Shown here one piece after another: positions 1-64,000 of a stretch of DNA of 64,000 nt. A program made the translations under genes and the position numbers. Origin of the DNA: Ilex aquifolium (Eukaryota > Streptophyta > Magnoliopsida > Aquifoliales > Aquifoliaceae); NCBI GenBank assembly GCA_951799425.1, contig OX637399.1, forward strand, positions 12,082,501-12,146,500, given 5' to 3'. Position 1 is the first letter of the stretch; each line of letters starts with the position of its first letter. The notes beneath the pieces are model-generated. The model was not told the origin of the DNA. It did not search any database and saw only the letters and a list, made by a program, of their open reading frames with translations.

Positions 1-764
1 TATCAAGCATTGAATATCAAGAATAAATGAATCACAAGGGTTAGAATCAATAACAAATGAATATTAAATTTGGCTATCAAGAACCAATGGATCATCAAGC
101 CTGGGGAAATTAAAAACAAAGGAACAACCAAGTCTTGAAATCAAGAACCAAATGATGTCAAATATTGAATATCAAGAATACATGAATTACAATAGTTAGA
201 ATCAATCAAATGAATATCAAATTTGGCTATCAAGAGCAAATGAATATTAAGCTTGGACATCAAGAATAAAAGTGTATCAAGCTTGAAAGTCATGAACAAA
301 TGAGAAATTAAGATTTAACGGAACAATCATGTATGGAAATCAATAACAAATGACTATCAAGGTGTGAAATCAAGAACAAATGATTATGAAGCTTAGACAT
401 CAAGACCAAAAGAACACTCAAGTCTTGAAACCAAGAATAAAGAATATCAAGTATTGAATATTGAAAATAATTGAATCACAAGGGTAGAATCAATAACAAA
501 GGAATATCAAATTTTTTTGATACCAAGAACAAATGGATCATTAAGCTTAGGAAATTAAGGACAAGGAAACAATCAAGTCTCGAGATCAATAACAACGGAT
601 ATCAAGCTTGGAATCAGAGATAAAGCAACAATCATATATTGGAATCGATAACAAACGACTATCAATGTTTGAAATCAATGACAAAGGCAAGATAAAGAGA
701 AAACACCTCTCCCTTGAAAACTAGGATTTCAAGGGCATACCAAAAGGATTTGGTGGTCACCCAC
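1..764 (-). repeat. Element B internal minisatellite (degenerate ATCAAG-type tandem repeat)
   Basis: Degenerate tandem repeat built from units of roughly 25-45 bp of the form TATCAAG...TTGGAAATCAAGAACAAA, occupying 1 to about 700, followed by a short spacer up to the CCCAC duplication at 760-764. A higher-order period of about 155 bp is visible (the block near 10 recurs near 165). Positions 1-264 match 6357-6620 of element A almost base for base, in the same unit order, so the array was inherited by both elements. On the minus strand it follows the gag/protease remnant of B, where reverse transcriptase should be. The rest of B lies left of the window. Confidence 0.85.
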
Positions 765-3074
765 TGTAACGCCCCAAAAACCCCTTTGGGTGACATTACA
801 TTCTAAAAACCATTCACCGCATGAGAGCACTAAGTAAATCCATCACAACGAAAGTTTCATTCATTAACCATTAATATTTTAACAAAATTCGGGCAGAGTT
901 TCCTTTGCACGGGGAGCTCTACCCAAAACACAACCTGTACAATTATATTACAATTGACCACACCGGGTCCACATATGCATAACTATTGACCAAACCGGGT
1001 CCATTTATCCATCATAAAATAAACTTCCATTCACCATATATCATCCCAAAAGAATAGGCCAAGCAATGGCATTTACATTCCAAGAGAATTAAAGTACACT
1101 TGCAGCGGAATAACAAAATATTAGACTTTACATGATCTCCAAATAAACTCTCTAGTCTAGTACAAAAGAAGCTATATCTCTACATGTCCACCTTGGGATC
1201 TACACTCCCGTCGATCGGAGTCTCCCAATATGCGGGCTCCTCGACTTCCAATTCCTCCTCAAGTATATAATCTGAAAATGTTGGCGGTAGGGGGTGAGCA
1301 CGAAGCTCTGTAGAAAATTTCTCCCAAACCCAAACAAGGTTTAGAAAACATTTAAAATTCGGTCGGTCTCATTTTCACAAATATAGTATAGAACTTTTGA
1401 AGGAAAACAGGGCATTTAAATAGATCTCCAGTTTAAGGAACCACGGTAATTAAAAGAATAAATGAACACAAGATACCAATAAGAATCAATTCCCAAAACA
1501 TAATCCATCCCACCATACACCATTTCCACAAGTTCTTGTGGCATCCCATACTACCCCAAAACTCTTGCAGAAATCGTATTTGGTACAATGAACGATAACT
1601 CACACTTGAACATTTCCGGCAATATATGTACATGTATCTCAACAATGATGTAAGGCATCCACATGAATCGACACATTGAGTAACGTCTTGCCCACACCCA
1701 CACACACATCTTATCAAAGATATCCAACCTTTAGGAAGGGCGTGTACCATACCAATGGCAGTGACGAAATCCAACCCAGGCATTAGTATACTAACCCTCT
1801 TACACGGCACCACGTGAGCGATTGTGGTTTAGTCTTACCAAAGCACTAATCCCACTACGAATGGATTAGTCTTACCAAAGCACTAACCCATTCTACGACA
1901 TCTCGTCAAAGGACACCCATGGTCATCCCACACCCATTAGAGATACCACATCAAACCAATTTACCCAATTTATAAGCATATCTAAAAAAATCCCCAAATA
2001 TAGCATGCGACATTTTCAATAACCAACTAAGAAAAATGCAAGAGATCATTATAAACATCATTTGTTGCACAATATAAAACTATAAGTTTTGAAAGTGAAA
2101 ACCAAGGAATTACCAAGAGAAAAGTCCATTTTCCTTACAAATCAATGATTGAAGATGAAAAAGAAAGATAAAATGGTTACCAAACCATCACATGGTTCAA
2201 AACATGGCATTGATTGCAAAAATATAAAGAATCAAAGATTTCCCTAGCACATATCCAAGATTTAGAGAAAGAGACATATGTATATACATATATATATATA
2301 TATATAGCCCTAGCCTCAATGTGAGAGAGTGAGAGAAAACCCCTACCTCTTCCTTAGTTTGGTGTGAAGACCTTGAGGATTGATCTACTTTGAGGTGAGA
2401 ATCCCCTTCCTTCTTCCTCCCCCAAAGCTCTCTAGGGTTAGAAATGGGGAAAATGGGGTGAAGGAGGCGGTTTTGGTGTATTTAGAAAGCAAGAATTGGG
2501 GAAAATCGCGAACTGATCTGGGTATATATTAATGGTACCGTCCGGACGGTGCCTTGGACTTCCGGACGCTGGCAACTCTCTGTCCCAGCTTTCTGTCCCA
2601 ACTTCCAGAGCAGTTTTCACCTATTTAGAGGTCGAATTGGAAAATTTTAATGAGACACACTTTTGTAGCCCTAGATGTCTACTATCTACTGTAAAAATTT
2701 CAGATCAATTGGACTTAAGGATAAAACGTTATGGCCAAAATACTAAGCAGTGTCCAAAATCCTAAATTCCCAAATTTTCTCTAAAATGTGTTTTAACTCC
2801 AAAATACTTCCTAACTTCTAATACACCTCATATTACCTCTCCCAAAGTTTTTCGACCTTCCGGACTCAATGGAAACCTTATTTTAACCTAAATCCATTTA
2901 GAAACTTACTTAATCCCTCTTCTCAAGCTTACACACCTTCAAAACTTCAACTTCCAAATTAATTTGCATCTCTAGTTTTTTTATTCCTACCATCACTACA
3001 CATATCCACATTTTTACAACTATTATTTAATATATATCTATATACATATATAAACGAAAATGCGGGGTGTTACA
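765..3074 (-). repeat. 3' LTR of element A
   Basis: About 2.31 kb, nearly identical to 7813-10132. Visible differences include a 14-bp loss near 1043 relative to its partner and a different TA-repeat length near 2285-2307. Inside are two copies of the phrase around ACCAAAGCACTAA (1832-1890), a TATA-like run 2521-2531, and a leader-like stretch with CTCTCTAGGGTTAG near 2427. The 126-codon open frame at 1433-1813 is conserved only because the LTR copies are nearly identical; I see no protein family in it. Confidence 0.93.
2537..2570. promoter_or_regulatory. Palindrome doublet, TCCGGA class, 20-bp spacing
   Basis: Two TCCGGA cores at 2541-2546 and 2561-2566, the first inside CCGTCCGGACGG, a 12-bp perfect palindrome. 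Start-to-start distance is exactly 20 bp. In the minus-strand orientation of the LTR the doublet is just upstream of the TATA-like run at 2521-2531. Repeated at 9599-9624 in the other LTR. Confidence 0.7.
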
Positions 3075-3098
3075 ATCCACCCCCCTTAAAGAAAGTTT
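3075..3098 (-). promoter_or_regulatory. Polypurine tract of element A
   Basis: Read on the minus strand, a purine-rich run ending in AAGGGGGGTGGAT abuts the 3' LTR start (TGTAACACCCC). It follows the end of the pol frame (around GKFRGRNF), as is usual in Tekay/Del elements. It would prime plus-strand DNA synthesis. Confidence 0.85.
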
Positions 3099-3225
3099 CG
3101 TCCTCGAAACTTACCTCAAGTAGTGAACAAAAAGGGATACTTCTACCGCATTTGTTGCTCCGGTTCCCATGTAGTTTCCTCCTCTCCATGGGGTTGCCAC
3201 CAAACCTTCACTAGTCGGATGATTT
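3086..3225 (-). pseudogene. pol: Element A pol C-terminus: chromodomain remnant, distal part
   Basis: Minus-strand frame from 3220 reads a chromodomain-like tail with the motif LVKVWWQPHGEEETTWE, then meets TAG at 3145-3143 and TGA at 3118-3116, before a terminal GKFRGRNF motif that normally closes Tekay-type pol. Chromodomains in these elements are thought to steer integration to marked chromatin. The upstream half of the same frame lies at 5759-6052. The two were separated by insertion of solo LTR S1 with a 5-bp duplication, and the frame resumes exactly when S1 and one duplication copy are discounted. Two nonsense codons make it non-functional regardless of the insertion. Confidence 0.85.
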
Positions 3226-3603
3226 TGTAAAACCCGAGAAAATTTGAACTTTTGTGAAAAAGGGCAAAATGGTAAATTGCAACTATGGTACAGGTTGTAA
3301 ACCTGAAATTTTCTAGAACTTGGATGACGAAACAAACCTCACCATTGGATTCGTCTTGCGAAAACTAGTTACCCTGTCAAATTTCATTAAATTCCGAGTT
3401 AGTCGGATTTTTCGCGTTTTACGAGGCGATCGAGCCTCGGGAGACCAAAAAAACGAAATTCTGATTAAAATTTTAAATTTTTGGAAATAAATGACGGCAA
3501 GTTAAAATAAAAGTATTTTGAACTTGAACCGGAGCGAAAATTAATCGTTTCGGGGTTAAAACGGACCCGGGAAATAAGGACTGTGTGGCGCGTTGTGGGC
3601 CAA

Positions 3604-3613
3604 GTATTTAAAG
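3604..3613 (+). promoter_or_regulatory. Putative TATA box of solo LTR S1
   Basis: TATTTAAAGG about 380 bp into the LTR, followed by a pyrimidine-rich leader of the type expected of an LTR transcript. Sequence resemblance only. Confidence 0.45.
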
Positions 3614-5217
3614 GGTACTTAAAGGGGAGAAAATCAGATTTTCTCCCCATTTGTTAGCTCAGCCGATAACGTGAGAGGAAGAGAGGGAAAATCCAAAATC
3701 TCTCCACCTTCTCTCTACGATCTACGAAGATTGGGAGCTCCAATCCACTTGGGCCAAGAACAAAGGTTGTTCTACGCATCAAGGGCTACAAAACCATACC
3801 AAGAAAGGCGGGTTTCACCGAAGTTCCAAAAATCGAGCTTGGAGAAATCAAGGATTTTGGGCGAAATAGAGGTTCTTGAAGGTGTCCACCAAGTGGGTTT
3901 ACGCTTCAAGAGGTAGGGTTTCCTCCTACTAAGGTTTATTCCAAGCCTATAATGTTTTTATGGAATGGGTAGGATGATAGCCTATGTATCTCTTACCTAT
4001 TGTTGTGAAGTTGGGTGAATTGGGTATTGAAATGGGTAAAGGAAATCCTAGCTTGGATGGATATTTAGAAGTTACTAAATGTGATTTCTATGATTGGATA
4101 TGTGAAATGAACCCAATGTGAATTCATGTGTTATATGAAATTGTGGGCATGTTATGTGTTTATAAATATGCCTTGAAATTTTAGTATGTTGATAACATGC
4201 TTGAAATTTGTATTATGGGAATTATATGCTTTTGATATGATTTTGCCATGGAATATGAGGAATGTGTTGAGAATGTTCATATGTCACTCATATCATATCG
4301 AACATTGTATTAGTGTTGCAATGGAGCATCACATTGCATATGCACGGGAACATCGCATTTTTGGAGGTGTGTGTGCATGGTTGTTTGTCTTCACCACGCA
4401 TGGTGGATGATGAGTGAGCTCGGGTAATATGGGTCGATGACCTAGTCGAGTCGCATGGTTTATATGTTGATAGGGTTGGGGTAGCAAGAAGGGCTAGAAA
4501 ATCCCTCGGGTGAGAGACCCGGTGATTGGATACGCACTCCGTTGGTATAAGAGCCCATAAAGTGTGTCGGTGTACGCGGAACCGTTGGTGGAAGTCCATG
4601 AATTCCGTGTAGGTTGGGTGACCTTTGGTGTGAGTCCATGAACATCCACCCCTATATAGACCCTAGAATGAAAGGTCATTTGATGTGCAACATCAATGAC
4701 GGATTAGTACACATTGGCACTTGCATGTGTAGAGGAGCCGGGAAGGGCTCGGTTGATATGCATGAGTGGGTCTCACCTCATTCCATAGCATGGCATTGAA
4801 ATTTCCATCATTGAATATATTTCCTTGCTTAGAATGTTATGAATTGTGTTTTTGTGGCATGTGAACATTTCATATGCATATAGGTTGGGGAGTAGCCTCA
4901 TTAGGAGATACCCTATTGAGCGTGGCTCACCCTTTGTGGGAAAAACATTTCAGGTGCGGGGTTCACACCGGCGGACAGCTCCCATTTCGAGCCCCAAGGT
5001 TGAAGAAAGCCGACTTGTGGCTTTTATTGTTGTTTTGTAAAGCTTTTGAAAGAATTCCATTTTGATATGTAAATGTATGGAATCAATTGTAATAGAACTT
5101 GTATAAACCATGTTTTATATGGAAATCCTTGTCAAACATGTATTTGATGAATTGGGAAGGGTTTTGAATGGATTGGAAAGGAAAAATGGTTGAAAATGGC
5201 AAAACTGGGCAGAGAGT

Positions 5218-5475
5218 ACCGGTACTGGGTACCGGTACTGAATGGTACCGGTACTGGGTACCGGTACGGAATGGTACCGGTACTGGATACCGGTACCCTC
5301 TTTCCAGTGGGTTGACAGTACCGGTACCGGGTACCGGTACTGAATGGTACCGGTACTGGATACCGGTACCCCTTTTCCAGTGGGTTGACAGTACCGGTAC
5401 CGGGTACCGGTACTGAATGGTACCGGTACTGTGTATCGGTACTGAATGGTACCGATACTGGGTACCGGTACTCTC
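5218..5475. repeat. TACCGGTA palindrome array in S1
   Basis: About 14 copies of GTACCGGTAC-like palindromes, alternating spacings of 13 bp and 16 bp (29-bp period), for example cores at 5218, 5231, 5247 and 5260. A larger duplicated block is separated by CCAGTGGGTTGACAG. Because each unit is self-complementary, the whole array can pair with itself in DNA (cruciform) or RNA. A few cores carry single changes (ATCGGT, ACCGAT). Unlike most other clusters here it lies far downstream of the TATA-like sequence. Confidence 0.9.
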
Positions 5476-5758
5476 TTCAAAAATTTTCAGATTTTCACAC
5501 TGCTTCGCCCTATTTTCAATCTACGTTTCTTTTCCCTCCAATGATGTAAATGGACTATAATGGAGTATAAATCATGGTATATTGAATATTGGTTGAACCC
5601 AAATGAATAATCGAATCCGGTTAACAATTGTGAATTAAGATCCCGGTTAAGGGGATGCTACTACCGTGGTGTTAGGTTGAGTGACATCCATGAGTATTTC
5701 CGCGGGTTGACGGGTGGTCAACGGTCAATATAGGACCCCCGGAGATTGGGGCGTCACA

Positions 5759-6052
5759 GACTTTGTTGCGAAGCACTTTTTCCTTGGCGTCGAGAATTTC
5801 TACTGGTTGCTCTTCGTAGGTTGCTCCGTCTTGAATTTCAATCTCCTCCAAGTTCACGACTGGAGTTGCATCCGAGTGACACGTCCTCAACATCGACACG
5901 TGAAACACGCCATGTACTCCGGATAGCTGGGCTGGTAGTCGAAGTTGATACGCCGCATTGCCTACCGCTTTGATCACTTCAAACGGTCCGGTATATCTTG
6001 GCGCTAACTTCTCCTTCTTGCCGAATCGAAACACTCCTTTCTTAGGCGACCC
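5759..6052 (-). pseudogene. pol: Element A pol: integrase C-terminal (GPY/F) region, proximal part
   Basis: Minus-strand frame from about 6052 reads FRFGKKEKLAPRYTGPFEVI, then a VFHVSMLR motif and an ILDAKEKVLRNKV segment: the integrase C-terminal GPY/F module leading into the chromodomain of Tekay/Del pol. It breaks off at the S1 insertion; beyond 5758 the open frame runs into S1 sequence and is not native. Upstream (6053-6160) is AT-rich sequence and then the tandem repeat, so the integrase core, RNase H and RT are missing. Inferred role in the intact ancestor: DNA binding and target choice during integration. Confidence 0.88.
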
Positions 6053-6159
6053 AAATCCACATACATTTTTCCAACGAAATAATTTAAGAAAAATTAACAT
6101 AATATTATCGAAAATACCATTTTTTTTTTTGTCAATACCAATCGTTAGAATTTTGAATT

Positions 6160-6790
6160 AAGGAACAAATAAATAATCAAGCTTTGGAATCAAGAACAAA
6201 GTAACAATCGAGTCTTGGAGTCAATAACAGATGCATATCAAGCTTTGTAACCAAGAACTAAAGAGTATCAAGTTTTGAGCTCAAGGACAAGGAGAAATCA
6301 AGTATTGAAATCAAGAGCAATTGAATATTAAGTCTTGAAATCAAGAACCAATGAATATCAAGCATTGAGTATCAAGAATAAATGAATGACAAGGGTTAGA
6401 ATCAATAACAAATGAAAATTAAATTTGGCTATCAAGAACCAATGGATCATCAAGCCTGGAGAAATTAAAAACAAAGGAACAACCAAGTCTTGAAATCAAG
6501 AACCAAAGGATGTCAAGTATGGAATATCAAGAATACATGAATTACAATAGTTAGAATCAATCAACTGAATATCTAATTTGGCTATCAAGAGCAAATGAAT
6601 ATTAAGCTTGGAAATCAAGAATAAAGGAACAATCACTTCTTGAAATCCATAACAACGAGTATCAAGCTTAGAATTAAAAATAAGGAACAATCAGGTATTG
6701 AAATCAATAACAAACAAGTATCAAGGGTGGAAATCAAGAACAAAGGAGAAATCGAGAGAAAAACACATTTCCCTTGAAAACTAGGGTTTG
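6160..6790 (-). repeat. Element A internal minisatellite
   Basis: Same degenerate ATCAAG/AATCAAGAACAAA array as at 1-700, with 6357-6620 matching 1-264 nearly base for base. It lies between the protease remnant and the integrase C-terminus, replacing most of pol. Low-complexity open frames within it (for example around 6496-6690) are not credible genes. Confidence 0.85.
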
Positions 6791-6928
6791 GTAGCAAGCA
6801 AGGCGATTTAAAGGTTACCCAACCATCCCATTATTTTCCACATGGCATTAATTTCAAGAATAGCAAGAATCAAGGATTGAATAGTATACATATAACATTT
6901 AGAGTCAAAGAAATACATATAAGTAAAC

Positions 6929-7653
6929 TTACTGGTAACTGAAATGTAATCTGCTAGCACGTAACCCCTTACAGAACAGCCTGGTATCCCTCTGTTCTCC
7001 CGTAGGCAAGTCAACATATAAAGCATGTTCTAGCTCGTCGGAACCCAATCCCAATTCCACAACGTCCGCAGTACGTATAGAAGAATGAGTCGCATAGGAA
7101 TCCAATAAAATTCGGGCCCAAGAATGGTAGAGAAGAACAATACCCTCCACAACGGCATTGGAGGCATCTTCCTCCGGTTGAGTCAAAGCAAAAACCCTTC
7201 CTTGATTGGCGCCGCCGGGGGCATGAGCTTGTAACGGTCTCTGTGGTGGTAGTGGCTGTCGTAGCGGTGGCCTGTTTGCATTCACTCGCCCAGTTGCTTG
7301 CTTGGTTATTGGGGGAAACGAGGGGCATCTATGTTTGAAGTGCCCATACTCTCCGCATGCAAAGCATGGGCGCGGGTCCATGCCTACTCTCGTCTGAGTA
7401 ACTCCATCTTCTCCACTGTCTGAAGCCTTTGTTCAATCGCGTGCACGTCCCCGTACACGTCCACGTCCACGTACACGTACACGTCCACGTCCACGTCCAC
7501 GAGATCTTGTATTCTCGAATTAAGAGTGTAACCAGCTTCTCGCGGATGGAAGGCCTCAAATCTTGTTCAAAGCGTTTAGCTCTCCTTGCCTCAGTGACCA
7601 CAAACTTGATTGCGTAGCGAGACAACTCATCGAATTCGAACAAATAATTAACC
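6929..7653 (-). pseudogene. gag: Element A gag C-terminus and protease start (frameshifted)
   Basis: Minus strand. From 7643 a Ty3/gypsy gag segment reads FDELSRYAIKFVVTEARRAK then LRPSIREKLVTL; the gag N-terminus is missing and only about 145 bp separates this from the PBS. A CACGTC hexamer microsatellite (about 7440-7502) follows and the frame changes around it. Then comes one CCHC zinc knuckle, CFACGEYGHFKHRC, near 7360, and a protease start with LLDSYATHS where the family has D-S/T-G-A-T-H-S; the invariant Gly is Tyr. Coding identity is lost at about 6929. The same deletion and the same DSY appear in element B, so the defect predates both insertions. Confidence 0.85.
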
Positions 7654-7797
7654 CTTACACTAAATATAAAATGAATCTAACCTATCTGATAAACACATAG
7701 CTTCAAACCAATACAAGCCTACGGTTCCTTTAACCTAGTCCTACCTTTCCGGTGGTAATCCATAACCTACAGCTCCCATGTAAGACCTAAAGTCTAA

Positions 7798-7809
7798 GCT
7801 CTGATACCA
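7798..7809 (-). promoter_or_regulatory. Primer binding site of element A (initiator Met tRNA type)
   Basis: Minus strand reads TGGTATCAGAGC three bases after the end of the 5' LTR, the complement of the 3' end of plant initiator methionine tRNA used by Tekay/Del and many other LTR elements. Confidence 0.92.
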
Positions 7810-7812
7810 TTC

Positions 7813-10132
7813 TGTAACGCCCCAAAAACCCCCTTGGGTGACATTACATTCTAAAAACCATTCACCGCATGAGAGCACTAAGTAAATCCATCACGACGAA
7901 AGTTTCATTCATTAACCATTAATATTTTAACAAAATTCGGGCAGAGTTTCCTTTGCACGGGGAGCTCTACCCAAAACACAACCTGTACAATTATATTACA
8001 ATTGACCACACCAGGTCCACATATGCATAACTATTGACCACACCGGGTCCATTTATCCATCATAAAATAAACTTCCATTCACCATATATCATATCCACAC
8101 TATCATCCCAAAAGAATAGGCCAAGCAATGGCATTTACATTCCAAGAGAATTAAAGTACACTTGCAGCGGAATAACAAAATATTAGACTTTACATGATCT
8201 CCAAATAAACTCTCTAGTCTAGTACAAAAGAAGCTATATCTCTACATGTCCACCTCAGGATCTACACTCCCGTCGATCGGAGTCTCCCAATATGCGGGCT
8301 CCTCGACTCCCAATTCCTCCTCAAGTATATAATCTGAAAATGTTAGCTGTAGGGGGTGAGCACGAAGCTCTGTAGAAAATTTCTCCCAAACCCAAACAAG
8401 GTTTAGAAAACATTTAAAATTCGGTCGGTCTCATTTTCACAAATATAGTATAGAACTTTTGAAGGAAAACAGGGCATTTAAATAGATCTCCAGTTTAAGG
8501 AACCACGGTAATTAAAAGAATAAATGAACACAAGATACCAATAAGAATCAATTCCCAAAACATAATCCATCCCACCATACACCATTTCCACAAGTTCTTG
8601 TGGCATCCCATACTACCCCAAAACTCTTGCAGAAATCGTATTTGGTACAATGAACGATAACTCACACTTGAACATTTTCGGCAATATATGTACATGTATC
8701 TCAACAATGATGTAAGGCATCCACATGAATCGACACATTGAGTAACGTCTTGCCCACACCCACACACACATCTTATCAAAGATATCCAACCTTTAGGAAG
8801 GGCGTGTACCATACCAATGGCAGTGACGAAATCCAACCCAGGCATTAGTATACTAACCCTCTTACACGGCACCACGTGAGCGATAGTGGTTTAGTCTTAC
8901 CAAAGCACTAATCCCACTACGAATGGATTAGTCTTACCAAAGCACTAACCCATTCTACGACATCTCGTCAAAGGACACCCATGGTCATCCCACACCCATT
9001 AGAGATACAACATCAAACCAATTTACCCAATTTATAAGCATATCTAAAAAAATCCCCAAATATAGCATGCGACATTTTCAATAACCAACTAAGAAAAATG
9101 CAAGAGATCATTATAAACATCATTTGTTGCACAATATAAAACTATAAGTTTTGAAAGTGAAAACCAAGGAATTACCAAGAGAAAAGTCCATTTTCCTTAC
9201 AAATCAATGATTGAAGATGAAAAAGAAAGATAAAATGGTTACCAAACCATCACATGGTTCAAAACATGGCATTGATTGCAAAAATATAAAGAATCAAAGA
9301 TTTCCCTAGCACATATCCAAGATTTAGAGAAAGAGACATATGTATATACATATATATATATATAGCCCTAGCCTCAATGTGAGAGAGTGAGAGAAAACCC
9401 CTACCTCTTCCTTAGTTTGGTGTGAAGACCTTGATGATTGATCTACTTTGAGGTGAGAATCCCCTTCCTTCTTCCTCCCCCAAAGCTCTCTAGGGTTAGA
9501 AATGGGGAAAATGGGGTGAAGGAGGCGGTTTTGGTGTATTTAGAAAGCAAGAATTGGGGAAAATCGTGAACTGATCTGGGTATATATTAATGGTACCGTC
9601 CGGACGGTGCCTTGGACGTCCGGACGCTGGCAACTCTCTGTCCCAGCTTTCTTTCCCAACTTCCAGAGCAGTTTTCACCTATTTAGAGGTCGAATTGGAA
9701 AAGTTTCATGAGACACACTTTTGTATCCCTAGATGTCTACTATCTACTGTAAAAATTTCAGATCAATTGGACTTAAGAATAAAAAGTTATGGCCAAAATA
9801 CTAAGCAGTGTCCAAAATCCTAAATTCCCAAATTTTCTCTAAAATGTGTTTTAACTCCAAAATACTTCCTAACTTCTAATACACCTCATATTACCTCTCC
9901 CAAAGTTTTTCGACCTTCCGGACTCAATGGAAACCTTATTTTAACCTAAATCCATTTAGAAACTTACTTAATCCCTCTTCTCAAGCTTACACACCTTCAA
10001 AACTTCAACTTCCAAATTAATTTGCATCTCTAGTTTTTTTATTCCTACCATCACTACACATATCCACATTTTTACAACTATTATTTAATATATATCTATA
10101 TACATATATAAACGAAAATGCGGGGTGTTACA
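7813..10132 (-). repeat. 5' LTR of element A
   Basis: About 2.32 kb, partner of 765-3074. Contains the same leader, TA run (9350-9363) and palindrome doublet (cores 9599-9604 and 9619-9624, again 20 bp apart). Ends at GGGGTGTTACA just before the second CCCAC. Confidence 0.93.
9595..9628. promoter_or_regulatory. Palindrome doublet, TCCGGA class (LTR copy 2)
   Basis: CCGTCCGGACGG and CGTCCGGACG with cores exactly 20 bp apart. The second palindrome is longer here (GTCCGGAC) than in the 3' LTR (TTCCGGAC). Confidence 0.7.
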
Positions 10133-10389
10133 CCCACCCATAACATAGCTTAGAACAAATAATATTTAAGTTCGGGAATCAAGAACAAAGGAGAAATCAA
10201 GAGAAAAACACATCTCCTTTGTAAACTAGGGTTTGAAGGCATAAAAAAAGATTTAGGGTTTACCCAAACATAATATATATTTTAGAACAAGGTAGTATTA
10301 TCCAGAATGGAAAGACATGATGATTCCCTAGCAATTAGATATAAATTAGAATCAAAGATTACATATAACTAAACCCTACTGGTATTCCC
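10133..10389 (-). other. Element B spacer between protease remnant and tandem repeat
   Basis: Target duplication CCCAC, a few ATCAAG-type units, and a segment around AAACTAGGGTTTGAAGGC that also occurs in diverged form at 710-750 and 6776-6800. No coding potential recognised. Confidence 0.6.
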
Positions 10390-11208
10390 TTATTTTCCCG
10401 TAGGCAAGTCAACATATAAAGCATGTTCTAGCTCCTCGGAACCCAATCCCAATTCCACAGCGTCCGCAGTACGTGTAAAAGAATGAGTCACATAGGAATC
10501 CAATAAAATTTGGGCCCAAGAATGATAGAAAAGAACAATACCTTCCACAACGGCGTTGGAGGCATCTTCGTCCGGTTGAGTCAAAGCAAAAACCCTTCCT
10601 TGATTGGTGCCGCCGGGGGCATGAGCTTGTAACGGTCTCTGTGGTGGTAATAGCTGTCGTAGCGGTGGCCTGTTTGCATTCACTCGCCCAGTTGCTCGGT
10701 TGGTCTTGGTGGAAAGCAATGGACAATTATCTTTGAAGTGCCAACACTTCCACAGGCGAAGCATCGGCGTGCATCCGTGCCTACTCTCTCTGGTACGCCT
10801 CCCGCTCCTCGAGCTATCTGAGGTATCTGCTGTGCTGGCCTTTGTAGAGGTGGCTTGTTTACTGGTACTTTCTCGGTTGCTTGTTTGGTCCTTGGGGGAA
10901 ACGAGGGGCATCTATGTTTGAAGTGCCCATACTCTCTGCATGCAAAGCATTGGCATGAGTCCATGCCTGCTCTCGTTTGAGTAACTCCATCTTCTCCAAC
11001 TGTCTGAAGTCTTTGTTCAACCGCGTCCACGTCCACGTACACGTCCACATCCACGTCCACGTTCACGAGATCTTGTATTCTCGAATTCATAGTGTAACCA
11101 GCTTCTCGCGGATGGAAGGCCTCAAATCTTGTTCCAAGCGTTTAGCCCTCCTTGCCTCAGTGACCACAAACTTGATTGCGTAGCGAGACAACTCACCGAA
11201 TTCGAACA
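10390..11208 (-). pseudogene. gag: Element B gag C-terminus and protease start, with two zinc knuckles
   Basis: Minus strand, same layout as element A: a FDELSRYAIKF-type start lacking the gag N-terminus, a CACGTC-type microsatellite near 11025-11065, then CFACREYGHFKHRC (first knuckle, second half of the CG pair changed to R). Unlike A there is an additional Gln/Pro-rich linker and a second, degenerate knuckle starting RRCFACGSVG, whose remaining CCHC residues are read only in another frame (10390-10911). The protease start again has LLDSYVTHS instead of a D-S/T-G loop. Several frame changes make it non-coding. A may have lost one knuckle by deletion between the similar KQAT...V segments. 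Confidence 0.83.
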
Positions 11209-11363
11209 AATAATTAACCCTTAACCTAAATATACAATGAATCTAACCTATCTGATAAACACATAACTTCAAACAAATGCAAGCCTACAGTTCCTTCAAC
11301 CTGGTCCTACCTTTCCAGTGGTAATCCATAACCTACAGCTCCCATGTAAGACCTAAAGCCTAA

Positions 11364-11375
11364 GCTCTGATACCA
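11364..11375 (-). promoter_or_regulatory. Primer binding site of element B
   Basis: TGGTATCAGAGC on the minus strand, three bases from the 5' LTR end at 11379; initiator Met tRNA type. Confidence 0.92.
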
Positions 11376-11981
11376 TTTTGTAACGCCCCAAAACACACCC
11401 TGGACAGCATTACATTCTAAAACATTCATATCATGAGAGCACTAATATAATTCCATCAATAAGAAAATTTTTCCATTCATCATCCATAGAATTTACAAGA
11501 TCATCCCAAAAGAATAAGCCAAGCTATGACATTTACATCTCAAAAATTAATTAAAGTTGCACAGCGGAATAAACAAAAGAAACTAGACTACACAATGTTC
11601 CAAAAGAATGCTCTAGTCTAGTACAAAAGGGAATGAGGTAGCTCTATGCGTCCACCTCGGGATCCACACTCCCGTCAAGTGGAGTCTCCCAAGTAGCGGG
11701 CTCCTCGACCCTTACGTCCTCCTCAAGCAGGTAATCTGAAAAATGTTAGCGGTAGGGGGTGAGCACAAAGCTCTGTAGAAACATTCTCTCAAACCCAAAC
11801 AAGGTTTAGAAAAGCATTTAAAACGGTCGGTCTCATTTTTAACATAACATAGATACATAATTTGAAATAAAGCAGTGACATTTAAAAAGGATCTCAAGTT
11901 TATGTAAAAACATTACTTAAATGAATAAAAGAGTACCACATACAAATAATCACCATTAATTGCCATAAATCATTTCCAACA

Positions 11982-12738
11982 ATTCTTTCGGTAGGTGGCA
12001 TACTTTAGGGTAACCTCCACCCCCCATTCTTTCGGTAGGTGGCATACTTTAGGGCAACCTCCACCCTCATTCTTTCGGTAGGTGGCATACTTTAGGGTAA
12101 CCTCCACCCCCATTCTTTCGGTAGGTGGCATACTTTAGGGCAACCTCCACCCCCGTTAGATCATCTTTGCTTCCCAAGCATCCTTACAAGGAACCTCTTG
12201 GGAAGGGGTGAGCATCCTTACAAGGAACCTCTCACACTTCCTTTGGTAGGTGGCATACTTTAGGGCAACTTCCACCCCCGTTAGATCATCTTTTCTTCCC
12301 AAGCATCCTTACAAGGAACCTCTTGGGAAGGGGTGAGCATCCTTACAAGGAACCTCTCACACTTCTTTTGGTAGGTGGCATACTTTAGGGCAACCTCCAC
12401 CCCCGTTAGATCATCTTTGCTTCCCAAGCATCCTTACAAGGAACCTCTTGGGAAGGGGTGAGCATCCTTACAAGGAACCTCTCACACTTCTTTTGGTAGG
12501 TGGCATACTTTAGGGCAACCTCCACCCCCGTTAGATCATCTTTGCTTCCCAAGCATCCTTACAAGGAACCTCTTGGGAAGGGGTGAGCATCCTTACAAGG
12601 ACCCTCTCACACTTCTTTTGGTAGGTGGCATACTTTAGGGCAACCTCCACCCCCGTTAGATCATCTTTGCTTCACAAGCATCCTTACAAGGAACCTCTTG
12701 GGAAGGGGTGAGCATCCTTACAAGGAACCTCTCACTCA
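11982..12738. repeat. Two-stage tandem array inside the LTR of B (43 bp then 125 bp)
   Basis: Units beginning ATTCTTTCGGTAGGTGGCA start at 11982, 12026, 12069 and 12112 (43-44 bp each). They are followed by five units of exactly 125 bp whose GTTAGATCATC phrase starts at 12155, 12280, 12405, 12530 and 12655. Each 125-bp unit contains one 43-bp unit plus about 82 bp holding two copies of GCATCCTTACAAGGAACCTC and a CCCAAG...CTTGGG dyad. Units are almost identical, so expansion was recent. The LTRs of A lack it. Confidence 0.95.
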
Positions 12739-13310
12739 TGTGCATCACAAACAACTCAACCAATGCTTACAATTCCAATATTGATTTCAATTTACAATCA
12801 TCTATCCAAAAATCCCTCAAAATATATCATGTGATAATTCCACAACCAACAAAGAAAAATACATGAGATCACAATAACATCATTTTTCTACCCAACACAA
12901 AGCACTAAGGTTTTGAAAATCCATAATAAAGAAAGCATTTAAGAAGGAAATACATCACTCTCTAAAAATGAGGGTTTTAAAACTAGAGAAGAGACTTCAT
13001 GGGTATTAAACCCTAACTTTGTTCAAAACATGTAATATTTGCCAAAAAGCCTAAGATATGATGATTCCATAGCATATATATATACCATTGATAGCCAAAA
13101 CATACATATATAAATACCCTAGTCTCAATGTAAGTGAGTGAGAGAAAACCCCTACCTTGCTTCTTTAGTTTTTGAGTGAAGAAGATGAAGATTGGATCTT
13201 CTTCAATATGCAAATCTACCCTTGATCTTGTGTTTTCTCTTTCTTTCTTCCTCTCTAAACCTTTCTAGGGTTATAAATGTTGAAATGGGGCTTATAAGAG
13301 TGTCCTTAAG

Positions 13311-13320
13311 TATTTATAGG
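13311..13320 (-). promoter_or_regulatory. TATA box of the element B LTR
   Basis: Minus strand reads CCTATAAATACTTAAGG, about 50 bp downstream of the nearest TTCGAA palindrome. Leader-like sequence with AACCCTAGAAAGG follows. Confidence 0.7.
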
Positions 13321-13370
13321 GGAAGAATTGGCCTCCTGTGCGCGATTCTAAAGTTCAGAATTCGCAAGTC

Positions 13371-13550
13371 ACGTTCGAACGTCATTGGCGTTCGAACGTC
13401 ACTAGTGCAAATTATTGATTCACGTTCGAACGTCACTTTGGCTTTCGAACGTTGGTTGCTCCCAGTACTTTTGCATTTTCATCAGAGCTCTGCAGACACC
13501 AAAGTACTGGGACTCCCTCACGTTCGAACGTCGATTCACGTTCGAACGTC
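13371..13550. promoter_or_regulatory. TTCGAA palindrome cluster in the LTR of B (three doublets)
   Basis: ACGTTCGAACGT-type palindromes with cores at 13374/13391 (17 bp), 13425/13444 (19 bp) and 13523/13541 (18 bp). Between the second and third doublets lies an inverted repeat, CCCAGTACTTT (13461-13471) and AAAGTACTGGG (about 13501-13511), with TCATCAGAGCTCTGCAG in the loop. The cluster is upstream of the TATA box at 13311-13320 in minus-strand orientation. Confidence 0.8.
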
Positions 13551-13944
13551 ATCCCAGTTTCTGCTGAAACGTCCAGTGAAGTTTTGGCCTATTTAGAGAT
13601 TGATTTGGAAAATTTCCATGAAATACACTTTTGTAGCCCTGGATGTCTACTATCTACTGCCAAAATTTCAGATCAATTGGAAGTCAAGATAAAAAGTTAT
13701 GATCCAAACACTAAGGAAGTGTCTAAAATTCTTCTACCTAAAATATCTCTAAAAATGCGATTTCACTCCAAAATACTTCCAACTTCCTACGACATACACT
13801 ATTACCTCCACTAACCTTTTATTTCTACTCTTATCATCTACGTAGCTCATGCATACATCATTACATATATATTCGCATTTCAAAAACATAATTACGTTAC
13901 TATATATCTATATACATATATAAAAGAAAATGCGGGGTGTTACA

Positions 13945-15990
13945 AGTGTAAAACATATTAAGTAAATATGTAGTTGTGACTCCAAGGCGAGATACGGATA
14001 GCGAATATGTAGCTATAGTGGTGAGGAGAGATATAGTGGGAAATGACATAACTATTTTACTTGAATATTTTTGGATAATAAGGGAATGGTGTGTTGCTTA
14101 AAATTTGTAAGAACCTAGTGTTAAACGTGAGATGGTGATTTTATCTCAGATATTCAAAGATCTATGAGAATCTTTAAATTGAGTATTTATGTTGGTTTGC
14201 TTGTGTTAGAAATGTTGAGTAGCATGGAATCTTATAGAGTGATGGGTTAGTGTTTGATGATCTATTGTTGAAGTGAAAGATTCTTATTACTCACATTGTA
14301 TTGGTGATGTTCATTTAATTGATAAACAGTTGTACATGAAATATATATAGATGGTTTATCTTTAAATTTGATTGGGTTCAGATAATGAGTAAGGTGTTCA
14401 GAACATGTTTGTGAAGTGATTTGTTGTATATGTGTAGCTTCTGATAGATGGTGCATCCGAGATCAGGAGTTTCTTGGAGTAGTAAGTTACTATCACAGAT
14501 TTACTCAAGGTTCTAAATTTTACGTCATTGATTTGACTAACAAGAAAGGATGTAAAGTTTGGGTGGAATGATAAATGTAATGGACTTTTCAAGAGTTGAA
14601 TTTTTTCTTCTGGAATGAAAGGCTTGTAACTTATGGTGATGTTTCGTATTAAAGGTTGGGTTGTGTGCCGAAGTAATATGGGGAAGTAGTTGCGGATACT
14701 TTGTTTAAACAAAGATTTTGAATGTACTATACACTAATGTTTTAGGGAAGATAAATGAAGATATGGATGTTTTAAATCATTAAACATCGAGGTTACCAGT
14801 TTATGTATAGTGTGCTTGTGATTATATTTTGCTGAGATAGAATCTCTAGACATGGAGTTGCCTTTGATTAAAACTAATACCATTGTTAGCTCGATTCAAT
14901 GTGAGAGCAAAGTTAATAAATTGTGCATAAGATGTGTAAACTTAGAATCCTCATTTAAGGATTATAAAGAAGCTAAAGATGGGCTTCAGACCGATTTTGG
15001 TAATACAAAAGAGATTATATGTTATAGTTTAATTCTTGCATTTATATATTAAGTGATTTGGTGTTGAAAACAAGAGTTTATAGGAAGAGTATATTTTATA
15101 GCTTAAGCTATGCACTTGGGCAACATTGAAAGATATCTTCAATCTATGGAAATATTATTGATGGAAATAGAATGATAAGTTATTAAATTTATGACTAAGT
15201 TTTTGGCATGCCAATAGATTTATTACAGTCACTCCCTATTCCGGTATGGGAATGGAAACATACTACAATGAATTTTGGTAATAAATTTTAGTAGATGGGA
15301 TTGTGTATTTGCATAGATTGATAGTATTTGTTGTTGTTAAAGGTTATGTATAATAATAGTTATCGGATGAGTGTTAGTATGGTTGTATGAGATTTTATGG
15401 TAAGTAGTTATGCAAGATGTTCGTGGGTAATGTTACCATGTAATTTTGGGATATGATATGTTAATTGTTTGATCGTTAGAATTTTGATGTTTTGATTGTA
15501 TTTCTCATTTAAAGTTAGTTGTTATGATACTTGTTTGGTGAAACATTTATGAAATTGTTGACACATACGTGAGGTATACTTGAGGTATTGTTATGGTTGT
15601 GGTAAGTGTTTGTGGCCCTGAGAGGTGTAAATGAACGAATGAAATGCGTCGAATGATGATGTATTATTGATACGGACCCAGTAGTATAGGAATGTATGAT
15701 TTTATTGATATGTTCTGTCTTAATTCTCTGTAAAACCAAATATAGTCTTATTTGGTTATTGTGGTATAGTATTTGAGTTGGGTAAAAGATTTTCCCTATG
15801 TCGAGTAGTTAATGGAAATCTTGGGTTGCAAGGAAAATGTGTTACGCACAAAGATTATTTTGTCAGTGAAAATTTTGTGGCGTAATCATTTGATAGAAAG
15901 GGTGACATGGGAAAGTGAAGAGCTTATGAGAGCTCAGTATTCTTATTTGTCTGTTTATGGTAAGTAAATTTTGGGGTCGAATTTTTATTT
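13945..15990 (+). pseudogene. pol: Element C pol remnant (Tekay/Del-like), heavily decayed
   Basis: Plus-strand fragments, in order, match Tekay/Del pol. Around 14456-14575 is an EIRSFLGVVSYYHRFTQGS motif from the RT/RNase H junction. Around 14690-14720 is VVAD, the end of RNase H. Around 15222-15270 is LPIPVWEWKH, the start of the integrase core. From 15845 to 15975 is LRTKIILSVKILWRNHLI followed by RVTWESEELMRAQYSYL, the integrase tail and chromodomain. Many stops and large deletions. The 5' side was cut off by insertion of element B at 13944/13945; the rest lies left of the window. 13945-14440 shows no clear homology. Confidence 0.8.
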
Positions 15991-16003
15991 AGTGGGGGAG
16001 AGT
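15991..16003 (+). promoter_or_regulatory. Polypurine tract of element C
   Basis: AGTGGGGGAGAGT immediately before the 3' LTR start TGTGAGACCCG. Confidence 0.9.
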
Positions 16004-16865
16004 TGTGAGACCCGAACTAGCAAATGCATAACATTTTATAAATGTTGGGGTCTAAGGCGTAATTTGTGATATTTATTATGAGGGTTAAATTTTAGTTATT
16101 AGGGTTATAGGAGTTAGGTAATGTTTTGAATTATAACTCTAGTGTTGAATTTTGTGATAAAATTTTGTTGAGGTGTTAAATCATGAAAGGAAAAAAAATT
16201 TGGGTGTAATTTATTAAGTGATTAAATTATGGGGCTATGTGTGTGAACAAGGAAAACTATGCGGGACCTAAGTGTAATTAGATCAAAAGTTGGTGTGTCA
16301 ACAAAGACACCTATCACTTTTTGGCTTAACCTATGCCTAATATGCATATATGTATATGCATAAATTTATATGTACATATGTGTGTGGGTTTAAATGGGGA
16401 ATTCTAGAGAGACGGAGAGACAAAGAGAGAAAGGAAGTGTAAATAGAAAGGAAAAGAGAGGATAGGGGAATGTTCTAGCGAAGAAGATTCAGTTTTCCAG
16501 TGTGAAAACACCGTATTGTTCTTCTTGAGTCTTGAATTCAAAACAAGTTCTTCTTGGGGAATTCAAAGAGAGTAATCTCTTTTGGTAAGTGTTTCCTTAA
16601 ATAATTCTGTGTGTTTAATTGTTTAAAACATAAGAAGTAGCTTGGGTTTTAATGTTTTTAAATCTTGGCTACGGGTATGATTTCGATTTCAGTTTATGGA
16701 TTTTGATTTTTGGGTCATCATGTATGAGCAATTGGGTTTGTTGTTAGGTTGATAGTTGCATGAAATTTATGGTTATAATTGTTGATATAGATGTTGAGGG
16801 TGATAGGAATGTAAAGAGATGAGTTTTTGGTTGAATTGGAACTGTTACGGGAAATAGAGCACTGA

Positions 16866-16950
16866 TGAACCAGTTGACAAAGAGTTGAACCAATTGAAGA
16901 AGGTTATGTAATGTGATGAACCGGTTGAACATTTGTTCCAACCAGTTGAA
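16866..16950. promoter_or_regulatory. AACCGGTT-class palindrome doublets in the LTR of C
   Basis: Two doublets: GAACCAGTTGA (core 16869) with GAACCAATTGA (16889), 20 bp apart, and GAACCGGTTGA (16920) with CAACCAGTTGA (16941), 21 bp apart. Only one retains the central CpG; two read CAG and one CAA, as expected from deamination plus further change. Lies downstream of the putative TATA. Confidence 0.6.
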
Positions 16951-17797
16951 TGGAAATCTTATCTGATGAATGGTGCAATTCAACTTGAGTGTTCGTGGGA
17001 GAATAGGGATAACTCTCTCTAGAAAATTTCGAGTGATGCACCATTTTTTTTTGTTGGAACCTAGACTCGTAAAAATTTCCAACCATATAGGGTACAACAT
17101 CTAATTCTGTTTGTGTGAAAAATGGTGGCTATATAAAATGGACTGAAATTCTGTCAATATTTAACAAGTGACCAGCTTAGTATTTTTTTCAAGAGAAATG
17201 AGATAACTTTTCACACGTGAATCCAATTTTAGCCAATGACCTATAATTGCAAAGCTTGTGATGTCTATTCTAAGATGACATTGGTTTCACCACGTAATTC
17301 AAAGTTCATAGAGATTTTAAACTAGGAGATTACGGATTGGTCAATCTAGCCATTAGGTGTGGACGTGTAAATTAATGTGTTTGATTGTATAATCTAAACT
17401 AAAGTTTTGATTTACATTGTATCACCTGAAAAAAAGGTAGGGAGATGTGATATCTTAAGCTTAATCAATCATTTATGCATAAGATGCATGATATCATTTG
17501 TTTGTGAATGTTACTCATATATCTTAAATCGACGACGTCAGAATCGGGTTCATATTGATTGAAAATGTGGTTATGTATTTATTAGCTATAGTTATGTGAA
17601 ATTTCTTGAAGATTATTTGGTAAGTATGAACTTTGAAATGGTAATTGATTGTTACAAGCTATATTTATTTGAAATAGCTAAATTGTGAGTCAATGGCTTA
17701 AGGATTGTGAATTGGTGTTGGGTGAGGTTTCAAATACTTGAAATGATTGTGGATGCTTATTAATATGAAGTTGTCAAGACTACTAGGCATAATTAGT

Positions 17798-17836
17798 AGC
17801 GATATAATAGCCGAGACTGCCGGTCGTAAACGTTAG
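17798..17836 (+). repeat. 37-bp tandem repeat in the LTR of C (left piece)
   Basis: First unit AGCGATATAATAGCC... interrupted by D; three more units of exactly 37 bp (starting AGCGATGGGA, AGCGATGGAA, AGCGATATAA) follow D at 22870-22981. The insertion target GTTAG lies at the unit junction. Confidence 0.85.
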
Positions 17837-18575
17837 TGTAACGCCCCAAATACCACCCTGGACGGCAATACATTCTACAACCATTTATAACGTGAGAGCA
17901 CAAATAAAAATTCATAAATAACCGGGGGTCCTTAATTTTCACGAAATTTGGGCAGAGCCTCCTTTGTTCGGGGAGCTCTACCCAAAACACAACCTGTGCA
18001 TTTATAATACATCGACCACACCGGGTCCATTTATCCCTCAAATCTCTACAACGTTGCCCCAAAAGATTTTCCATTCACCACATGTAATATTCACAATAAC
18101 ATTCTCCAAAATAATAAGTCAAGTCATGGCCACAATATCAAAAGAATATGTCCAACAATGGCCTTTACATTTCCAAATGAATTGAACTAAGATAACGCAA
18201 CGGAATACAAAATACTAGACTTTACATGACTTCCAAAATAATTTATCAAGTCTAGTACAAAATAAATGACATCTCTATATGTCCCACTCGGGATCCACGT
18301 ATCCCTCTAAGGAAGCTTCTCCTTGGCCCGGCTCATGAGCATCGAGCTCCTCCTCTAGAGTAAAATCTGAAAATATTCAACGGTAGGGGGTGAGCACGAA
18401 GCTCTGTAGAAAAATCCTCTCAATCCCAAACAAGGTTTAGAAAAGTATATAAAACGGTCGGTCTCATTTTACAAATAACATATATAGCATTTCAAGTAAA
18501 ACATGACATTTTAAGTAGATCTCCAGTTTAAGCTATAATCATGATCTAGTGAAAAGTTAATGTAAATTGCATAAC

Positions 18576-20093
18576 TGTAACGCCCCAAATACCACCCTGG
18601 ACGGCATTACACTATGAAACCATTTATGTCATGAGAGCAACTAAATATATATCCATCCAATAAGAAACATTCTTAATTTTAACAAAATTTGGGCAGAGTC
18701 TCCTTTGCACGGGGAGCTCTACCCAAAACACAACCTGTACAATTATATTACAATTGACCACACCGGGTCCACATATGCATAACTATTGACCACACCGGGT
18801 CCATTTATCCATCATAAAATAAACTTTCATTCACCATATATCATATCCACACTATCATCCCAAAAGAATAGGCCAAGCAATGGCATTTACATTCCCAGAG
18901 AATTAAAGTACACTTGCAGCGGAATAACAAAATATTAGACTTTACATGATCTCCAAATAAACTCTTTAGTCTAGTACAAAAGAAGCTATATCTCTACATG
19001 TCCACCTCGGGATCTACACTCCCGTCGATCGGAGTCTCCCAATATGCGGGCTCCTCGACTCCCAACTCCTCCTCAAGTATATAATCTGAAAATGTTAGCG
19101 GTAGGGGGTGAGCACGAAGCTCTGTAGAAAATTTCTCCCAAACCCAAACAAGGTTTAGAAAACATTTAAAATTCGGTCGGTCTCATTTTCACAAATATAG
19201 TATATAACTTTTGAAGGAAAACAGGGCATTTAAATAGATCTCCAGTTTAAGGAACCACGGTAATTAAAAGAATAAATGAACACAAGATACCAATAAGAAT
19301 CAATTCCCAAAACATAATCCATCCCACCATACACCATTTCCACAAGTTCTTGTGGCATCCCATACTACCCCAAAACTCTTGCAGAAATCGTATTTGGTAC
19401 AATGAACGATAACTCACACTTGAACATTTCCGGCAATATATGTACATGTATCTCAACAATGATGTAAGACATCCACATGAATCGACACATTGAGTAACGT
19501 CTTGCCCACACCCACACACACATCTTATCAAAGATATCCAACCTTTAGGAAGGGCGTGTACCATACCAATGGCAGTGACGAAATCCAACCCAGGCATTAG
19601 TATACTAACCCTCTTACACGGCACCACGTGAGCGATAGTGGTTTAGTCTTACCAAAGCACTAATCCCACTACGAATGGATTAGTCTTACCAAAGCACTAA
19701 CCCATTCTACGACATCTCGTCAAAGGACACCCATGGTCATCCCACACCCATTAGAGATACCACATCAAACCAATTTACCCAATTTATAAGCATATCTCAA
19801 AAATCCCCAAATATAGCATGCGACATTTTCAATAACCAACTAAGAAAAATACAAGAGATCATTATAAACATCATTTGTTGCACAATATAAAACTATAAGT
19901 TTTGAAAGTGAAAACCAAGGAATTACCAAGAGAAAAGTCCATTTTCCTTACAAATCAATGATTGAAGATGAAAAAGAAAGATAAAATGGTTACCAAACCA
20001 TCACATGGTTCAAAACATGGCATTGATTGCAAAAATATAAAGAATCAAAGATTTCCTTAACACATATCCAAGATTTAGAGAAAGAGACATATG

Positions 20094-20125
<32 letters not shown>

Positions 20126-21113
20126 GCCCTAGCCTCAATGTGAGAGAGTGAGAGAAAACCCCTACCTTGAATCCAAGAGTTATAAGCTAACCCAAGCTCC
20201 AAAGATCTCCTTCCTCCATTCTCCTTCTTATTCTTGTCTTCTCTTAGGGTTCTAAGAGATGTGGGTAAGGGTGTAGTGAAAGTGTATAGGAAGAGAGGAG
20301 AAGAATGGTGTTCTTGAGGAATTTCGGGTTTGATTTCTATGAGGTGTGAATCTATCTTGATCTTGGTATTTTTCCCTTTCTTTATCTCCTCCTAGGGCTC
20401 TAAGATGTTTGTGGTGAGGATGAGATGAAGAATGGGGCAAATAGGGCTTGGAATGGGTGTTTTAAAACCCAAAATCCCGACTTTTTACTGTTCGGGAAGG
20501 CTCCAGTCAAAGGGTACCGGTACCGGGTACCGGTACCAATTAGCTACTGGTTCGGGGGTACCGGTACTGGGTACCGGTACTGTTCGGTACCAGTACTGGG
20601 TACCGGTACTGTTTGGCTGCTTCGACTTCCAGGGCAGTTTTGACCCCTTTAGAGGTCGAATTGGAAAATTTCCAAGAGATACACTTTTGTAGCCCTAGAT
20701 GTCTACTATCTACTGTCAAACTTTCAGATCAATTTGATGTAAGGATACAAAGTTATGGCTAAAATACTAGAAGGTGTCCAAGATACTTTTTACCCAATTT
20801 CACTCTAAAGTGGGTTTTAACTCCAAAATACTTCCTATCTTCCAATACACCTCATATTACCTCTCCCAAGGTTGTTCGACCTTCCGGATTCAATGGAAGC
20901 ATTATTTTGACCTAAAAACCTTTAGAAACTTGTCTAATCACCCTTTCCAAGTTTAAACATCTTCGACACGTAGCTTCCCAATCAAATTGTCTCCATAGCA
21001 TTTATTCCTACGGTTTATTCTTATGTCACTACATATATCTACATCTTTACAAATATTATTTACTATATATATATATCTCTATAAATATATAAAATAAAAT
21101 TCGGGGTGTTACA
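18576..21113 (-). mobile_element. Solo LTR E, a mosaic LTR nested in D
   Basis: Bounded by TGTAACGCCCC and TTCGGGGTGTTACA with a perfect ATAAC duplication (18571-18575 and 21114-21118). Positions about 18691-20166 are nearly identical to 892-2347 of the A LTR. Positions 18576-18690 read like D. Positions about 20167-20625, which include promoter leader and palindromes, are unrelated to A, and 20626-21113 is again similar to A but more diverged. So this LTR is a recombinant whose promoter block was exchanged. No gene inside. Confidence 0.9.
20514..20609. promoter_or_regulatory. ACCGGT palindrome cluster in E (three doublets, 13-bp spacing)
   Basis: Cores at 20516/20529, 20560/20573 and 20589/20602, each exactly 13 bp apart; the fifth core reads ACCAGT. 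Same core and spacing as in S1, J and J', which have otherwise different LTRs. Confidence 0.8.
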
Positions 21114-22866
21114 ATAACATTATACCATTTATGAAGGGCGTCTTCCGATGCATTGTCCCATACCAATGCACCGGCCAAGACAATCCAACCATCATTCTCT
21201 ATATATATATTTTGGTTCATCCCCGTACCATGTATGTTGATTGCTTCTCATGAATCTACCCAACGATTATACCTAGTCCACCTATTTACATCATAATCAC
21301 AAGCACTATAGGAAAGGGCGTCTACCATCCCAATGGTAGTGACGAGTCCCTTCCTAGGAAAAGTATACAATGCCTTGTTCGAACTCCAGTGAACGATAGT
21401 GGTCGCATTACCAAATGACAAACAACTACAAGTGTTAGGAAACCATCTCACCCCTCACTGGGATAGACTAACCTCTAACACTCTACGGCATCTCTCGATG
21501 GCAATCCAAGTCCCTCACAACAACCATACAATGAGGAAACCAAGATATTCTCCATTCATAAACAATTTCCAATATATACAAAATCCATAATTCCTCATTT
21601 ATAATTCAAGAGTCACAAGTGTACCATTCTCAATATACTACAATACTAAGGAATTTAAAATATGCAAGAGATCATATCAATAAACCTTCACAACCTTGAT
21701 ATCAAAATTCTAGGGTTTTTCCAAACCAAACATAATTTCTTGGAATAATAACAAGGATTAGATTAAAACATGATTTAGTCAACAATAGGCATTTAGAAAT
21801 CATGAATTCATGTATTTTTCATAACCCAAACATGTATTTAACAAAACTAAGATTTTGGGAACTCAAGAACAATGTCTCTTGAACCCAATCATGCATTTTG
21901 TTCAAAATCTATGTTTCAATAACAAAGAATCCAAGAACTCATATCTATTTATCATATACTCTCAAGAATATTGAAAACATACATATATAATACCATAATC
22001 CTCAATGAAAGAGTTTGAGAAGAATCCCCTACCTTGAAATCAAACCAAAGTCCAAACAAAAGCCCAAGCTTTAGAGACTCTCTTTGCCTCTTTTCTTCTT
22101 CCCTTTCTCTTCCCCTAGGGTTCTAACAAGTTGGAGGTGAGAGTGGAGTGAAAGGATGGGAGCAAATGGACTGAAAAATGGTGTTTTAAACATAGCAGCC
22201 CCGATTTTTACTGTTCACTAGACTGCAATTTGAGTTTTTCTCCAAAATTACGATTTTGCCACTAAGAATCTCCAATTTGATCCATATGACTACCCTAAGG
22301 TTTTTCGACGTTTCGGATTCATTTCTAATGTTATTTTAACCTAAAAACATTTATTTTTATGATTTATTTTAAAACTAAAATAAATTTACACTCGAATATT
22401 AAAATTACAACACAAGTGTAGATTTTTGGTCAACTTCGGAGAATAAACTGATTTGACTCAGGTATTTCTAGTATGTGTGACCTATATGGTTGGAAAGATA
22501 TACGAGTTAGGGTTCTAACAAAAATAACGGTGCGCAATTTGGACTTTCCAACAAAGAGTTATGATCAAATTGGTGAAAGGTAGTCGGCCGGACTGTTTCG
22601 ACATTGTTTCGTTATCTGGGCATAACTCTCTCATCCGAGCTCCGATTGAGATGATTCAAGATGCTATGGAACACTACGAAAGATCTCTACAACTTTCATG
22701 TTTTGAGGTTTGAGAGATATTGACTGCATCAAGGTCGAAATTGCACTTGAAGTTGCAGCCAGTGCACTGTTCACGTTCACTGTTCACAGCCTATTTCATC
22801 CATTTTTACAACAATTATTTACTATATATCTATATGCATATATAAAATAAAATGCGGGGTGTTACA

Positions 22867-22985
22867 GTTAGCGATGGGACCACCGAGACTACCGGACGTA
22901 AACGGTAGCGATGGAACTACCGAAGCTGCTGGGCGAGAATAGTAGCGATATAACTGCCGAGACTTCCAACGTAAACGGTTAGCAT
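22867..22985 (+). repeat. 37-bp tandem repeat in the LTR of C (right piece)
   Basis: Target copy GTTAG, then three 37-bp units that continue the array broken at 17836. Confidence 0.85.
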
Positions 22986-23499
22986 TAAATGTTATAGGAT
23001 ATTGGATATTTGTATTTGGATGTTGGGTATTGGTTGTTGGGTATTGGACGTTGGATATTTAATGTGGATTTTCAATTTAAATGTGTATGTGAGATATGTA
23101 TATGATTGTTTAGTGCTTATGCATTTCCTTTTAATATATCTCAAATATACTCACTAAGCGTGTGATTTGTTCACCCCCCAACAGTTACTTATTTTCAAGT
23201 GTACAAATTAAGGAAGTGGACAACTGCGCAGTCTAGCTTGACGTAGAGATGTTGGTGACAGATTGTACTTTATGTTAAGAGTCATAACGTACAACAGTTG
23301 TATAGATGTTTAAAAGGTATGGTGCCCAAGTAGTGGTAACGTTGTGTTATGTTATATGTTTTTATTAGGCTTCTTATTATGCCGATTGGATTTGGATATT
23401 ATTGCACATAATTAGATTACTCTTAGATTAATTATGATTTAAGGTTTAACAGGTCGAGGTTACCCATACCCTAACTCTTTTCCGGGATGGGGTGTGACA

Positions 23500-23919
23500 T
23501 GATGATGAAACAATTTGTCCGTTCTCTTAGAGCTGATGTGTTACACTGATCTCACAGCCGGAATTGTCGATAGTTGGAACCAACTTGAGTGAGAATTTCT
23601 TACTCATTTCTATAGCACTTGATGAATGGTGAGACTTCCTGAACTTGCAGGAGCAAAACAACGAAAGGATGAAGCTGCCATCGAATATATTGAATAATGG
23701 AGAAGTCTTGTGCTCAATTGTAAAGAGTATATCAGTGAAGCTTCTTCAATTGACATGTGTGTTGAAGGAATGCACTGGGGATTACTCTACAGCCTCCAAG
23801 GAAACATGCACCATATCTTTGAAGAACTTGCGACACAATCCCATGACTTAGAAATCCAAATTGTTAGACTTAGTAAGTGACTCTCATGAGAAAAAAGACA
23901 TGACGAAAGATGTGAAACC
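23500..23919 (+). pseudogene. gag: Element F gag fragment (Tat-like)
   Basis: Plus strand. Reads KQFVRSLRADVLH, then a YSTR-like step, then KQRKDEAAIEYIE and CVEGMHWGLLYSLQGN followed by FEELATQSHD. This is the gag core of Tat-lineage Ty3/gypsy polyproteins, which forms the particle. There is a stop after the first motif and at least one frame change. The N-terminal part was separated by insertion of C at 23499; the C-terminal part is interrupted by G at 23920 and resumes at about 24613. Confidence 0.85.
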
Positions 23920-24130
23920 TGATTAACCCTAAAAAGTGTGGTAAATAAATTAGGGCTTAGGGTTAATTATGTGCATTAATTAATTTAAAGTGTTTAATTT
24001 AGATTATATTATGAATAATTTTTGAAATATATATTTTGTAGGGTTTCATATGTAATAAGGAAGAATTGGAGGGCTAAAGTGCAAAGAAGAAGAAAATAGA
24101 AAAAGACAAAGGAAAAAATAGCATTGAGGC

Positions 24131-24253
24131 ACCATCCGAATGGTGAAACCACCATCCGGATGGAGGGAAGTCACTGGAAATCAGAAAAGGGAGCCAAGGA
24201 GCAAGAAAACAGAGGATGACCACCGTCCGAATGGTGGTGGTGGCATCTGGACA
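24131..24253. promoter_or_regulatory. TCCGGA-class palindrome doublets in G
   Basis: CCATCCGAATGG (core 24135) with CCATCCGGATGG (24155), and CGTCCGAATGG (24226) with ATCTGGAC (24246): both pairs exactly 20 bp apart, about 110 bp upstream of the TATA box. Confidence 0.75.
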
Positions 24254-24362
24254 TTAGCCTTAACCGGCTTAAGAGATGTTCTTCATCTCATTGGTCCATT
24301 TGAGCAACAAACTCCTCCTTATTAGTTAGCTATGTAAACAGACTTAACCACTCCCTAAAGCC

Positions 24363-24371
24363 CTATAAATA
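24363..24371 (+). promoter_or_regulatory. TATA box in G
   Basis: CCCTATAAATACCCACGG, a strong plant TATA context. The same arrangement occurs at 61111 in L. Confidence 0.7.
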
Positions 24372-24612
24372 CCCACGGTTTGGGCCATCTATTTACCAAG
24401 TTCTCTTCCATTTTCAGTAGGAGACAAATGAGAGAAAAGGAGACAAATACCTTACACCCCTAAGCCAATCCCTACTTCTACATTTATTGTGTTCCTTTCT
24501 ACTTGGAGGGTTGAACATCTCTCACTTTTTAGCCCTAGTTCGGTAATAAGAGTGGGGGAGTTTCAACTATTCCTCAGGGAATGACTTATTGTGTTTTATT
24601 TTCCAGAGTTTG

Positions 24613-25633
24613 AAAAAAATTGAAGAGAAGAACTACCCCTTCTCTGATGATAAAGTTTCTGATATCTTTGATTAGCTACTCGAGTTAAAGCTTATCGAGT
24701 TTCCAACACCAAATGGCCGGAAGAATCGGTAATGGTTGATAATCCAAAGTATTACAAATATCATCGAATTGTTAGTCATCTCCTTGAAAAATACTTTATC
24801 TTGAAGGAATAGATTCTTCGTCTATTGAATGAGAAAAAATTTAAACTCGTTTCTAGCAAAAAAATGGTTGTTACAAATATGACAATGGTCAATTTCGGAT
24901 TTTCGACCCTATACCAATCCCAAACAAAGAAGTACAATCATCACCTCTCATACGTCCAAAGGAACCATCACTATTACTGAGTTCTTCCACTTACACAGAA
25001 GAATCATCATCGGTTAAAAATGAGGAACTCACTGTTTCTCTTCCTAAAGGAGCTTTGCAAGTACAGTTCATCGTTGACGACTAAGTAAAAACTATTTACG
25101 CATATCCAGGTATGCCAAGGATAAAAAAAACTCCAACATCTCAATGCTCTATGAGTTCATTACAGATGATCTAGATATTTGGGCATCATCGTATGAATCA
25201 AAAGATGAGATCGGAGATGGTTAGTCAACTTTCGTTAGAAAAAAGGATAAACTCCAAACTTTGACTACTAATACAAATTCATTCAATCTACCAAAGAAAC
25301 TTAGAACTCATGCTGGGTGCACCTATCTTGGAACTTAAACCAAATGGGTGGCTTCCTTTGGATGATTTTATGGCTATTAAGAAAGATCCAGGAGAATGGA
25401 CTATGGTGAAGCCTCATAGATGTCAAAAGACATAACATCTGTCTCCTTAATCTAATAAGCCAGACACCCCAAAAGAAATAGGGGATCTCATTCTCGCCGA
25501 AATCAAAGACACCTGATAAAAATAAGAGTTCATTCTCAGCAAGTAACCATTGAAGATGAAGATTATAAATTGTCTTCTCGCACACCTGTAACTTTGTTGG
25601 TGTACTTTCCCAACCAATTCTTTGTAAGGGAAC
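24613..25633 (+). pseudogene. Element F gag-protease linker region
   Basis: Plus strand, decayed. Near 24625-24690 the frame reads KIEEKNYPFSDDKVSDIF, then stops. Further on, in changing frames, are PKYYKYHRIVSH-like and LEKYFILKE-like pieces, which in Tat elements form a zinc-binding segment before the protease. Later parts (25100-25560) are recognisable only in patches. The segment ends at the target site GGAAC (25629-25633), where H entered; coding continues in the same sense at 53031. Confidence 0.7.
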
Positions 25634-26902
25634 TGGCTGGATACGAAATGTGTACACCCAAGTGCAGGCGGTCAAGCTGTAGTAATAATCCGGTTTGAGT
25701 CCGGAGTCGAATCCACAGGGAACTCTTCTTGGTGTTTTGGGGTAAGCAGTGGTGGAGACCTATTGATTGTAACCCTTGAGATTTGAAGTTGTGTGAGGTG
25801 TGAGATTTCCTAGACAGAATATAGGATTCTTTCCAAGAGAATTTTCTAAACAAAATATGAGATAAGCTCTAATGTAAAAGTCACTCTTTAGTTCAAGGAT
25901 CCGGACATGTAGTTAATTATCCGGTTTATTACACTTGTGCTTGATAACTCAATTAACCCCCGTGTCAACAGCAGGTTAATCGGAAGATAAAGGTGGATTA
26001 AGAGAATTAAGAACATGATTCCGATGTCTTTCTAAAAGTTTACAAGAATTGTTTGTGCCGAGACTTAACCCGTCTACAAACAAGCAAGTATTTCTACAAG
26101 ACATCCAATCATAACATCAATGTTCCATTTCCATTCTTTAATTGAAGCACAATAATGGTGAAGATTGATGGGTAGTCATGAAGATCTAATCGGGGTACTT
26201 GCCTTGAACCAATGAGTCTTTCTATACAAGAGTTATATATGTTACAGAAAGAACTCCTAGTTATACAAAGTACCTTAGCTTTACTAGATGCAATCAATCA
26301 TTCAATAAGCATGGGAAATATAAAACATTAAGCATAATTGAAATTGCACAAATATAACGTCCGGATAATTTATACATGCCATTCTCCTCTTACTAAAGAG
26401 TGAATGAGAAACTACTCACTCTTCATGGCTTTGGTAAAGCTAGAAAAGTGAGTGATGCTCATTCCTCCAAGTAGAGGGGTCACAAAGCAAAGCACACTAA
26501 ACAGGGAGCCGATCTTTGACAAATAATGAGTGAATCACATTCCACCCTTCACGGCTTTGGCAAAGCTCTAGAAAAGTGGAAGAGTTTCACTCCTCTAAGG
26601 GAAGAAAGAAGCTCAAGCAATGGAAGTGAATGAAACACAAATTAAAAGTAGAAGAAAGGTAGTCACTTTTGGAGGGTGATCCACAACCAAAGGTGATATA
26701 TCTCCCTCTATGCATGTAGATGAAAGCATAAGCATAAAACTAATTTTATAACAAGCTAAGAGATGTTGGACTAAAGCCAAACTAATCTCTAGAACAACTA
26801 CTTCATACAAAGAAATGCAAGCTAATTCTACAATATGAGTGGGAGTCTAAGCCTCCATCAACCTCTCTAACTAAGTCCCCCCTAAGCTCTCCAACAATGG
26901 GA

Positions 26903-26912
26903 GTATTTATAG
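26903..26912 (-). promoter_or_regulatory. TATA box in the 3' LTR of H
   Basis: Minus strand reads GCCTATAAATACTCCC, about 95 bp downstream of the palindrome cluster. Confidence 0.7.
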
Positions 26913-27003
26913 GCAAGAGGAGGAGACAAGAAGGGGTGAAGGAATAGTGTATGCCGCCAAAGTCCAAGTGAAAAACCAACTACTCTACAATCAATCAGTG
27001 GAG

Positions 27004-27357
27004 AACGTTCGAACGTGAGTTGGCGTTCGAACGTTATATCTGTTTTTGCTTTATGGGCGTTCGAACGTTTCTTCTGTCTTTGCTGTATAGGCGTTCGAAC
27101 GCCAGATGTGGTCTGACCTTCTCACTCAAGTGGTCTGTGGTCTTATGTGGAAACCTATTTCCACACTCCATGCACATCTTGGCGCTTTGCACTCATCATT
27201 CTAGACCTCAATCAATTCAAGTGGACGTTCGAACGTGATACTCAAGTGCCTCAGAGCCTCAGAGTCTTCCTTCTTAGCTGCAACACACCTTCTCTCAGCA
27301 GTCAGGTCTGCTCACAGTTCAAGTGGACGTTCGAACGTGAGTTAGCGTTCGAACGTT
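27004..27357. promoter_or_regulatory. TTCGAA palindrome cluster, 3' LTR of H
   Basis: Cores at 27008/27026 (18 bp), 27060, 27094 (inside GGCGTTCGAACGCC, a 14-bp perfect palindrome), 27228 and 27330/27348 (18 bp). The single sites at 27060 and 27228 correspond to doublets in the other LTR. Confidence 0.8.
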
Positions 27358-27540
27358 CTTGGTGTGCTCCAAGCTTCTCCAATTTTGTTCTCTAATGTGC
27401 AGGTGTTACACTCATGTGTGATATTCGTTGTTCATGAGTCCTTGTTCACTTTAAGACCTGAAATGTCATCACTTAAACTCCATCAAAGTACAATTAGTCC
27501 CAAAAAGGCATAGTAAAATGCTAATTTTAAGTATTAATCA

Positions 27541-27575
27541 CACCCCCGAACCTAAATATTGCTAGTCTCTAGTAA
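27541..27575 (-). promoter_or_regulatory. Polypurine tract of H with adjacent hairpin
   Basis: Minus strand GGTTCGGGGGTG abuts the 3' LTR; just 5' of it is the inverted repeat TTGCTAG-TCT-CTAGTAA (27559-27575). The same hairpin-plus-tract arrangement occurs in I (31490-31531). Confidence 0.8.
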
Positions 27576-29405
27576 TACAATAATTGAAAATCTACTCCTA
27601 ATGTCATTTTCGTAGGTCATCCGGTTGCATTTAGCTTATGCAACAAGCCGTTGAACCACTAGTTTTACCATAGCGGACGAGTGTTGTCTCGTGAGGGTTT
27701 TCAGTGAAGCTACCCACAAACTTTAGTTGAACAGATGTGCATGTGGGATTGCTGGTTAAAGTAAATTAGCATTATGGCCGTTGAGACACCCAACCCTCAA
27801 TTTTGACTTTTATTCCGCTTGCTCCTCTTTCGTAGGTATTGATTCTATGCAAAAATTAACATCTGTTACATTGGCATTTGGAATTCCCTGTGTAATAGGA
27901 ATGATCATTTTGGCAACAAGAATTGTTATATAACAAACATTCCACTTTACCACCTTCCATGGATAACTTCGATTTCATAAACCTTTCTTAGAGTGCTCTC
28001 AGCAAAAATTCGCTCCGAATATAGTGACTTGTCTCTCAAGAGACATGTGATCAGAAGATGGCCAATCGAAAAATCACATGCACAAGTTAGTAAGGGAGAG
28101 AAGTTTAAGGAAACAAACTAATCATGTTTGGCATAATCTCATGAAAGAATATTGATGCAATTTAAAGAAATATTATTTATCATACCCCACTTTTGGTTGA
28201 CGACACATGTATGCAACAGACTTGAGATCAATTAGGGCTTTTTTTAGGTTGTAATGTGGCCAAAGGTCAGTGGCTAACGAAATGACGTCAATGGTATTCA
28301 AAAGCTATCCTTTCATTCTGTAATGTAGCACACTTCTTTCTAACTTTTCGACATTTTGCCCAGAAATGATATTTCTTTCTTTCATTTTTCTCATTTTTCA
28401 CTTTCTTGGCAATTTTCTGCATTTCTGTTTCTTTCCTGTTTCAATTGTTCCCATCGATTTTTCTTGTCATTGAATAGTAGCCTCCATAGCCTTTTCTCTT
28501 TTTCTTGCATTTTTGTATCATATTGATTTATAAGAGGGTGCAAGAAAATTAGATAGTAAAGGTATGTCAAGTATATTTTCTTGTGGCTTGGTAATCATGC
28601 GGGCTATTTGGAAAAAGATCGTAAGGCTCAATCACGGTTAACTAGGGATATAATTTTGTAAAAGAAATGGCTTAAGGCTCAAAATTAAGTCAAAGATGGT
28701 CTAATATCCTTTCTCAAGTATGTGCACATGTATGTGTCGTATGAACAGATCTCTTGGGGGATATGTCAACAGATTGCCTTAGTTGCGTCAATCAAAGCAA
28801 ATTTAATGAGATTATTCAAAAATTGAGAGTGAAAGACCTTACTTGAGTAAATGTTAATTGTCTCTCAAAAGTATAGCAAGACTCAAAACTTACCATGGTA
28901 TTCTTTGTCATCTCCACTGGTTATGTCAGGTTTCTCGTGGAATGTCGGTTTTATACTGATTCCATTTTCGAGTCTGATCATCTTGTACCTTAAAAATAAC
29001 AAATACCGCTGTACATTTGATAATTTAAGCATAGAGAGAATACCAATTTTCCAAGAGATGTGGTTTTAAGTCTAGGTTGCCAAGTTAAGGTGTCAAACCG
29101 ATCATGTGATTAGTTACTTTAGTCTTAGCATTCACATTTGTTCCATCATTCATCAAAAAATAACAATATTATGCTAAATCTACACATGTATTTACAAAGA
29201 TAAAATTGATAAACTAAATCATTCATTTCACAATATATGATTGTTTACTACAAACACCAACGATTCAATTCATCCACAAAAGAGGCAATAAAACACAACA
29301 AAGCTTTAAACATCCATAACAGGAAGGAACTATCATTCACAACAAACTAAAACACCATACATGAAGAAACAAACACACAAAACCAAGAACAGAAATCCCC
29401 CTCTC
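27576..29405 (-). other. 3' noncoding region of element H
   Basis: About 1.8 kb between the third ORF and the polypurine tract. AT-rich; pyrimidine runs near 28370-28520. I found no protein motif, RNA gene or further insertion. Confidence 0.6.
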
Positions 29406-30111
29406 TCACTCTCCACCAGCTCCACCAGCTCCACTCCTCAGGTAGCTGAGAATCTCCTCCTGCTGTCGGAGAATCTCAGCTTGCTTGGTCTCGATGCCAA
29501 GCATGATGTCTCTCAGTGATCTCCGAGTGCTGGTTTTGGGGCCTACCTCCTGGGGCTGCTCTCTCTCTTCCTCCATTTCTCTTTCCTCCTCCGCATCAAT
29601 CTCTTCCTATTGGAGCAAAATTCGACACTGCAATCAAGTTTAACATTTTATATTTGTTGGTGAGCTCCCCTTGTCTAAAAAATCTCTTTCCAGTCCAAGA
29701 AAAGTTGGACACACCCGTCAACTCCTTCCCCACAACATTCATTGGCACATTCTTTCTCGGGGGATAGGTGGGACTTGGTACCCGAGGCACCTCTTGCCTT
29801 ATCCCCCAAATATAGTCTTCATCCACATCGATGTGGATTCCCCTTACATAACTCCTCAGCGCCCCATTAACTATTTCGGCGTTGGAGTAAAACTCCCGCA
29901 CCAAGTCAATCACGGCCTCTCTGCCGTTTTGCAAGTACAAAACCCAACCTCTCCTTTCCATCTCCGCCAAGATACCCAACTCAGCAAAATCAGTCAACAC
30001 CACATCACGCTCACAAACCACAGCATGCTTTTGGTAGAAATTATCGTACCTGTCAGCTTTAAGAGCTATGGGGAATCGGGTCTTGTCGTGTCTTAGCGTA
30101 AGGGGGGCCTC
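29406..30111 (-). pseudogene. Element H third ORF, 3' part (putative plant transposon / env-like protein)
   Basis: Minus strand. After the I insertion the frame reads through RYDNFYQKHAVVCERDVVL, LAEMERRGWVLYL and LVREFYSNAEIV, then a VRGIHIDVDEDYIW segment. These resemble the 'putative plant transposon protein' domain found in the third ORF of Athila-type elements (sometimes called env-like; function unestablished). The frame stops at about 29596. In the next frame a Glu/Arg-rich segment continues to a coiled-coil-like IMLGIETKQAEILRQQEEIL and a Gly-rich end with TGA at 29408-29406, so one frameshift separates body and tail. The N-terminus is at 41990-42081, displaced by I (duplication GCCTC). 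I see no clear transmembrane segment in what remains. Confidence 0.75.
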
Positions 30112-31489
30112 TGATTACGCCCAAAGAATAACGCAGTAATTGTAGCACAGCTTTGGGGTGTCGATTCCACAAAGAGACAAACTAAAAGAATAGTAGACAT
30201 GAACAAAGAAACAAAAGAAAAATATTAAATGATTAATGGAGAACAAAGATTAATTTTAAATGCAAATTAAAGTGAAGCAAAGTGACTAACGGAAAAAGTA
30301 CTCAAATTTGACAAACGGTAAAGCGTCGGGAATCCCTTGCACACATCTGGTATTTTAATTATTCTTAATTCATTGAATAACTCAATTAGGAATTCAATTC
30401 CCAAAATTCTCAACCGGAATGTATAGATTTATAAACCAAGATTAAACCAAATGTAACCCTTTGAAAAATCATTCACCACTTTGAAAATACGTAAATTATT
30501 ATCACTATTGAGAAAATCCAACGACGATAATATACTCAGGAAGCGATATTGCAGCAAAGAATTAAGTCAATATAGATAAATAATTGATCCAAACATAATC
30601 AAAGAGCTAATCCATTCAATAGAGAAAGTCTGACTAAATCCATAAATAGAATAAATTCTATGACTATTCGGAGAAGAAAACATCAACAATGAATTGAGAA
30701 TGATAAAACAAAAGAGTTTTAGTAATTGAAAATCGAATACATAAATTAAAAATAAATAAAATATCATCTACTGTGCAAGTTCATCCCTCGCTCTACCAGA
30801 GAATTTAGTTACTCATAAATATAATGGACAATAAAAATCTCCCGGAAAAATAGAACAAACCGGCGGCCATCAGCAATTTTTTTCCCTCTGTTTCGTCGTC
30901 TGTCCCAAGCCAAAACAGCCGCCTCCTTCCTTCCATTTTTTTTATTCCAGCCGCCACACCCAAGAGGAAAAAGAAAAGGATCAGCCGCCAAAGCCCAAAA
31001 GGAAAAAGAAAAAGACTAGGTTACAAGTCAATCTCGTTTTGAAAAAATACATTTTCTTCCCCTCTTTATTCAAGCCTTTTTATTTCAGCCCCTCTTTAGT
31101 CCAACCTTTCTGTTTCAGCCCCTAAAGCTCAAATCCACATGTATTTGGGAAAGCTAAAGCCCAAATTTGCTGAGTGATGGGTCCAATTGACAGCTGCATC
31201 AATTTCAGTCTTTTTACTCTATGTGCTGCTATCAAAATAAAAACAAATATAAAAGCCCAATAATAAAGTTCCAAAAATGTTAATTGTAAAGCCTATTTGT
31301 AAATTATCTCTCACCAACCAATACTGCAATATTTAAGATTTAAAATATTATAAAATCATGCTCAAATACATCTCAGTGTGAATAGATATTAAATTCAATA
31401 ATATAAATTATATCTAATTATTTCTATTCACATTTTAGCATTTTAATCCAATAATAGGGTATTTAGAATGCACTTTCGCGCACTCATCA
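30112..31489 (-). repeat. 3' LTR of element I
   Basis: 1378 bp, + strand start TGATTACGCCCAAAG, end GCGCGCACTCATCA-like (CGCGCACTCATCA). Partner of 40619-41989 (1371 bp) with scattered substitutions. Open frames here recur in both LTRs and are not credible genes. Confidence 0.94.
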
Positions 31490-31531
31490 CACCCCCCCCC
31501 CCCCAACTTACTCATTGCTAGTCCCTAGCAA
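31490..31531 (-). promoter_or_regulatory. Polypurine tract of I with adjacent hairpin
   Basis: A run of 13 C (G on the minus strand) next to the LTR, then the perfect inverted repeat TTGCTAG-TCC-CTAGCAA at 31515-31531. Confidence 0.85.
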
Positions 31532-32569
31532 TTTTCATGTCAAAACAACGAAAGAAACCAAAGAAAATCACACACAAAGGCCACCAAGTCACACTTTCCA
31601 GATTCACATGTCAAAGCAATCCTAGGAATTCAATAACCCTATCACAAGCAATCCACCTGAAGCAATCCACAGAGTGTGTGTGTGTTCCAAACTATATCCA
31701 TCTAACCAAAAGCCCTGACACATGCAACATCAAGAACATCTCAAGCGAAAGGTTCAACTCCATAACTCACAGGTATAAAAGTGTTTTGTGGGAAGATTCT
31801 CTCTATGGAGTTGACAATGGGTGTGCACACACTATCATGGGGAATTAGGCAATTTTGTACAAGCAACAAGCAAACATTGATCTTATGATAGGAATACTAA
31901 CAAATGAGACTTCCACAACACTTTCCCAAAAGCTTACTTAGGATCAGAACGGTCAACACAAAAGGTTGTAACGTGGCTTACGTTTGAGGCTATATAAAAA
32001 AAATGAAAAGGATTCAAAAACTTCCAAGTACATACAAAGGGAATCTTGCCAAATCTCTCAATAAACCACATTTCTCACTTGATGTACTCTTCAACCTTTC
32101 AAGTCATCGAATAATGCATCTTTTTCTTTTTCTTTTTTTTCTGTTTTTTTTTCTTTTCTTCTTTTTTTTTCTTCTTTTTTTCTTTTTTTTTTGAAACAAT
32201 TTGGTAAACAATAATGTCACCCTGGTATTTTTCTATTTCTATCCAGCCTTGGTATTTTTGTCTTTAAAACTCACTCACTTGAACACCTTGTAACTCATGT
32301 TCTTCCCTTTTCTCTCTCTTTCTTTTTTTTTTTTTCAAAAAGAATTCCACATCTAGTACACACTTGGAAGTAACAAGGGTAGGGAAAATCAGTGTATAGG
32401 TTATACTCTAATGTGGAGAGGTATGGATAATGTAGGCATATGAAAAGAAAAGGCTACATGTGTTTATTGGCTCAAAGTTGGCTACTAGGGGTCTATGGTG
32501 GAAAGGGTTAGCTTGAAAGGCTCAAACGTTGATCCTAAGTTGACCTTCGTCATATCCCAAGTATATCCA
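31532..32569 (-). other. 3' noncoding region of element I, distal part
   Basis: No protein motif. Contains pyrimidine (T-rich) runs at about 32115-32195 and 32320-32335. Ends at target copy ATCCA (32565-32569) of solo LTR J'. Confidence 0.6.
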
Positions 32570-33905
32570 TGCTTGATCAAAACCGTTGTAGTTCCTAACC
32601 TCCTAAAATCATCCCTCAATGTGTATATGGTGTATGTGTGAAGGGAGTCTCACTCTCCCTCGGAATGATGTAGGAAATAGGGCAACAGAATGGTGGTAAT
32701 GAAAATGGAATGAAATGTACAAAATGTGTGTGTGGTGAACAAAAGTGCTCCCCAAGCGCAAGGAGTCTTTTGAGTGTCGTGTTTTACTTGGAAAAGTATT
32801 CCAAGGTCGTCTCCTCAGGGAAGGAAAGTTCAAGTGTGTGAAGGTGATTTTGGTGAACAAAAGAGAAAAGTGTAAAATCTTTTGTTTGAGTTTTGGTGTT
32901 TGAAGTTTGTGAATGAAAATACAATAAAGACAAGTGTTGGCTAATCCAAAGGGTTCATTCCAATGGGAATCCCAAATCAACTCGAAGCCTTCCTCGAATA
33001 GAGCTTAGATGAACGATTGATTCGTGGGAAGCTAGGGACGAGATGGAGGTGAGGATCCAAGCATAACTCGTGACCAAGCCTACGGGATATCAAAGACTCA
33101 CAACCGCATCCATTCTCAACCCAGTCAAACCGAATCATCGTACTCTGAGAGGAGGAAAGAGAATGAGTTAAAATGGCACACCCAAGAGGAAATCTCCCTT
33201 GGATTAACCAACTTAAAATCTAGCTACTCATGGTAAAAAGAAAGACATGCATAATGTAAAGAGACATGTAGAAGAAATGAATATTAGAACTTGTATTAAT
33301 ACTAGGAGAATGTAAGCTACAAAGGAGAATTCATTTCATAACTAAAAACAAAGCTTGAAGATAAAACCCAGCAGAAAAATAAAAGTGCAAAAACATTTGA
33401 ATTAAACTTGGTTAGACTAGAATTAAAAGAGATTACAATGGAAGAAATAAAGATTACAAGGGAACTACAACTTACTGCGATGAAATGGGGGAAGAAAATG
33501 AAAAAACATAAATTTTATCTCTATAGCACTATTCATCATCTTCTTCCTTGGACTACTCCTAAGCTTAGGTAGCCACACTTTGAAATGCTTGTGGAATGCT
33601 GAATATATGAAGTGTTGAGACTTCAAATTTCATCCATGAGGCTCCCCTAGCCTGTATGTGCAGGCTTCCCACCAATGGGAAGAGATTTGATGGTTTGGAC
33701 AGGCTAGGAGCAGCCTACCTAGCAACTCCCCAGGCAGCCCCCTTCTCTCCCATCCTCATTAATGCCCTTGCCTCCAAAGTCTTGAAATTGTGATGGGAGG
33801 CATGTAAATGTGTAAGGGATGTCAGGGGACAAGTAGGGGAATCAATGCTGGGACCCCCAAGCAAGTGGAGCATGAGATGCAGGCGATCTGGGCTGTTTAG
33901 CATAG

Positions 33906-33962
33906 CGTACCGGTACTTCGAACTCCAGCAGGTGAAGCGTACCGGTACGGCCTACCGATACT
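33906..33962. promoter_or_regulatory. ACCGGT palindromes in J'
   Basis: GCGTACCGGTACTTCG (core 33909), then CGTACCGGTACG (33941) paired with ACCGAT (33954) at 13 bp. About 300 bp upstream of the TATA-like sequence in minus-strand orientation. Confidence 0.7.
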
Positions 33963-33984
33963 CTTCTGTTCCGGACTAGTTTTC

Positions 33985-34085
33985 GTATAATTTTCATAAC
34001 TTTTGATCCAACTGTCCGATTGAGCTGAAATTTTGACACAATACACAGGACATCCAGATATACAACTTTCATGTTTTGCACTTTT
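33985..34085. promoter_or_regulatory. Cross-family conserved block in J'
   Basis: CATAACTTTTGATCCAACTG, then CCGATTGAGCTGAAATTTTG and TACAACTTTCATGTTTTG. Related blocks occur near 2600-2740, 9660-9800, 13585-13705, 20640-20760, 22617-22720 and 46800-46895, in LTRs of different families. Function unknown. Confidence 0.65.
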
Positions 34086-34425
34086 TCAGATTCAAATTAG
34101 ATCAAGGTCAAAATGGAGGAAAACCGAGTTACTTCAACCAAATGGTGTGGGTGCTGGTGCCTTTGTTACCAAGCACCAATACCTCCTTGATTTCTTTCAC
34201 TTTTAAGCCTCCAAATCCTCATATAATGTGTTCATGTCTTCACCACTCCTCCACACTTAGTTGCAAGGTTACAAAATCCAAGATTTACGCTATAATTACC
34301 TGCAACATCGAAAATTCAACATTATTCATAACTTTGGCTAACTCTAAGTAATTAAATGAAAAAGTTGAGTTAAAATGCATGTAATGAGGCCTTCAAATAT
34401 GCAATATTATGTGCTCATCAATCCA

Positions 34426-35075
34426 CCATCTTACCACAAACCATGTAATGATATTCTCAAAAGAAGTACCCAGTTCAACAGATCAATGAACGCTTATCAC
34501 AATTTACTGCATTTGTAGGCTCTCAATCCTCTCCAAAACTCACATGAATACTTAAGCAAAAGAGTTCTCTAGCTACATGTGTCAAACCACCATCTTACCA
34601 CAAAGCTTGGATGAGTGCATTAGGGGTTCTGTGAATGCTTCAGCAAAAAAAAATGATTATGGTGGGTTTGGAGAATTCACGAAGATGGCTATGAATGAGA
34701 ATAAGTACACATGTGAAAAGGATGCACGTGTGATGTAAAATTAAAAACATTTGACACATGAAAATATGTCACAGAGTTTCAACAAGCATTTTAAATATTG
34801 AATTTGCACCACCACCCCCCAACTTAAATGAAACATTGTCCTCGATGTTTAAGAATCAAATTTGAATGGGGAGTAACTAAAAATGGTAGAATACACCTGA
34901 TGAGTGACGTGGGTACTTCGCTAAGCACCAAAGATGGTAACCTGAAATGACAAAATGAAACTAGCCTGCAAATAAAAACAAAGAAAACAACAGCAAACTA
35001 AAAGGAAAAGAAAATAAAATAAAATAAATCAAAACAAACAAAAGAAATAAAGAAAAACATACCTGCGTGGTGTGG
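34426..35075 (-). other. Region after pol in element I, with an internal purine tract
   Basis: No ORF. Near 34808-34850 the minus strand reads AGGACAATGTTTCATTTAAG then TTGGGGGGTGGTGG, a polypurine-tract-like sequence far from the LTR. The same phrase follows pol in H at 43430-43460. Confidence 0.65.
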
Positions 35076-36485
35076 TCAAGGTTGATAAACCGGATCCTCA
35101 AGTGAAATGTCTTCCACGTTCGGAACTTGTCTATCAATTAATACTTTAAGGCGTTGACCATTTACTTTAAAGATCCGACCATCCTTAGGATTCTCTATTT
35201 CCACTGCCCCATGTGCAAAAATATTCTTCACTACAAAAGGGCCGGTCCACCTAGACCTAAGTTTTTCGGGGTGCTTATGGAGTCTAGAATCATATAAGAA
35301 CACTCGATCATTAGGCTTAAACATTTTTCTCAAAATATTTTTATCATGAAACACTTTCATTTTAGCCTTATAGATTTTAGAGTTCTCATAAGCATCATTT
35401 CTCAACTCCTCTAACTCGGTCAACTGAAATTTTCTAAGCTTACCTGTTTCTCCCATGTCAAAATTGAATTGCTTGATGGCCCAATAGGCTCGATGCTCGA
35501 GCTCCACAGGTAAGTGACAAGGCTTTCCAAAAACAAGCCTATAAGTTGACATGCCCAAAGGAATTTTGAAATTTGTACGGTAGACCCAAAGCGCATCAAC
35601 TAGTCTCAAAGACCAATCCTTGCGATCCGGATTGACTGTTTTTTCTAAAATTTGCTTAATTTCCCTGTTTGCAAGTTCTACCTATCCACTTGTCTGAGGG
35701 TGGTAGGCAGTAGAGATCTTATGTATCACCCCATATTTTTTCATCAAAGGTTTAAAAGAACGGTTGCAAAAATGCGTACCCTAATCACTAATGATAGCAC
35801 ATGGTATACCAAATCGAGATAATACATTCTCTTTGAGAAATTTAATTACCGTCTTATTATCATTGCTCCTACAAGCTGCTGCCTCTACCCATTTTGACAC
35901 ATAATCTACTGCCACAATAATATATTGATATCCAAAAGAATGAGGAAATGGTCCCATAAAATCAATGCCCCAACAATCAAAAATTTCAATCACTAAAATT
36001 GGATTTAAGGGCATCATATTACGACGGGACATAACTCCTAACTTTTGACACTTTTCACATGAACGACAATAGATGTTTTCATCCTTAAACAAGGTGGGCC
36101 AATAAAATCCACACTGCAGAACTGTTGCAGCGGTTTTCTTCATTTAAAAGTGGCCCCCACAAGCTTGGGAGTGACAAAATTCCAAGACGCTGGCAATCTC
36201 CTCATCAGGGATGCAACGCCTTAAAATTTAGTCAGGAAAGTATTTGAAAAGAAAATGGTCATCCCAATAGAATTTACGTACCTCAGTCATGAACTTTCTC
36301 TTGTCCTGAGCGCTCCAATCCACTGGTATCTCACCTACAGCCAAATAATTCACAATATGAGCAAACCACGGTAGAGAAGTAATAGAAAGTAAATGCTCAT
36401 CGGGAAAATCATCCCTGATTGGCAGGTGGTCAGAGGTATCCTCAAATGTGAGCCTCGAGAGATGGTCAGCCACTACGTTTTCCAC
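35076..36485 (-). pseudogene. pol: Element I integrase
   Basis: Minus strand, frame shared with the RNase H upstream. The zinc-binding N-terminus is near 36080-36230, with CGFYWPTLFKD and CRSCEKC. The catalytic core reads CWGIDFMGPF (first Asp) and IPCAIISD (second Asp). The segment with the catalytic Glu (ELANREIKQ-like, about 35640-35690) is interrupted by stops. The C-terminal part, 35076-35609, has [20 protein letters not shown] followed by [11 protein letters not shown]. Stops near 35780, 35690 and 36225 break the frame. Integrase inserts the cDNA into the genome; this copy cannot encode it. Confidence 0.88.
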
Positions 36486-37735
36486 TTCTTTCTTGTCTTT
36501 GATGGTGATGTCAAATTCCTACAAAGGTAAAATCCACCATATTAATCATGCCTTAGCATCCTTCTTTGTAAGAAGGTACTTAAGGGCTGCATGATCTGTG
36601 AAAATAATAATAGGAGAACCAATCAAATAAGCACGAAACTTATCCAAAGCAAACACTACAACTAGCAACTCTTTTTCCGTGGTGGAGTAATTCATTTGAG
36701 CACTATTTAGAGTTCTACTAGCATAATAAGTGACAAAAGGCTTACCCTCCCTTCGCTGTCCAAGAACAGCACCTATAGCAAAATCACTAGCATCACACAT
36801 GATCTCAAAAGGTAAAGTCCAGTCAGGTGGTTGCATTATGGATGCTGAGGTAAGCTTGCCAATTAGCGTTTTAAAGGCCTCTTGACAAGCTTGTGTCCAC
36901 TCAAATGGGGCATCTTTAGCTAGGAGGTAATATAATGGTCTAGCTATGGTGGAAAAATTTTGTATGAACCTCCTATAAAAGCCCGCATGACCAAGAAAGG
37001 ATCTCACATCCTTTACTGTCCTAGGTGTAGGCAACTTAGAGATTAATTCAATCTTAGATTAATCAACCTCTATCCCCCTAGAAGAAATAATATGCCCTAA
37101 GACAATACCTGAAGGTACCATAAAGTGGCATTTCTCCCAATTCAAAACCAATTTTTTTTCCTCACAACGAGTCAACACTCTCTCTAAATTCAATAAGCAT
37201 GCATCAAAAGAAGATCCAAAAACAGTTAAGTCATCCATAAAAACTTCCATGCAATTTTCAACCATGTCACTAAAAATGCTCATCATGCAACGTTGAAAAG
37301 TAGCAGGTGCATTACACAATCCAAATGGCATTCTACGAAAAGCATAAGTACCAAAAGGACAAGTGAAAGTGGTTTTTTCCTGGTCTTCTAATGCAATTTC
37401 AATTTGATAATAACCAGAATAACCATCCAAGAAACAATAAAAAGGATGACCAGCCACACGCTCAAGAATTTGATCAATAAAAGGGAGAGGAAAATGGTCT
37501 TTCCGGGTGGCAACATTCAATTTTCTGTAATCAATGCACATCCGCCACCCAGTCACAAGTTTTGTAGGGAATAACTCTCTCAGGTCATTTTTCACCACAG
37601 TAACACCTGAATTTTAGGAACAACCTGTGTAGGACTTACCCATTTACTATCAGCAATAGGATATATGATTCCTGCATCTAATAGTTTCAACACTTCATTT
37701 TTCACCACTTCTTTCATAGTGGGATTAAGCCTACG
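36486..37735 (-). pseudogene. pol: Element I reverse transcriptase and RNase H
   Basis: Minus strand. RT begins around 37735 with LLDAGIIYPIADSKWVSPTQ, shifts frame near 37600, then reads [48 protein letters not shown] and the catalytic FMDDLTVFG (about 37225). After a stop near 37058, RNase H follows with [37 protein letters not shown] and [15 protein letters not shown], ending at about 36546. The order and motifs are of the Athila lineage. One frameshift and at least two stops disable it. Confidence 0.92.
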
Positions 37736-38675
37736 TTGGGGGTCTCTACAAGGGCTAGTTCCTTCCTCCAAATTAATTTTATGAGAACAGACTAGGGGAC
37801 TAACACCTTTTATATCAACAATGTTCCAACCTAAGGCTGACTTATGCTCACTTAAGATCCGAATTAATTTCTCACCTTGAGACTCAGACAATTCAGATGA
37901 GAAAATAACAGGAAAAGTATCACCTGGACCAAGGAAAGCATGCTTTAAGCCTTTAGGCATAGGCTTCAATTCAGTTTTGGGTGCTTCCACACTTGAAGGA
38001 ATTTGTTTTTCACCTTTCTCAGGTAACTCCTCAAACTTCGGTTGCCATGCCCAAGTGCCATAGTCCTGAGTCCTATCAAAAATAGCACAAATATCAACTA
38101 CATCAGATAGATCACTAATAGAATCAAACTCAGAATGAACAAGAAAATACTCAAGGGGATCAAAATCATGAGCTATAGAAACTCCCTTATCCATGAGTGA
38201 GTCAATCATGTATGTTTGGTGGCTCTCGTCATCATCTTCTGGTTGTTTTGCAATATGGCAAATATTCACCTCGAGAGTCATGTTTCCAAAAGACAGCTTC
38301 ATGAGCCCATTCCTGCAATTAATAAGAGCATTAGCAGTGGCAAGAAAAGGCCTACCTAAAATCAAAGGAATTTTAGAAGTAGTATCAACAACAGAACTAG
38401 TGTCAAGGATTAGGAAATCAGCAGGATAATAAAATTTATCAATTTGAATTAGAACATCCTCTACCACACCCCGAGGTACTTTGACTGAATGATAGCCAAT
38501 TACAATACCACAGTGGTTGGTTTGATTTCTCCCAACCCCAACTGCAAATAAATAGAATATGGCATTAGATTCACACTAGCTCCTAAATCTAGCAAAGCTT
38601 GCCCAAACTCATTATTTCCAATGTTGCATGCAATGGTTGGACAACCAGGATCCTTGTACTTGGGAGGAATCCGCT
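37736..38675 (-). pseudogene. pol: Element I aspartic protease and RT leader
   Basis: Minus strand. The protease reads FGQALLDLGASVNLMPYSIY around 38540-38600; D-L-G-A-S is the Athila form of the active-site loop. A frameshift near 38500 leads to VEDVLIQIDKFYYPADFLIL and ILGRPFLATANALINCRNG, the protease C-terminal half, then an acidic linker and TFPVIFSSELSESQ to about 37736. It would cleave the polyprotein. Confidence 0.88.
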
Positions 38676-40445
38676 GCTCAATTAGAGCACTAACTTGCTC
38701 TGTCAGGAACATTGTCTTCTTCACATGGTGTTTTCTCTTAACTGTACACAAATCCTTGAGAACCTTTGCATAAGTAGGAACTTGATTAATCACATGCAAA
38801 AGAGGAAGATTGATTTTTACCTGCCTTAGATTCTCTAGGATTTCATTGTTAGCATCAAAAGTTCGCTTGCTTGATTTTAAAGCTTGAGGGAATGGTACCT
38901 TAGCAAGACTCTTTGTCACCTCAGGTTCCTTGGGCAGCTCGGCATCACTATTATCTTGATCATCTGATTTGTCCGTTGTTGGGATGTGTAATGAATCACC
39001 ACTTTGTGTCACAATGGCATTCACATCCTTCAAATTCTCTTGCGCCATGTGTTGATCATAGGGTGCAGACTGAGCTTGAGAAGGGAACTTACCTCGCTCA
39101 TTCACACTCAAGGAGCTCATCAATTTGGACATTTGGCTTTTTATCTCTTTGTTTTCTTCAACAACCTGCATAATCAAAGATTCAAAATTTTGGTTAGTCT
39201 TACCCTGTGTCTCAATAAAAACATGCAAAGTGTCTTCTAAAGGACTCCTAGAAGATGTAGGTGCGTGATAAGGTGCAGGATATGATCTAGGGGGTTGTGC
39301 AGGCGACTGATTTTCAGACTTCCAGCTAAAATTGGGGTGATTGCGCCACCCCGGATTATAGGTATCAGAGTAAGGTGTAAAAGACTTCTTGTACATACCT
39401 AAGGCATTACATTGTTCCTCATACATCCCTCTCATCTCACAAATGTGAGACATTCTTGGGCGAGGTGATCTACCCCGCCACACACAAAACATAGTCCAAA
39501 AGACTCTGCATGATTAGCCACGTGTGTTGGCTTTAAGTCCTTAGTCTTTAACACATCTAACTCCCTAGTGAGCATCTCAACCTTAGCCTTTAGGCTATCC
39601 TCTTCCCTGAGATCGTAAATTCCACCACCATGTAGGTTTCCTGCAGGTCATGACCTATTTGTGCTTTCAGTAGCACTAGGTCTAGTCCAAGTGTGAGCTT
39701 TTTCAGCAAGCTCATTTAGGTATTCTATGGCCTCATCAGGATCTTTTTGTAAGAACTCACCATTACACATCATCTCCACAAATTAGCGTTCTCTAGGTGT
39801 AAGTCCCTCATAAAAATAGCTCACTAAGCACCAATTCTCATACCCATGGTGAGGACACACACTCAAAAACTCCTTAAATCTCTCCTAAGACTGATACAAA
39901 GTCTCACTGTCCTTTTGTGCAAAGGTGGAGATTTGCCTTTTTAAAACATTGGTCTTATGTTGGGGGAAATATTTATTAAAGAAGACCTGAGTCATCTCAC
40001 TCCATGTCCCAATAGATCGTGGTCTTAGCGAGTATAACCAACTCTTAGCTCTATCCTTCAAAGAGAAAGGAAAGAACTTAACTCTCACAACATCATCAAG
40101 TGTAATTTGATTATGAAAAGTCGCAACTACTTCCTCAAACTCCCTAATGTGCACATATGGATTTTTATTTTCTAAGCCATGAAAATTAGGGAGTAATTGT
40201 ATCATCCCTATTTTAAAATCCAATTGGCGAGTATTAGCTGGAAACATGATGCATGATGGTGTGGTTGTGCGTGTAGGTTGGAGGTAATTATGAAGAGTTC
40301 TAATGGGTTGATCTTCGTGTTCACCCATTTCTTCGGGACTCGATTGATTGTCAAATAGAGGATTTAAAAAATCTGATTCTAACTCTACCACAGGCCTACA
40401 AGCAAATCTACCCAAGGTGTCTCTATATCTGTGCATGCAAGGCAA
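38676..40445 (-). pseudogene. gag: Element I gag
   Basis: Minus strand. Starts about 40445 with a variable N-terminus, then the retrotransposon gag core: FKIGMIQLLPNFHGLENKNP, VKFFPFSLKDRAKSWLYSL and VFFNKYFPQHKTNVLKRQI. A stop replaces the expected Trp near 39887 (YQS-stop-ERFKEF), and others follow near 39780 and 39650. A single CFVCGG...C knuckle lies near 39480, then a frame change into 38500-39492 with NPGWRNHPNFSWK and a linker to the protease. Gag forms the particle and packages RNA. Confidence 0.88.
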
Positions 40446-40596
40446 CGGAATACTAAAAGAATAAAAATACTATAAAAAGAAAGAAGATAAATAATAATAA
40501 TAATAATAACAATGCAGCAAGCTAAAAGAAGGAACGAAGTTATCGCTTTTGCAAACTGTTGAAAAGAAAAACTATCTAACAATTCTTCTACCGTCT

Positions 40597-40618
40597 CCCC
40601 GACAACGGTGTCAAAATT
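40597..40618 (-). promoter_or_regulatory. Primer binding site of element I
   Basis: Minus strand AATTTTGACACCGTTGTCGG next to the LTR end: a mutated form of the TTTTGGCGCCGTTGCCGGGG primer site typical of Athila/Tat elements. Confidence 0.8.
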
Positions 40619-41989
40619 TGATTATGCCCAAAGAATAACACTGTAATTAGCTTTGGGGTGTCGATTCCACAGAGAGACAAACTAAAAGAATAGTAGACAT
40701 GAACAAAAAAACTAAAGAAAAATATTAGATAATTAATGGAGAACAAAGATTAATTTTAAATGCAAATTAAAGTGAAGCAAAGTGACTAACGGAAAAAGTA
40801 CTCAAATTTGACAAACGGTAAAGCGTCGGGAATCCCTTGCACACATCTGGTATTTTAATTATTCTTAATTCATTGAATAACTCAATTAGGAATTCAATTC
40901 CCAAAATTTCCAACTGGAAGGTATAGATTTATAAATCAAGACTAAACCAAATGTAACCCTTTGAAAAATCATTCACCTCTTTGAAAATACGTAAATTATT
41001 ATCACTATTGAGAAAATTCAACGACGACAATATACTCAGGAAGCGATATTGCAGCAAAGAATTAAGTCAATATAGATAAATAATTGATCCAAACATAATC
41101 AAAGAGCTAATCCATTCAATAGAGAAAGCCTGAATAAATCCATAAATAGAATAAATTCTATGACTATTCGGAGAAGAAAACATCAACAATGAATTGAGAA
41201 TGATAAAACAAAATAGTTTTAGTAATTGAAAATCGAATGCATAAATTAAAAATAAATAAAATATCATCTACTGTGCAAGTTCATCCCTCGCTCTACCAGA
41301 GAATTTAGTTACCCATAAATATAATGGACAACAAAAATCTCCCAGAAAAATAGAACAAACCGGCGGCCATCAACAATTTTTGTCCCTCTGTTTCGTCGTC
41401 TGTCCCAAGCTAGAACAGCCGCCTCCTTCCTTCCGTTTTTTTTATTCCAGCCGCCACACCCAAGAGGAAAAAGAAAAGGATCATCCGCCAAAGCCCAAAA
41501 GGAAAAAGAAAAAGACTAGGTTACAAGTCAATCTCTTTTTGAAAAAATACATTTTCTTCCCCACTTTATTCAAGACTTTTTATTTCAGCCCCTCTTTAGT
41601 CCAGCCTTTCTGTTTCAGCCCCTAAAGCTCAAATCCACATGTATTTAGGAAAGCTAAAGCCCAAATTTGCTGAGTGATGGGTCCAATTGACAGCTGCATC
41701 AATTTCAGCTTTTTTACTCCATGGGCTGCCATCAAAATAAAAACAAATATAAAAGCCCAATAATAAAGTTCCAAAAATGTTAATTGTAAAGCCCATTTGT
41801 AAATTATCTCTCACTAACCAATATTGCAATATTTAAGATTTAAAATATTATAAAATCATACTCAAATACATCTTAGTGTGAATAGATATGAAATTGAATA
41901 ATATAAATTATATCTAATTATTTCTATTCACATTTTAGCATTTTAATCCAATAATAGGGTATTTAGAATGCACTTTCGCGCACTCATCA
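40619..41989 (-). repeat. 5' LTR of element I
   Basis: 1371 bp, partner of 30112-31489. No palindrome doublets recognised. Confidence 0.94.
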
Positions 41990-42081
41990 GCCTCCCTTCT
42001 CTTACTTCGACTACTTCTTCCACGAAATTGGGTTCCTGAGTTAGTGGATTTTCGCCTGGCAGGTAGCTTGACCCTTGGCAT
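41990..42081 (-). pseudogene. Element H third ORF, N-terminal part
   Basis: Minus strand from ATG at 42081-42079: a basic N-terminus MPRVKLPARRKSTNSG followed by FRGRSSRSKRRE, up to the GCCTC target where I is inserted. The remainder is at 29406-30111. The strongly basic, Arg/Lys/Ser-rich start is compatible with nucleic-acid binding or nuclear targeting (inference). The start was chosen because it is the first ATG after the TATA-like sequence at 42293-42305 and is in frame with the downstream part. Confidence 0.65.
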
Positions 42082-42292
42082 GGTGTTTTCGGTTTTGAGT
42101 TTGTGAGGGTGTTGAAAGTTTTGATTTCTTGGTGAAAATGGAGATTTTTTATGTGGGAATGGTCTTGGGAGGGTCGATTTGAGGTAAAAATAGGGAATGA
42201 GGAGTGTTTTTAGGGCTGGGTAACGAAGGGACAGCCTAGGGTTTGGAGGTTTAGAAAGGTTTTGGGGGTTTTGAAATGAAGAAGACGAACCA

Positions 42293-42305
42293 GGCTTTTA
42301 TTGCC
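42293..42305 (-). promoter_or_regulatory. Putative TATA element of an internal promoter in H
   Basis: Minus strand GGCAATAAAAGCC, 11 bp downstream of the first TTCGAA palindrome and about 210 bp upstream of the third-ORF ATG. Confidence 0.45.
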
Positions 42306-42315
42306 TGAGTCGTGT

Positions 42316-42615
42316 CGTTCGAACGTCAATGTCGTTCGAACGTGTGTAGAAGGATTTTTAAAAGATCGTTCGAACGTGATTGTCGTTCGAATGTGGCTAG
42401 CTCCCTGTACTTTTGAGTTCTGTCAGAGACTAGAGGACTGCAAGGTCTTCTCGTTCGAACAATCTATTAGCGTTCGAACGTTAACTCTCGTTGGAACGTT
42501 CTATTGGCGTTCGAACGGGCTGAGCTCCCAGTACTTTTGAGTTTCATCAGGAGCTTCATCAGAGGTTGAGTACTGCAAGCAGCTGACGTTCGAAAGTTAC
42601 TTAACGTTCGAACGT
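42316..42615. promoter_or_regulatory. TTCGAA palindrome cluster between pol and third ORF of H (five doublets)
   Basis: Cores at 42318/42335 (17), 42369/42386 (17), 42454/42473 (19), 42491/42510 (19, first core TTGGAA) and 42589/42607 (18). Same class as in the LTRs of H. The spacers at 42404 and 42528 (CTCCCAGTACTTTTG and a TCATCAGGAGCT stretch) match the spacer of the element B LTR cluster at 13459. Confidence 0.8.
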
Positions 42616-43828
42616 TGAATCAAAAACAAAAATTTCCTGCACTACACTATACACAATCAGAGAGGGCTAAACACACAATTTTTTACCAAAAACCTATGGC
42701 GTCTCAGGATAAGTCCCTACCCACGCTTTAGGTTGGTATTCTGGGACATTCCTTACTCGGCCCATATTTTCATTTCAGTCAAAAAAGTTTGTACAAGAAG
42801 ATTTTTACACTTTTTACAAAAAATTCGGACCTTTGGCTTTCATCCCAACAAAAGTACAATTTCCTACAGAAAATAATCTAATCTTCCTCTCTCACAAATC
42901 GGTTAAGCAAAGTACCGGAATAGCATGGCGTATCAGGGTAATCCTTACTCAGCCCATTCACTATCCAGTCTAATCGATCGAGTGCGCGACCGAAAATTGG
43001 TTCAGAACACTAGTTATGTCTTTTCTCGTGAAAAACTTTGCCGCACTATTTACAGACACCCAGCCTTTTGGCACGACGGCGTTTAGCAAAGGTGCTTCTG
43101 CCACAGAGGGATTTCGCTTATTTTTCTCGGATTTCGGCCTTCCTTACCAGTCTTGTTTTTCTCATGATCACAGTATGCACATCAGATGGAAAAGTGCGTA
43201 GAACTCCTAGACTAAACCAAAAAAGTTCAACATACATGTTTTCTAAGATTTAAGACTCACTATCTGGTTCTTTAACGTCTGTCAGTCACAAAGACGATTG
43301 AAGCACAGACATAATTATCAATTTATACAAGGCAAGGTACATAATATGATCAGAACAACAACAGCAAAAACAACAACAAAAATTTTAAAAATTTATGGGC
43401 ACATGGTGGCAAATATGAACTGTAGTTCTCACCCCCCAACCTGAACAGAACATTGTCCTTAATGTTTCGAATTTACCAGTTTACGGATCTTGGAACTGAG
43501 TTTGAAAGGTAGAGATATGTCCATCTGTCAAAACCTACAAATAAAAATACACAAATTACTCATGTTTGCGCAGATCTGGGTTTCGAGTAGGCTGAAAATC
43601 TTTGTGTGTGAGTGCGAACAAGAGAAGAACACACATGAGCAAATATAAGATTAAAATACAAAGCATGAAGCAAAAGATTGTGTTTGTAGAGTGTGTAGTC
43701 ATTGGTTTTCAGGGGATGGGTCGTTTATCAGTCAACAGAGAAAAACGAAGAAGAAAAGGAAGAAGAAGAAGAAGAAGAAGGGGGGCCAACAGCGACGACT
43801 GGGAAAAAGAGCAAAAAGATTGGGGGCC
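42616..43828 (-). other. Intergenic region of element H after pol
   Basis: No credible ORF. Minus strand at 43430-43460 has AGGACAATGTTCTGTTCAGG followed by TTGGGGGGTGAGA, an internal polypurine-like tract equivalent to that in I. GAAGAA microsatellite at 43748-43781. Confidence 0.6.
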
Positions 43829-45142
43829 TTATAAAGGCGCCCTAGTGGGTCGGGTTGGGTTAGATTTTTCCTGACCCGATCCAATTGAGTGTCGGCAGAC
43901 ACGAATCTCGGATGAGTATTCTGGTTCCATTAAAAAAATGGTTTCCACATTTTTAACAAAGTCCTCCAAAAATGGTTTCAACCGCTGACCATTAACAGTA
44001 AAGATATTACCGTTCGATGGGTTTTCCACTTCAACTGCTCCATGTCCAAACACCTTTTTGACAATGTAAGGCCCAGTCCATCTTGACTTCAACTTACCAG
44101 GAAAGAGGCGGAGTCTTGAATTAAATAACAGGATTTTTTGAGAAGGCTCAAAAGATTTCCGCACAATATTCTTGTCTTGAAAAATTTTCATCTTGGTTTT
44201 AGCAATCTTAGCATTCTCATATGCTTCATTTCTCAATTCCTCCAATTCATTTATCTGAAGTTTCCTTGCTAGTCCAGCCTTGTTCAGGTTAAAATTCATT
44301 GCTTCAATGGCCCAATATGCCATATGTTCCAATTCCACAAGTAGGTGACACGACTTTCCATAGACTAATCGATAAGGAGACATGCCCAAAATTGTTTTAA
44401 AAGCAGTGCGATATGCCCAGAGTGCATTAGTTAGTCTTAACGACCAATCTTTGTGGTCTGGATTCACCGTTTTTTCTAAAATTAATTTGATCTCCCGATT
44501 AGCTAGTTCAGCATGTCCACTGGTCTGTGGGTGATAAGGGGTTGCAATTTTGTGAAAGATCAAGTATTTTTTCATCAAATTCCAGAAGGGACGATTACAA
44601 AAATGAGCACCCCCATCACTTATGATTGATTTCGCAATTCCAAACCGGGACAAAATATTTTCTTTTAAAAACTTGATCACTGTTCGGTGATCATTGTTTC
44701 GGCATGGAATTGCCTCAACCCATTTAGATACATAGTCTACAACCACTAAAATGTATAGATAGCCAAAGGAAGGGGGAAACGGTCCCATAAAATCGATGTC
44801 CCAACAGTCAAAAATTTCTATTACCAGAATGGGGTTTAAGGGCATCATGTTTCTTTTAGAAATACTTCCCAACCTTTGGCATCTATCGCAAGTTAAACAA
44901 AAGGCATAGACATCTTTGAAAAGTGTGGGTCAGTAAAATCCACACTGTAATATTTTTGCAGCGATTTTTCTTGATGAAAAATGGCCACCGCATGCTTCAG
45001 AATGACAAAATATTATTACCTGCCTGCTTTTATGAGCGGGGATGCAACGCCTTATGATTTGATCCTTACAGTACTTGAATACGTAGGGATCCTCCCAAAA
45101 GAAGTTACGAACCTCCCTTAGAAATTTCTTTTTGTCCATCAT
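43829..45142 (-). pseudogene. pol: Element H integrase
   Basis: Minus strand, one frame. The zinc-binding N-terminus reads CIPAHKSRQVIIFCHSEACG and, beyond a TGA that replaces a Trp codon near 44930, CLTCDRC. The core reads [18 protein letters not shown] (first Asp), IISDGGAHF (second Asp) and [17 protein letters not shown] (catalytic Glu), so the triad is intact. The C-terminal domain reads [20 protein letters not shown] and NGQRLKPF, with the stop at 43829. The 347-residue stretch 43829-44872 is the longest undamaged integrase segment in the window. Confidence 0.93.
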
Positions 45143-46469
45143 GGTAAAGGACGGGGGGAACGTACCAGTAGCAAGGAAGTTAGCAATATCCGCACCATGG
45201 TGTCATATCAATCATGAACAGTTGTTCATCGGGGAATTTCTCATTGATTGGCAGTCCATCTTCACGAAATTCATATGTTAATCTGGACAAATGATCTGTC
45301 ACCACATTCTCGACACATTTCTTGTCTTTGATGACAAGATCAAACTCTTGGAGCAAGAGTATCCATCTCAAGAGTCTTGGCTTGGCGTCCTTCTTTGTGA
45401 GCAAGAATTTTAGGGCTGCATGGTCAGTGAATACAGTAATAGAAGAACCAACAAGATAAGAACGAAATTTTTCCAGGACAAAAACTACAGCAAACAATTC
45501 TTTTTCAGTTGTTGAATAATTCATTTGAGCATCATTCAAAGTTTTGCTTGCATAGTAAATCACATAGGGTTTCTTATCCTTTCTATGTCCCAACACAGCA
45601 CCTACAGCATAATCACTTGCATCACACATTAGTTCAAATGGTAGAGTCCAGTCAGGGGGTTGCATTATTGGAGCAGAAATTAATATACCTTTAAGCTTTT
45701 CAAAAGCTTTCTGGCATGCTTCATTCCACAAAAAAATTACGTTCTGACTCAGAAGATGACACATGGGTTTGGCTATGGTACTGAAATCTTTTATGAATCT
45801 TCTGTAAAAACCTACATGTCCTAGGAATGATCGGACATCCTTTACAATCTTAGATGCGGGCAAATTTCCAATCAAATCTATTTTTGCCTTGTCAACTTTC
45901 ATGCCCTCAGACGACACAATGTGACCAAGTACAATGCCTTGCATTACCATGAAATGACATTTTTCCCAATTGAGCACTAGGTTGGCTTTTCTACACCTTA
46001 TCAACACCTTTTCTAGGTTGGCTAGACATGAATCAAATGAGTCACCATAAACAGAGAAGTCATCCATGAATACTTCCAAAAAAATTTCAACTATGTCACT
46101 GAACAAGCTTAGCATACATCTTTGGAATGTTGCAGGAGCGTTACAAAGTCCAAATGATATCCTTTTGAATGCAAAGGTTCCAAAGGGGCATGTGAATGTT
46201 GTTTTCTCCTGATCATTTAGTGCTATCTCAATTTGATTGTACCTAGAATATCCATCTAGGAAACAGTAGAATGTATGGCCTGCAATTCTTTCTAGGACTT
46301 GGTCAAGAAATGGAAGAGGAAAATGGTCTTTTCTAGTGACCAAATTGAGTTTTCGATAGTCAATACACATTCGTCATCCTGTGACAACTCGAGTTGGTAC
46401 TAGTTCATTTGCATCATTTTTTACCACTGTGACCCCAGACTTTTTGGGCACAACTTGGGTTGGATTAAC
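45143..46469 (-). pseudogene. pol: Element H reverse transcriptase and RNase H
   Basis: Minus strand. 396 uninterrupted codons (46370-45180) cover RT motifs [48 protein letters not shown] and the catalytic FMDDFSVYG, then the RNase H motifs [39 protein letters not shown] and [18 protein letters not shown]. The N-terminal RT segment was cut off by solo LTR J at 46469 and resumes at 48339. A frame change near 45150-45180 separates it from integrase. Closest in the window to element I, but clearly a different family. Confidence 0.93.
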
Positions 46470-46929
46470 TGATGAGCACATAATATTGCATATTTGAAGG
46501 GCTCATTACATGCATTTTAACTCAACTTTTGCATTTAAGTACTTAGAGTTAGCCGAAATTATGAATAATGTTGATATTTTGATGTTGCAAGTTTTTATTG
46601 CTTAAATCATGTATTTTAGGACATTGCAACTATGTTGGATGTGTGGTGAAGGCATGGACACAATACATAAAGAATTGGAGGCTTAAAAGTGAAGAAATCA
46701 AGAAGGCATTGGTGCTTGGGAACAAGGGCACCAGCTGCAGCAACAATTGGAAGCACTGCCTCGGAATTCCTCCATTTTGACCATGATCTACTCATAAGTT
46801 AGAAAATTTCAAAACATGAAAGTTGTAGATATAGGTGTCTTATGTTTGGTTTCAAAATTTCAGCCCAATCCAACGGTTAGATCAAGAGTTATGTCGATTC
46901 TACCGAAGGTGGTCCAGTGTAGAAAAACA

Positions 46930-46983
46930 GTACCGGTACTCGGTACCGGTACCAAATGGTACCGGTACCTAGTACCGGTACTC
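46930..46983. promoter_or_regulatory. ACCGGT palindrome cluster in J
   Basis: Cores at 46932/46945 (13 bp), 46961 (16 bp on) and 46974 (13 bp), the same 13/16 alternation as in S1. About 290 bp upstream of the TATA-like sequence. Confidence 0.8.
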
Positions 46984-47272
46984 CGGACCTTCTGGTCGTG
47001 AAAACAGCCTGTAACTCAACTTTGAGGCTTGGGGGTCCCACCTACACTTCTCCCACGCCTATCCCAACATTTCCTTACACATTTGCAGGCCTCCTACACT
47101 CAAGTGGAAGACTTTGAAGGCCAATGCATTGATGGAGGATGGGAGAGAAGTGGGCTGCCAGGGCTATGATCTCCTAGCCTGTCAAGCCATCCATTCAGCC
47201 CTCTCTTGATGGAAGCTCGTACACACAGCTAGGGGGGAGCCTCTTGGACGTTTTGGCAAGTCTCCACACACC

Positions 47273-47282
47273 ATTATATTCA
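47273..47282 (+). promoter_or_regulatory. Putative TATA box of J
   Basis: CATTATATTCAGCATT; the equivalent in J' reads CATATATTCAGCATT on the minus strand. Confidence 0.5.
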
Positions 47283-48338
47283 GCATTACACACACATTGT
47301 ATTGGTTAGTTGGCTACCTAAGCTTAGGATTAGATATAGAAAGCTCCAAGGGGGAAGATGATGAATAGTGCTCAAAGTGACGTTTTTGCATTTTTCTTCC
47401 ACTCTTTCACTTGTAGTTTAATGTAAGAACCTTGTAAGTTTCATTTATTGTCTTTAATGTCATTCCTTTCAAGTTTATTGCAAGTTTAATTTCATGTTCT
47501 TCATTTCACCATTGTTATTTAAGTTTTCTTCATTTCAAGCTTTTATATTGGGTATTGCATATTTTTCCTTCATAGCTTTAGATTTCTTGTTGTAAGTTAA
47601 GTTTCATGCTCCATTTCCCTTCCATGTCCATTTCCTTTATGCTTGTCTTGCATTGTTAATATGAGTAGCTAGGATTTAAGTTGGTTAATCCAAGGGAAAA
47701 TTCCTCTTGGGAATACCATTTTCAACTCTTCTTCATTCCTCCCTTTAGAGTCAAATGGTTCGGTTTGACGGGGTTGAGAGTGGATGAGTTGGTGAGCCTT
47801 TGATATTCCGTAGGCCTAGTCACGGTTTATGCTTAGATACTCACCAATCTCGTCCCTAGCTTCCCCCGAATCAATCGTTCATTCATGCTCAATCGGAGGA
47901 AGGCTTTGAGTTGATTTGGTATTCCCATTGGAATGAACCCTTTGAATTAGCCAACACTTGCTTTATTTGCATTTTCATTTACAAACCAAACACAAAACTC
48001 AAACAAAAGATTTTACATTTTCTTTTCACTTTTGCAAAATCACTTTCACAAAACTCCCTTTCCTTCCCTGAGGAGACGACCTTGGAATACTCTTCCAAGT
48101 AAAACACTGACAACGAAAGACTCCTTGCGATTGGGGAGCACTTTTGTTCACCACACACGCATTCCATTTCATAAAATTTTGTTCATTCCATTCATTTCCA
48201 TCACCATTCCATTGTTGCCTAATCTTTTGCATCATTCCGAGTGAGAGTGACACTCACCCATTCCTATAAGTCATACACACATTTAGGGATGATGTTTAGA
48301 GGTTAGGATACAACAACGTTTTTCAATCAATCATTAAC

Positions 48339-49133
48339 CCACTTACTATCAGAGATGGAGAAGATTATCCCTGCATCTAAGAGCTTGAGTACCTCTGTTC
48401 TCACAACTTCCTTCATGTGAGGGTTCAGTCATCGCTGCATTTGACGAGAGGGTTTTGAATCCTCTTCAAGGTATATAGCATGATTGCAGATTATCGGGCT
48501 TATACCTTTCTGGTCAACGATGGTCCACCCAATGGTGCATTTATGGCTTTGAAGAACTTTAATCAGTTTAGACTCTTGCAAGTCTGTAAGCTTAGATGAA
48601 ATTACCACTGGGTATGACTCGTCCTCTCCTAAGAAGGCATATTTGAGGTTCAGCTCGAGAGTCATATTCCCAAAAGTTAATTTCATGACTCCATTCCTGC
48701 AATTGATTAGTGCATTGGAAGTTGCTAGGAAAGGTCAACCAAGAATGACGGGAATTTGGTTCTCCGAATGTATTGCTGGCTGAGTATCCATAGCAATGAA
48801 GTCAACAGAGAAGACAAAGTTATCCACTTAGACAAGTACATCTTCAACAATGCCTCTAGGGATTTTGACAGATATGTCGGCCAACTGGAGTGTGACACAA
48901 GTAGGTTTGAGTTCACCCAAACCCAACTGCTGGTAGACAGAGTAGGGTAGCAAATTAACACTGGTTCCAAGGTCTAATAGTTCTTGTTCAATTCTGAAGT
49001 TTCCAATGACACACGACACAGTCGGACACCCTGGGTCTTTGTATTTTAGAAGGGTTTTGTGTTGAAGAAGGGCACTGACTTGTTCTGTTAGGAAAGCTCT
49101 TTTTTGGACATTCTGCTTCTCTTGACTGTGCAC
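48339..49133 (-). pseudogene. pol: Element H aspartic protease and N-terminal RT
   Basis: Minus strand. The protease reads KYKDPGCPTVSCVIGN, then EQELLDLGTSVNLLPYSVYQ (active-site loop D-L-G-T-S) and IPRGIVEDVLV. Several stops follow, then NGVMKLTFGNMTLEL, YPVVISSKLTDLQESKL and IGWTIVDQKGISPIICNH, the leader into RT. Frame differs by one from gag, consistent with either a natural frameshift or decay. RT continues at 46469 after J. Confidence 0.87.
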
Positions 49134-50962
49134 AAGTCTTTTAGAAACTTGACATAAGACGGAACTTGTTTGATTGCATCCAGAAGTGGGATGTTGATGT
49201 TTACTTGCTTAAAAAGCTCATAAATTTCAGGCTGATTTTTCAACTTCTGTTTGGTTTTAAGTCTATGAGGAAAAGGAGTAGGAATAGAACATGAAGGCTC
49301 TCTTTCCTCAGAAGGTTCAGGCTCTTGTTCAATCATAGGCTCAAGTTCCTCTTCAAGTTCAGTCTCAATTGGTTCAAGCTCAAACGATGAGTTGACTGAG
49401 ATTGACTGAAGTTTTGGCTTTGGAATGAGCATGTCTCTGATGGTCTTGTCAATCACCTTGCCACTTCTTAGTGTAGTGACAACTTGGGCTTGGTCTTGTG
49501 GGTTTCCTGTGGTTGAAGGATTCCCCACATGGAATTGGCCTTGTGGTTGCTTTGATTGGGCAGGGAACTTGCCCTTTTCGTGTGTGGCCATGGATTGGGT
49601 CAACTTTTGGATGTGGCTTTTAAGATCCTCGAAAGATTGAGTGGTCTGCGTTTTGAAATCAGTGAAAGCCTGTGTGGAATTATTGTTATAGTTCATTTGG
49701 CTTTGCATGAACTGATTCAGTGTATCCTCAAGGCTCCTCTTTTGTGGTGGTTGGTATGGTTGATATGCGGGAGGTCCTTGAGGTGGTGGGTATGAACCTT
49801 ATTGTTGGTTCATGGGCATTGGTTGTGTATTCCTCCAACTAAAGTTCGGGTGGTTCCGCCACCCTAGATTATAAGTTTCAGAGTATGGGTTGGAGTAAGG
49901 CTTGTTAAAGTTGGAAACTACATTTGTTTGTTCCAACAAGACCTCTTTGAACGCTGGGATGGTAGGACACTCCCCATTAGGGTGTCCTATTAGCGCATAG
50001 ATTCCACACACTTGTTATGTGGAAGAGCTAACATCAACTTGATGGACCTTCTTCATATCTAAAGCTTCAAGCTTTTGAGACAAAGTATAAATTTTTGCTC
50101 TCAGGTCATCATCATCTCTCAAGACATACTTACCTCCTTGGGAAGTAGATGGTTTGGCTTCTACAGTGGTAGGAGAGGCTGAGTCCCACATCTGAGAACT
50201 GTCAGATATGGTATCAAAAAAAATGAATGTGTCCTCCAGACTTTTTCCCATAAATTCTCCTTGAGCCATTATTTCGACAAACTGACGTAGTCTAGAGGGT
50301 AAGGAGTCATAGAAAAATCCTATCAAAGTCCAATTCTCAAAAGCGTGATGTGGGCAGGATTGGAGCAGATCTTTGAATCTTTCCCAACTTTGGTAAAAAG
50401 TTTCTCCTTCTTTAACCGCAAAATTCATGATTCGCCTTTTTAGTGCATTTGTGCGGTGTAGAGGAAAAAACTTTCTGAAAAATTCATTTTGCAATGCCTT
50501 CTAATTAGGTATTGAAAGAGCTTTTAAAAAATTTAGCCATTGTTTAGTTTTATTCCTTAAAGAGAAAGGAAAAAGTTTCATCTTGGCTAGTTCAGAATTG
50601 TCTTGAAATGTTCCACATACTTCCTCAAAATCTTTTATATGCAGATATGGATTTTCTACATCCAATCCATGAAACACGGGTAATAACTGCACTATTCCTA
50701 GCTTTATAGTAAAGAGGGGCGCATTTTTAGGGAATACAAAACAAAAGGGGACACTATTTCTTGTAGGATTTAAGTAATCCCGCAAAGTTTGAATGTTAGG
50801 CACTTCCTCCTCTCTCATAGGGAATTCTCCATTTCTCTCATTATTTGTCATATTACTCTCACAAGAGTCTGCTACTGATCTAGGTGAATTTGGTTCAGGC
50901 TGATTCACAGACTCACAAGATTCTGCTTGCAAATTTTGATAGTGAGGAGTGCCCTCAGACAT
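49088..50962 (-). pseudogene. gag: Element H gag
   Basis: Minus strand, one frame with three or more stops. N-terminus MSEGTPHYQNLQAESCE at 50962. The gag core reads FTIKLGIVQLLPVFHGLDVE, KLFPFSLRNKTKQWLNFL, NEFFRKFFPLHRTNALKRR and ERFKDLLQSCPHHAFENW. A TAG at 50503-50501 and a TAA at 50017-50015 interrupt. The zinc knuckle reads CGIYALIGHPNGEC, with the second Cys replaced by Tyr. The C-terminal region 49088-49708 is Gln/Glu-rich and leads to protease. Similar in sequence to gag of element L at 62345-63400. Role of the intact protein: particle assembly and RNA packaging. Confidence 0.92.
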
Positions 50963-51056
50963 AAAGAAAATAAAACAAAGTTATTCACAGTAAACAAAAG
51001 AATATATACAAAAATGAAGGTATTTTTACCTTTTACCTTAAAACACCTTTTATGGT

Positions 51057-51080
51057 TCCCCTGCAACAGCGCCAAAAACT
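51057..51080 (-). promoter_or_regulatory. Primer binding site of element H
   Basis: Minus strand AGTTTTTGGCGCTGTTGCAG next to the 5' LTR end, close to the TGGCGCCGTTGCCGGGG site typical of Athila/Tat elements. Confidence 0.85.
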
Positions 51081-52351
51081 TGGCTTGATCCGAAATGTGT
51101 ACACCCAAGTGCAAGCGGTCAAGCTGTAGTAATAATCCGGTTTGAGTCCGGAGTCGAATCCACAGGGAACTCTTCTTGGTGTTTTGGGGTAAGCAGTGGT
51201 GGAGACCTATTGATTATAACCCTTGAGATTTGAAGTTGTGTGAGGTGTGAGATTTCCTGGACAGAATATAGGATTCTTTCCAAGAGAATTTTCTAAACAA
51301 AATATGAGATAAGCTCTAATGTAAAAGAGTCACTCTTTAGTTCAAGGATCTGGACATGTAGTTAATTATCCGGTTTATTACACTTGTGCTTGATAACTCA
51401 ATTAACCCCCGTGTCAACAGCAGGTTAATCGGAAGATAAAGGTGGATTAAGAGAATTAAGAACATGATTCCGATGTCTTTCTAAAAGTTTACAAGAATTG
51501 TTTGTGCCGAGACTTAACCCGTCTACAAACAAGCAAGTATTTCTACAAGACATCCAATCATGACATCAATGTTCCATTTCCATTCTTTAATTGAAGCACA
51601 ATAATGGTGAAGATTGATGGGTAGTCATGAAGATCTAGCCGGGGTACTTGTCTTGAACCAATGAGTCTTTCTATACAAGAGTTATCTATGTTACAGAAAG
51701 AACTCCTGGTTATACAAAGTACCTTAGTTTTGCTAGATGCAATCAATCATTCAATAAGCATGGGGAATATAAAACATTAAGCATAATCGAAATTGCACAA
51801 ACATAACGTCTGGATAATTTATACATGCCCTTCTCCTCTTACTAAAGAGTGAATGAGAAACTACTCACTCTTCATGGCTTTGGTAAAGCTAGAAAAGTGA
51901 GTGATGCTTATTCCTCCAAGTAGAGGGGTCACAAAGCAAAGCAGACTAAACAGGGAGCCGATCTTTGACAAAGAATGAGTGAATCACGTTCCACCCTTCA
52001 CGGCTTTGGCGAAGCTCTAGAAAAGTGGAAGAGTTTCACTCCTCTAAGGGAAGAAAGAAGCTCAAGCAATGGAAGTGAATGAAGCACAAATTAAAAATAG
52101 AAGAAAGGTAGTCACTTTTGGAGGGTGATCCACAACCAAAGGTGATCTATCTCCCTCTATGCATGTAGATGAAAGCATAAGCATAAAACTAATTTTATAA
52201 CAAGCTAAGAGATGTTGGACTAAAGTCAAACTAATCTCTAGAACAACTACTTCATACAAGGAAATGTAAGCTAATTCTACAATATGAGTGGGATTCCAAG
52301 CCTCCATCAACCTCTCTAACTAAGTCCCCCCTGAGCTCTCCAACAATGGGA

Positions 52352-52361
52352 GTATTTATAG
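52352..52361 (-). promoter_or_regulatory. TATA box in the 5' LTR of H
   Basis: GCCTATAAATACTCCC on the minus strand; this copy would drive genomic RNA of H. Confidence 0.7.
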
Positions 52362-52453
52362 GCAAGAGGAGGAGACAAGAAGGGGTGAAGGAATAGTGTA
52401 TGCCGCCCAAGTCCAAGTGAAAAACCAACTACTCTGCAGTCAATCTGTGGAGA

Positions 52454-52843
52454 ACGTTCGAACGGGTAAGTTGGCGTTCGAACGTTGTATCTGTTTTTCC
52501 TTTATGGGCGTTCAAACGTTGTCTGACGTTCGAACGTTTCTTCTATCTTTGTTGTATGGGCGTTCGAACGCCAGATGTGGTCTGACCTTCTCACTCAAGT
52601 GGTCTGTGGTCTTCTGTGGAAACCTATTTCCACACTCCATGCATATCTTGACGCTTTGCACTCATCATTCTGGTCCTCAATCAATTCAAGTGGACGTTCG
52701 AACGTGAGTTGGCGTTCGAACGTGATACTCAAGTGCCTCAGAGCCTCAGAGTCTTCTTTCTTGGCTGCAACACGTCTTCTCTCAGCAGTCAGGTCTGCTC
52801 ACAGTTCAAGTGGACGTTTGAACGTGAGTTGGCGTTCGAACGT
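52454..52843. promoter_or_regulatory. TTCGAA palindrome cluster, 5' LTR of H
   Basis: Cores at 52457/52477 (20), 52511/52529 (18, first TTCAAA), 52563 (single, in GGCGTTCGAACGCC), 52697/52715 (18) and 52817/52835 (18, first TTTGAA). Confidence 0.8.
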
Positions 52844-53025
52844 TCTTGGTGTGCTCCAAGCTTCTCCAATTTTGTTCCCTAATGTGCAGGTGTTACACTC
52901 ATATGTGATATTCGTTGTTCTTGAGTCCTTGTTCACTTTAAGACCCGAAATGTCATCACTTAAACTCCATCAAAGTACAATTAGTCCCAAAAAGGCATAG
53001 TAAAATGCTAATTTAGTACTAATCA

Positions 53026-54420
53026 GGAACCAGTCACATATTATGTGATTAGTGCTCACAAAGACAAATGCATGAAAAGTACTCCATCAAATAAAAGTTC
53101 GAGTACCAAAAGTGCTCAAAAAGAAGTATTGGGAAATGAAAAGATGATTGCAAAATTGAAAGATATGCCATCAAATTTGAGTTTGTCTGAGGCACTTGAA
53201 TGTTCCGAAGAAACCCGCCAAACACTAGTACAAGCTTTGGTCAACCAGAAAGATTCAAAGGAAATATTCTAACTGGTGTCGATCAAGCTACTCTATCTGA
53301 TTACATGGCAAAAATCTCCTTCACTAATGAAGATTTACAACTAAGGTCTCATCCACACAACGGACCCTTTTACGTTAGTAGATATATTCGAGAATATAAG
53401 GTGTCTCGTATATTGATTGATTGTGGATCGACAGTCAACATCATGCCAATTCACACCATGAAGCAACTTGAAATCTCCATGGATGAATTGTCAAAGAGTA
53501 AGTTGATGATTCAAGACTTCAATCAACGGGGACAACGTGCCATTGGTATGATTCGTCTAAAGATCAAAATTGAAAAATTGGTGTCTTCTGCCTACTTTCA
53601 TGTCATTGACTCCAAAACATCTTATGTGTTGGAATGACCTTGGCTCCATGAGATAGGAGTTGTGCCATCAACATTGCACCAATGCTTCAAATATTGCCAT
53701 GATGGAAAAGTAAGGCGAGCCATTGCTGAGATCAACCATTTCTCAATGGAAGAATTTCACTTTGAAGATGTCAAGCTCTAATCTAAGACATAACTCATCT
53801 CAGAGACCCTTCATGTCATCATGCCAAAGATTAGACTATCAAGAGAAAGACAAGAACAACTCTCAAAAAATGACATCCATCGTTTGAAGGAAGATCTAAT
53901 CTTGTCTATAACTCAATTATTAAAATTGGCAATCTCTGACCCACCTCTAAAGAGCTTTGTAAAAGCTTCAATAGTAAAGAAAATAAGAGATCGTAAAGAT
54001 GGTTAGTTTGATCGTTGTGTTAAAAAACTCTTTGAAAATGCAGTATATGGCAAAGGTGAAACACGCCAGTTTGGAAAACTTGATTTAGGTCTGCCAATGA
54101 AGCAAGTTGATGAGTCGACAATAATGCAAGGAATGAAAAAGTTAGAGTCTTCTACACAGCACAAATTTTGTTTAGGATATTCTCCTTCTCCAATTCCAAT
54201 TAAGCTAAAGAAAGCCTCATCCAACCCCATTATGATACAAAACTATGAGTCTGAAGATGAAGAAGACACATAACCTCGTGGTTCCATTTTTGATTGACTT
54301 GGTGGTCGAGGGATGATGTTCGATCGACTGAGTGGGGATGTTCCTCCTTAAGATGATCAACAAAAGGCTTCTATATTTACTTTGCTTGAAAAACTGATTT
54401 TCCAAAATTAACCAAGTTCT
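53026..54420 (+). pseudogene. pol: Element F protease region (Tat-like)
   Basis: Plus strand, resuming after H. Reads PVTYYVISAHKD, then a frame change, FYVSRYIREYKVSRILIDCG with active-site loop D-C-G-S, NIMPIHTMKQLEISMDELS and GQRAIGMIRLKIKIEK. Just after a stop it continues PWLHEIGVVPSTLHQCFKY. Further on (53821-54260) is a linker with KLDLGLPMKQVDEST, then KASIFTLLEKL. This is the protease and post-protease part of a Tat-lineage polyprotein. Multiple stops. No RT, RNase H or integrase core follows. Confidence 0.85.
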
Positions 54421-54690
54421 CTAAAGAATGTCAAGAAACAAAGGAGACGACGTAAATATCATGCTCCAAAGTTTGCAAAAATAATTGAGATCTTGCTAAT
54501 TAGTAGCAACCCACGAGAAATAATAAAAAATAGAAAATGTTGCATAATACGGACGTCATGGAAGAAGATATTTCTATGGATCATGTCACCATTGATCAAC
54601 CAGCGGAAGAATCACAATCACAGGAATCATCTTCAACAAATAAATTTAAACTAGCCCCATCTACATTTGAAGAAAGAGAGCAAACTTGCA
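54421..54690 (+). other. Deletion junction region in element F
   Basis: AT-rich, without recognisable RT, RNase H or integrase motifs, although these should lie between protease and the tail at 54691. Inferred large internal deletion. Confidence 0.6.
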
Positions 54691-54765
54691 CACATACAAG
54701 ATAGTTAACAAAGATGGCTTGAGGATAGGCCCCATCAATGGAAAAGTTTCTGAACTGCGCCTGAA
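54691..54765 (+). pseudogene. pol: Extreme C-terminus of element F pol
   Basis: Plus strand reads YKIVNKDGLRIGPINGKVSE, matching the conserved end of Tat/Ogre pol. It shows that F once had a full pol and lost its centre. The 3' untranslated region with tandem arrays starts directly after. Confidence 0.75.
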
Positions 54766-54804
54766 AGCAAGCATCGCTCCTTCACGCACGAGCCTAAATT
54801 ACAT

Positions 54805-55092
54805 GTTGCTCCTAGCCTGCATGAGTTAAAACTATCTACGGCAAAATTAAAAAAAAAAAAATTGCTCCTGGCCCGCATGAGTTAAAACTACATACGGTAG
54901 AACCAAAAAAAAAAAATTGTTTCTGGCCTACATGTGTTAAAACTGTGTACGGCTTAACCAAAAAAAAAAATTTTTTGCTCTTGGCCCGCATAAGCTAAAA
55001 CTGTGTATGGCTCAAAAACAAAAAATTCTATTTTTTGCTCCTGGGTCTCATAACTTAAAACTATGATTAGCCTAGCCAAAAAAAAAAAACCA
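54805..55092 (+). repeat. Tandem array of about 57 bp in F (five units)
   Basis: Units TTGCTCCTGGCCCGCATGAG-like, TTAAAACT..TACGGC, then an A-run; starts near 54807, 54863, 54919, 54976 and 55037. The A-run length varies between units. Confidence 0.85.
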
Positions 55093-55254
55093 GAGGAGGA
55101 AAAATAAGAACTTTGAGTTGTAGTTGGAGCTTTACTAAGGATCAAATTTCCAAACTCGCTAGCTGATAAGGTTGTCCAGTCAAGGGACACCTAAGTAAAG
55201 GCGCACATCAAACAACAACTAACTGCAACATTGGTCCTGTAATCTACAATGTCT

Positions 55255-57020
55255 TTAGAGTTGTAGGCTGCTCTCAAATTGCTGAAGAGGTTGTCACGAG
55301 GTCAAGAACTATCGAGTTTTTTGAATTATAGAATCCATTCAGCATGTACAGATGTCCACTATTCACAAGCAAGTAAAGGCGATGTCGCTGGCTGCTCTCA
55401 CTCCACTATGGAGAATAATTATCGGCTTGCGAACTACTGGGTCCTTCAATTCTTCAATTCACTCTGTCACGAGGTCCACTGGCTGCAAGGATGCAAAGTA
55501 CATGACTTCAAACTACTGTAGGGACTGGTCACGAGCTCAAGTCTATTGCTTCTCCTATTCTGCAATTCACCTATTGGGATAAGTGACCAACTCTGGCACA
55601 TAAGTCACCTAAAATTGGAACATAAGACACCCAAAGTTATAACAGAAGTCACCCAAAAGTTGACACAGAAGTTACCAACTCTTGGAACATAAGTCACCCA
55701 AAGTTGGCACAAAAGTCACCAACTCTTGGAAATATAAGTCACCCAAAGTTGGCATAGAAGCCACCCAAAGTTAGCACAGAAGTTACCAACTCTTGACACA
55801 AAAGTCACTAAAATTTAACACAAAATTTACCTAATGTTGCCATAGAAGTCACCTAAAGTTGGCACAAAAGTCACCAATTAGTACAAAAGTAGCAACTCAA
55901 CCTCACCTCACCTCACCACACTTAAGTTGGTCTGTTGGACTACTGGATTGTTGGTCATGTTGGCTACTACTACTGGATTCTGTAAATTGTTTTCAAGCTG
56001 TTGTAGGGCTGGTCATGGACTCAAAGAACTACCGCCTCTTCAATCCTATAATCTATCACATCAAAAAGGGGATATACGTCAGTTGTATGAATATGAAGTA
56101 TGGTGCTGCAGGTTGCCCTCAAGCTGTTGTAGAGACTGGACTGGCCTTAAGAACTGCCTCTACTTCAATTCTGTAGTCCACCTATCAAAGAAGGGATATG
56201 CACCGGCTGTAGGGATGTGAAGTCTAGTGTTTTTAAGTTGTCTTTAATCTACTGCAAAAACTTGCCACAGGCTCAAGAACTCGAATTGATGGATTCTTCG
56301 ATTCTGTAATCCACCCCATCAAAGAGGGGGGTATTAATTGGTTGTAGAGATATGAAGTCCAGTGTTGTAGGCTGCTCTCAAAATGTTGCGATAGCTGTTC
56401 ATGGGCTCAAGAATTGCTACTTCTTCGGTTATTCAATCCACCACATTAAAGAAGAGACATCCACTGGCTGTAGGGATATAATGTCCAGGTCTTTAAGCTA
56501 CTAACAAGCTGTTCAATGGACTGATCATGAGCTCAAGAGCTGTCGTTTCTTCGATTCTACAGCCCACGTCATCAAATAGGGGATATATCCATTAGCTGCA
56601 GTGATATGAAGTCTGGTTCTTTAAGCCGCTTCCAAGCTCTTGTAGAAAATGGTCATAGGCTCGATCACTATTAGGTGCTTCAACTATTCAGTCCACCCCA
56701 TCACAAAAGTCATTGGCTGCAAGAATGAGAAATCCACTATTGTAAGCTATTGCAAGGATTGGTCATGGGCTCAAGAACTATTGAGTCCATCAATTCTTCA
56801 ATCTTCCTCTTCACAAGGGCCACTAGTTGTAGGAATGAGAAGTTCGGTGTTATGAGCTGCTTTCAAGATGCTATAAGGACTGATAATAAGCTCGAGGATC
56901 GCTAGGTTCTTCGATTCTTCATTCCATACCTTCATGAGGAGATTTCCACTGAATTCAAAAATATGACGTTCAATACTTCAAGCTGCTTTCAAAACTGCTA
57001 TAAGGACCAAGGTCTTTAGA
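55255..57020 (+). repeat. Tandem array of about 125 bp in F 3' region
   Basis: Degenerate units marked by GCTGTTGTAGGGACTGGTCA-like phrases at about 55512, 55997, 56123, 56249, 56383, 56508, 56635, 56746, 56868 and 56994 (most steps 125-127 bp), with earlier units from 55285. Open frames of 70-105 codons within are by-products of the repeat. Tat-lineage elements are known for hypervariable, satellite-forming 3' regions; this fits. Confidence 0.85.
55585..55915 (+). repeat. Short minisatellite (about 22-27 bp) within the F array
   Basis: Tandem phrases such as AGTCACCCAAAGTTGGCACA repeated about 13 times with drift, splitting the 125-bp array. Confidence 0.85.
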
Positions 57021-58850
57021 ATCTGCAATCCACCGTTTTCGAGGTACGCTTGATCTTTAAAATCTTCAAAGTATTCCTTAATCTAGCTTTTGAAGAAGCC
57101 ATCAAAAAAATAGAAGAATAAATAAATCATTAGAAATATCAATCTTGGTAATTTTAAACTGTCTAATTAAAGTAATATATCGGCATCAAAAATAGCAACA
57201 TAAAATTTTTTGGCAGAATTTATCTAAAATAATTTTTGGGACTAAATCACCCAAAGTTAAAAATTATCGGACATATCTCTAGTTTGGTTAAATTGTCAAG
57301 AAGGCATACAATTACTTTAAAAAAAAAAAAATACATATCTCTAGTTTGGTTAAATTAAACTGGATAATGGTAACTTGAGTGCAAGACCTATTAAGACACA
57401 GTGTTCAAAAAAAGAAGAAAAGAGAAACTAATAGTAGTGGAAAGGGGTAATGAAAAATCAAGAATAAAAAAATAGAAATAACAAAAGGTGCAAAAGAAAA
57501 AAATTTGAATAACAAAAAAGATAATCAAGAAACAAGAATTAGAAACTACAAAAAAAAAAAAAAAGGCTCAATGATGGCAGCCATGAAAAAAATGGTAGCC
57601 AAGAAGGGGTTAAAAACGAGACGAAAAAGTAATAGGATAAGAGAAAAAAAAAACATTGCCCGGAGGGTGCTTGTAGTCAAAACAAGGATGTCAAACCACG
57701 AGACCAACAAAAATTAAACACAAACTAAATTTAAAAATCAAAAATTAAACACAATCAAAAGAAGACATGATTATCACGAGGACCAACAAAAAGTTTTTGT
57801 AGTACCTAAAGTTGAATAGTATGTTGTCTACCACCAAAGAAACAAAAATAACTTGCTCATTTTAAAGTTTTGGGGTAAAGTCATCCAGACTAAAGTTTTC
57901 AAAAAAAAAAAAGGGGAAAGGCAAAAAAATAAAATAATAAACAAACAAATTGAATTATAACAACAAAAAAATAATAAAATATTAACCAATAAAAAATAAA
58001 AAGGAATAACACATAACAAAAAAAAAATAGGACAGAACAAAGAATAATGGATCATGCATGGTAGCCATGAAAAGAAAAAAATGAGAAGCACATGATGGTG
58101 ATCAAGAACAAGAACCAGTTCAAAAAAAAATAAAGAAAAAGACAAACAGTATCTAAAAAAAGAGGATTGAAAAACTGTGATGATAAAGTTGAAAATAAGA
58201 AAAGAAATCAAATTAACAAGATTTTTGACAACCAAAAAGAATAATCAAATTATCCTTAAATACAACTTTGAAAGCATGTGCATGATTGATATGAAACTGT
58301 CATACCGAAATGTCAAAAACTTGTTTGCGGTAAAGATTTTACTGGCAGCAAAATTAAGATGGAAAAAAAAAGTTCAAAAACAAATAACAAATTAATATAT
58401 ATTTGATTAATAATAGTTTAAAAAGGGCAATAAAGAAATAAAGAATTGGACCTAAAAAATAAAGAGGAGTACAACATGACAAACGTGGAAAGAATGAAAA
58501 CAAGGATAATAATGGTAACCAAAAGTCTTAGTCGATGGTAAACCAAAAAAGGCAAGGGAAAAAAATAATATAGAAAAGAAATCTATTACCTACAAAGTAA
58601 AATATGAATTAGACAAGCCATAAAACTATAAAGACTTCTTGTAGTTAAACATTAATAACTTAGGCTATTCAAAAGCACAACAAACAACAAGAAAAGGCGT
58701 ACCTTTCTGGAATGTTGAATTCATATAAATCTAACCTGTGGTATGGGCAACGAGTTGCGCACAAACCATCTGGAAAATCATCTTGGCTCTTGCACAGCAC
58801 GATGGATTGACGGTGCCCACCCATGTCATGTCAGATATAAATACACTGGT
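57021..58850 (+). other. A-rich noncoding region of F
   Basis: Strongly A-rich on the + strand, with poly-A runs and AAAAG/AATAA simple sequence. Long frames here are Lys-rich on + and Phe-rich on - and follow base composition. No motif recognised. Continues the 3' untranslated region of F. Confidence 0.6.
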
Positions 58851-58854
58851 TCTA

Positions 58855-60294
58855 TGTATTTAATTAAGAAAGGACTTAATTATTACATGGATTGAAAGTC
58901 TATATTTTAGGTCTATATGTTTAAGTAGAACAAGAGAAATATTATCTTGACTCCAAGATGGATTAAAACTTCATATCGATGAAGAACCAGTAAACATAAG
59001 TCAAATTGAATTTTATATCTTACTTTGAGTTCAACCTAGACTGTAATTTCATGTTTATTATGGAATAATAAATAAATAAAAATTATTAAATAAATAAATT
59101 ATAACTAAATCATTTTGTTTAGATCAAAATACAAATTGAGACCCATTTGCATATTTATAAAATATTAAATACACAAATAAATCTCGAGGGGGCATTTATA
59201 GATATTAAAAAATTAACAAATAAAATAATATTTATTAGTGGACCCAAATATAGTAAGTTTCTAAATTAAATTGTTATGGACCTAAATTTCATAAGCCCAA
59301 ATAAGACAAGTTCAAATCTAATTAAAGTGGCTTAAGCTGGACCTAAATTTCATAAGCCCAAATAAGACAAGTTCAAATCTAATTAAAGTGGCTTGAGCTG
59401 GACCTAAATTCCATGAGCCAAAATAATAGAAGTTCAAATTTAATTAAATTGGTTTTGACTTAAATTTCATAAATCCAAATTAAAAAGACTTTTAAAGGTA
59501 AATTGGGTGGGACTTAAATTCCATAAATCAACTAAAGCACATAAATTTATATAAAAATAGGTGGCTCACTACTTAAGCCCATATGAGGGTATTCGGATAA
59601 AATACTCTTATATGGATAACTACTCCCAACACTATAAATAAAGGTTTGAGAGAGACCAAGGAAAGAAAGCCAAAAAGGAAGGCCAAGAGGAGAGAAGGAG
59701 GAGGGAAGATCAAGAACCACTGACCAAGTCCATCTCAGGAGGAAAAGGAAAATCAACAGCGAAACTCTGTCAAAGTCTACCTCCACTTGAAGTCTTGCAA
59801 ATCCATCTCTGAGGAGGAGAAACACCGCCAAGGTCTTTCTTCAAGAGATTCAAATCATCTTCAAGTTATTCAACACGAAGAACAGTGAGAAGATCCAACA
59901 AAGCCATTATCAAATTGAAGAACAATATCCAAGTTAGTCCAACCTTTTTCTTCAACAAATCCACTAAATCAAAAATCGAAGACCAAGGATCACACTGATC
60001 AAGCCCTCGTCTTCACCAAATCCACCAAAGTATCCCCAAATGGAAGATTGAGAAACACGCTGAACAAGCTCTCATCTTCATCAAATTCGTCAAAGCCACC
60101 ACCAAATCAAAGTTCGAGAATCACGCTGATCAAGCCCTCATCATCATCAAATCTATTGAGAATTAGAGGACAGTGTACGTGAGAAGCACGCTGAAGAGAG
60201 TCAACACTACTTTCTATTCAAAATTCAAGTCATCAATAATTGTAATTTTCATCTTACTTTTGTGTTAATATTACACACAAAATTTGTCCTTACA
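58855..60294 (+). repeat. Probable 3' LTR of element F (left boundary uncertain)
   Basis: A TATA box, CACTATAAATAAAGG, lies at 59632-59640, followed by a purine-rich leader (GAGAGAGACCAAGG) and a tandem stretch of about 60 bp (59935-60160, TCACGCTGATCAAGCCCTC-like). It ends TTGTCCTTACA at 60294, immediately before K, so 60294 is the right end of F. The start at about 58855 (TGTATTTAATTAAG) is a guess; no clear purine tract precedes it. A direct repeat of about 60 bp lies at 59330-59400. Confidence 0.5.
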
Positions 60295-60677
60295 GTAGGA
60301 TGAGCAAAAAATCCAATAGAGAAACCTTCTCAAACCCAACAAGATTTTGGAAACATAAAACATGTAACTCTCATTTTACAAAAAAATATGTAAGGATTTG
60401 AATTAAAACAGTGAAAATTGAGAAGATCTTAAGTTTATGGTAAACACAATAAAATTCATGAATAAATAAGATCACAACTCTTAAGCCACATATAGTAACA
60501 CAGTCAACATATATGTCATGTACATTTACAAGTTGGCTAACATGAATCCACACATTGAAAATATCTTGGCCCACACATAACACACCCAATCAATACTATA
60601 ATCCTCACAAGGATGACCCATTTTTAAGAAGCGTGTATACCAACACATCAACATTGACGTAACTTCGTAGGATTAGT
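60295..60677 (-). repeat. LTR fragment K, host of F and L
   Basis: Diverged match to part of the element A LTR (about 1290-1790): GTAGGATGAGCA, CTTCTCAAACCCAACAAGAT, ATCCACACATTGAAAATATC and AAGAAGCGTGTATACCAACAC correspond in order. Cut on the left by the end of F (GTAGG at 60295-60299 would be its target copy) and on the right by L. It is the oldest layer seen. Confidence 0.75.
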
Positions 60678-60889
60678 TGATTAACCCTAGAAAGTGCGTT
60701 AGTGAATTAGGTTTTATAGTTAATGGTGTGTGTTAGTTTGTTTAAAGTGTTTGATTTAAATTATATTATGCCTAATGTTTGAATAATATGTTTTTGTAGG
60801 GACATGTATGCAATTAGGGAGAATTGGAGGATTAAAGTGCAAGAAAGAACAAAAAGAGGAAAACAAAAAGGAAAATCCAGCAACAAGGC

Positions 60890-61014
60890 ACCATCCGGAT
60901 GGTACAACCATCATCCCAACAGTGGCCAAGGGTTGAAAATTCAACAAAGTTAGCTTTAATGCAAATTCCAGAGACTTAGTGCCATCTGGACGGTGGTGGT
61001 GGCGTCCGGAAGGT
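60890..61014. promoter_or_regulatory. TCCGGA-class palindrome doublets in L
   Basis: ACCATCCGGATGGT, a 14-bp perfect palindrome (core 60894), with a degenerate partner TCCCAA at 60914; and ATCTGGAC (60985) with GTCCGGAA (61005). Both pairs exactly 20 bp apart, about 100 bp upstream of the TATA box. Confidence 0.75.
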
Positions 61015-61110
61015 GGCCTTAACCGCCTTAAAGAGTTCTCTCCTACTAGTCAGTTTGTGCAACACTGAAATTTGACTGGACCATTCCAGCAGCTGCCGCC
61101 CAATCCCCTC

Positions 61111-61119
61111 CTATAAATA
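61111..61119 (+). promoter_or_regulatory. TATA box of the element L LTR
   Basis: CTCCTATAAATACCCCCC context on the + strand. Confidence 0.75.
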
Positions 61120-62248
61120 CCCCCCTCCCGCCAGATTTTCAAACCATTCTAATGTAGTTCTGCATTCTTTCTGTCTTCTTCATTTTTTTCAATTTTTAGT
61201 TAGAGGCTCCCCTAGCCTAGTCTCTCTTTTACATTTCTTTTATTTCCTTTCTACTTAAAGGGTTGAACCTCTCTCACTTTTTCACCCTAGTTCGGTTGTG
61301 AAAAGTGGGGGCGTTTCAACTATTCCTTGGGGAAGGATTGATTACTTTTTATTTTGTATTTTGAATACATATACCTCACTAGGAGGGATGAGGTTTCTTG
61401 CTCTTCTTGCTCGTTTATAGCAATGAAGAATGAGTAGTCTTTCTTTTACTCTTTAGTGAAGGGTGAAGACATGTGTAACATTGTTAATGGAAGTGCCAAT
61501 ATTTTATTTATGCTTTAACATTTATACCTCCCTTAAAAGATGGATGATTTTCATTCATGATCGGTAGTATGTATTACTACGTATAACTAAGGTTATGCTC
61601 ATGGTTACGAGTACCAAGCTAGGTTTATTGTTTATTGTTATTTTATCTTTATTTTATTATGTACTTCATGCATGATACAATGATGCACATAGTTGGGATT
61701 TATGTAACAGTCGGGAGATTGGTTATAGACGGGTTAAGTCTTGCCATAGCCAATACTTTTGATTTAATGCATAAATCAGAACTCCATCTTCATTGAATCA
61801 TAGACCTGCCAATCGATTAGTCATAGTAAACCTTTTGAATGGTTCACCTTCAGGTTTACTGGAGTTATTGGTTGTTGTATGGTGCATAGACCTTCCAGCT
61901 AATCTAACAGTTGCTCTGTTATGGTTCAACATATACATTAGACCTACTAGTTAAGTTTCCATTGACATGCGATTTAATTGATGTAAGGTGACACTATCAT
62001 AATTTCGAGTAATGAAATGCATGTTGACTGGTTCATTTGTTGTAATCAAAGTTTATTTTAAGTGCTTATTTTTCAGTTCTTAAGCTCACAGCACAAGTTG
62101 TTGTTATATACACTACGCGCACAACAATTTTACCCTTTTCTGTTTGCAAGTTTCCAACGGATAACTCCCTGTGGATTCGACCTCAGACTTTATCGAGAAT
62201 ATTATAACTTGACCATTTACACTTGGGTGTACGGTTAAGATCAAGTCA

Positions 62249-62275
62249 AGTTTTTTGCACTGTTGTCATGGAGTT
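62249..62275 (+). promoter_or_regulatory. Primer binding site region of element L
   Basis: AGTTTTTTGCACTGTTGTCA directly after the LTR: a mutated version of the TTTTGGCGCCGTTGCCGGGG site. Confidence 0.7.
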
Positions 62276-62344
62276 CTGGTAGTTTGAAAAGAACAAGGAA
62301 GTTGTCTAGATTGTGTTATATGTGTATATACTGTTTATTTCATT

Positions 62345-64000
62345 TTGTTGTTTATGTCTGCTAAGTCATCAGTAGGGTCTGTAAATCATTCTAGTCCATC
62401 ATCTTCTTCTTCTTCTTCATCACAAGTATCATCAGACTCTTTTGAATTAAGCATGGCCAATAATACTCAAAGAGATCAAGAGGTGGTTCAAAATGCTAGA
62501 CCTTTGAGAGAATATTTGCATCTTCTACACACTAGTATCCTTTCATGTTTTGTTTTTCCCACAAATGCTCCAAATTTTAATATCAAAGCAGGGACAATAT
62601 AGCTTTTACCACAGTTTTATGGTCTTGAGTATGAAAATCCTTATTTGCATAAGAAAGATTTTGAGGAAGTATGTGGTGCATTACAAGATAATTCTAAAAC
62701 TGCCCGGCTGAAATTTTTTCCTTTTTCTCTAAATGATAAAGCTAAACAGTGGCGAAATTCTTTGAAAGCTCAATCCATTCCAAGTTGGCAAGTCTTATAA
62801 ACTGAATTTTTAAAGAAATTTTTCCCTGTACAACAAACTAATGCATCGAGGCGTCAAATCATGAATTTTTCTATGAAAGAAGGAGAAACTTTTTATCAAG
62901 GTTGGGAGAGATTTAAAGATCTTCTCCAAACTTGCCCACATCATGCATTCAAGATTTGGACCCTAGTTGATTTCTTTTATGATGCCCTTCCCTCTACATT
63001 GCGTCAATTTGTAGAAATAATGGTCCAAGGAGAATTCATGGGACAGAATCCCAATGAGGCATTCAAATTTTTTGATATGATTTCTGAGAGTTCCCAAATG
63101 TGGGGACTCGATCTCACCAAACATTATTAAAACCAAACCATCTTCATCCTAGGGAGGGAAATATGTGTTTAAAGAGGATGATGACTTAAGGGTCAGAAAA
63201 ACTACTTTGTCTCGAAAGCTAGAGGCTCTAGAGATGAAAAAGGTTAATGAAGTATCTGTTGTGTCTCCTACTGACCAAGTGTACAGAATTTGTGCATTGT
63301 CAGGACATCCCCCGAGGGAGTGTCCTACCATTCCTACATTTAAGGAAGTTTAATGGAACAGACCAATGTCATCTCCAATTTCAACAAACCATATTCTAAC
63401 CCATACTCTGAAACATACAACCCATGGTAGCAGAATCACCCGAATTTCAGCTGGAGAAACACACAGCCTATAAGTTAGCAACTAGGTCCACTTCCACCAC
63501 AATCTCAGGCCTAGTAGCCATACCCTACTAGCCACCTCAAAAAAGTGGTTTGGAGGATACTCTGAACCAATTCATGCAGACACAAATGACCTTCAACACA
63601 CAGTCCACTCATGCGTTCAATGATTTCAAAGCTTAAACATCATAAAACATTGAGAATATTAAAATTCATTTAGCCAAGTTGACCTAGTCTTTGAGTACAA
63701 CGGAGAAGGAAAAATTTCATCTCAACCTAGACCTCCACAAAGTCAAACTTAAGCTAACGTCATATCTTCTGAACCTTCTCTAAGCCAAGTCTAAGCAATT
63801 ACCACACCGAGGAGTGGTAAAGTGATTGACAAAACTATCAAAGTCAAAACTCTTGAACTAGTAGCTGAGTCAATCCTTGTCAATGAACCAGTTGAGTTTG
63901 AACCAATTGTTCGAAAGGAAACAGAGTTGCCTAACAAAAAAGACAAATTAAATCCTATTCCTTTTTCTTTTCCTCAATGAGTCAAGAAACCTCAACCACT
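62345..64000 (+). pseudogene. gag: Element L gag (runs off the window)
   Basis: Plus strand. Ser-rich N-terminus (TCT/TCA microsatellite at 62401-62422), then the gag core: CFVFPTNAPNFNIKAGTI, a TAG where H has Gln, LLPQFYGLEYENPY, LKFFPFSLNDKAKQW, a second stop near 62800, and MNFSMKEGETFYQGWERFKD. After a frame change it continues to a knuckle-like YRICALSGHPPREC that lacks one Cys, then SNFNKPYSNPYSETYNP. Clearly homologous to H gag (49088-50962) along its length. Decayed by several stops and frameshifts. Confidence 0.88.

Follow-up and report, generated by a model that had tools for sequence, protein, structure and literature searches.

Why do clusters of short palindromes recur in the LTRs of unrelated retrotransposons, and how did these elements come to share them? 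The question is raised by the 64-kb stretch of DNA analysed here (the window), in which the first-pass annotation had described such clusters. We indeed found them where they had been placed (Table 1), and the phenomenon is real and more extensive than had been claimed. Published accounts are cited below for their passages on the features compared.

Table 1 Elements, genes and palindrome arrays in the window
Feature	Position	Strand	Remarks
A LTR (chromovirus/Tekay-like)	771..3076	-	CCGTCCGGACGG-type doublet 2541-2566, spacing 20
S1 LTR	3226..5757	+	GTACCGGTAC array 5218-5469, spacing 13/16
Second A LTR	7812..10133	-	doublet 9599-9624; 98.2% identical to first A LTR
B LTR (A-type family)	11379..13943	-	ACGTTCGAACGT array 13374-13546; TATA CTATAAAT 13312-13319
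AACCRRTT set, putative C LTR	16868..16947	.	units 16868, 16888, 16919, 16940; spacing 20, 31, 21
D LTR (A-type family)	18574..21115	-	GTACCGGTAC array 20516-20607
G LTR array	24129..24237	+	CCACCRTCCGGAYGGTGG-like units 24129, 24149, 24220; CTATAAAT downstream at 24363
H 3' LTR (Athila-like)	25650..27541	-	ACGTTCGAACGT array 27004-27353; TATA CTATAAAT 26905-26912
H extra gene, piece with PF20167 domain	29599..30114	-	E 1.7e-8, 35 bits, under cut-off 45
Element I	30112..41989	-	LTRs 30112-31489, 40619-41989; outside palindrome system
E, LTR without partner	32560..34420	-	GTACCGGTAC units 33909, 33941; candidate TSD ATCCA by eye
H internal TTCGAA palindrome array	42318..42612	-	upstream of extra gene
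H integrase (rve)	43832..44929	-
H reverse transcriptase + RNase H	45183..46373	-
J, LTR without partner	46471..48337	+	GTACCGGTAC array 46932-46979 (13, 16, 13); candidate TSD TTAAC by eye
H 5' LTR	51081..53025	-	TTCGAA array 52453-52840; TATA CTATAAAT 52354-52361
L LTR array	60888..61016	+	CCATCCGGATGG-like units, 20 bp apart; CTATAAAT downstream at 61111

The minus strand was read by eye for the PBS and PPT of element A, and the frames scanned contained RVP_2, zinc knuckle and SH3_Tf2-1 but showed no chromodomain. S1 was oriented by its homologue in L013, from the PBS and PPT of that element. On the minus strand of H, reverse transcriptase and RNase H precede integrase, which is the Ty3/gypsy order, and its placement as Athila-like is a putative one that draws on this order together with a PF20167 extra ORF as in the cited passages on sunflower Athila (PMC11728184).

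Palindrome classes and their spacing

The claim implies an excess of palindromes over shuffled sequence, and this was found when palindromes were sorted by central dinucleotide and compared with 50 dinucleotide shuffles of the window. CG-centred 8-mers numbered 77 versus 22.6 in shuffles (max 34), 10-mers 56 versus 6.1 (max 13) and 12-mers 26 versus 1.6 (max 4). AT-centred (52 versus 28.7) and TA-centred 10-mers (54 versus 24.0) likewise exceeded the shuffles, and there were 20 GC-centred 10-mers versus 10.8 (max 18). The commonest AT- and TA-centred palindromes in the window are (AT)n runs. The 6-mer cores named at first are present (TTCGAA 35, ACCGGT 26, TCCGGA 18 in the window), but the true units are longer: CGTTCGAACG/ACGTTCGAACGT, GTACCGGTAC and CGTCCGGACG. 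CpG centring holds for these main classes but not for all, CGCCTAGGCG and GATGAATTCATC being exceptions. In a 200-kb sample of the genome (20 x 10 kb, chosen at round positions), 2.7% of 10-mer pairs in clusters were palindromic, compared with 0.16% of 10-mer occurrences, a roughly 17-fold over-representation.

Spacing proved to be tied to the core. Between neighbouring units at most 60 bp apart in the window, GTTCGAAC gave 34 (five times), 18 (four), 17 (two), 19, 20, 37 and 52, whereas TACCGGTA gave 13 (ten), 16 (five), 31 (three), 29, 32 and 42. Exact TCCGGA gave 20 twice. The 20-bp TCCGGA doublets reported for the A LTRs, G and L were all seen, those of G (24129/24149) and L (60888/60908 and 60979/60999) once decayed units were allowed. 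The 20-21 bp spacing reported for the putative C LTR, whose set comprises one intact AACCGGTT and three variants, was found as 20 and 21 but with one additional gap of 31. Genome-wide, the TTCGAA doublet pattern gave 4200 forward and 4252 reverse matches versus none in the reversed control; among 100 matches listed, from contig C1 alone and with many places appearing on both strands, N was 7 in 88 and 6 in 12 (spacing 18 or 17), although N2-12 was allowed. The ACCGGT pattern gave 5064/5246 matches versus 0, and every spacing among those listed (C1 only) was 13 or 16, with 12-18 permitted. Doublets of CGTCCGGACG numbered 3271 versus 0, and in the 50 places listed (C1 only; range allowed 14-44) the spacing was 23 (32), 41 (8), 42 (6), 20 (3) or 24 (1). 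The genome-wide searches show the same tie between core and spacing, with two TCCGGA subclasses (20 and 23). The 45 distinct TTCGAA pairs had spacings of 18 (30), 17 (9), 19 (5) and 20 (1).

A CTATAAAT TATA lies downstream of the arrays, on the element's own strand, in B, G, L and both H LTRs; no canonical TATA was found for E and J in the stretch scanned. This position bears on the suggestion that the doublets serve RNA or DNA pairing, as inverted repeats that would form RNA hairpins or cruciforms and act in RNA dimerisation or as small-RNA targets or triggers. Main-class spacing does equal a stem plus a short loop (stem 10-12 bp, loop 3-8 nt at spacings 13-20), and maize Sirevirus palindrome clusters show an excess of small RNAs (Bousios 2016, cited in PMC10760457). 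However, a hairpin needs no palindromy of each single unit, and the outer flanks of the doublets were not complementary beyond shuffled sequence (92 versus 104.5 and 97 versus 97.6). Where arrays lie upstream of TATA, moreover, full-length RNA would contain the internal array and, of the LTR copies, just the one in the 3' LTR. Sensitivity to small RNAs may be a cost of the arrays and not their function. We consider pairing improbable.

Arrays ahead of PF20167 genes

Athila-like elements carry, besides the LTR array, another one of matching class ahead of an extra gene that encodes a PF20167 ('Transposase_32') protein. An array was found ahead of a PF20167 gene in L034, L037-L041, L051 and the window copy of H, and L034 and L037-L039 are arranged as in H, into whose extra gene element I appears to have inserted. 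A TATA-like word lies 13-15 bp past the last core of the internal arrays of L034, L037-L039 and L051; behind the window copy of H no canonical TATA box was found. Against the curated PF20167 cut-off of 45 bits, L038 scored 82.5 bits and L039 80.7 bits (372 aa, E 1.6e-22), the piece in L037 stayed under it at 33 bits, and the domain was also found in L034. In a genome search yielding 6661 candidates in all, 150 of 150 scored matches exceeded the cut-off. L040 and L041 combine a GTACCGGTAC internal array and an LTR array of matching class with PF20167-like ORFs, which were assigned through tblastn only (E 3e-3 to 3e-9, depending on query). Both arrays of L041 are spaced 13, 31, 13, its protein is 74% alike to that of L040, and part of the L040 LTR matches E at 72-75%, as an E-family relative (ACCGGT). 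The PF20167 protein is basic in its N-terminal part, and a coiled coil, read by eye, is likely present in those of L039 and L040.

The match of class was seen first in H (TTCGAA) and in the E-family relative (ACCGGT), and the prediction that PF20167 genes specific to TCCGGA exist was then borne out in the stretches upstream of 12 PF20167 genes, out of the 150 scored matches. Seven CGTCCGGACG units and one near unit lie upstream of the L051 gene, a TCCGGA doublet of 20 bp with one decayed unit upstream of that of L052, and CGCCTAGGCG was present in 5 of the 12. When stretches were scored automatically for a 10-bp palindrome occurring two or more times, 8/12 upstream stretches were positive, compared with 20/120 controls. 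On C1, at least six TTCGAA LTR-internal-LTR triplets were recognised by position, and PF20167 was present at all four internal arrays fetched (L034, L037-L039); at least four TCCGGA triplets were recognised by position alone. The internal array lies 3.2-3.7 kb from the nearer LTR in the triplets. LTR and internal arrays match in class in H and L040/L041, and in TCCGGA-23 elements through position only. PF20167 groups, which are 17-48% alike, mostly track palindrome class, a match that linkage by itself could explain, and core TCCGGA precedes genes of two distant groups.

Exchange of cassettes between LTRs

At one homologous site of the A-type LTRs, flanks are 82-89% alike across classes while the array side is 56-68% alike, and the arrays there belong to four classes; palindrome cassettes are exchanged as wholes at this site. 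Two A-type LTR arrays are linked by masked-spacer homology to arrays inside other elements: the B LTR scored 25-30 against H internal spacers in three copies (shuffle maximum 16-19; 0/200), and the L015 LTR 21 against those of L040 (versus 10; 0/200). Unrelated elements do share classes, as had been proposed, but the successfully tested cases trace to homologous cassettes and not to convergence. Class-specific spacing is likewise real, although in some cases it was inherited along with such cassettes.

These homologies, together with the S1 arrays, which are tandem repeats with their spacers repeated too, and the CpG-kind transitions that are common within palindromes, are what one would see if tandem duplication and recombination had neutrally spread chance palindromes and spacing reflected shared descent only. 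Such a by-product is very improbable in view of the over-representation in the positional sample and of at least 30 different TTCGAA spacers that keep their length within 17-20 bp. In addition, palindrome positions showed transversions in 0/210 cases, compared with 54/780 in spacers (rows picked without regard to motif), and the LTR and internal arrays of H have class and spacing in common, yet no pair of them scored high enough in the spacer test to be reported.

Candidate regulators and known systems

The proposal that the clusters form a system of dimer operators whose specificities are interchangeable agrees better than its rivals with the fixed spacing across many spacers, the position before TATA in several LTR types, the class swaps at one LTR site and a candidate PF20167 factor, while its binding part stays putative. 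The clusters would be promoter-proximal arrays of dyad-symmetric sites for dimeric sequence-specific regulators. Athila-like elements most likely encode the regulator themselves, in the PF20167 gene between integrase and 3' LTR, and the protein may activate the LTR promoter as well as the gene that encodes it, or protect the two from silencing, as a self-reinforcing switch. That several families have the same word ahead of an extra gene of their own suggests that elements may produce on-switches for themselves, which unrelated elements would have copied. A comparable circuit is that of foamy virus Tas/Bel1, an accessory DNA-binding activator gene whose product acts on its own internal promoter and on the LTR; we draw this analogy in working only and claim no likeness of sequence. 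PF20167 groups may have diverged in specificity and given rise to the classes TTCGAA, ACCGGT, CCTAGG/AGCGCT and TCCGGA, the last at 20 or 23 bp. No PF20167-type extra gene was seen for the Tekay-like LTRs of A type and S1 type, which would gain cassettes via recombination or template switching and so use regulators produced by other elements; this would account for the different classes at one homologous A-type site. Judged from sequence, that the arrays are operators for element-encoded dimeric PF20167 regulators, captured by other elements, is an evenly balanced proposition. Slightly more tentative is the version in which every fast-diverging PF20167 dimer recognises a palindrome and spacing of its own and unrelated LTRs pirate the switches via cassettes. 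Binding, dimerisation, activation or anti-silencing, and parasitism are all putative.

The main rival, which we regard as rather unlikely, holds that host dimeric transcription factors bind the arrays, that elements converge on or exchange sites, and that the PF20167 accessory protein is a passenger and serves another role (env-like, nuclear or in the particle). The promoter position of the arrays and the TCCGGA core shared before two distant PF20167 groups agree with it, and TCCGGA resembles sites of plant LOB-domain proteins. Stress-related recognition sites were mainly recovered for Sirevirus motifs (PMC2829016), and accessory-gene internal promoters are known from Grande (PMC7264820). Host factors account less readily for at least four convincing classes that mostly track PF20167 groups, for replacement of an entire class at a single A-type site, or for the first 7-9 Mb of C1, where among the matches listed ACCGGT and TTCGAA arrays are few or none and TCCGGA arrays are present.

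If the element-encoded reading is true, retrotransposon families would be regulatory networks of drivers and hitch-hikers in an arms race over operator specificity, like that of viral transactivators but within one genome. PF20167, an orphan domain labelled 'putative plant transposon protein', would gain a function, and LTR palindromes of the kind described in 2010 without a binding factor would gain one. The reading would also explain promoter motifs common to unrelated retrotransposons and supply plant DNA-binding modules in sets whose operators are known. It would then be possible to test directly whether transcriptional activators or anti-silencing factors are encoded by plant LTR retrotransposons themselves.

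The analogy drawn at first was with VANC proteins of Arabidopsis VANDAL elements, where an element-encoded protein acts with family-specific short motif clusters in non-coding regions, binding and methylation loss have been demonstrated, motifs change via tandem repeats, and VANC6 motifs also occur in the unrelated AT9TSD1 (PMC5735166, PMC10398659). It is apt in outline, but VANDALs are Mutator-type DNA transposons, whereas the elements here have LTRs, gag, RT and integrase domains; the cited motif YAGTATTAY is non-palindromic and arrayed one-way, unlike the palindromic units here, for which protein binding and an effect on silencing are putative. The sunflower Athila 3' extra ORF shows partial Transposase_32 (PF20167) similarity and a nuclear localisation signal and is predicted to be nuclear; unlike for the elements here, the cited passages on Athila/Tekay ORFs mention no promoter array, palindrome or DNA binding (PMC11728184). 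Maize Grande, a Ty3/gypsy element, has an accessory gene (gene23) close to its 3' LTR, with a promoter of its own and a nuclear product, but the gene is antisense, and a matching array goes unmentioned in the cited description (PMC7264820).

With VANC, the closest known parallels are the RM boxes of Sireviruses (Ty1/copia): many short, CpG-rich, element-specific palindrome copies per LTR before TATA, with more copies ahead of the ENV gene (pol to 3' LTR) that are absent there if the gene is missing (PMC2829016). Here, too, palindromes cluster upstream of TATA (B, G, L and both H LTRs), and an extra array precedes a 3' accessory gene, as an analogue, the gene being PF20167 and not ENV. Unlike the Sireviruses described, which have integrase before RT, H has the Ty3/gypsy order; doublet spacing is fixed, palindrome sequences differ, class mostly tracks protein group, and cassettes are swapped between unrelated LTRs. 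With respect to the Sirevirus CGG-CCG signature, ACCGGT and TCCGGA contain CCGG and not the CGG...CCG order, and TTCGAA and CCTAGG are without it.

Palindrome arrays and their spacing

The palindrome clusters named by the first-pass annotation were present at their places in the window (C9:12082501-12146500 of an 800-Mb genome that, judged by content, is probably a plant's). There we listed palindromes, displayed clusters, ran a self-comparison and read the sequence for primer sites, polypurine tracts and the ends of LTRs. Enrichment over shuffled sequence was likewise confirmed, with 56 CG-centred 10-mer palindromes in the window against 6.1 in dinucleotide shuffles. We also sampled 200 kb of the same genome at round positions (L009-L028). 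There, palindromes made up 2.7% of clustered 10-mer pairs as against 0.16% of 10-mers, and ACCGGT and TTCGAA arrays were seen again, together with CTACCGGTAG and GATGAATTCATC. The most clustered non-palindromic 10-mers of this sample were AGTTGGAACC/AAAAAAGTTG.

The annotation had also held that the start-to-start spacing of doublets is tied to the palindrome core (the class). This was borne out, mostly independently of spacer sequence, by individually measured pairs and by genome pattern searches, whose listed matches come from contig C1 of the same genome alone. TTCGAA doublets used two of 11 allowed gap lengths (100 matches listed), and all 45 distinct pairs measured were spaced at 17-20 bp, with 39 pairs using either 17 or 18. 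ACCGGT doublets were spaced at 13 and 16 bp among the matches listed, as were 38 of the 39 pairs measured, and CGTCCGGACG doublets at 23, 41/42, 20 and once 24 bp, of 31 allowed values (50 places listed). Reversed-pattern controls gave zero matches in all three doublet searches.

LTR copies of the Athila-like element H that had not been chosen by motif (its 5' LTR, H5, and copies in L015 and L027) showed transversions in 0/210 comparisons at palindrome sites, 54/780 in spacers and 12/315 in flanks. Every palindrome change in these copies is therefore a transition, the pattern that CpG decay following insertion would give; total divergence did not differ significantly.

Downstream of the array, on the element's strand, CTATAAAT occurs in the Tekay-like LTR B, in both LTRs of H (H3, H5) and beyond the further LTR arrays G and L. 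The box after the array is less distinct in the A and D LTRs. S1, of a second LTR type whose orientation was taken from the PBS and PPT of L013, has TATAAAT about 100 bp past the array, and the partnerless LTRs E and J showed no such box in the stretch scanned.

Exchange of array cassettes between LTRs

The A-type LTRs of the window (A1, A2, B, D) are of a common type with LTRs in L013 and L015, and their array site holds TCCGGA, TTCGAA, ACCGGT or CTACCGGTAG arrays. Between classes, identity is 82-89% over the 210 bp adjoining the array (A1/A2, 98%; D/L015, of the same class, 97%) and 56-68% over the 240-bp array side (D/L015, 79%). When the array side was compared with its own shuffles (means 52-63, maxima 55-69), 8 of 13 between-class pairs did not exceed the best shuffle and the remaining five lay 1-5 points above it. 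S1-type LTRs vary likewise, with GTACC (S1, L027), GCTACCGGTAGC (L013), CGTACCGGTACG (L011) or TTCTACCGGTAGAA (L025).

We further compared spacers with palindromes masked and flanks removed (153 comparisons, 200 shuffles each). The B array proved homologous to the internal array of H, in its copies in the window, L038 and L039; the A-type array of L015 to the arrays of L040 and L041; and the S1-type array of L013 to the A-type array of that locus (0/200 shuffles as good in each case). The LTR and internal arrays of H have class and spacing in common, yet no H LTR/H internal pair was among those with detectable spacer homology in this test. Unrelated LTRs do have classes in common, as the annotation had claimed, but the masked-spacer homologies indicate that sharing, at least in these cases, came about by cassette transfer, the direction of which we infer. 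Such transfer is made plausible by PMC2410132, which documents that distant Athila families have recombined.

Internal arrays and the PF20167 gene

Positions of individual features (window coordinates unless a locus is named)
Feature	Position	Description
H internal TTCGAA array	42318-42612	downstream of integrase, before extra gene
Piece of H extra gene	29599-30114	matches PF20167
Tandem repeat within B LTR	11988-12862	125-bp unit, copies at most 98% alike
Inverted repeat in B array	13460-13515	TCCCAGTACTTT paired with AAAGTACTGGGA, lying between doublets; a CCCAGTACTTTTG word recurs in H internal array
Short element	L013:1657-8921	3-kb S1-type LTRs, about 1.2 kb internal, PBS and PPT, CTACCGGTAG arrays; likely non-autonomous
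GATGAATTCATC palindrome array	L015:3349-3480	spacing 55 and 18 bp, repeated 'cttggttgcacaaaccagtct' spacer; non-CpG class
Tandem repeat	L026:1-9180	contains palindromes AAGAATTCTT, CATTGCAATG, CAATATATTG

The extra gene of H, an ORF between integrase and 3' LTR encoding a PF20167 ('Transposase_32') protein, is apparently split by element I. Among the C1 matches listed, six TTCGAA LTR-internal-LTR triplets were recognised by reading, near 12.99, 15.16, 18.20, 20.61, 20.79 and 20.84 Mb, with 3.4-3.7 kb from the internal array to the nearer LTR array. In four of the six (L034, L037-L039) a TATA-like word lies 13-15 bp past the internal array, and PF20167 coding sequence comes after it; the LTR array, too, is contained in L037-L039. 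In L039 the frame stays open for 372 codons and includes the complete PF20167 domain (80.7 bits), and the frames of L037 and L038 are broken.

L040 and L041 carry GTACCGGTAC internal arrays, LTR arrays of identical class and a PF20167-like gene with 23-26% identity to that of L039. Their internal and LTR cassettes are homologous, and in L041 both arrays are spaced 13, 31, 13. The LTR part of L040 matches E at 72-75%, and the L041 LTR matches E in the array only. Read by eye, the protein of L040 shows a basic stretch, an acidic tail and a likely coiled coil. A third candidate place, L042, was rejected as an E-type LTR with no PF20167 match.

Palindrome classes and candidate regulators

We favour the reading of the palindrome clusters as operators, and propose, at about even confidence, that the element-encoded PF20167 protein is the regulator. 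On the features tested, the system is neither Sirevirus nor VANDAL, but it may work like either. The RM boxes of Sireviruses, which are Ty1/copia elements, have the same anatomy, with some copies lying upstream of the ENV gene, and the available text of PMC2829016 identifies no common factor for them. As VANC demonstrates, short motif clusters can be read by element-encoded proteins; its motifs are present in an unrelated element as well (PMC5735166). A sunflower Athila PF20167 protein is accompanied by a nuclear localisation signal (PMC11728184), and the accessory gene of Grande is driven by a promoter of its own (PMC7264820). We found no report of palindromic arrays matched between LTR and PF20167 gene in the titles and abstracts searched, a scope mostly outside subscription journals.

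If PF20167 reads the palindromes, TCCGGA is expected to have its own PF20167 group. A genome search gave 6661 PF20167 candidates, of which 150 were scored, all above the cut-off; 12 loci were picked across the range of score and frame length, and about 1.5 kb upstream of each was taken. L051 has seven CGTCCGGACG units and one near one in 23-bp doublets, with CTATAAATAG just downstream, and L052 has two CCGTCCGGACGG units, one of them decayed, 20 bp apart as in the A, G and L LTRs. Five loci (L043, L045, L046, L048, L053) have CGCCTAGGCG units 53-122 bp apart, with AGCGCT words beside them in at least three (L043, L045, L053); judged from sequence, CGCCTAGGCG would be one more predicted operator class, and the PF20167 group that has it is the largest of those sampled. 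L044 has CAGCGCTG, L049 just two distant 8-mers, and L047 no repeated palindrome in its roughly 1.5 kb; the ATCGAT words of L050 and L054, in AT-rich sequence, were not counted as convincing. By an automatic rule, a repeated 10-bp palindrome occurred in 8/12 upstreams (L050 and L054 included) versus 20/120 control stretches; a single tandem repeat in L026 accounts for six of these 20, and arrays of the kind under study for eight.

In the PF20167 tree, the TTCGAA (4), ACCGGT (2) and ATCGAT (2) rows form one clade each, and the five CCTAGG rows sit in a fully supported group that also takes in L044 (AGCGCT) and L047 (no class). TCCGGA has one row for each spacing (20 and 23 bp), and these two are separate, L051 being closest to the TTCGAA clade. 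Identity between groups is 17-48%. Class changes on the tree number eight, the minimum possible and a value reached by 0/200 label shuffles, a result helped by near-copies and including several one-row labels. The match of group and class would be necessary, not sufficient, for PF20167 reading the palindromes, and is expected under co-inheritance too, because array and gene are linked. The main rival to PF20167 as regulator is that host factors act in its place.

Among the C1 matches listed, CGTCCGGACG LTR-internal-LTR triplets were recognised, by position alone, near 3.22, 8.85, 9.55 and 10.51 Mb, with 3.2-3.4 kb from the internal array to the nearer LTR and spacers that differ between LTR and internal arrays.
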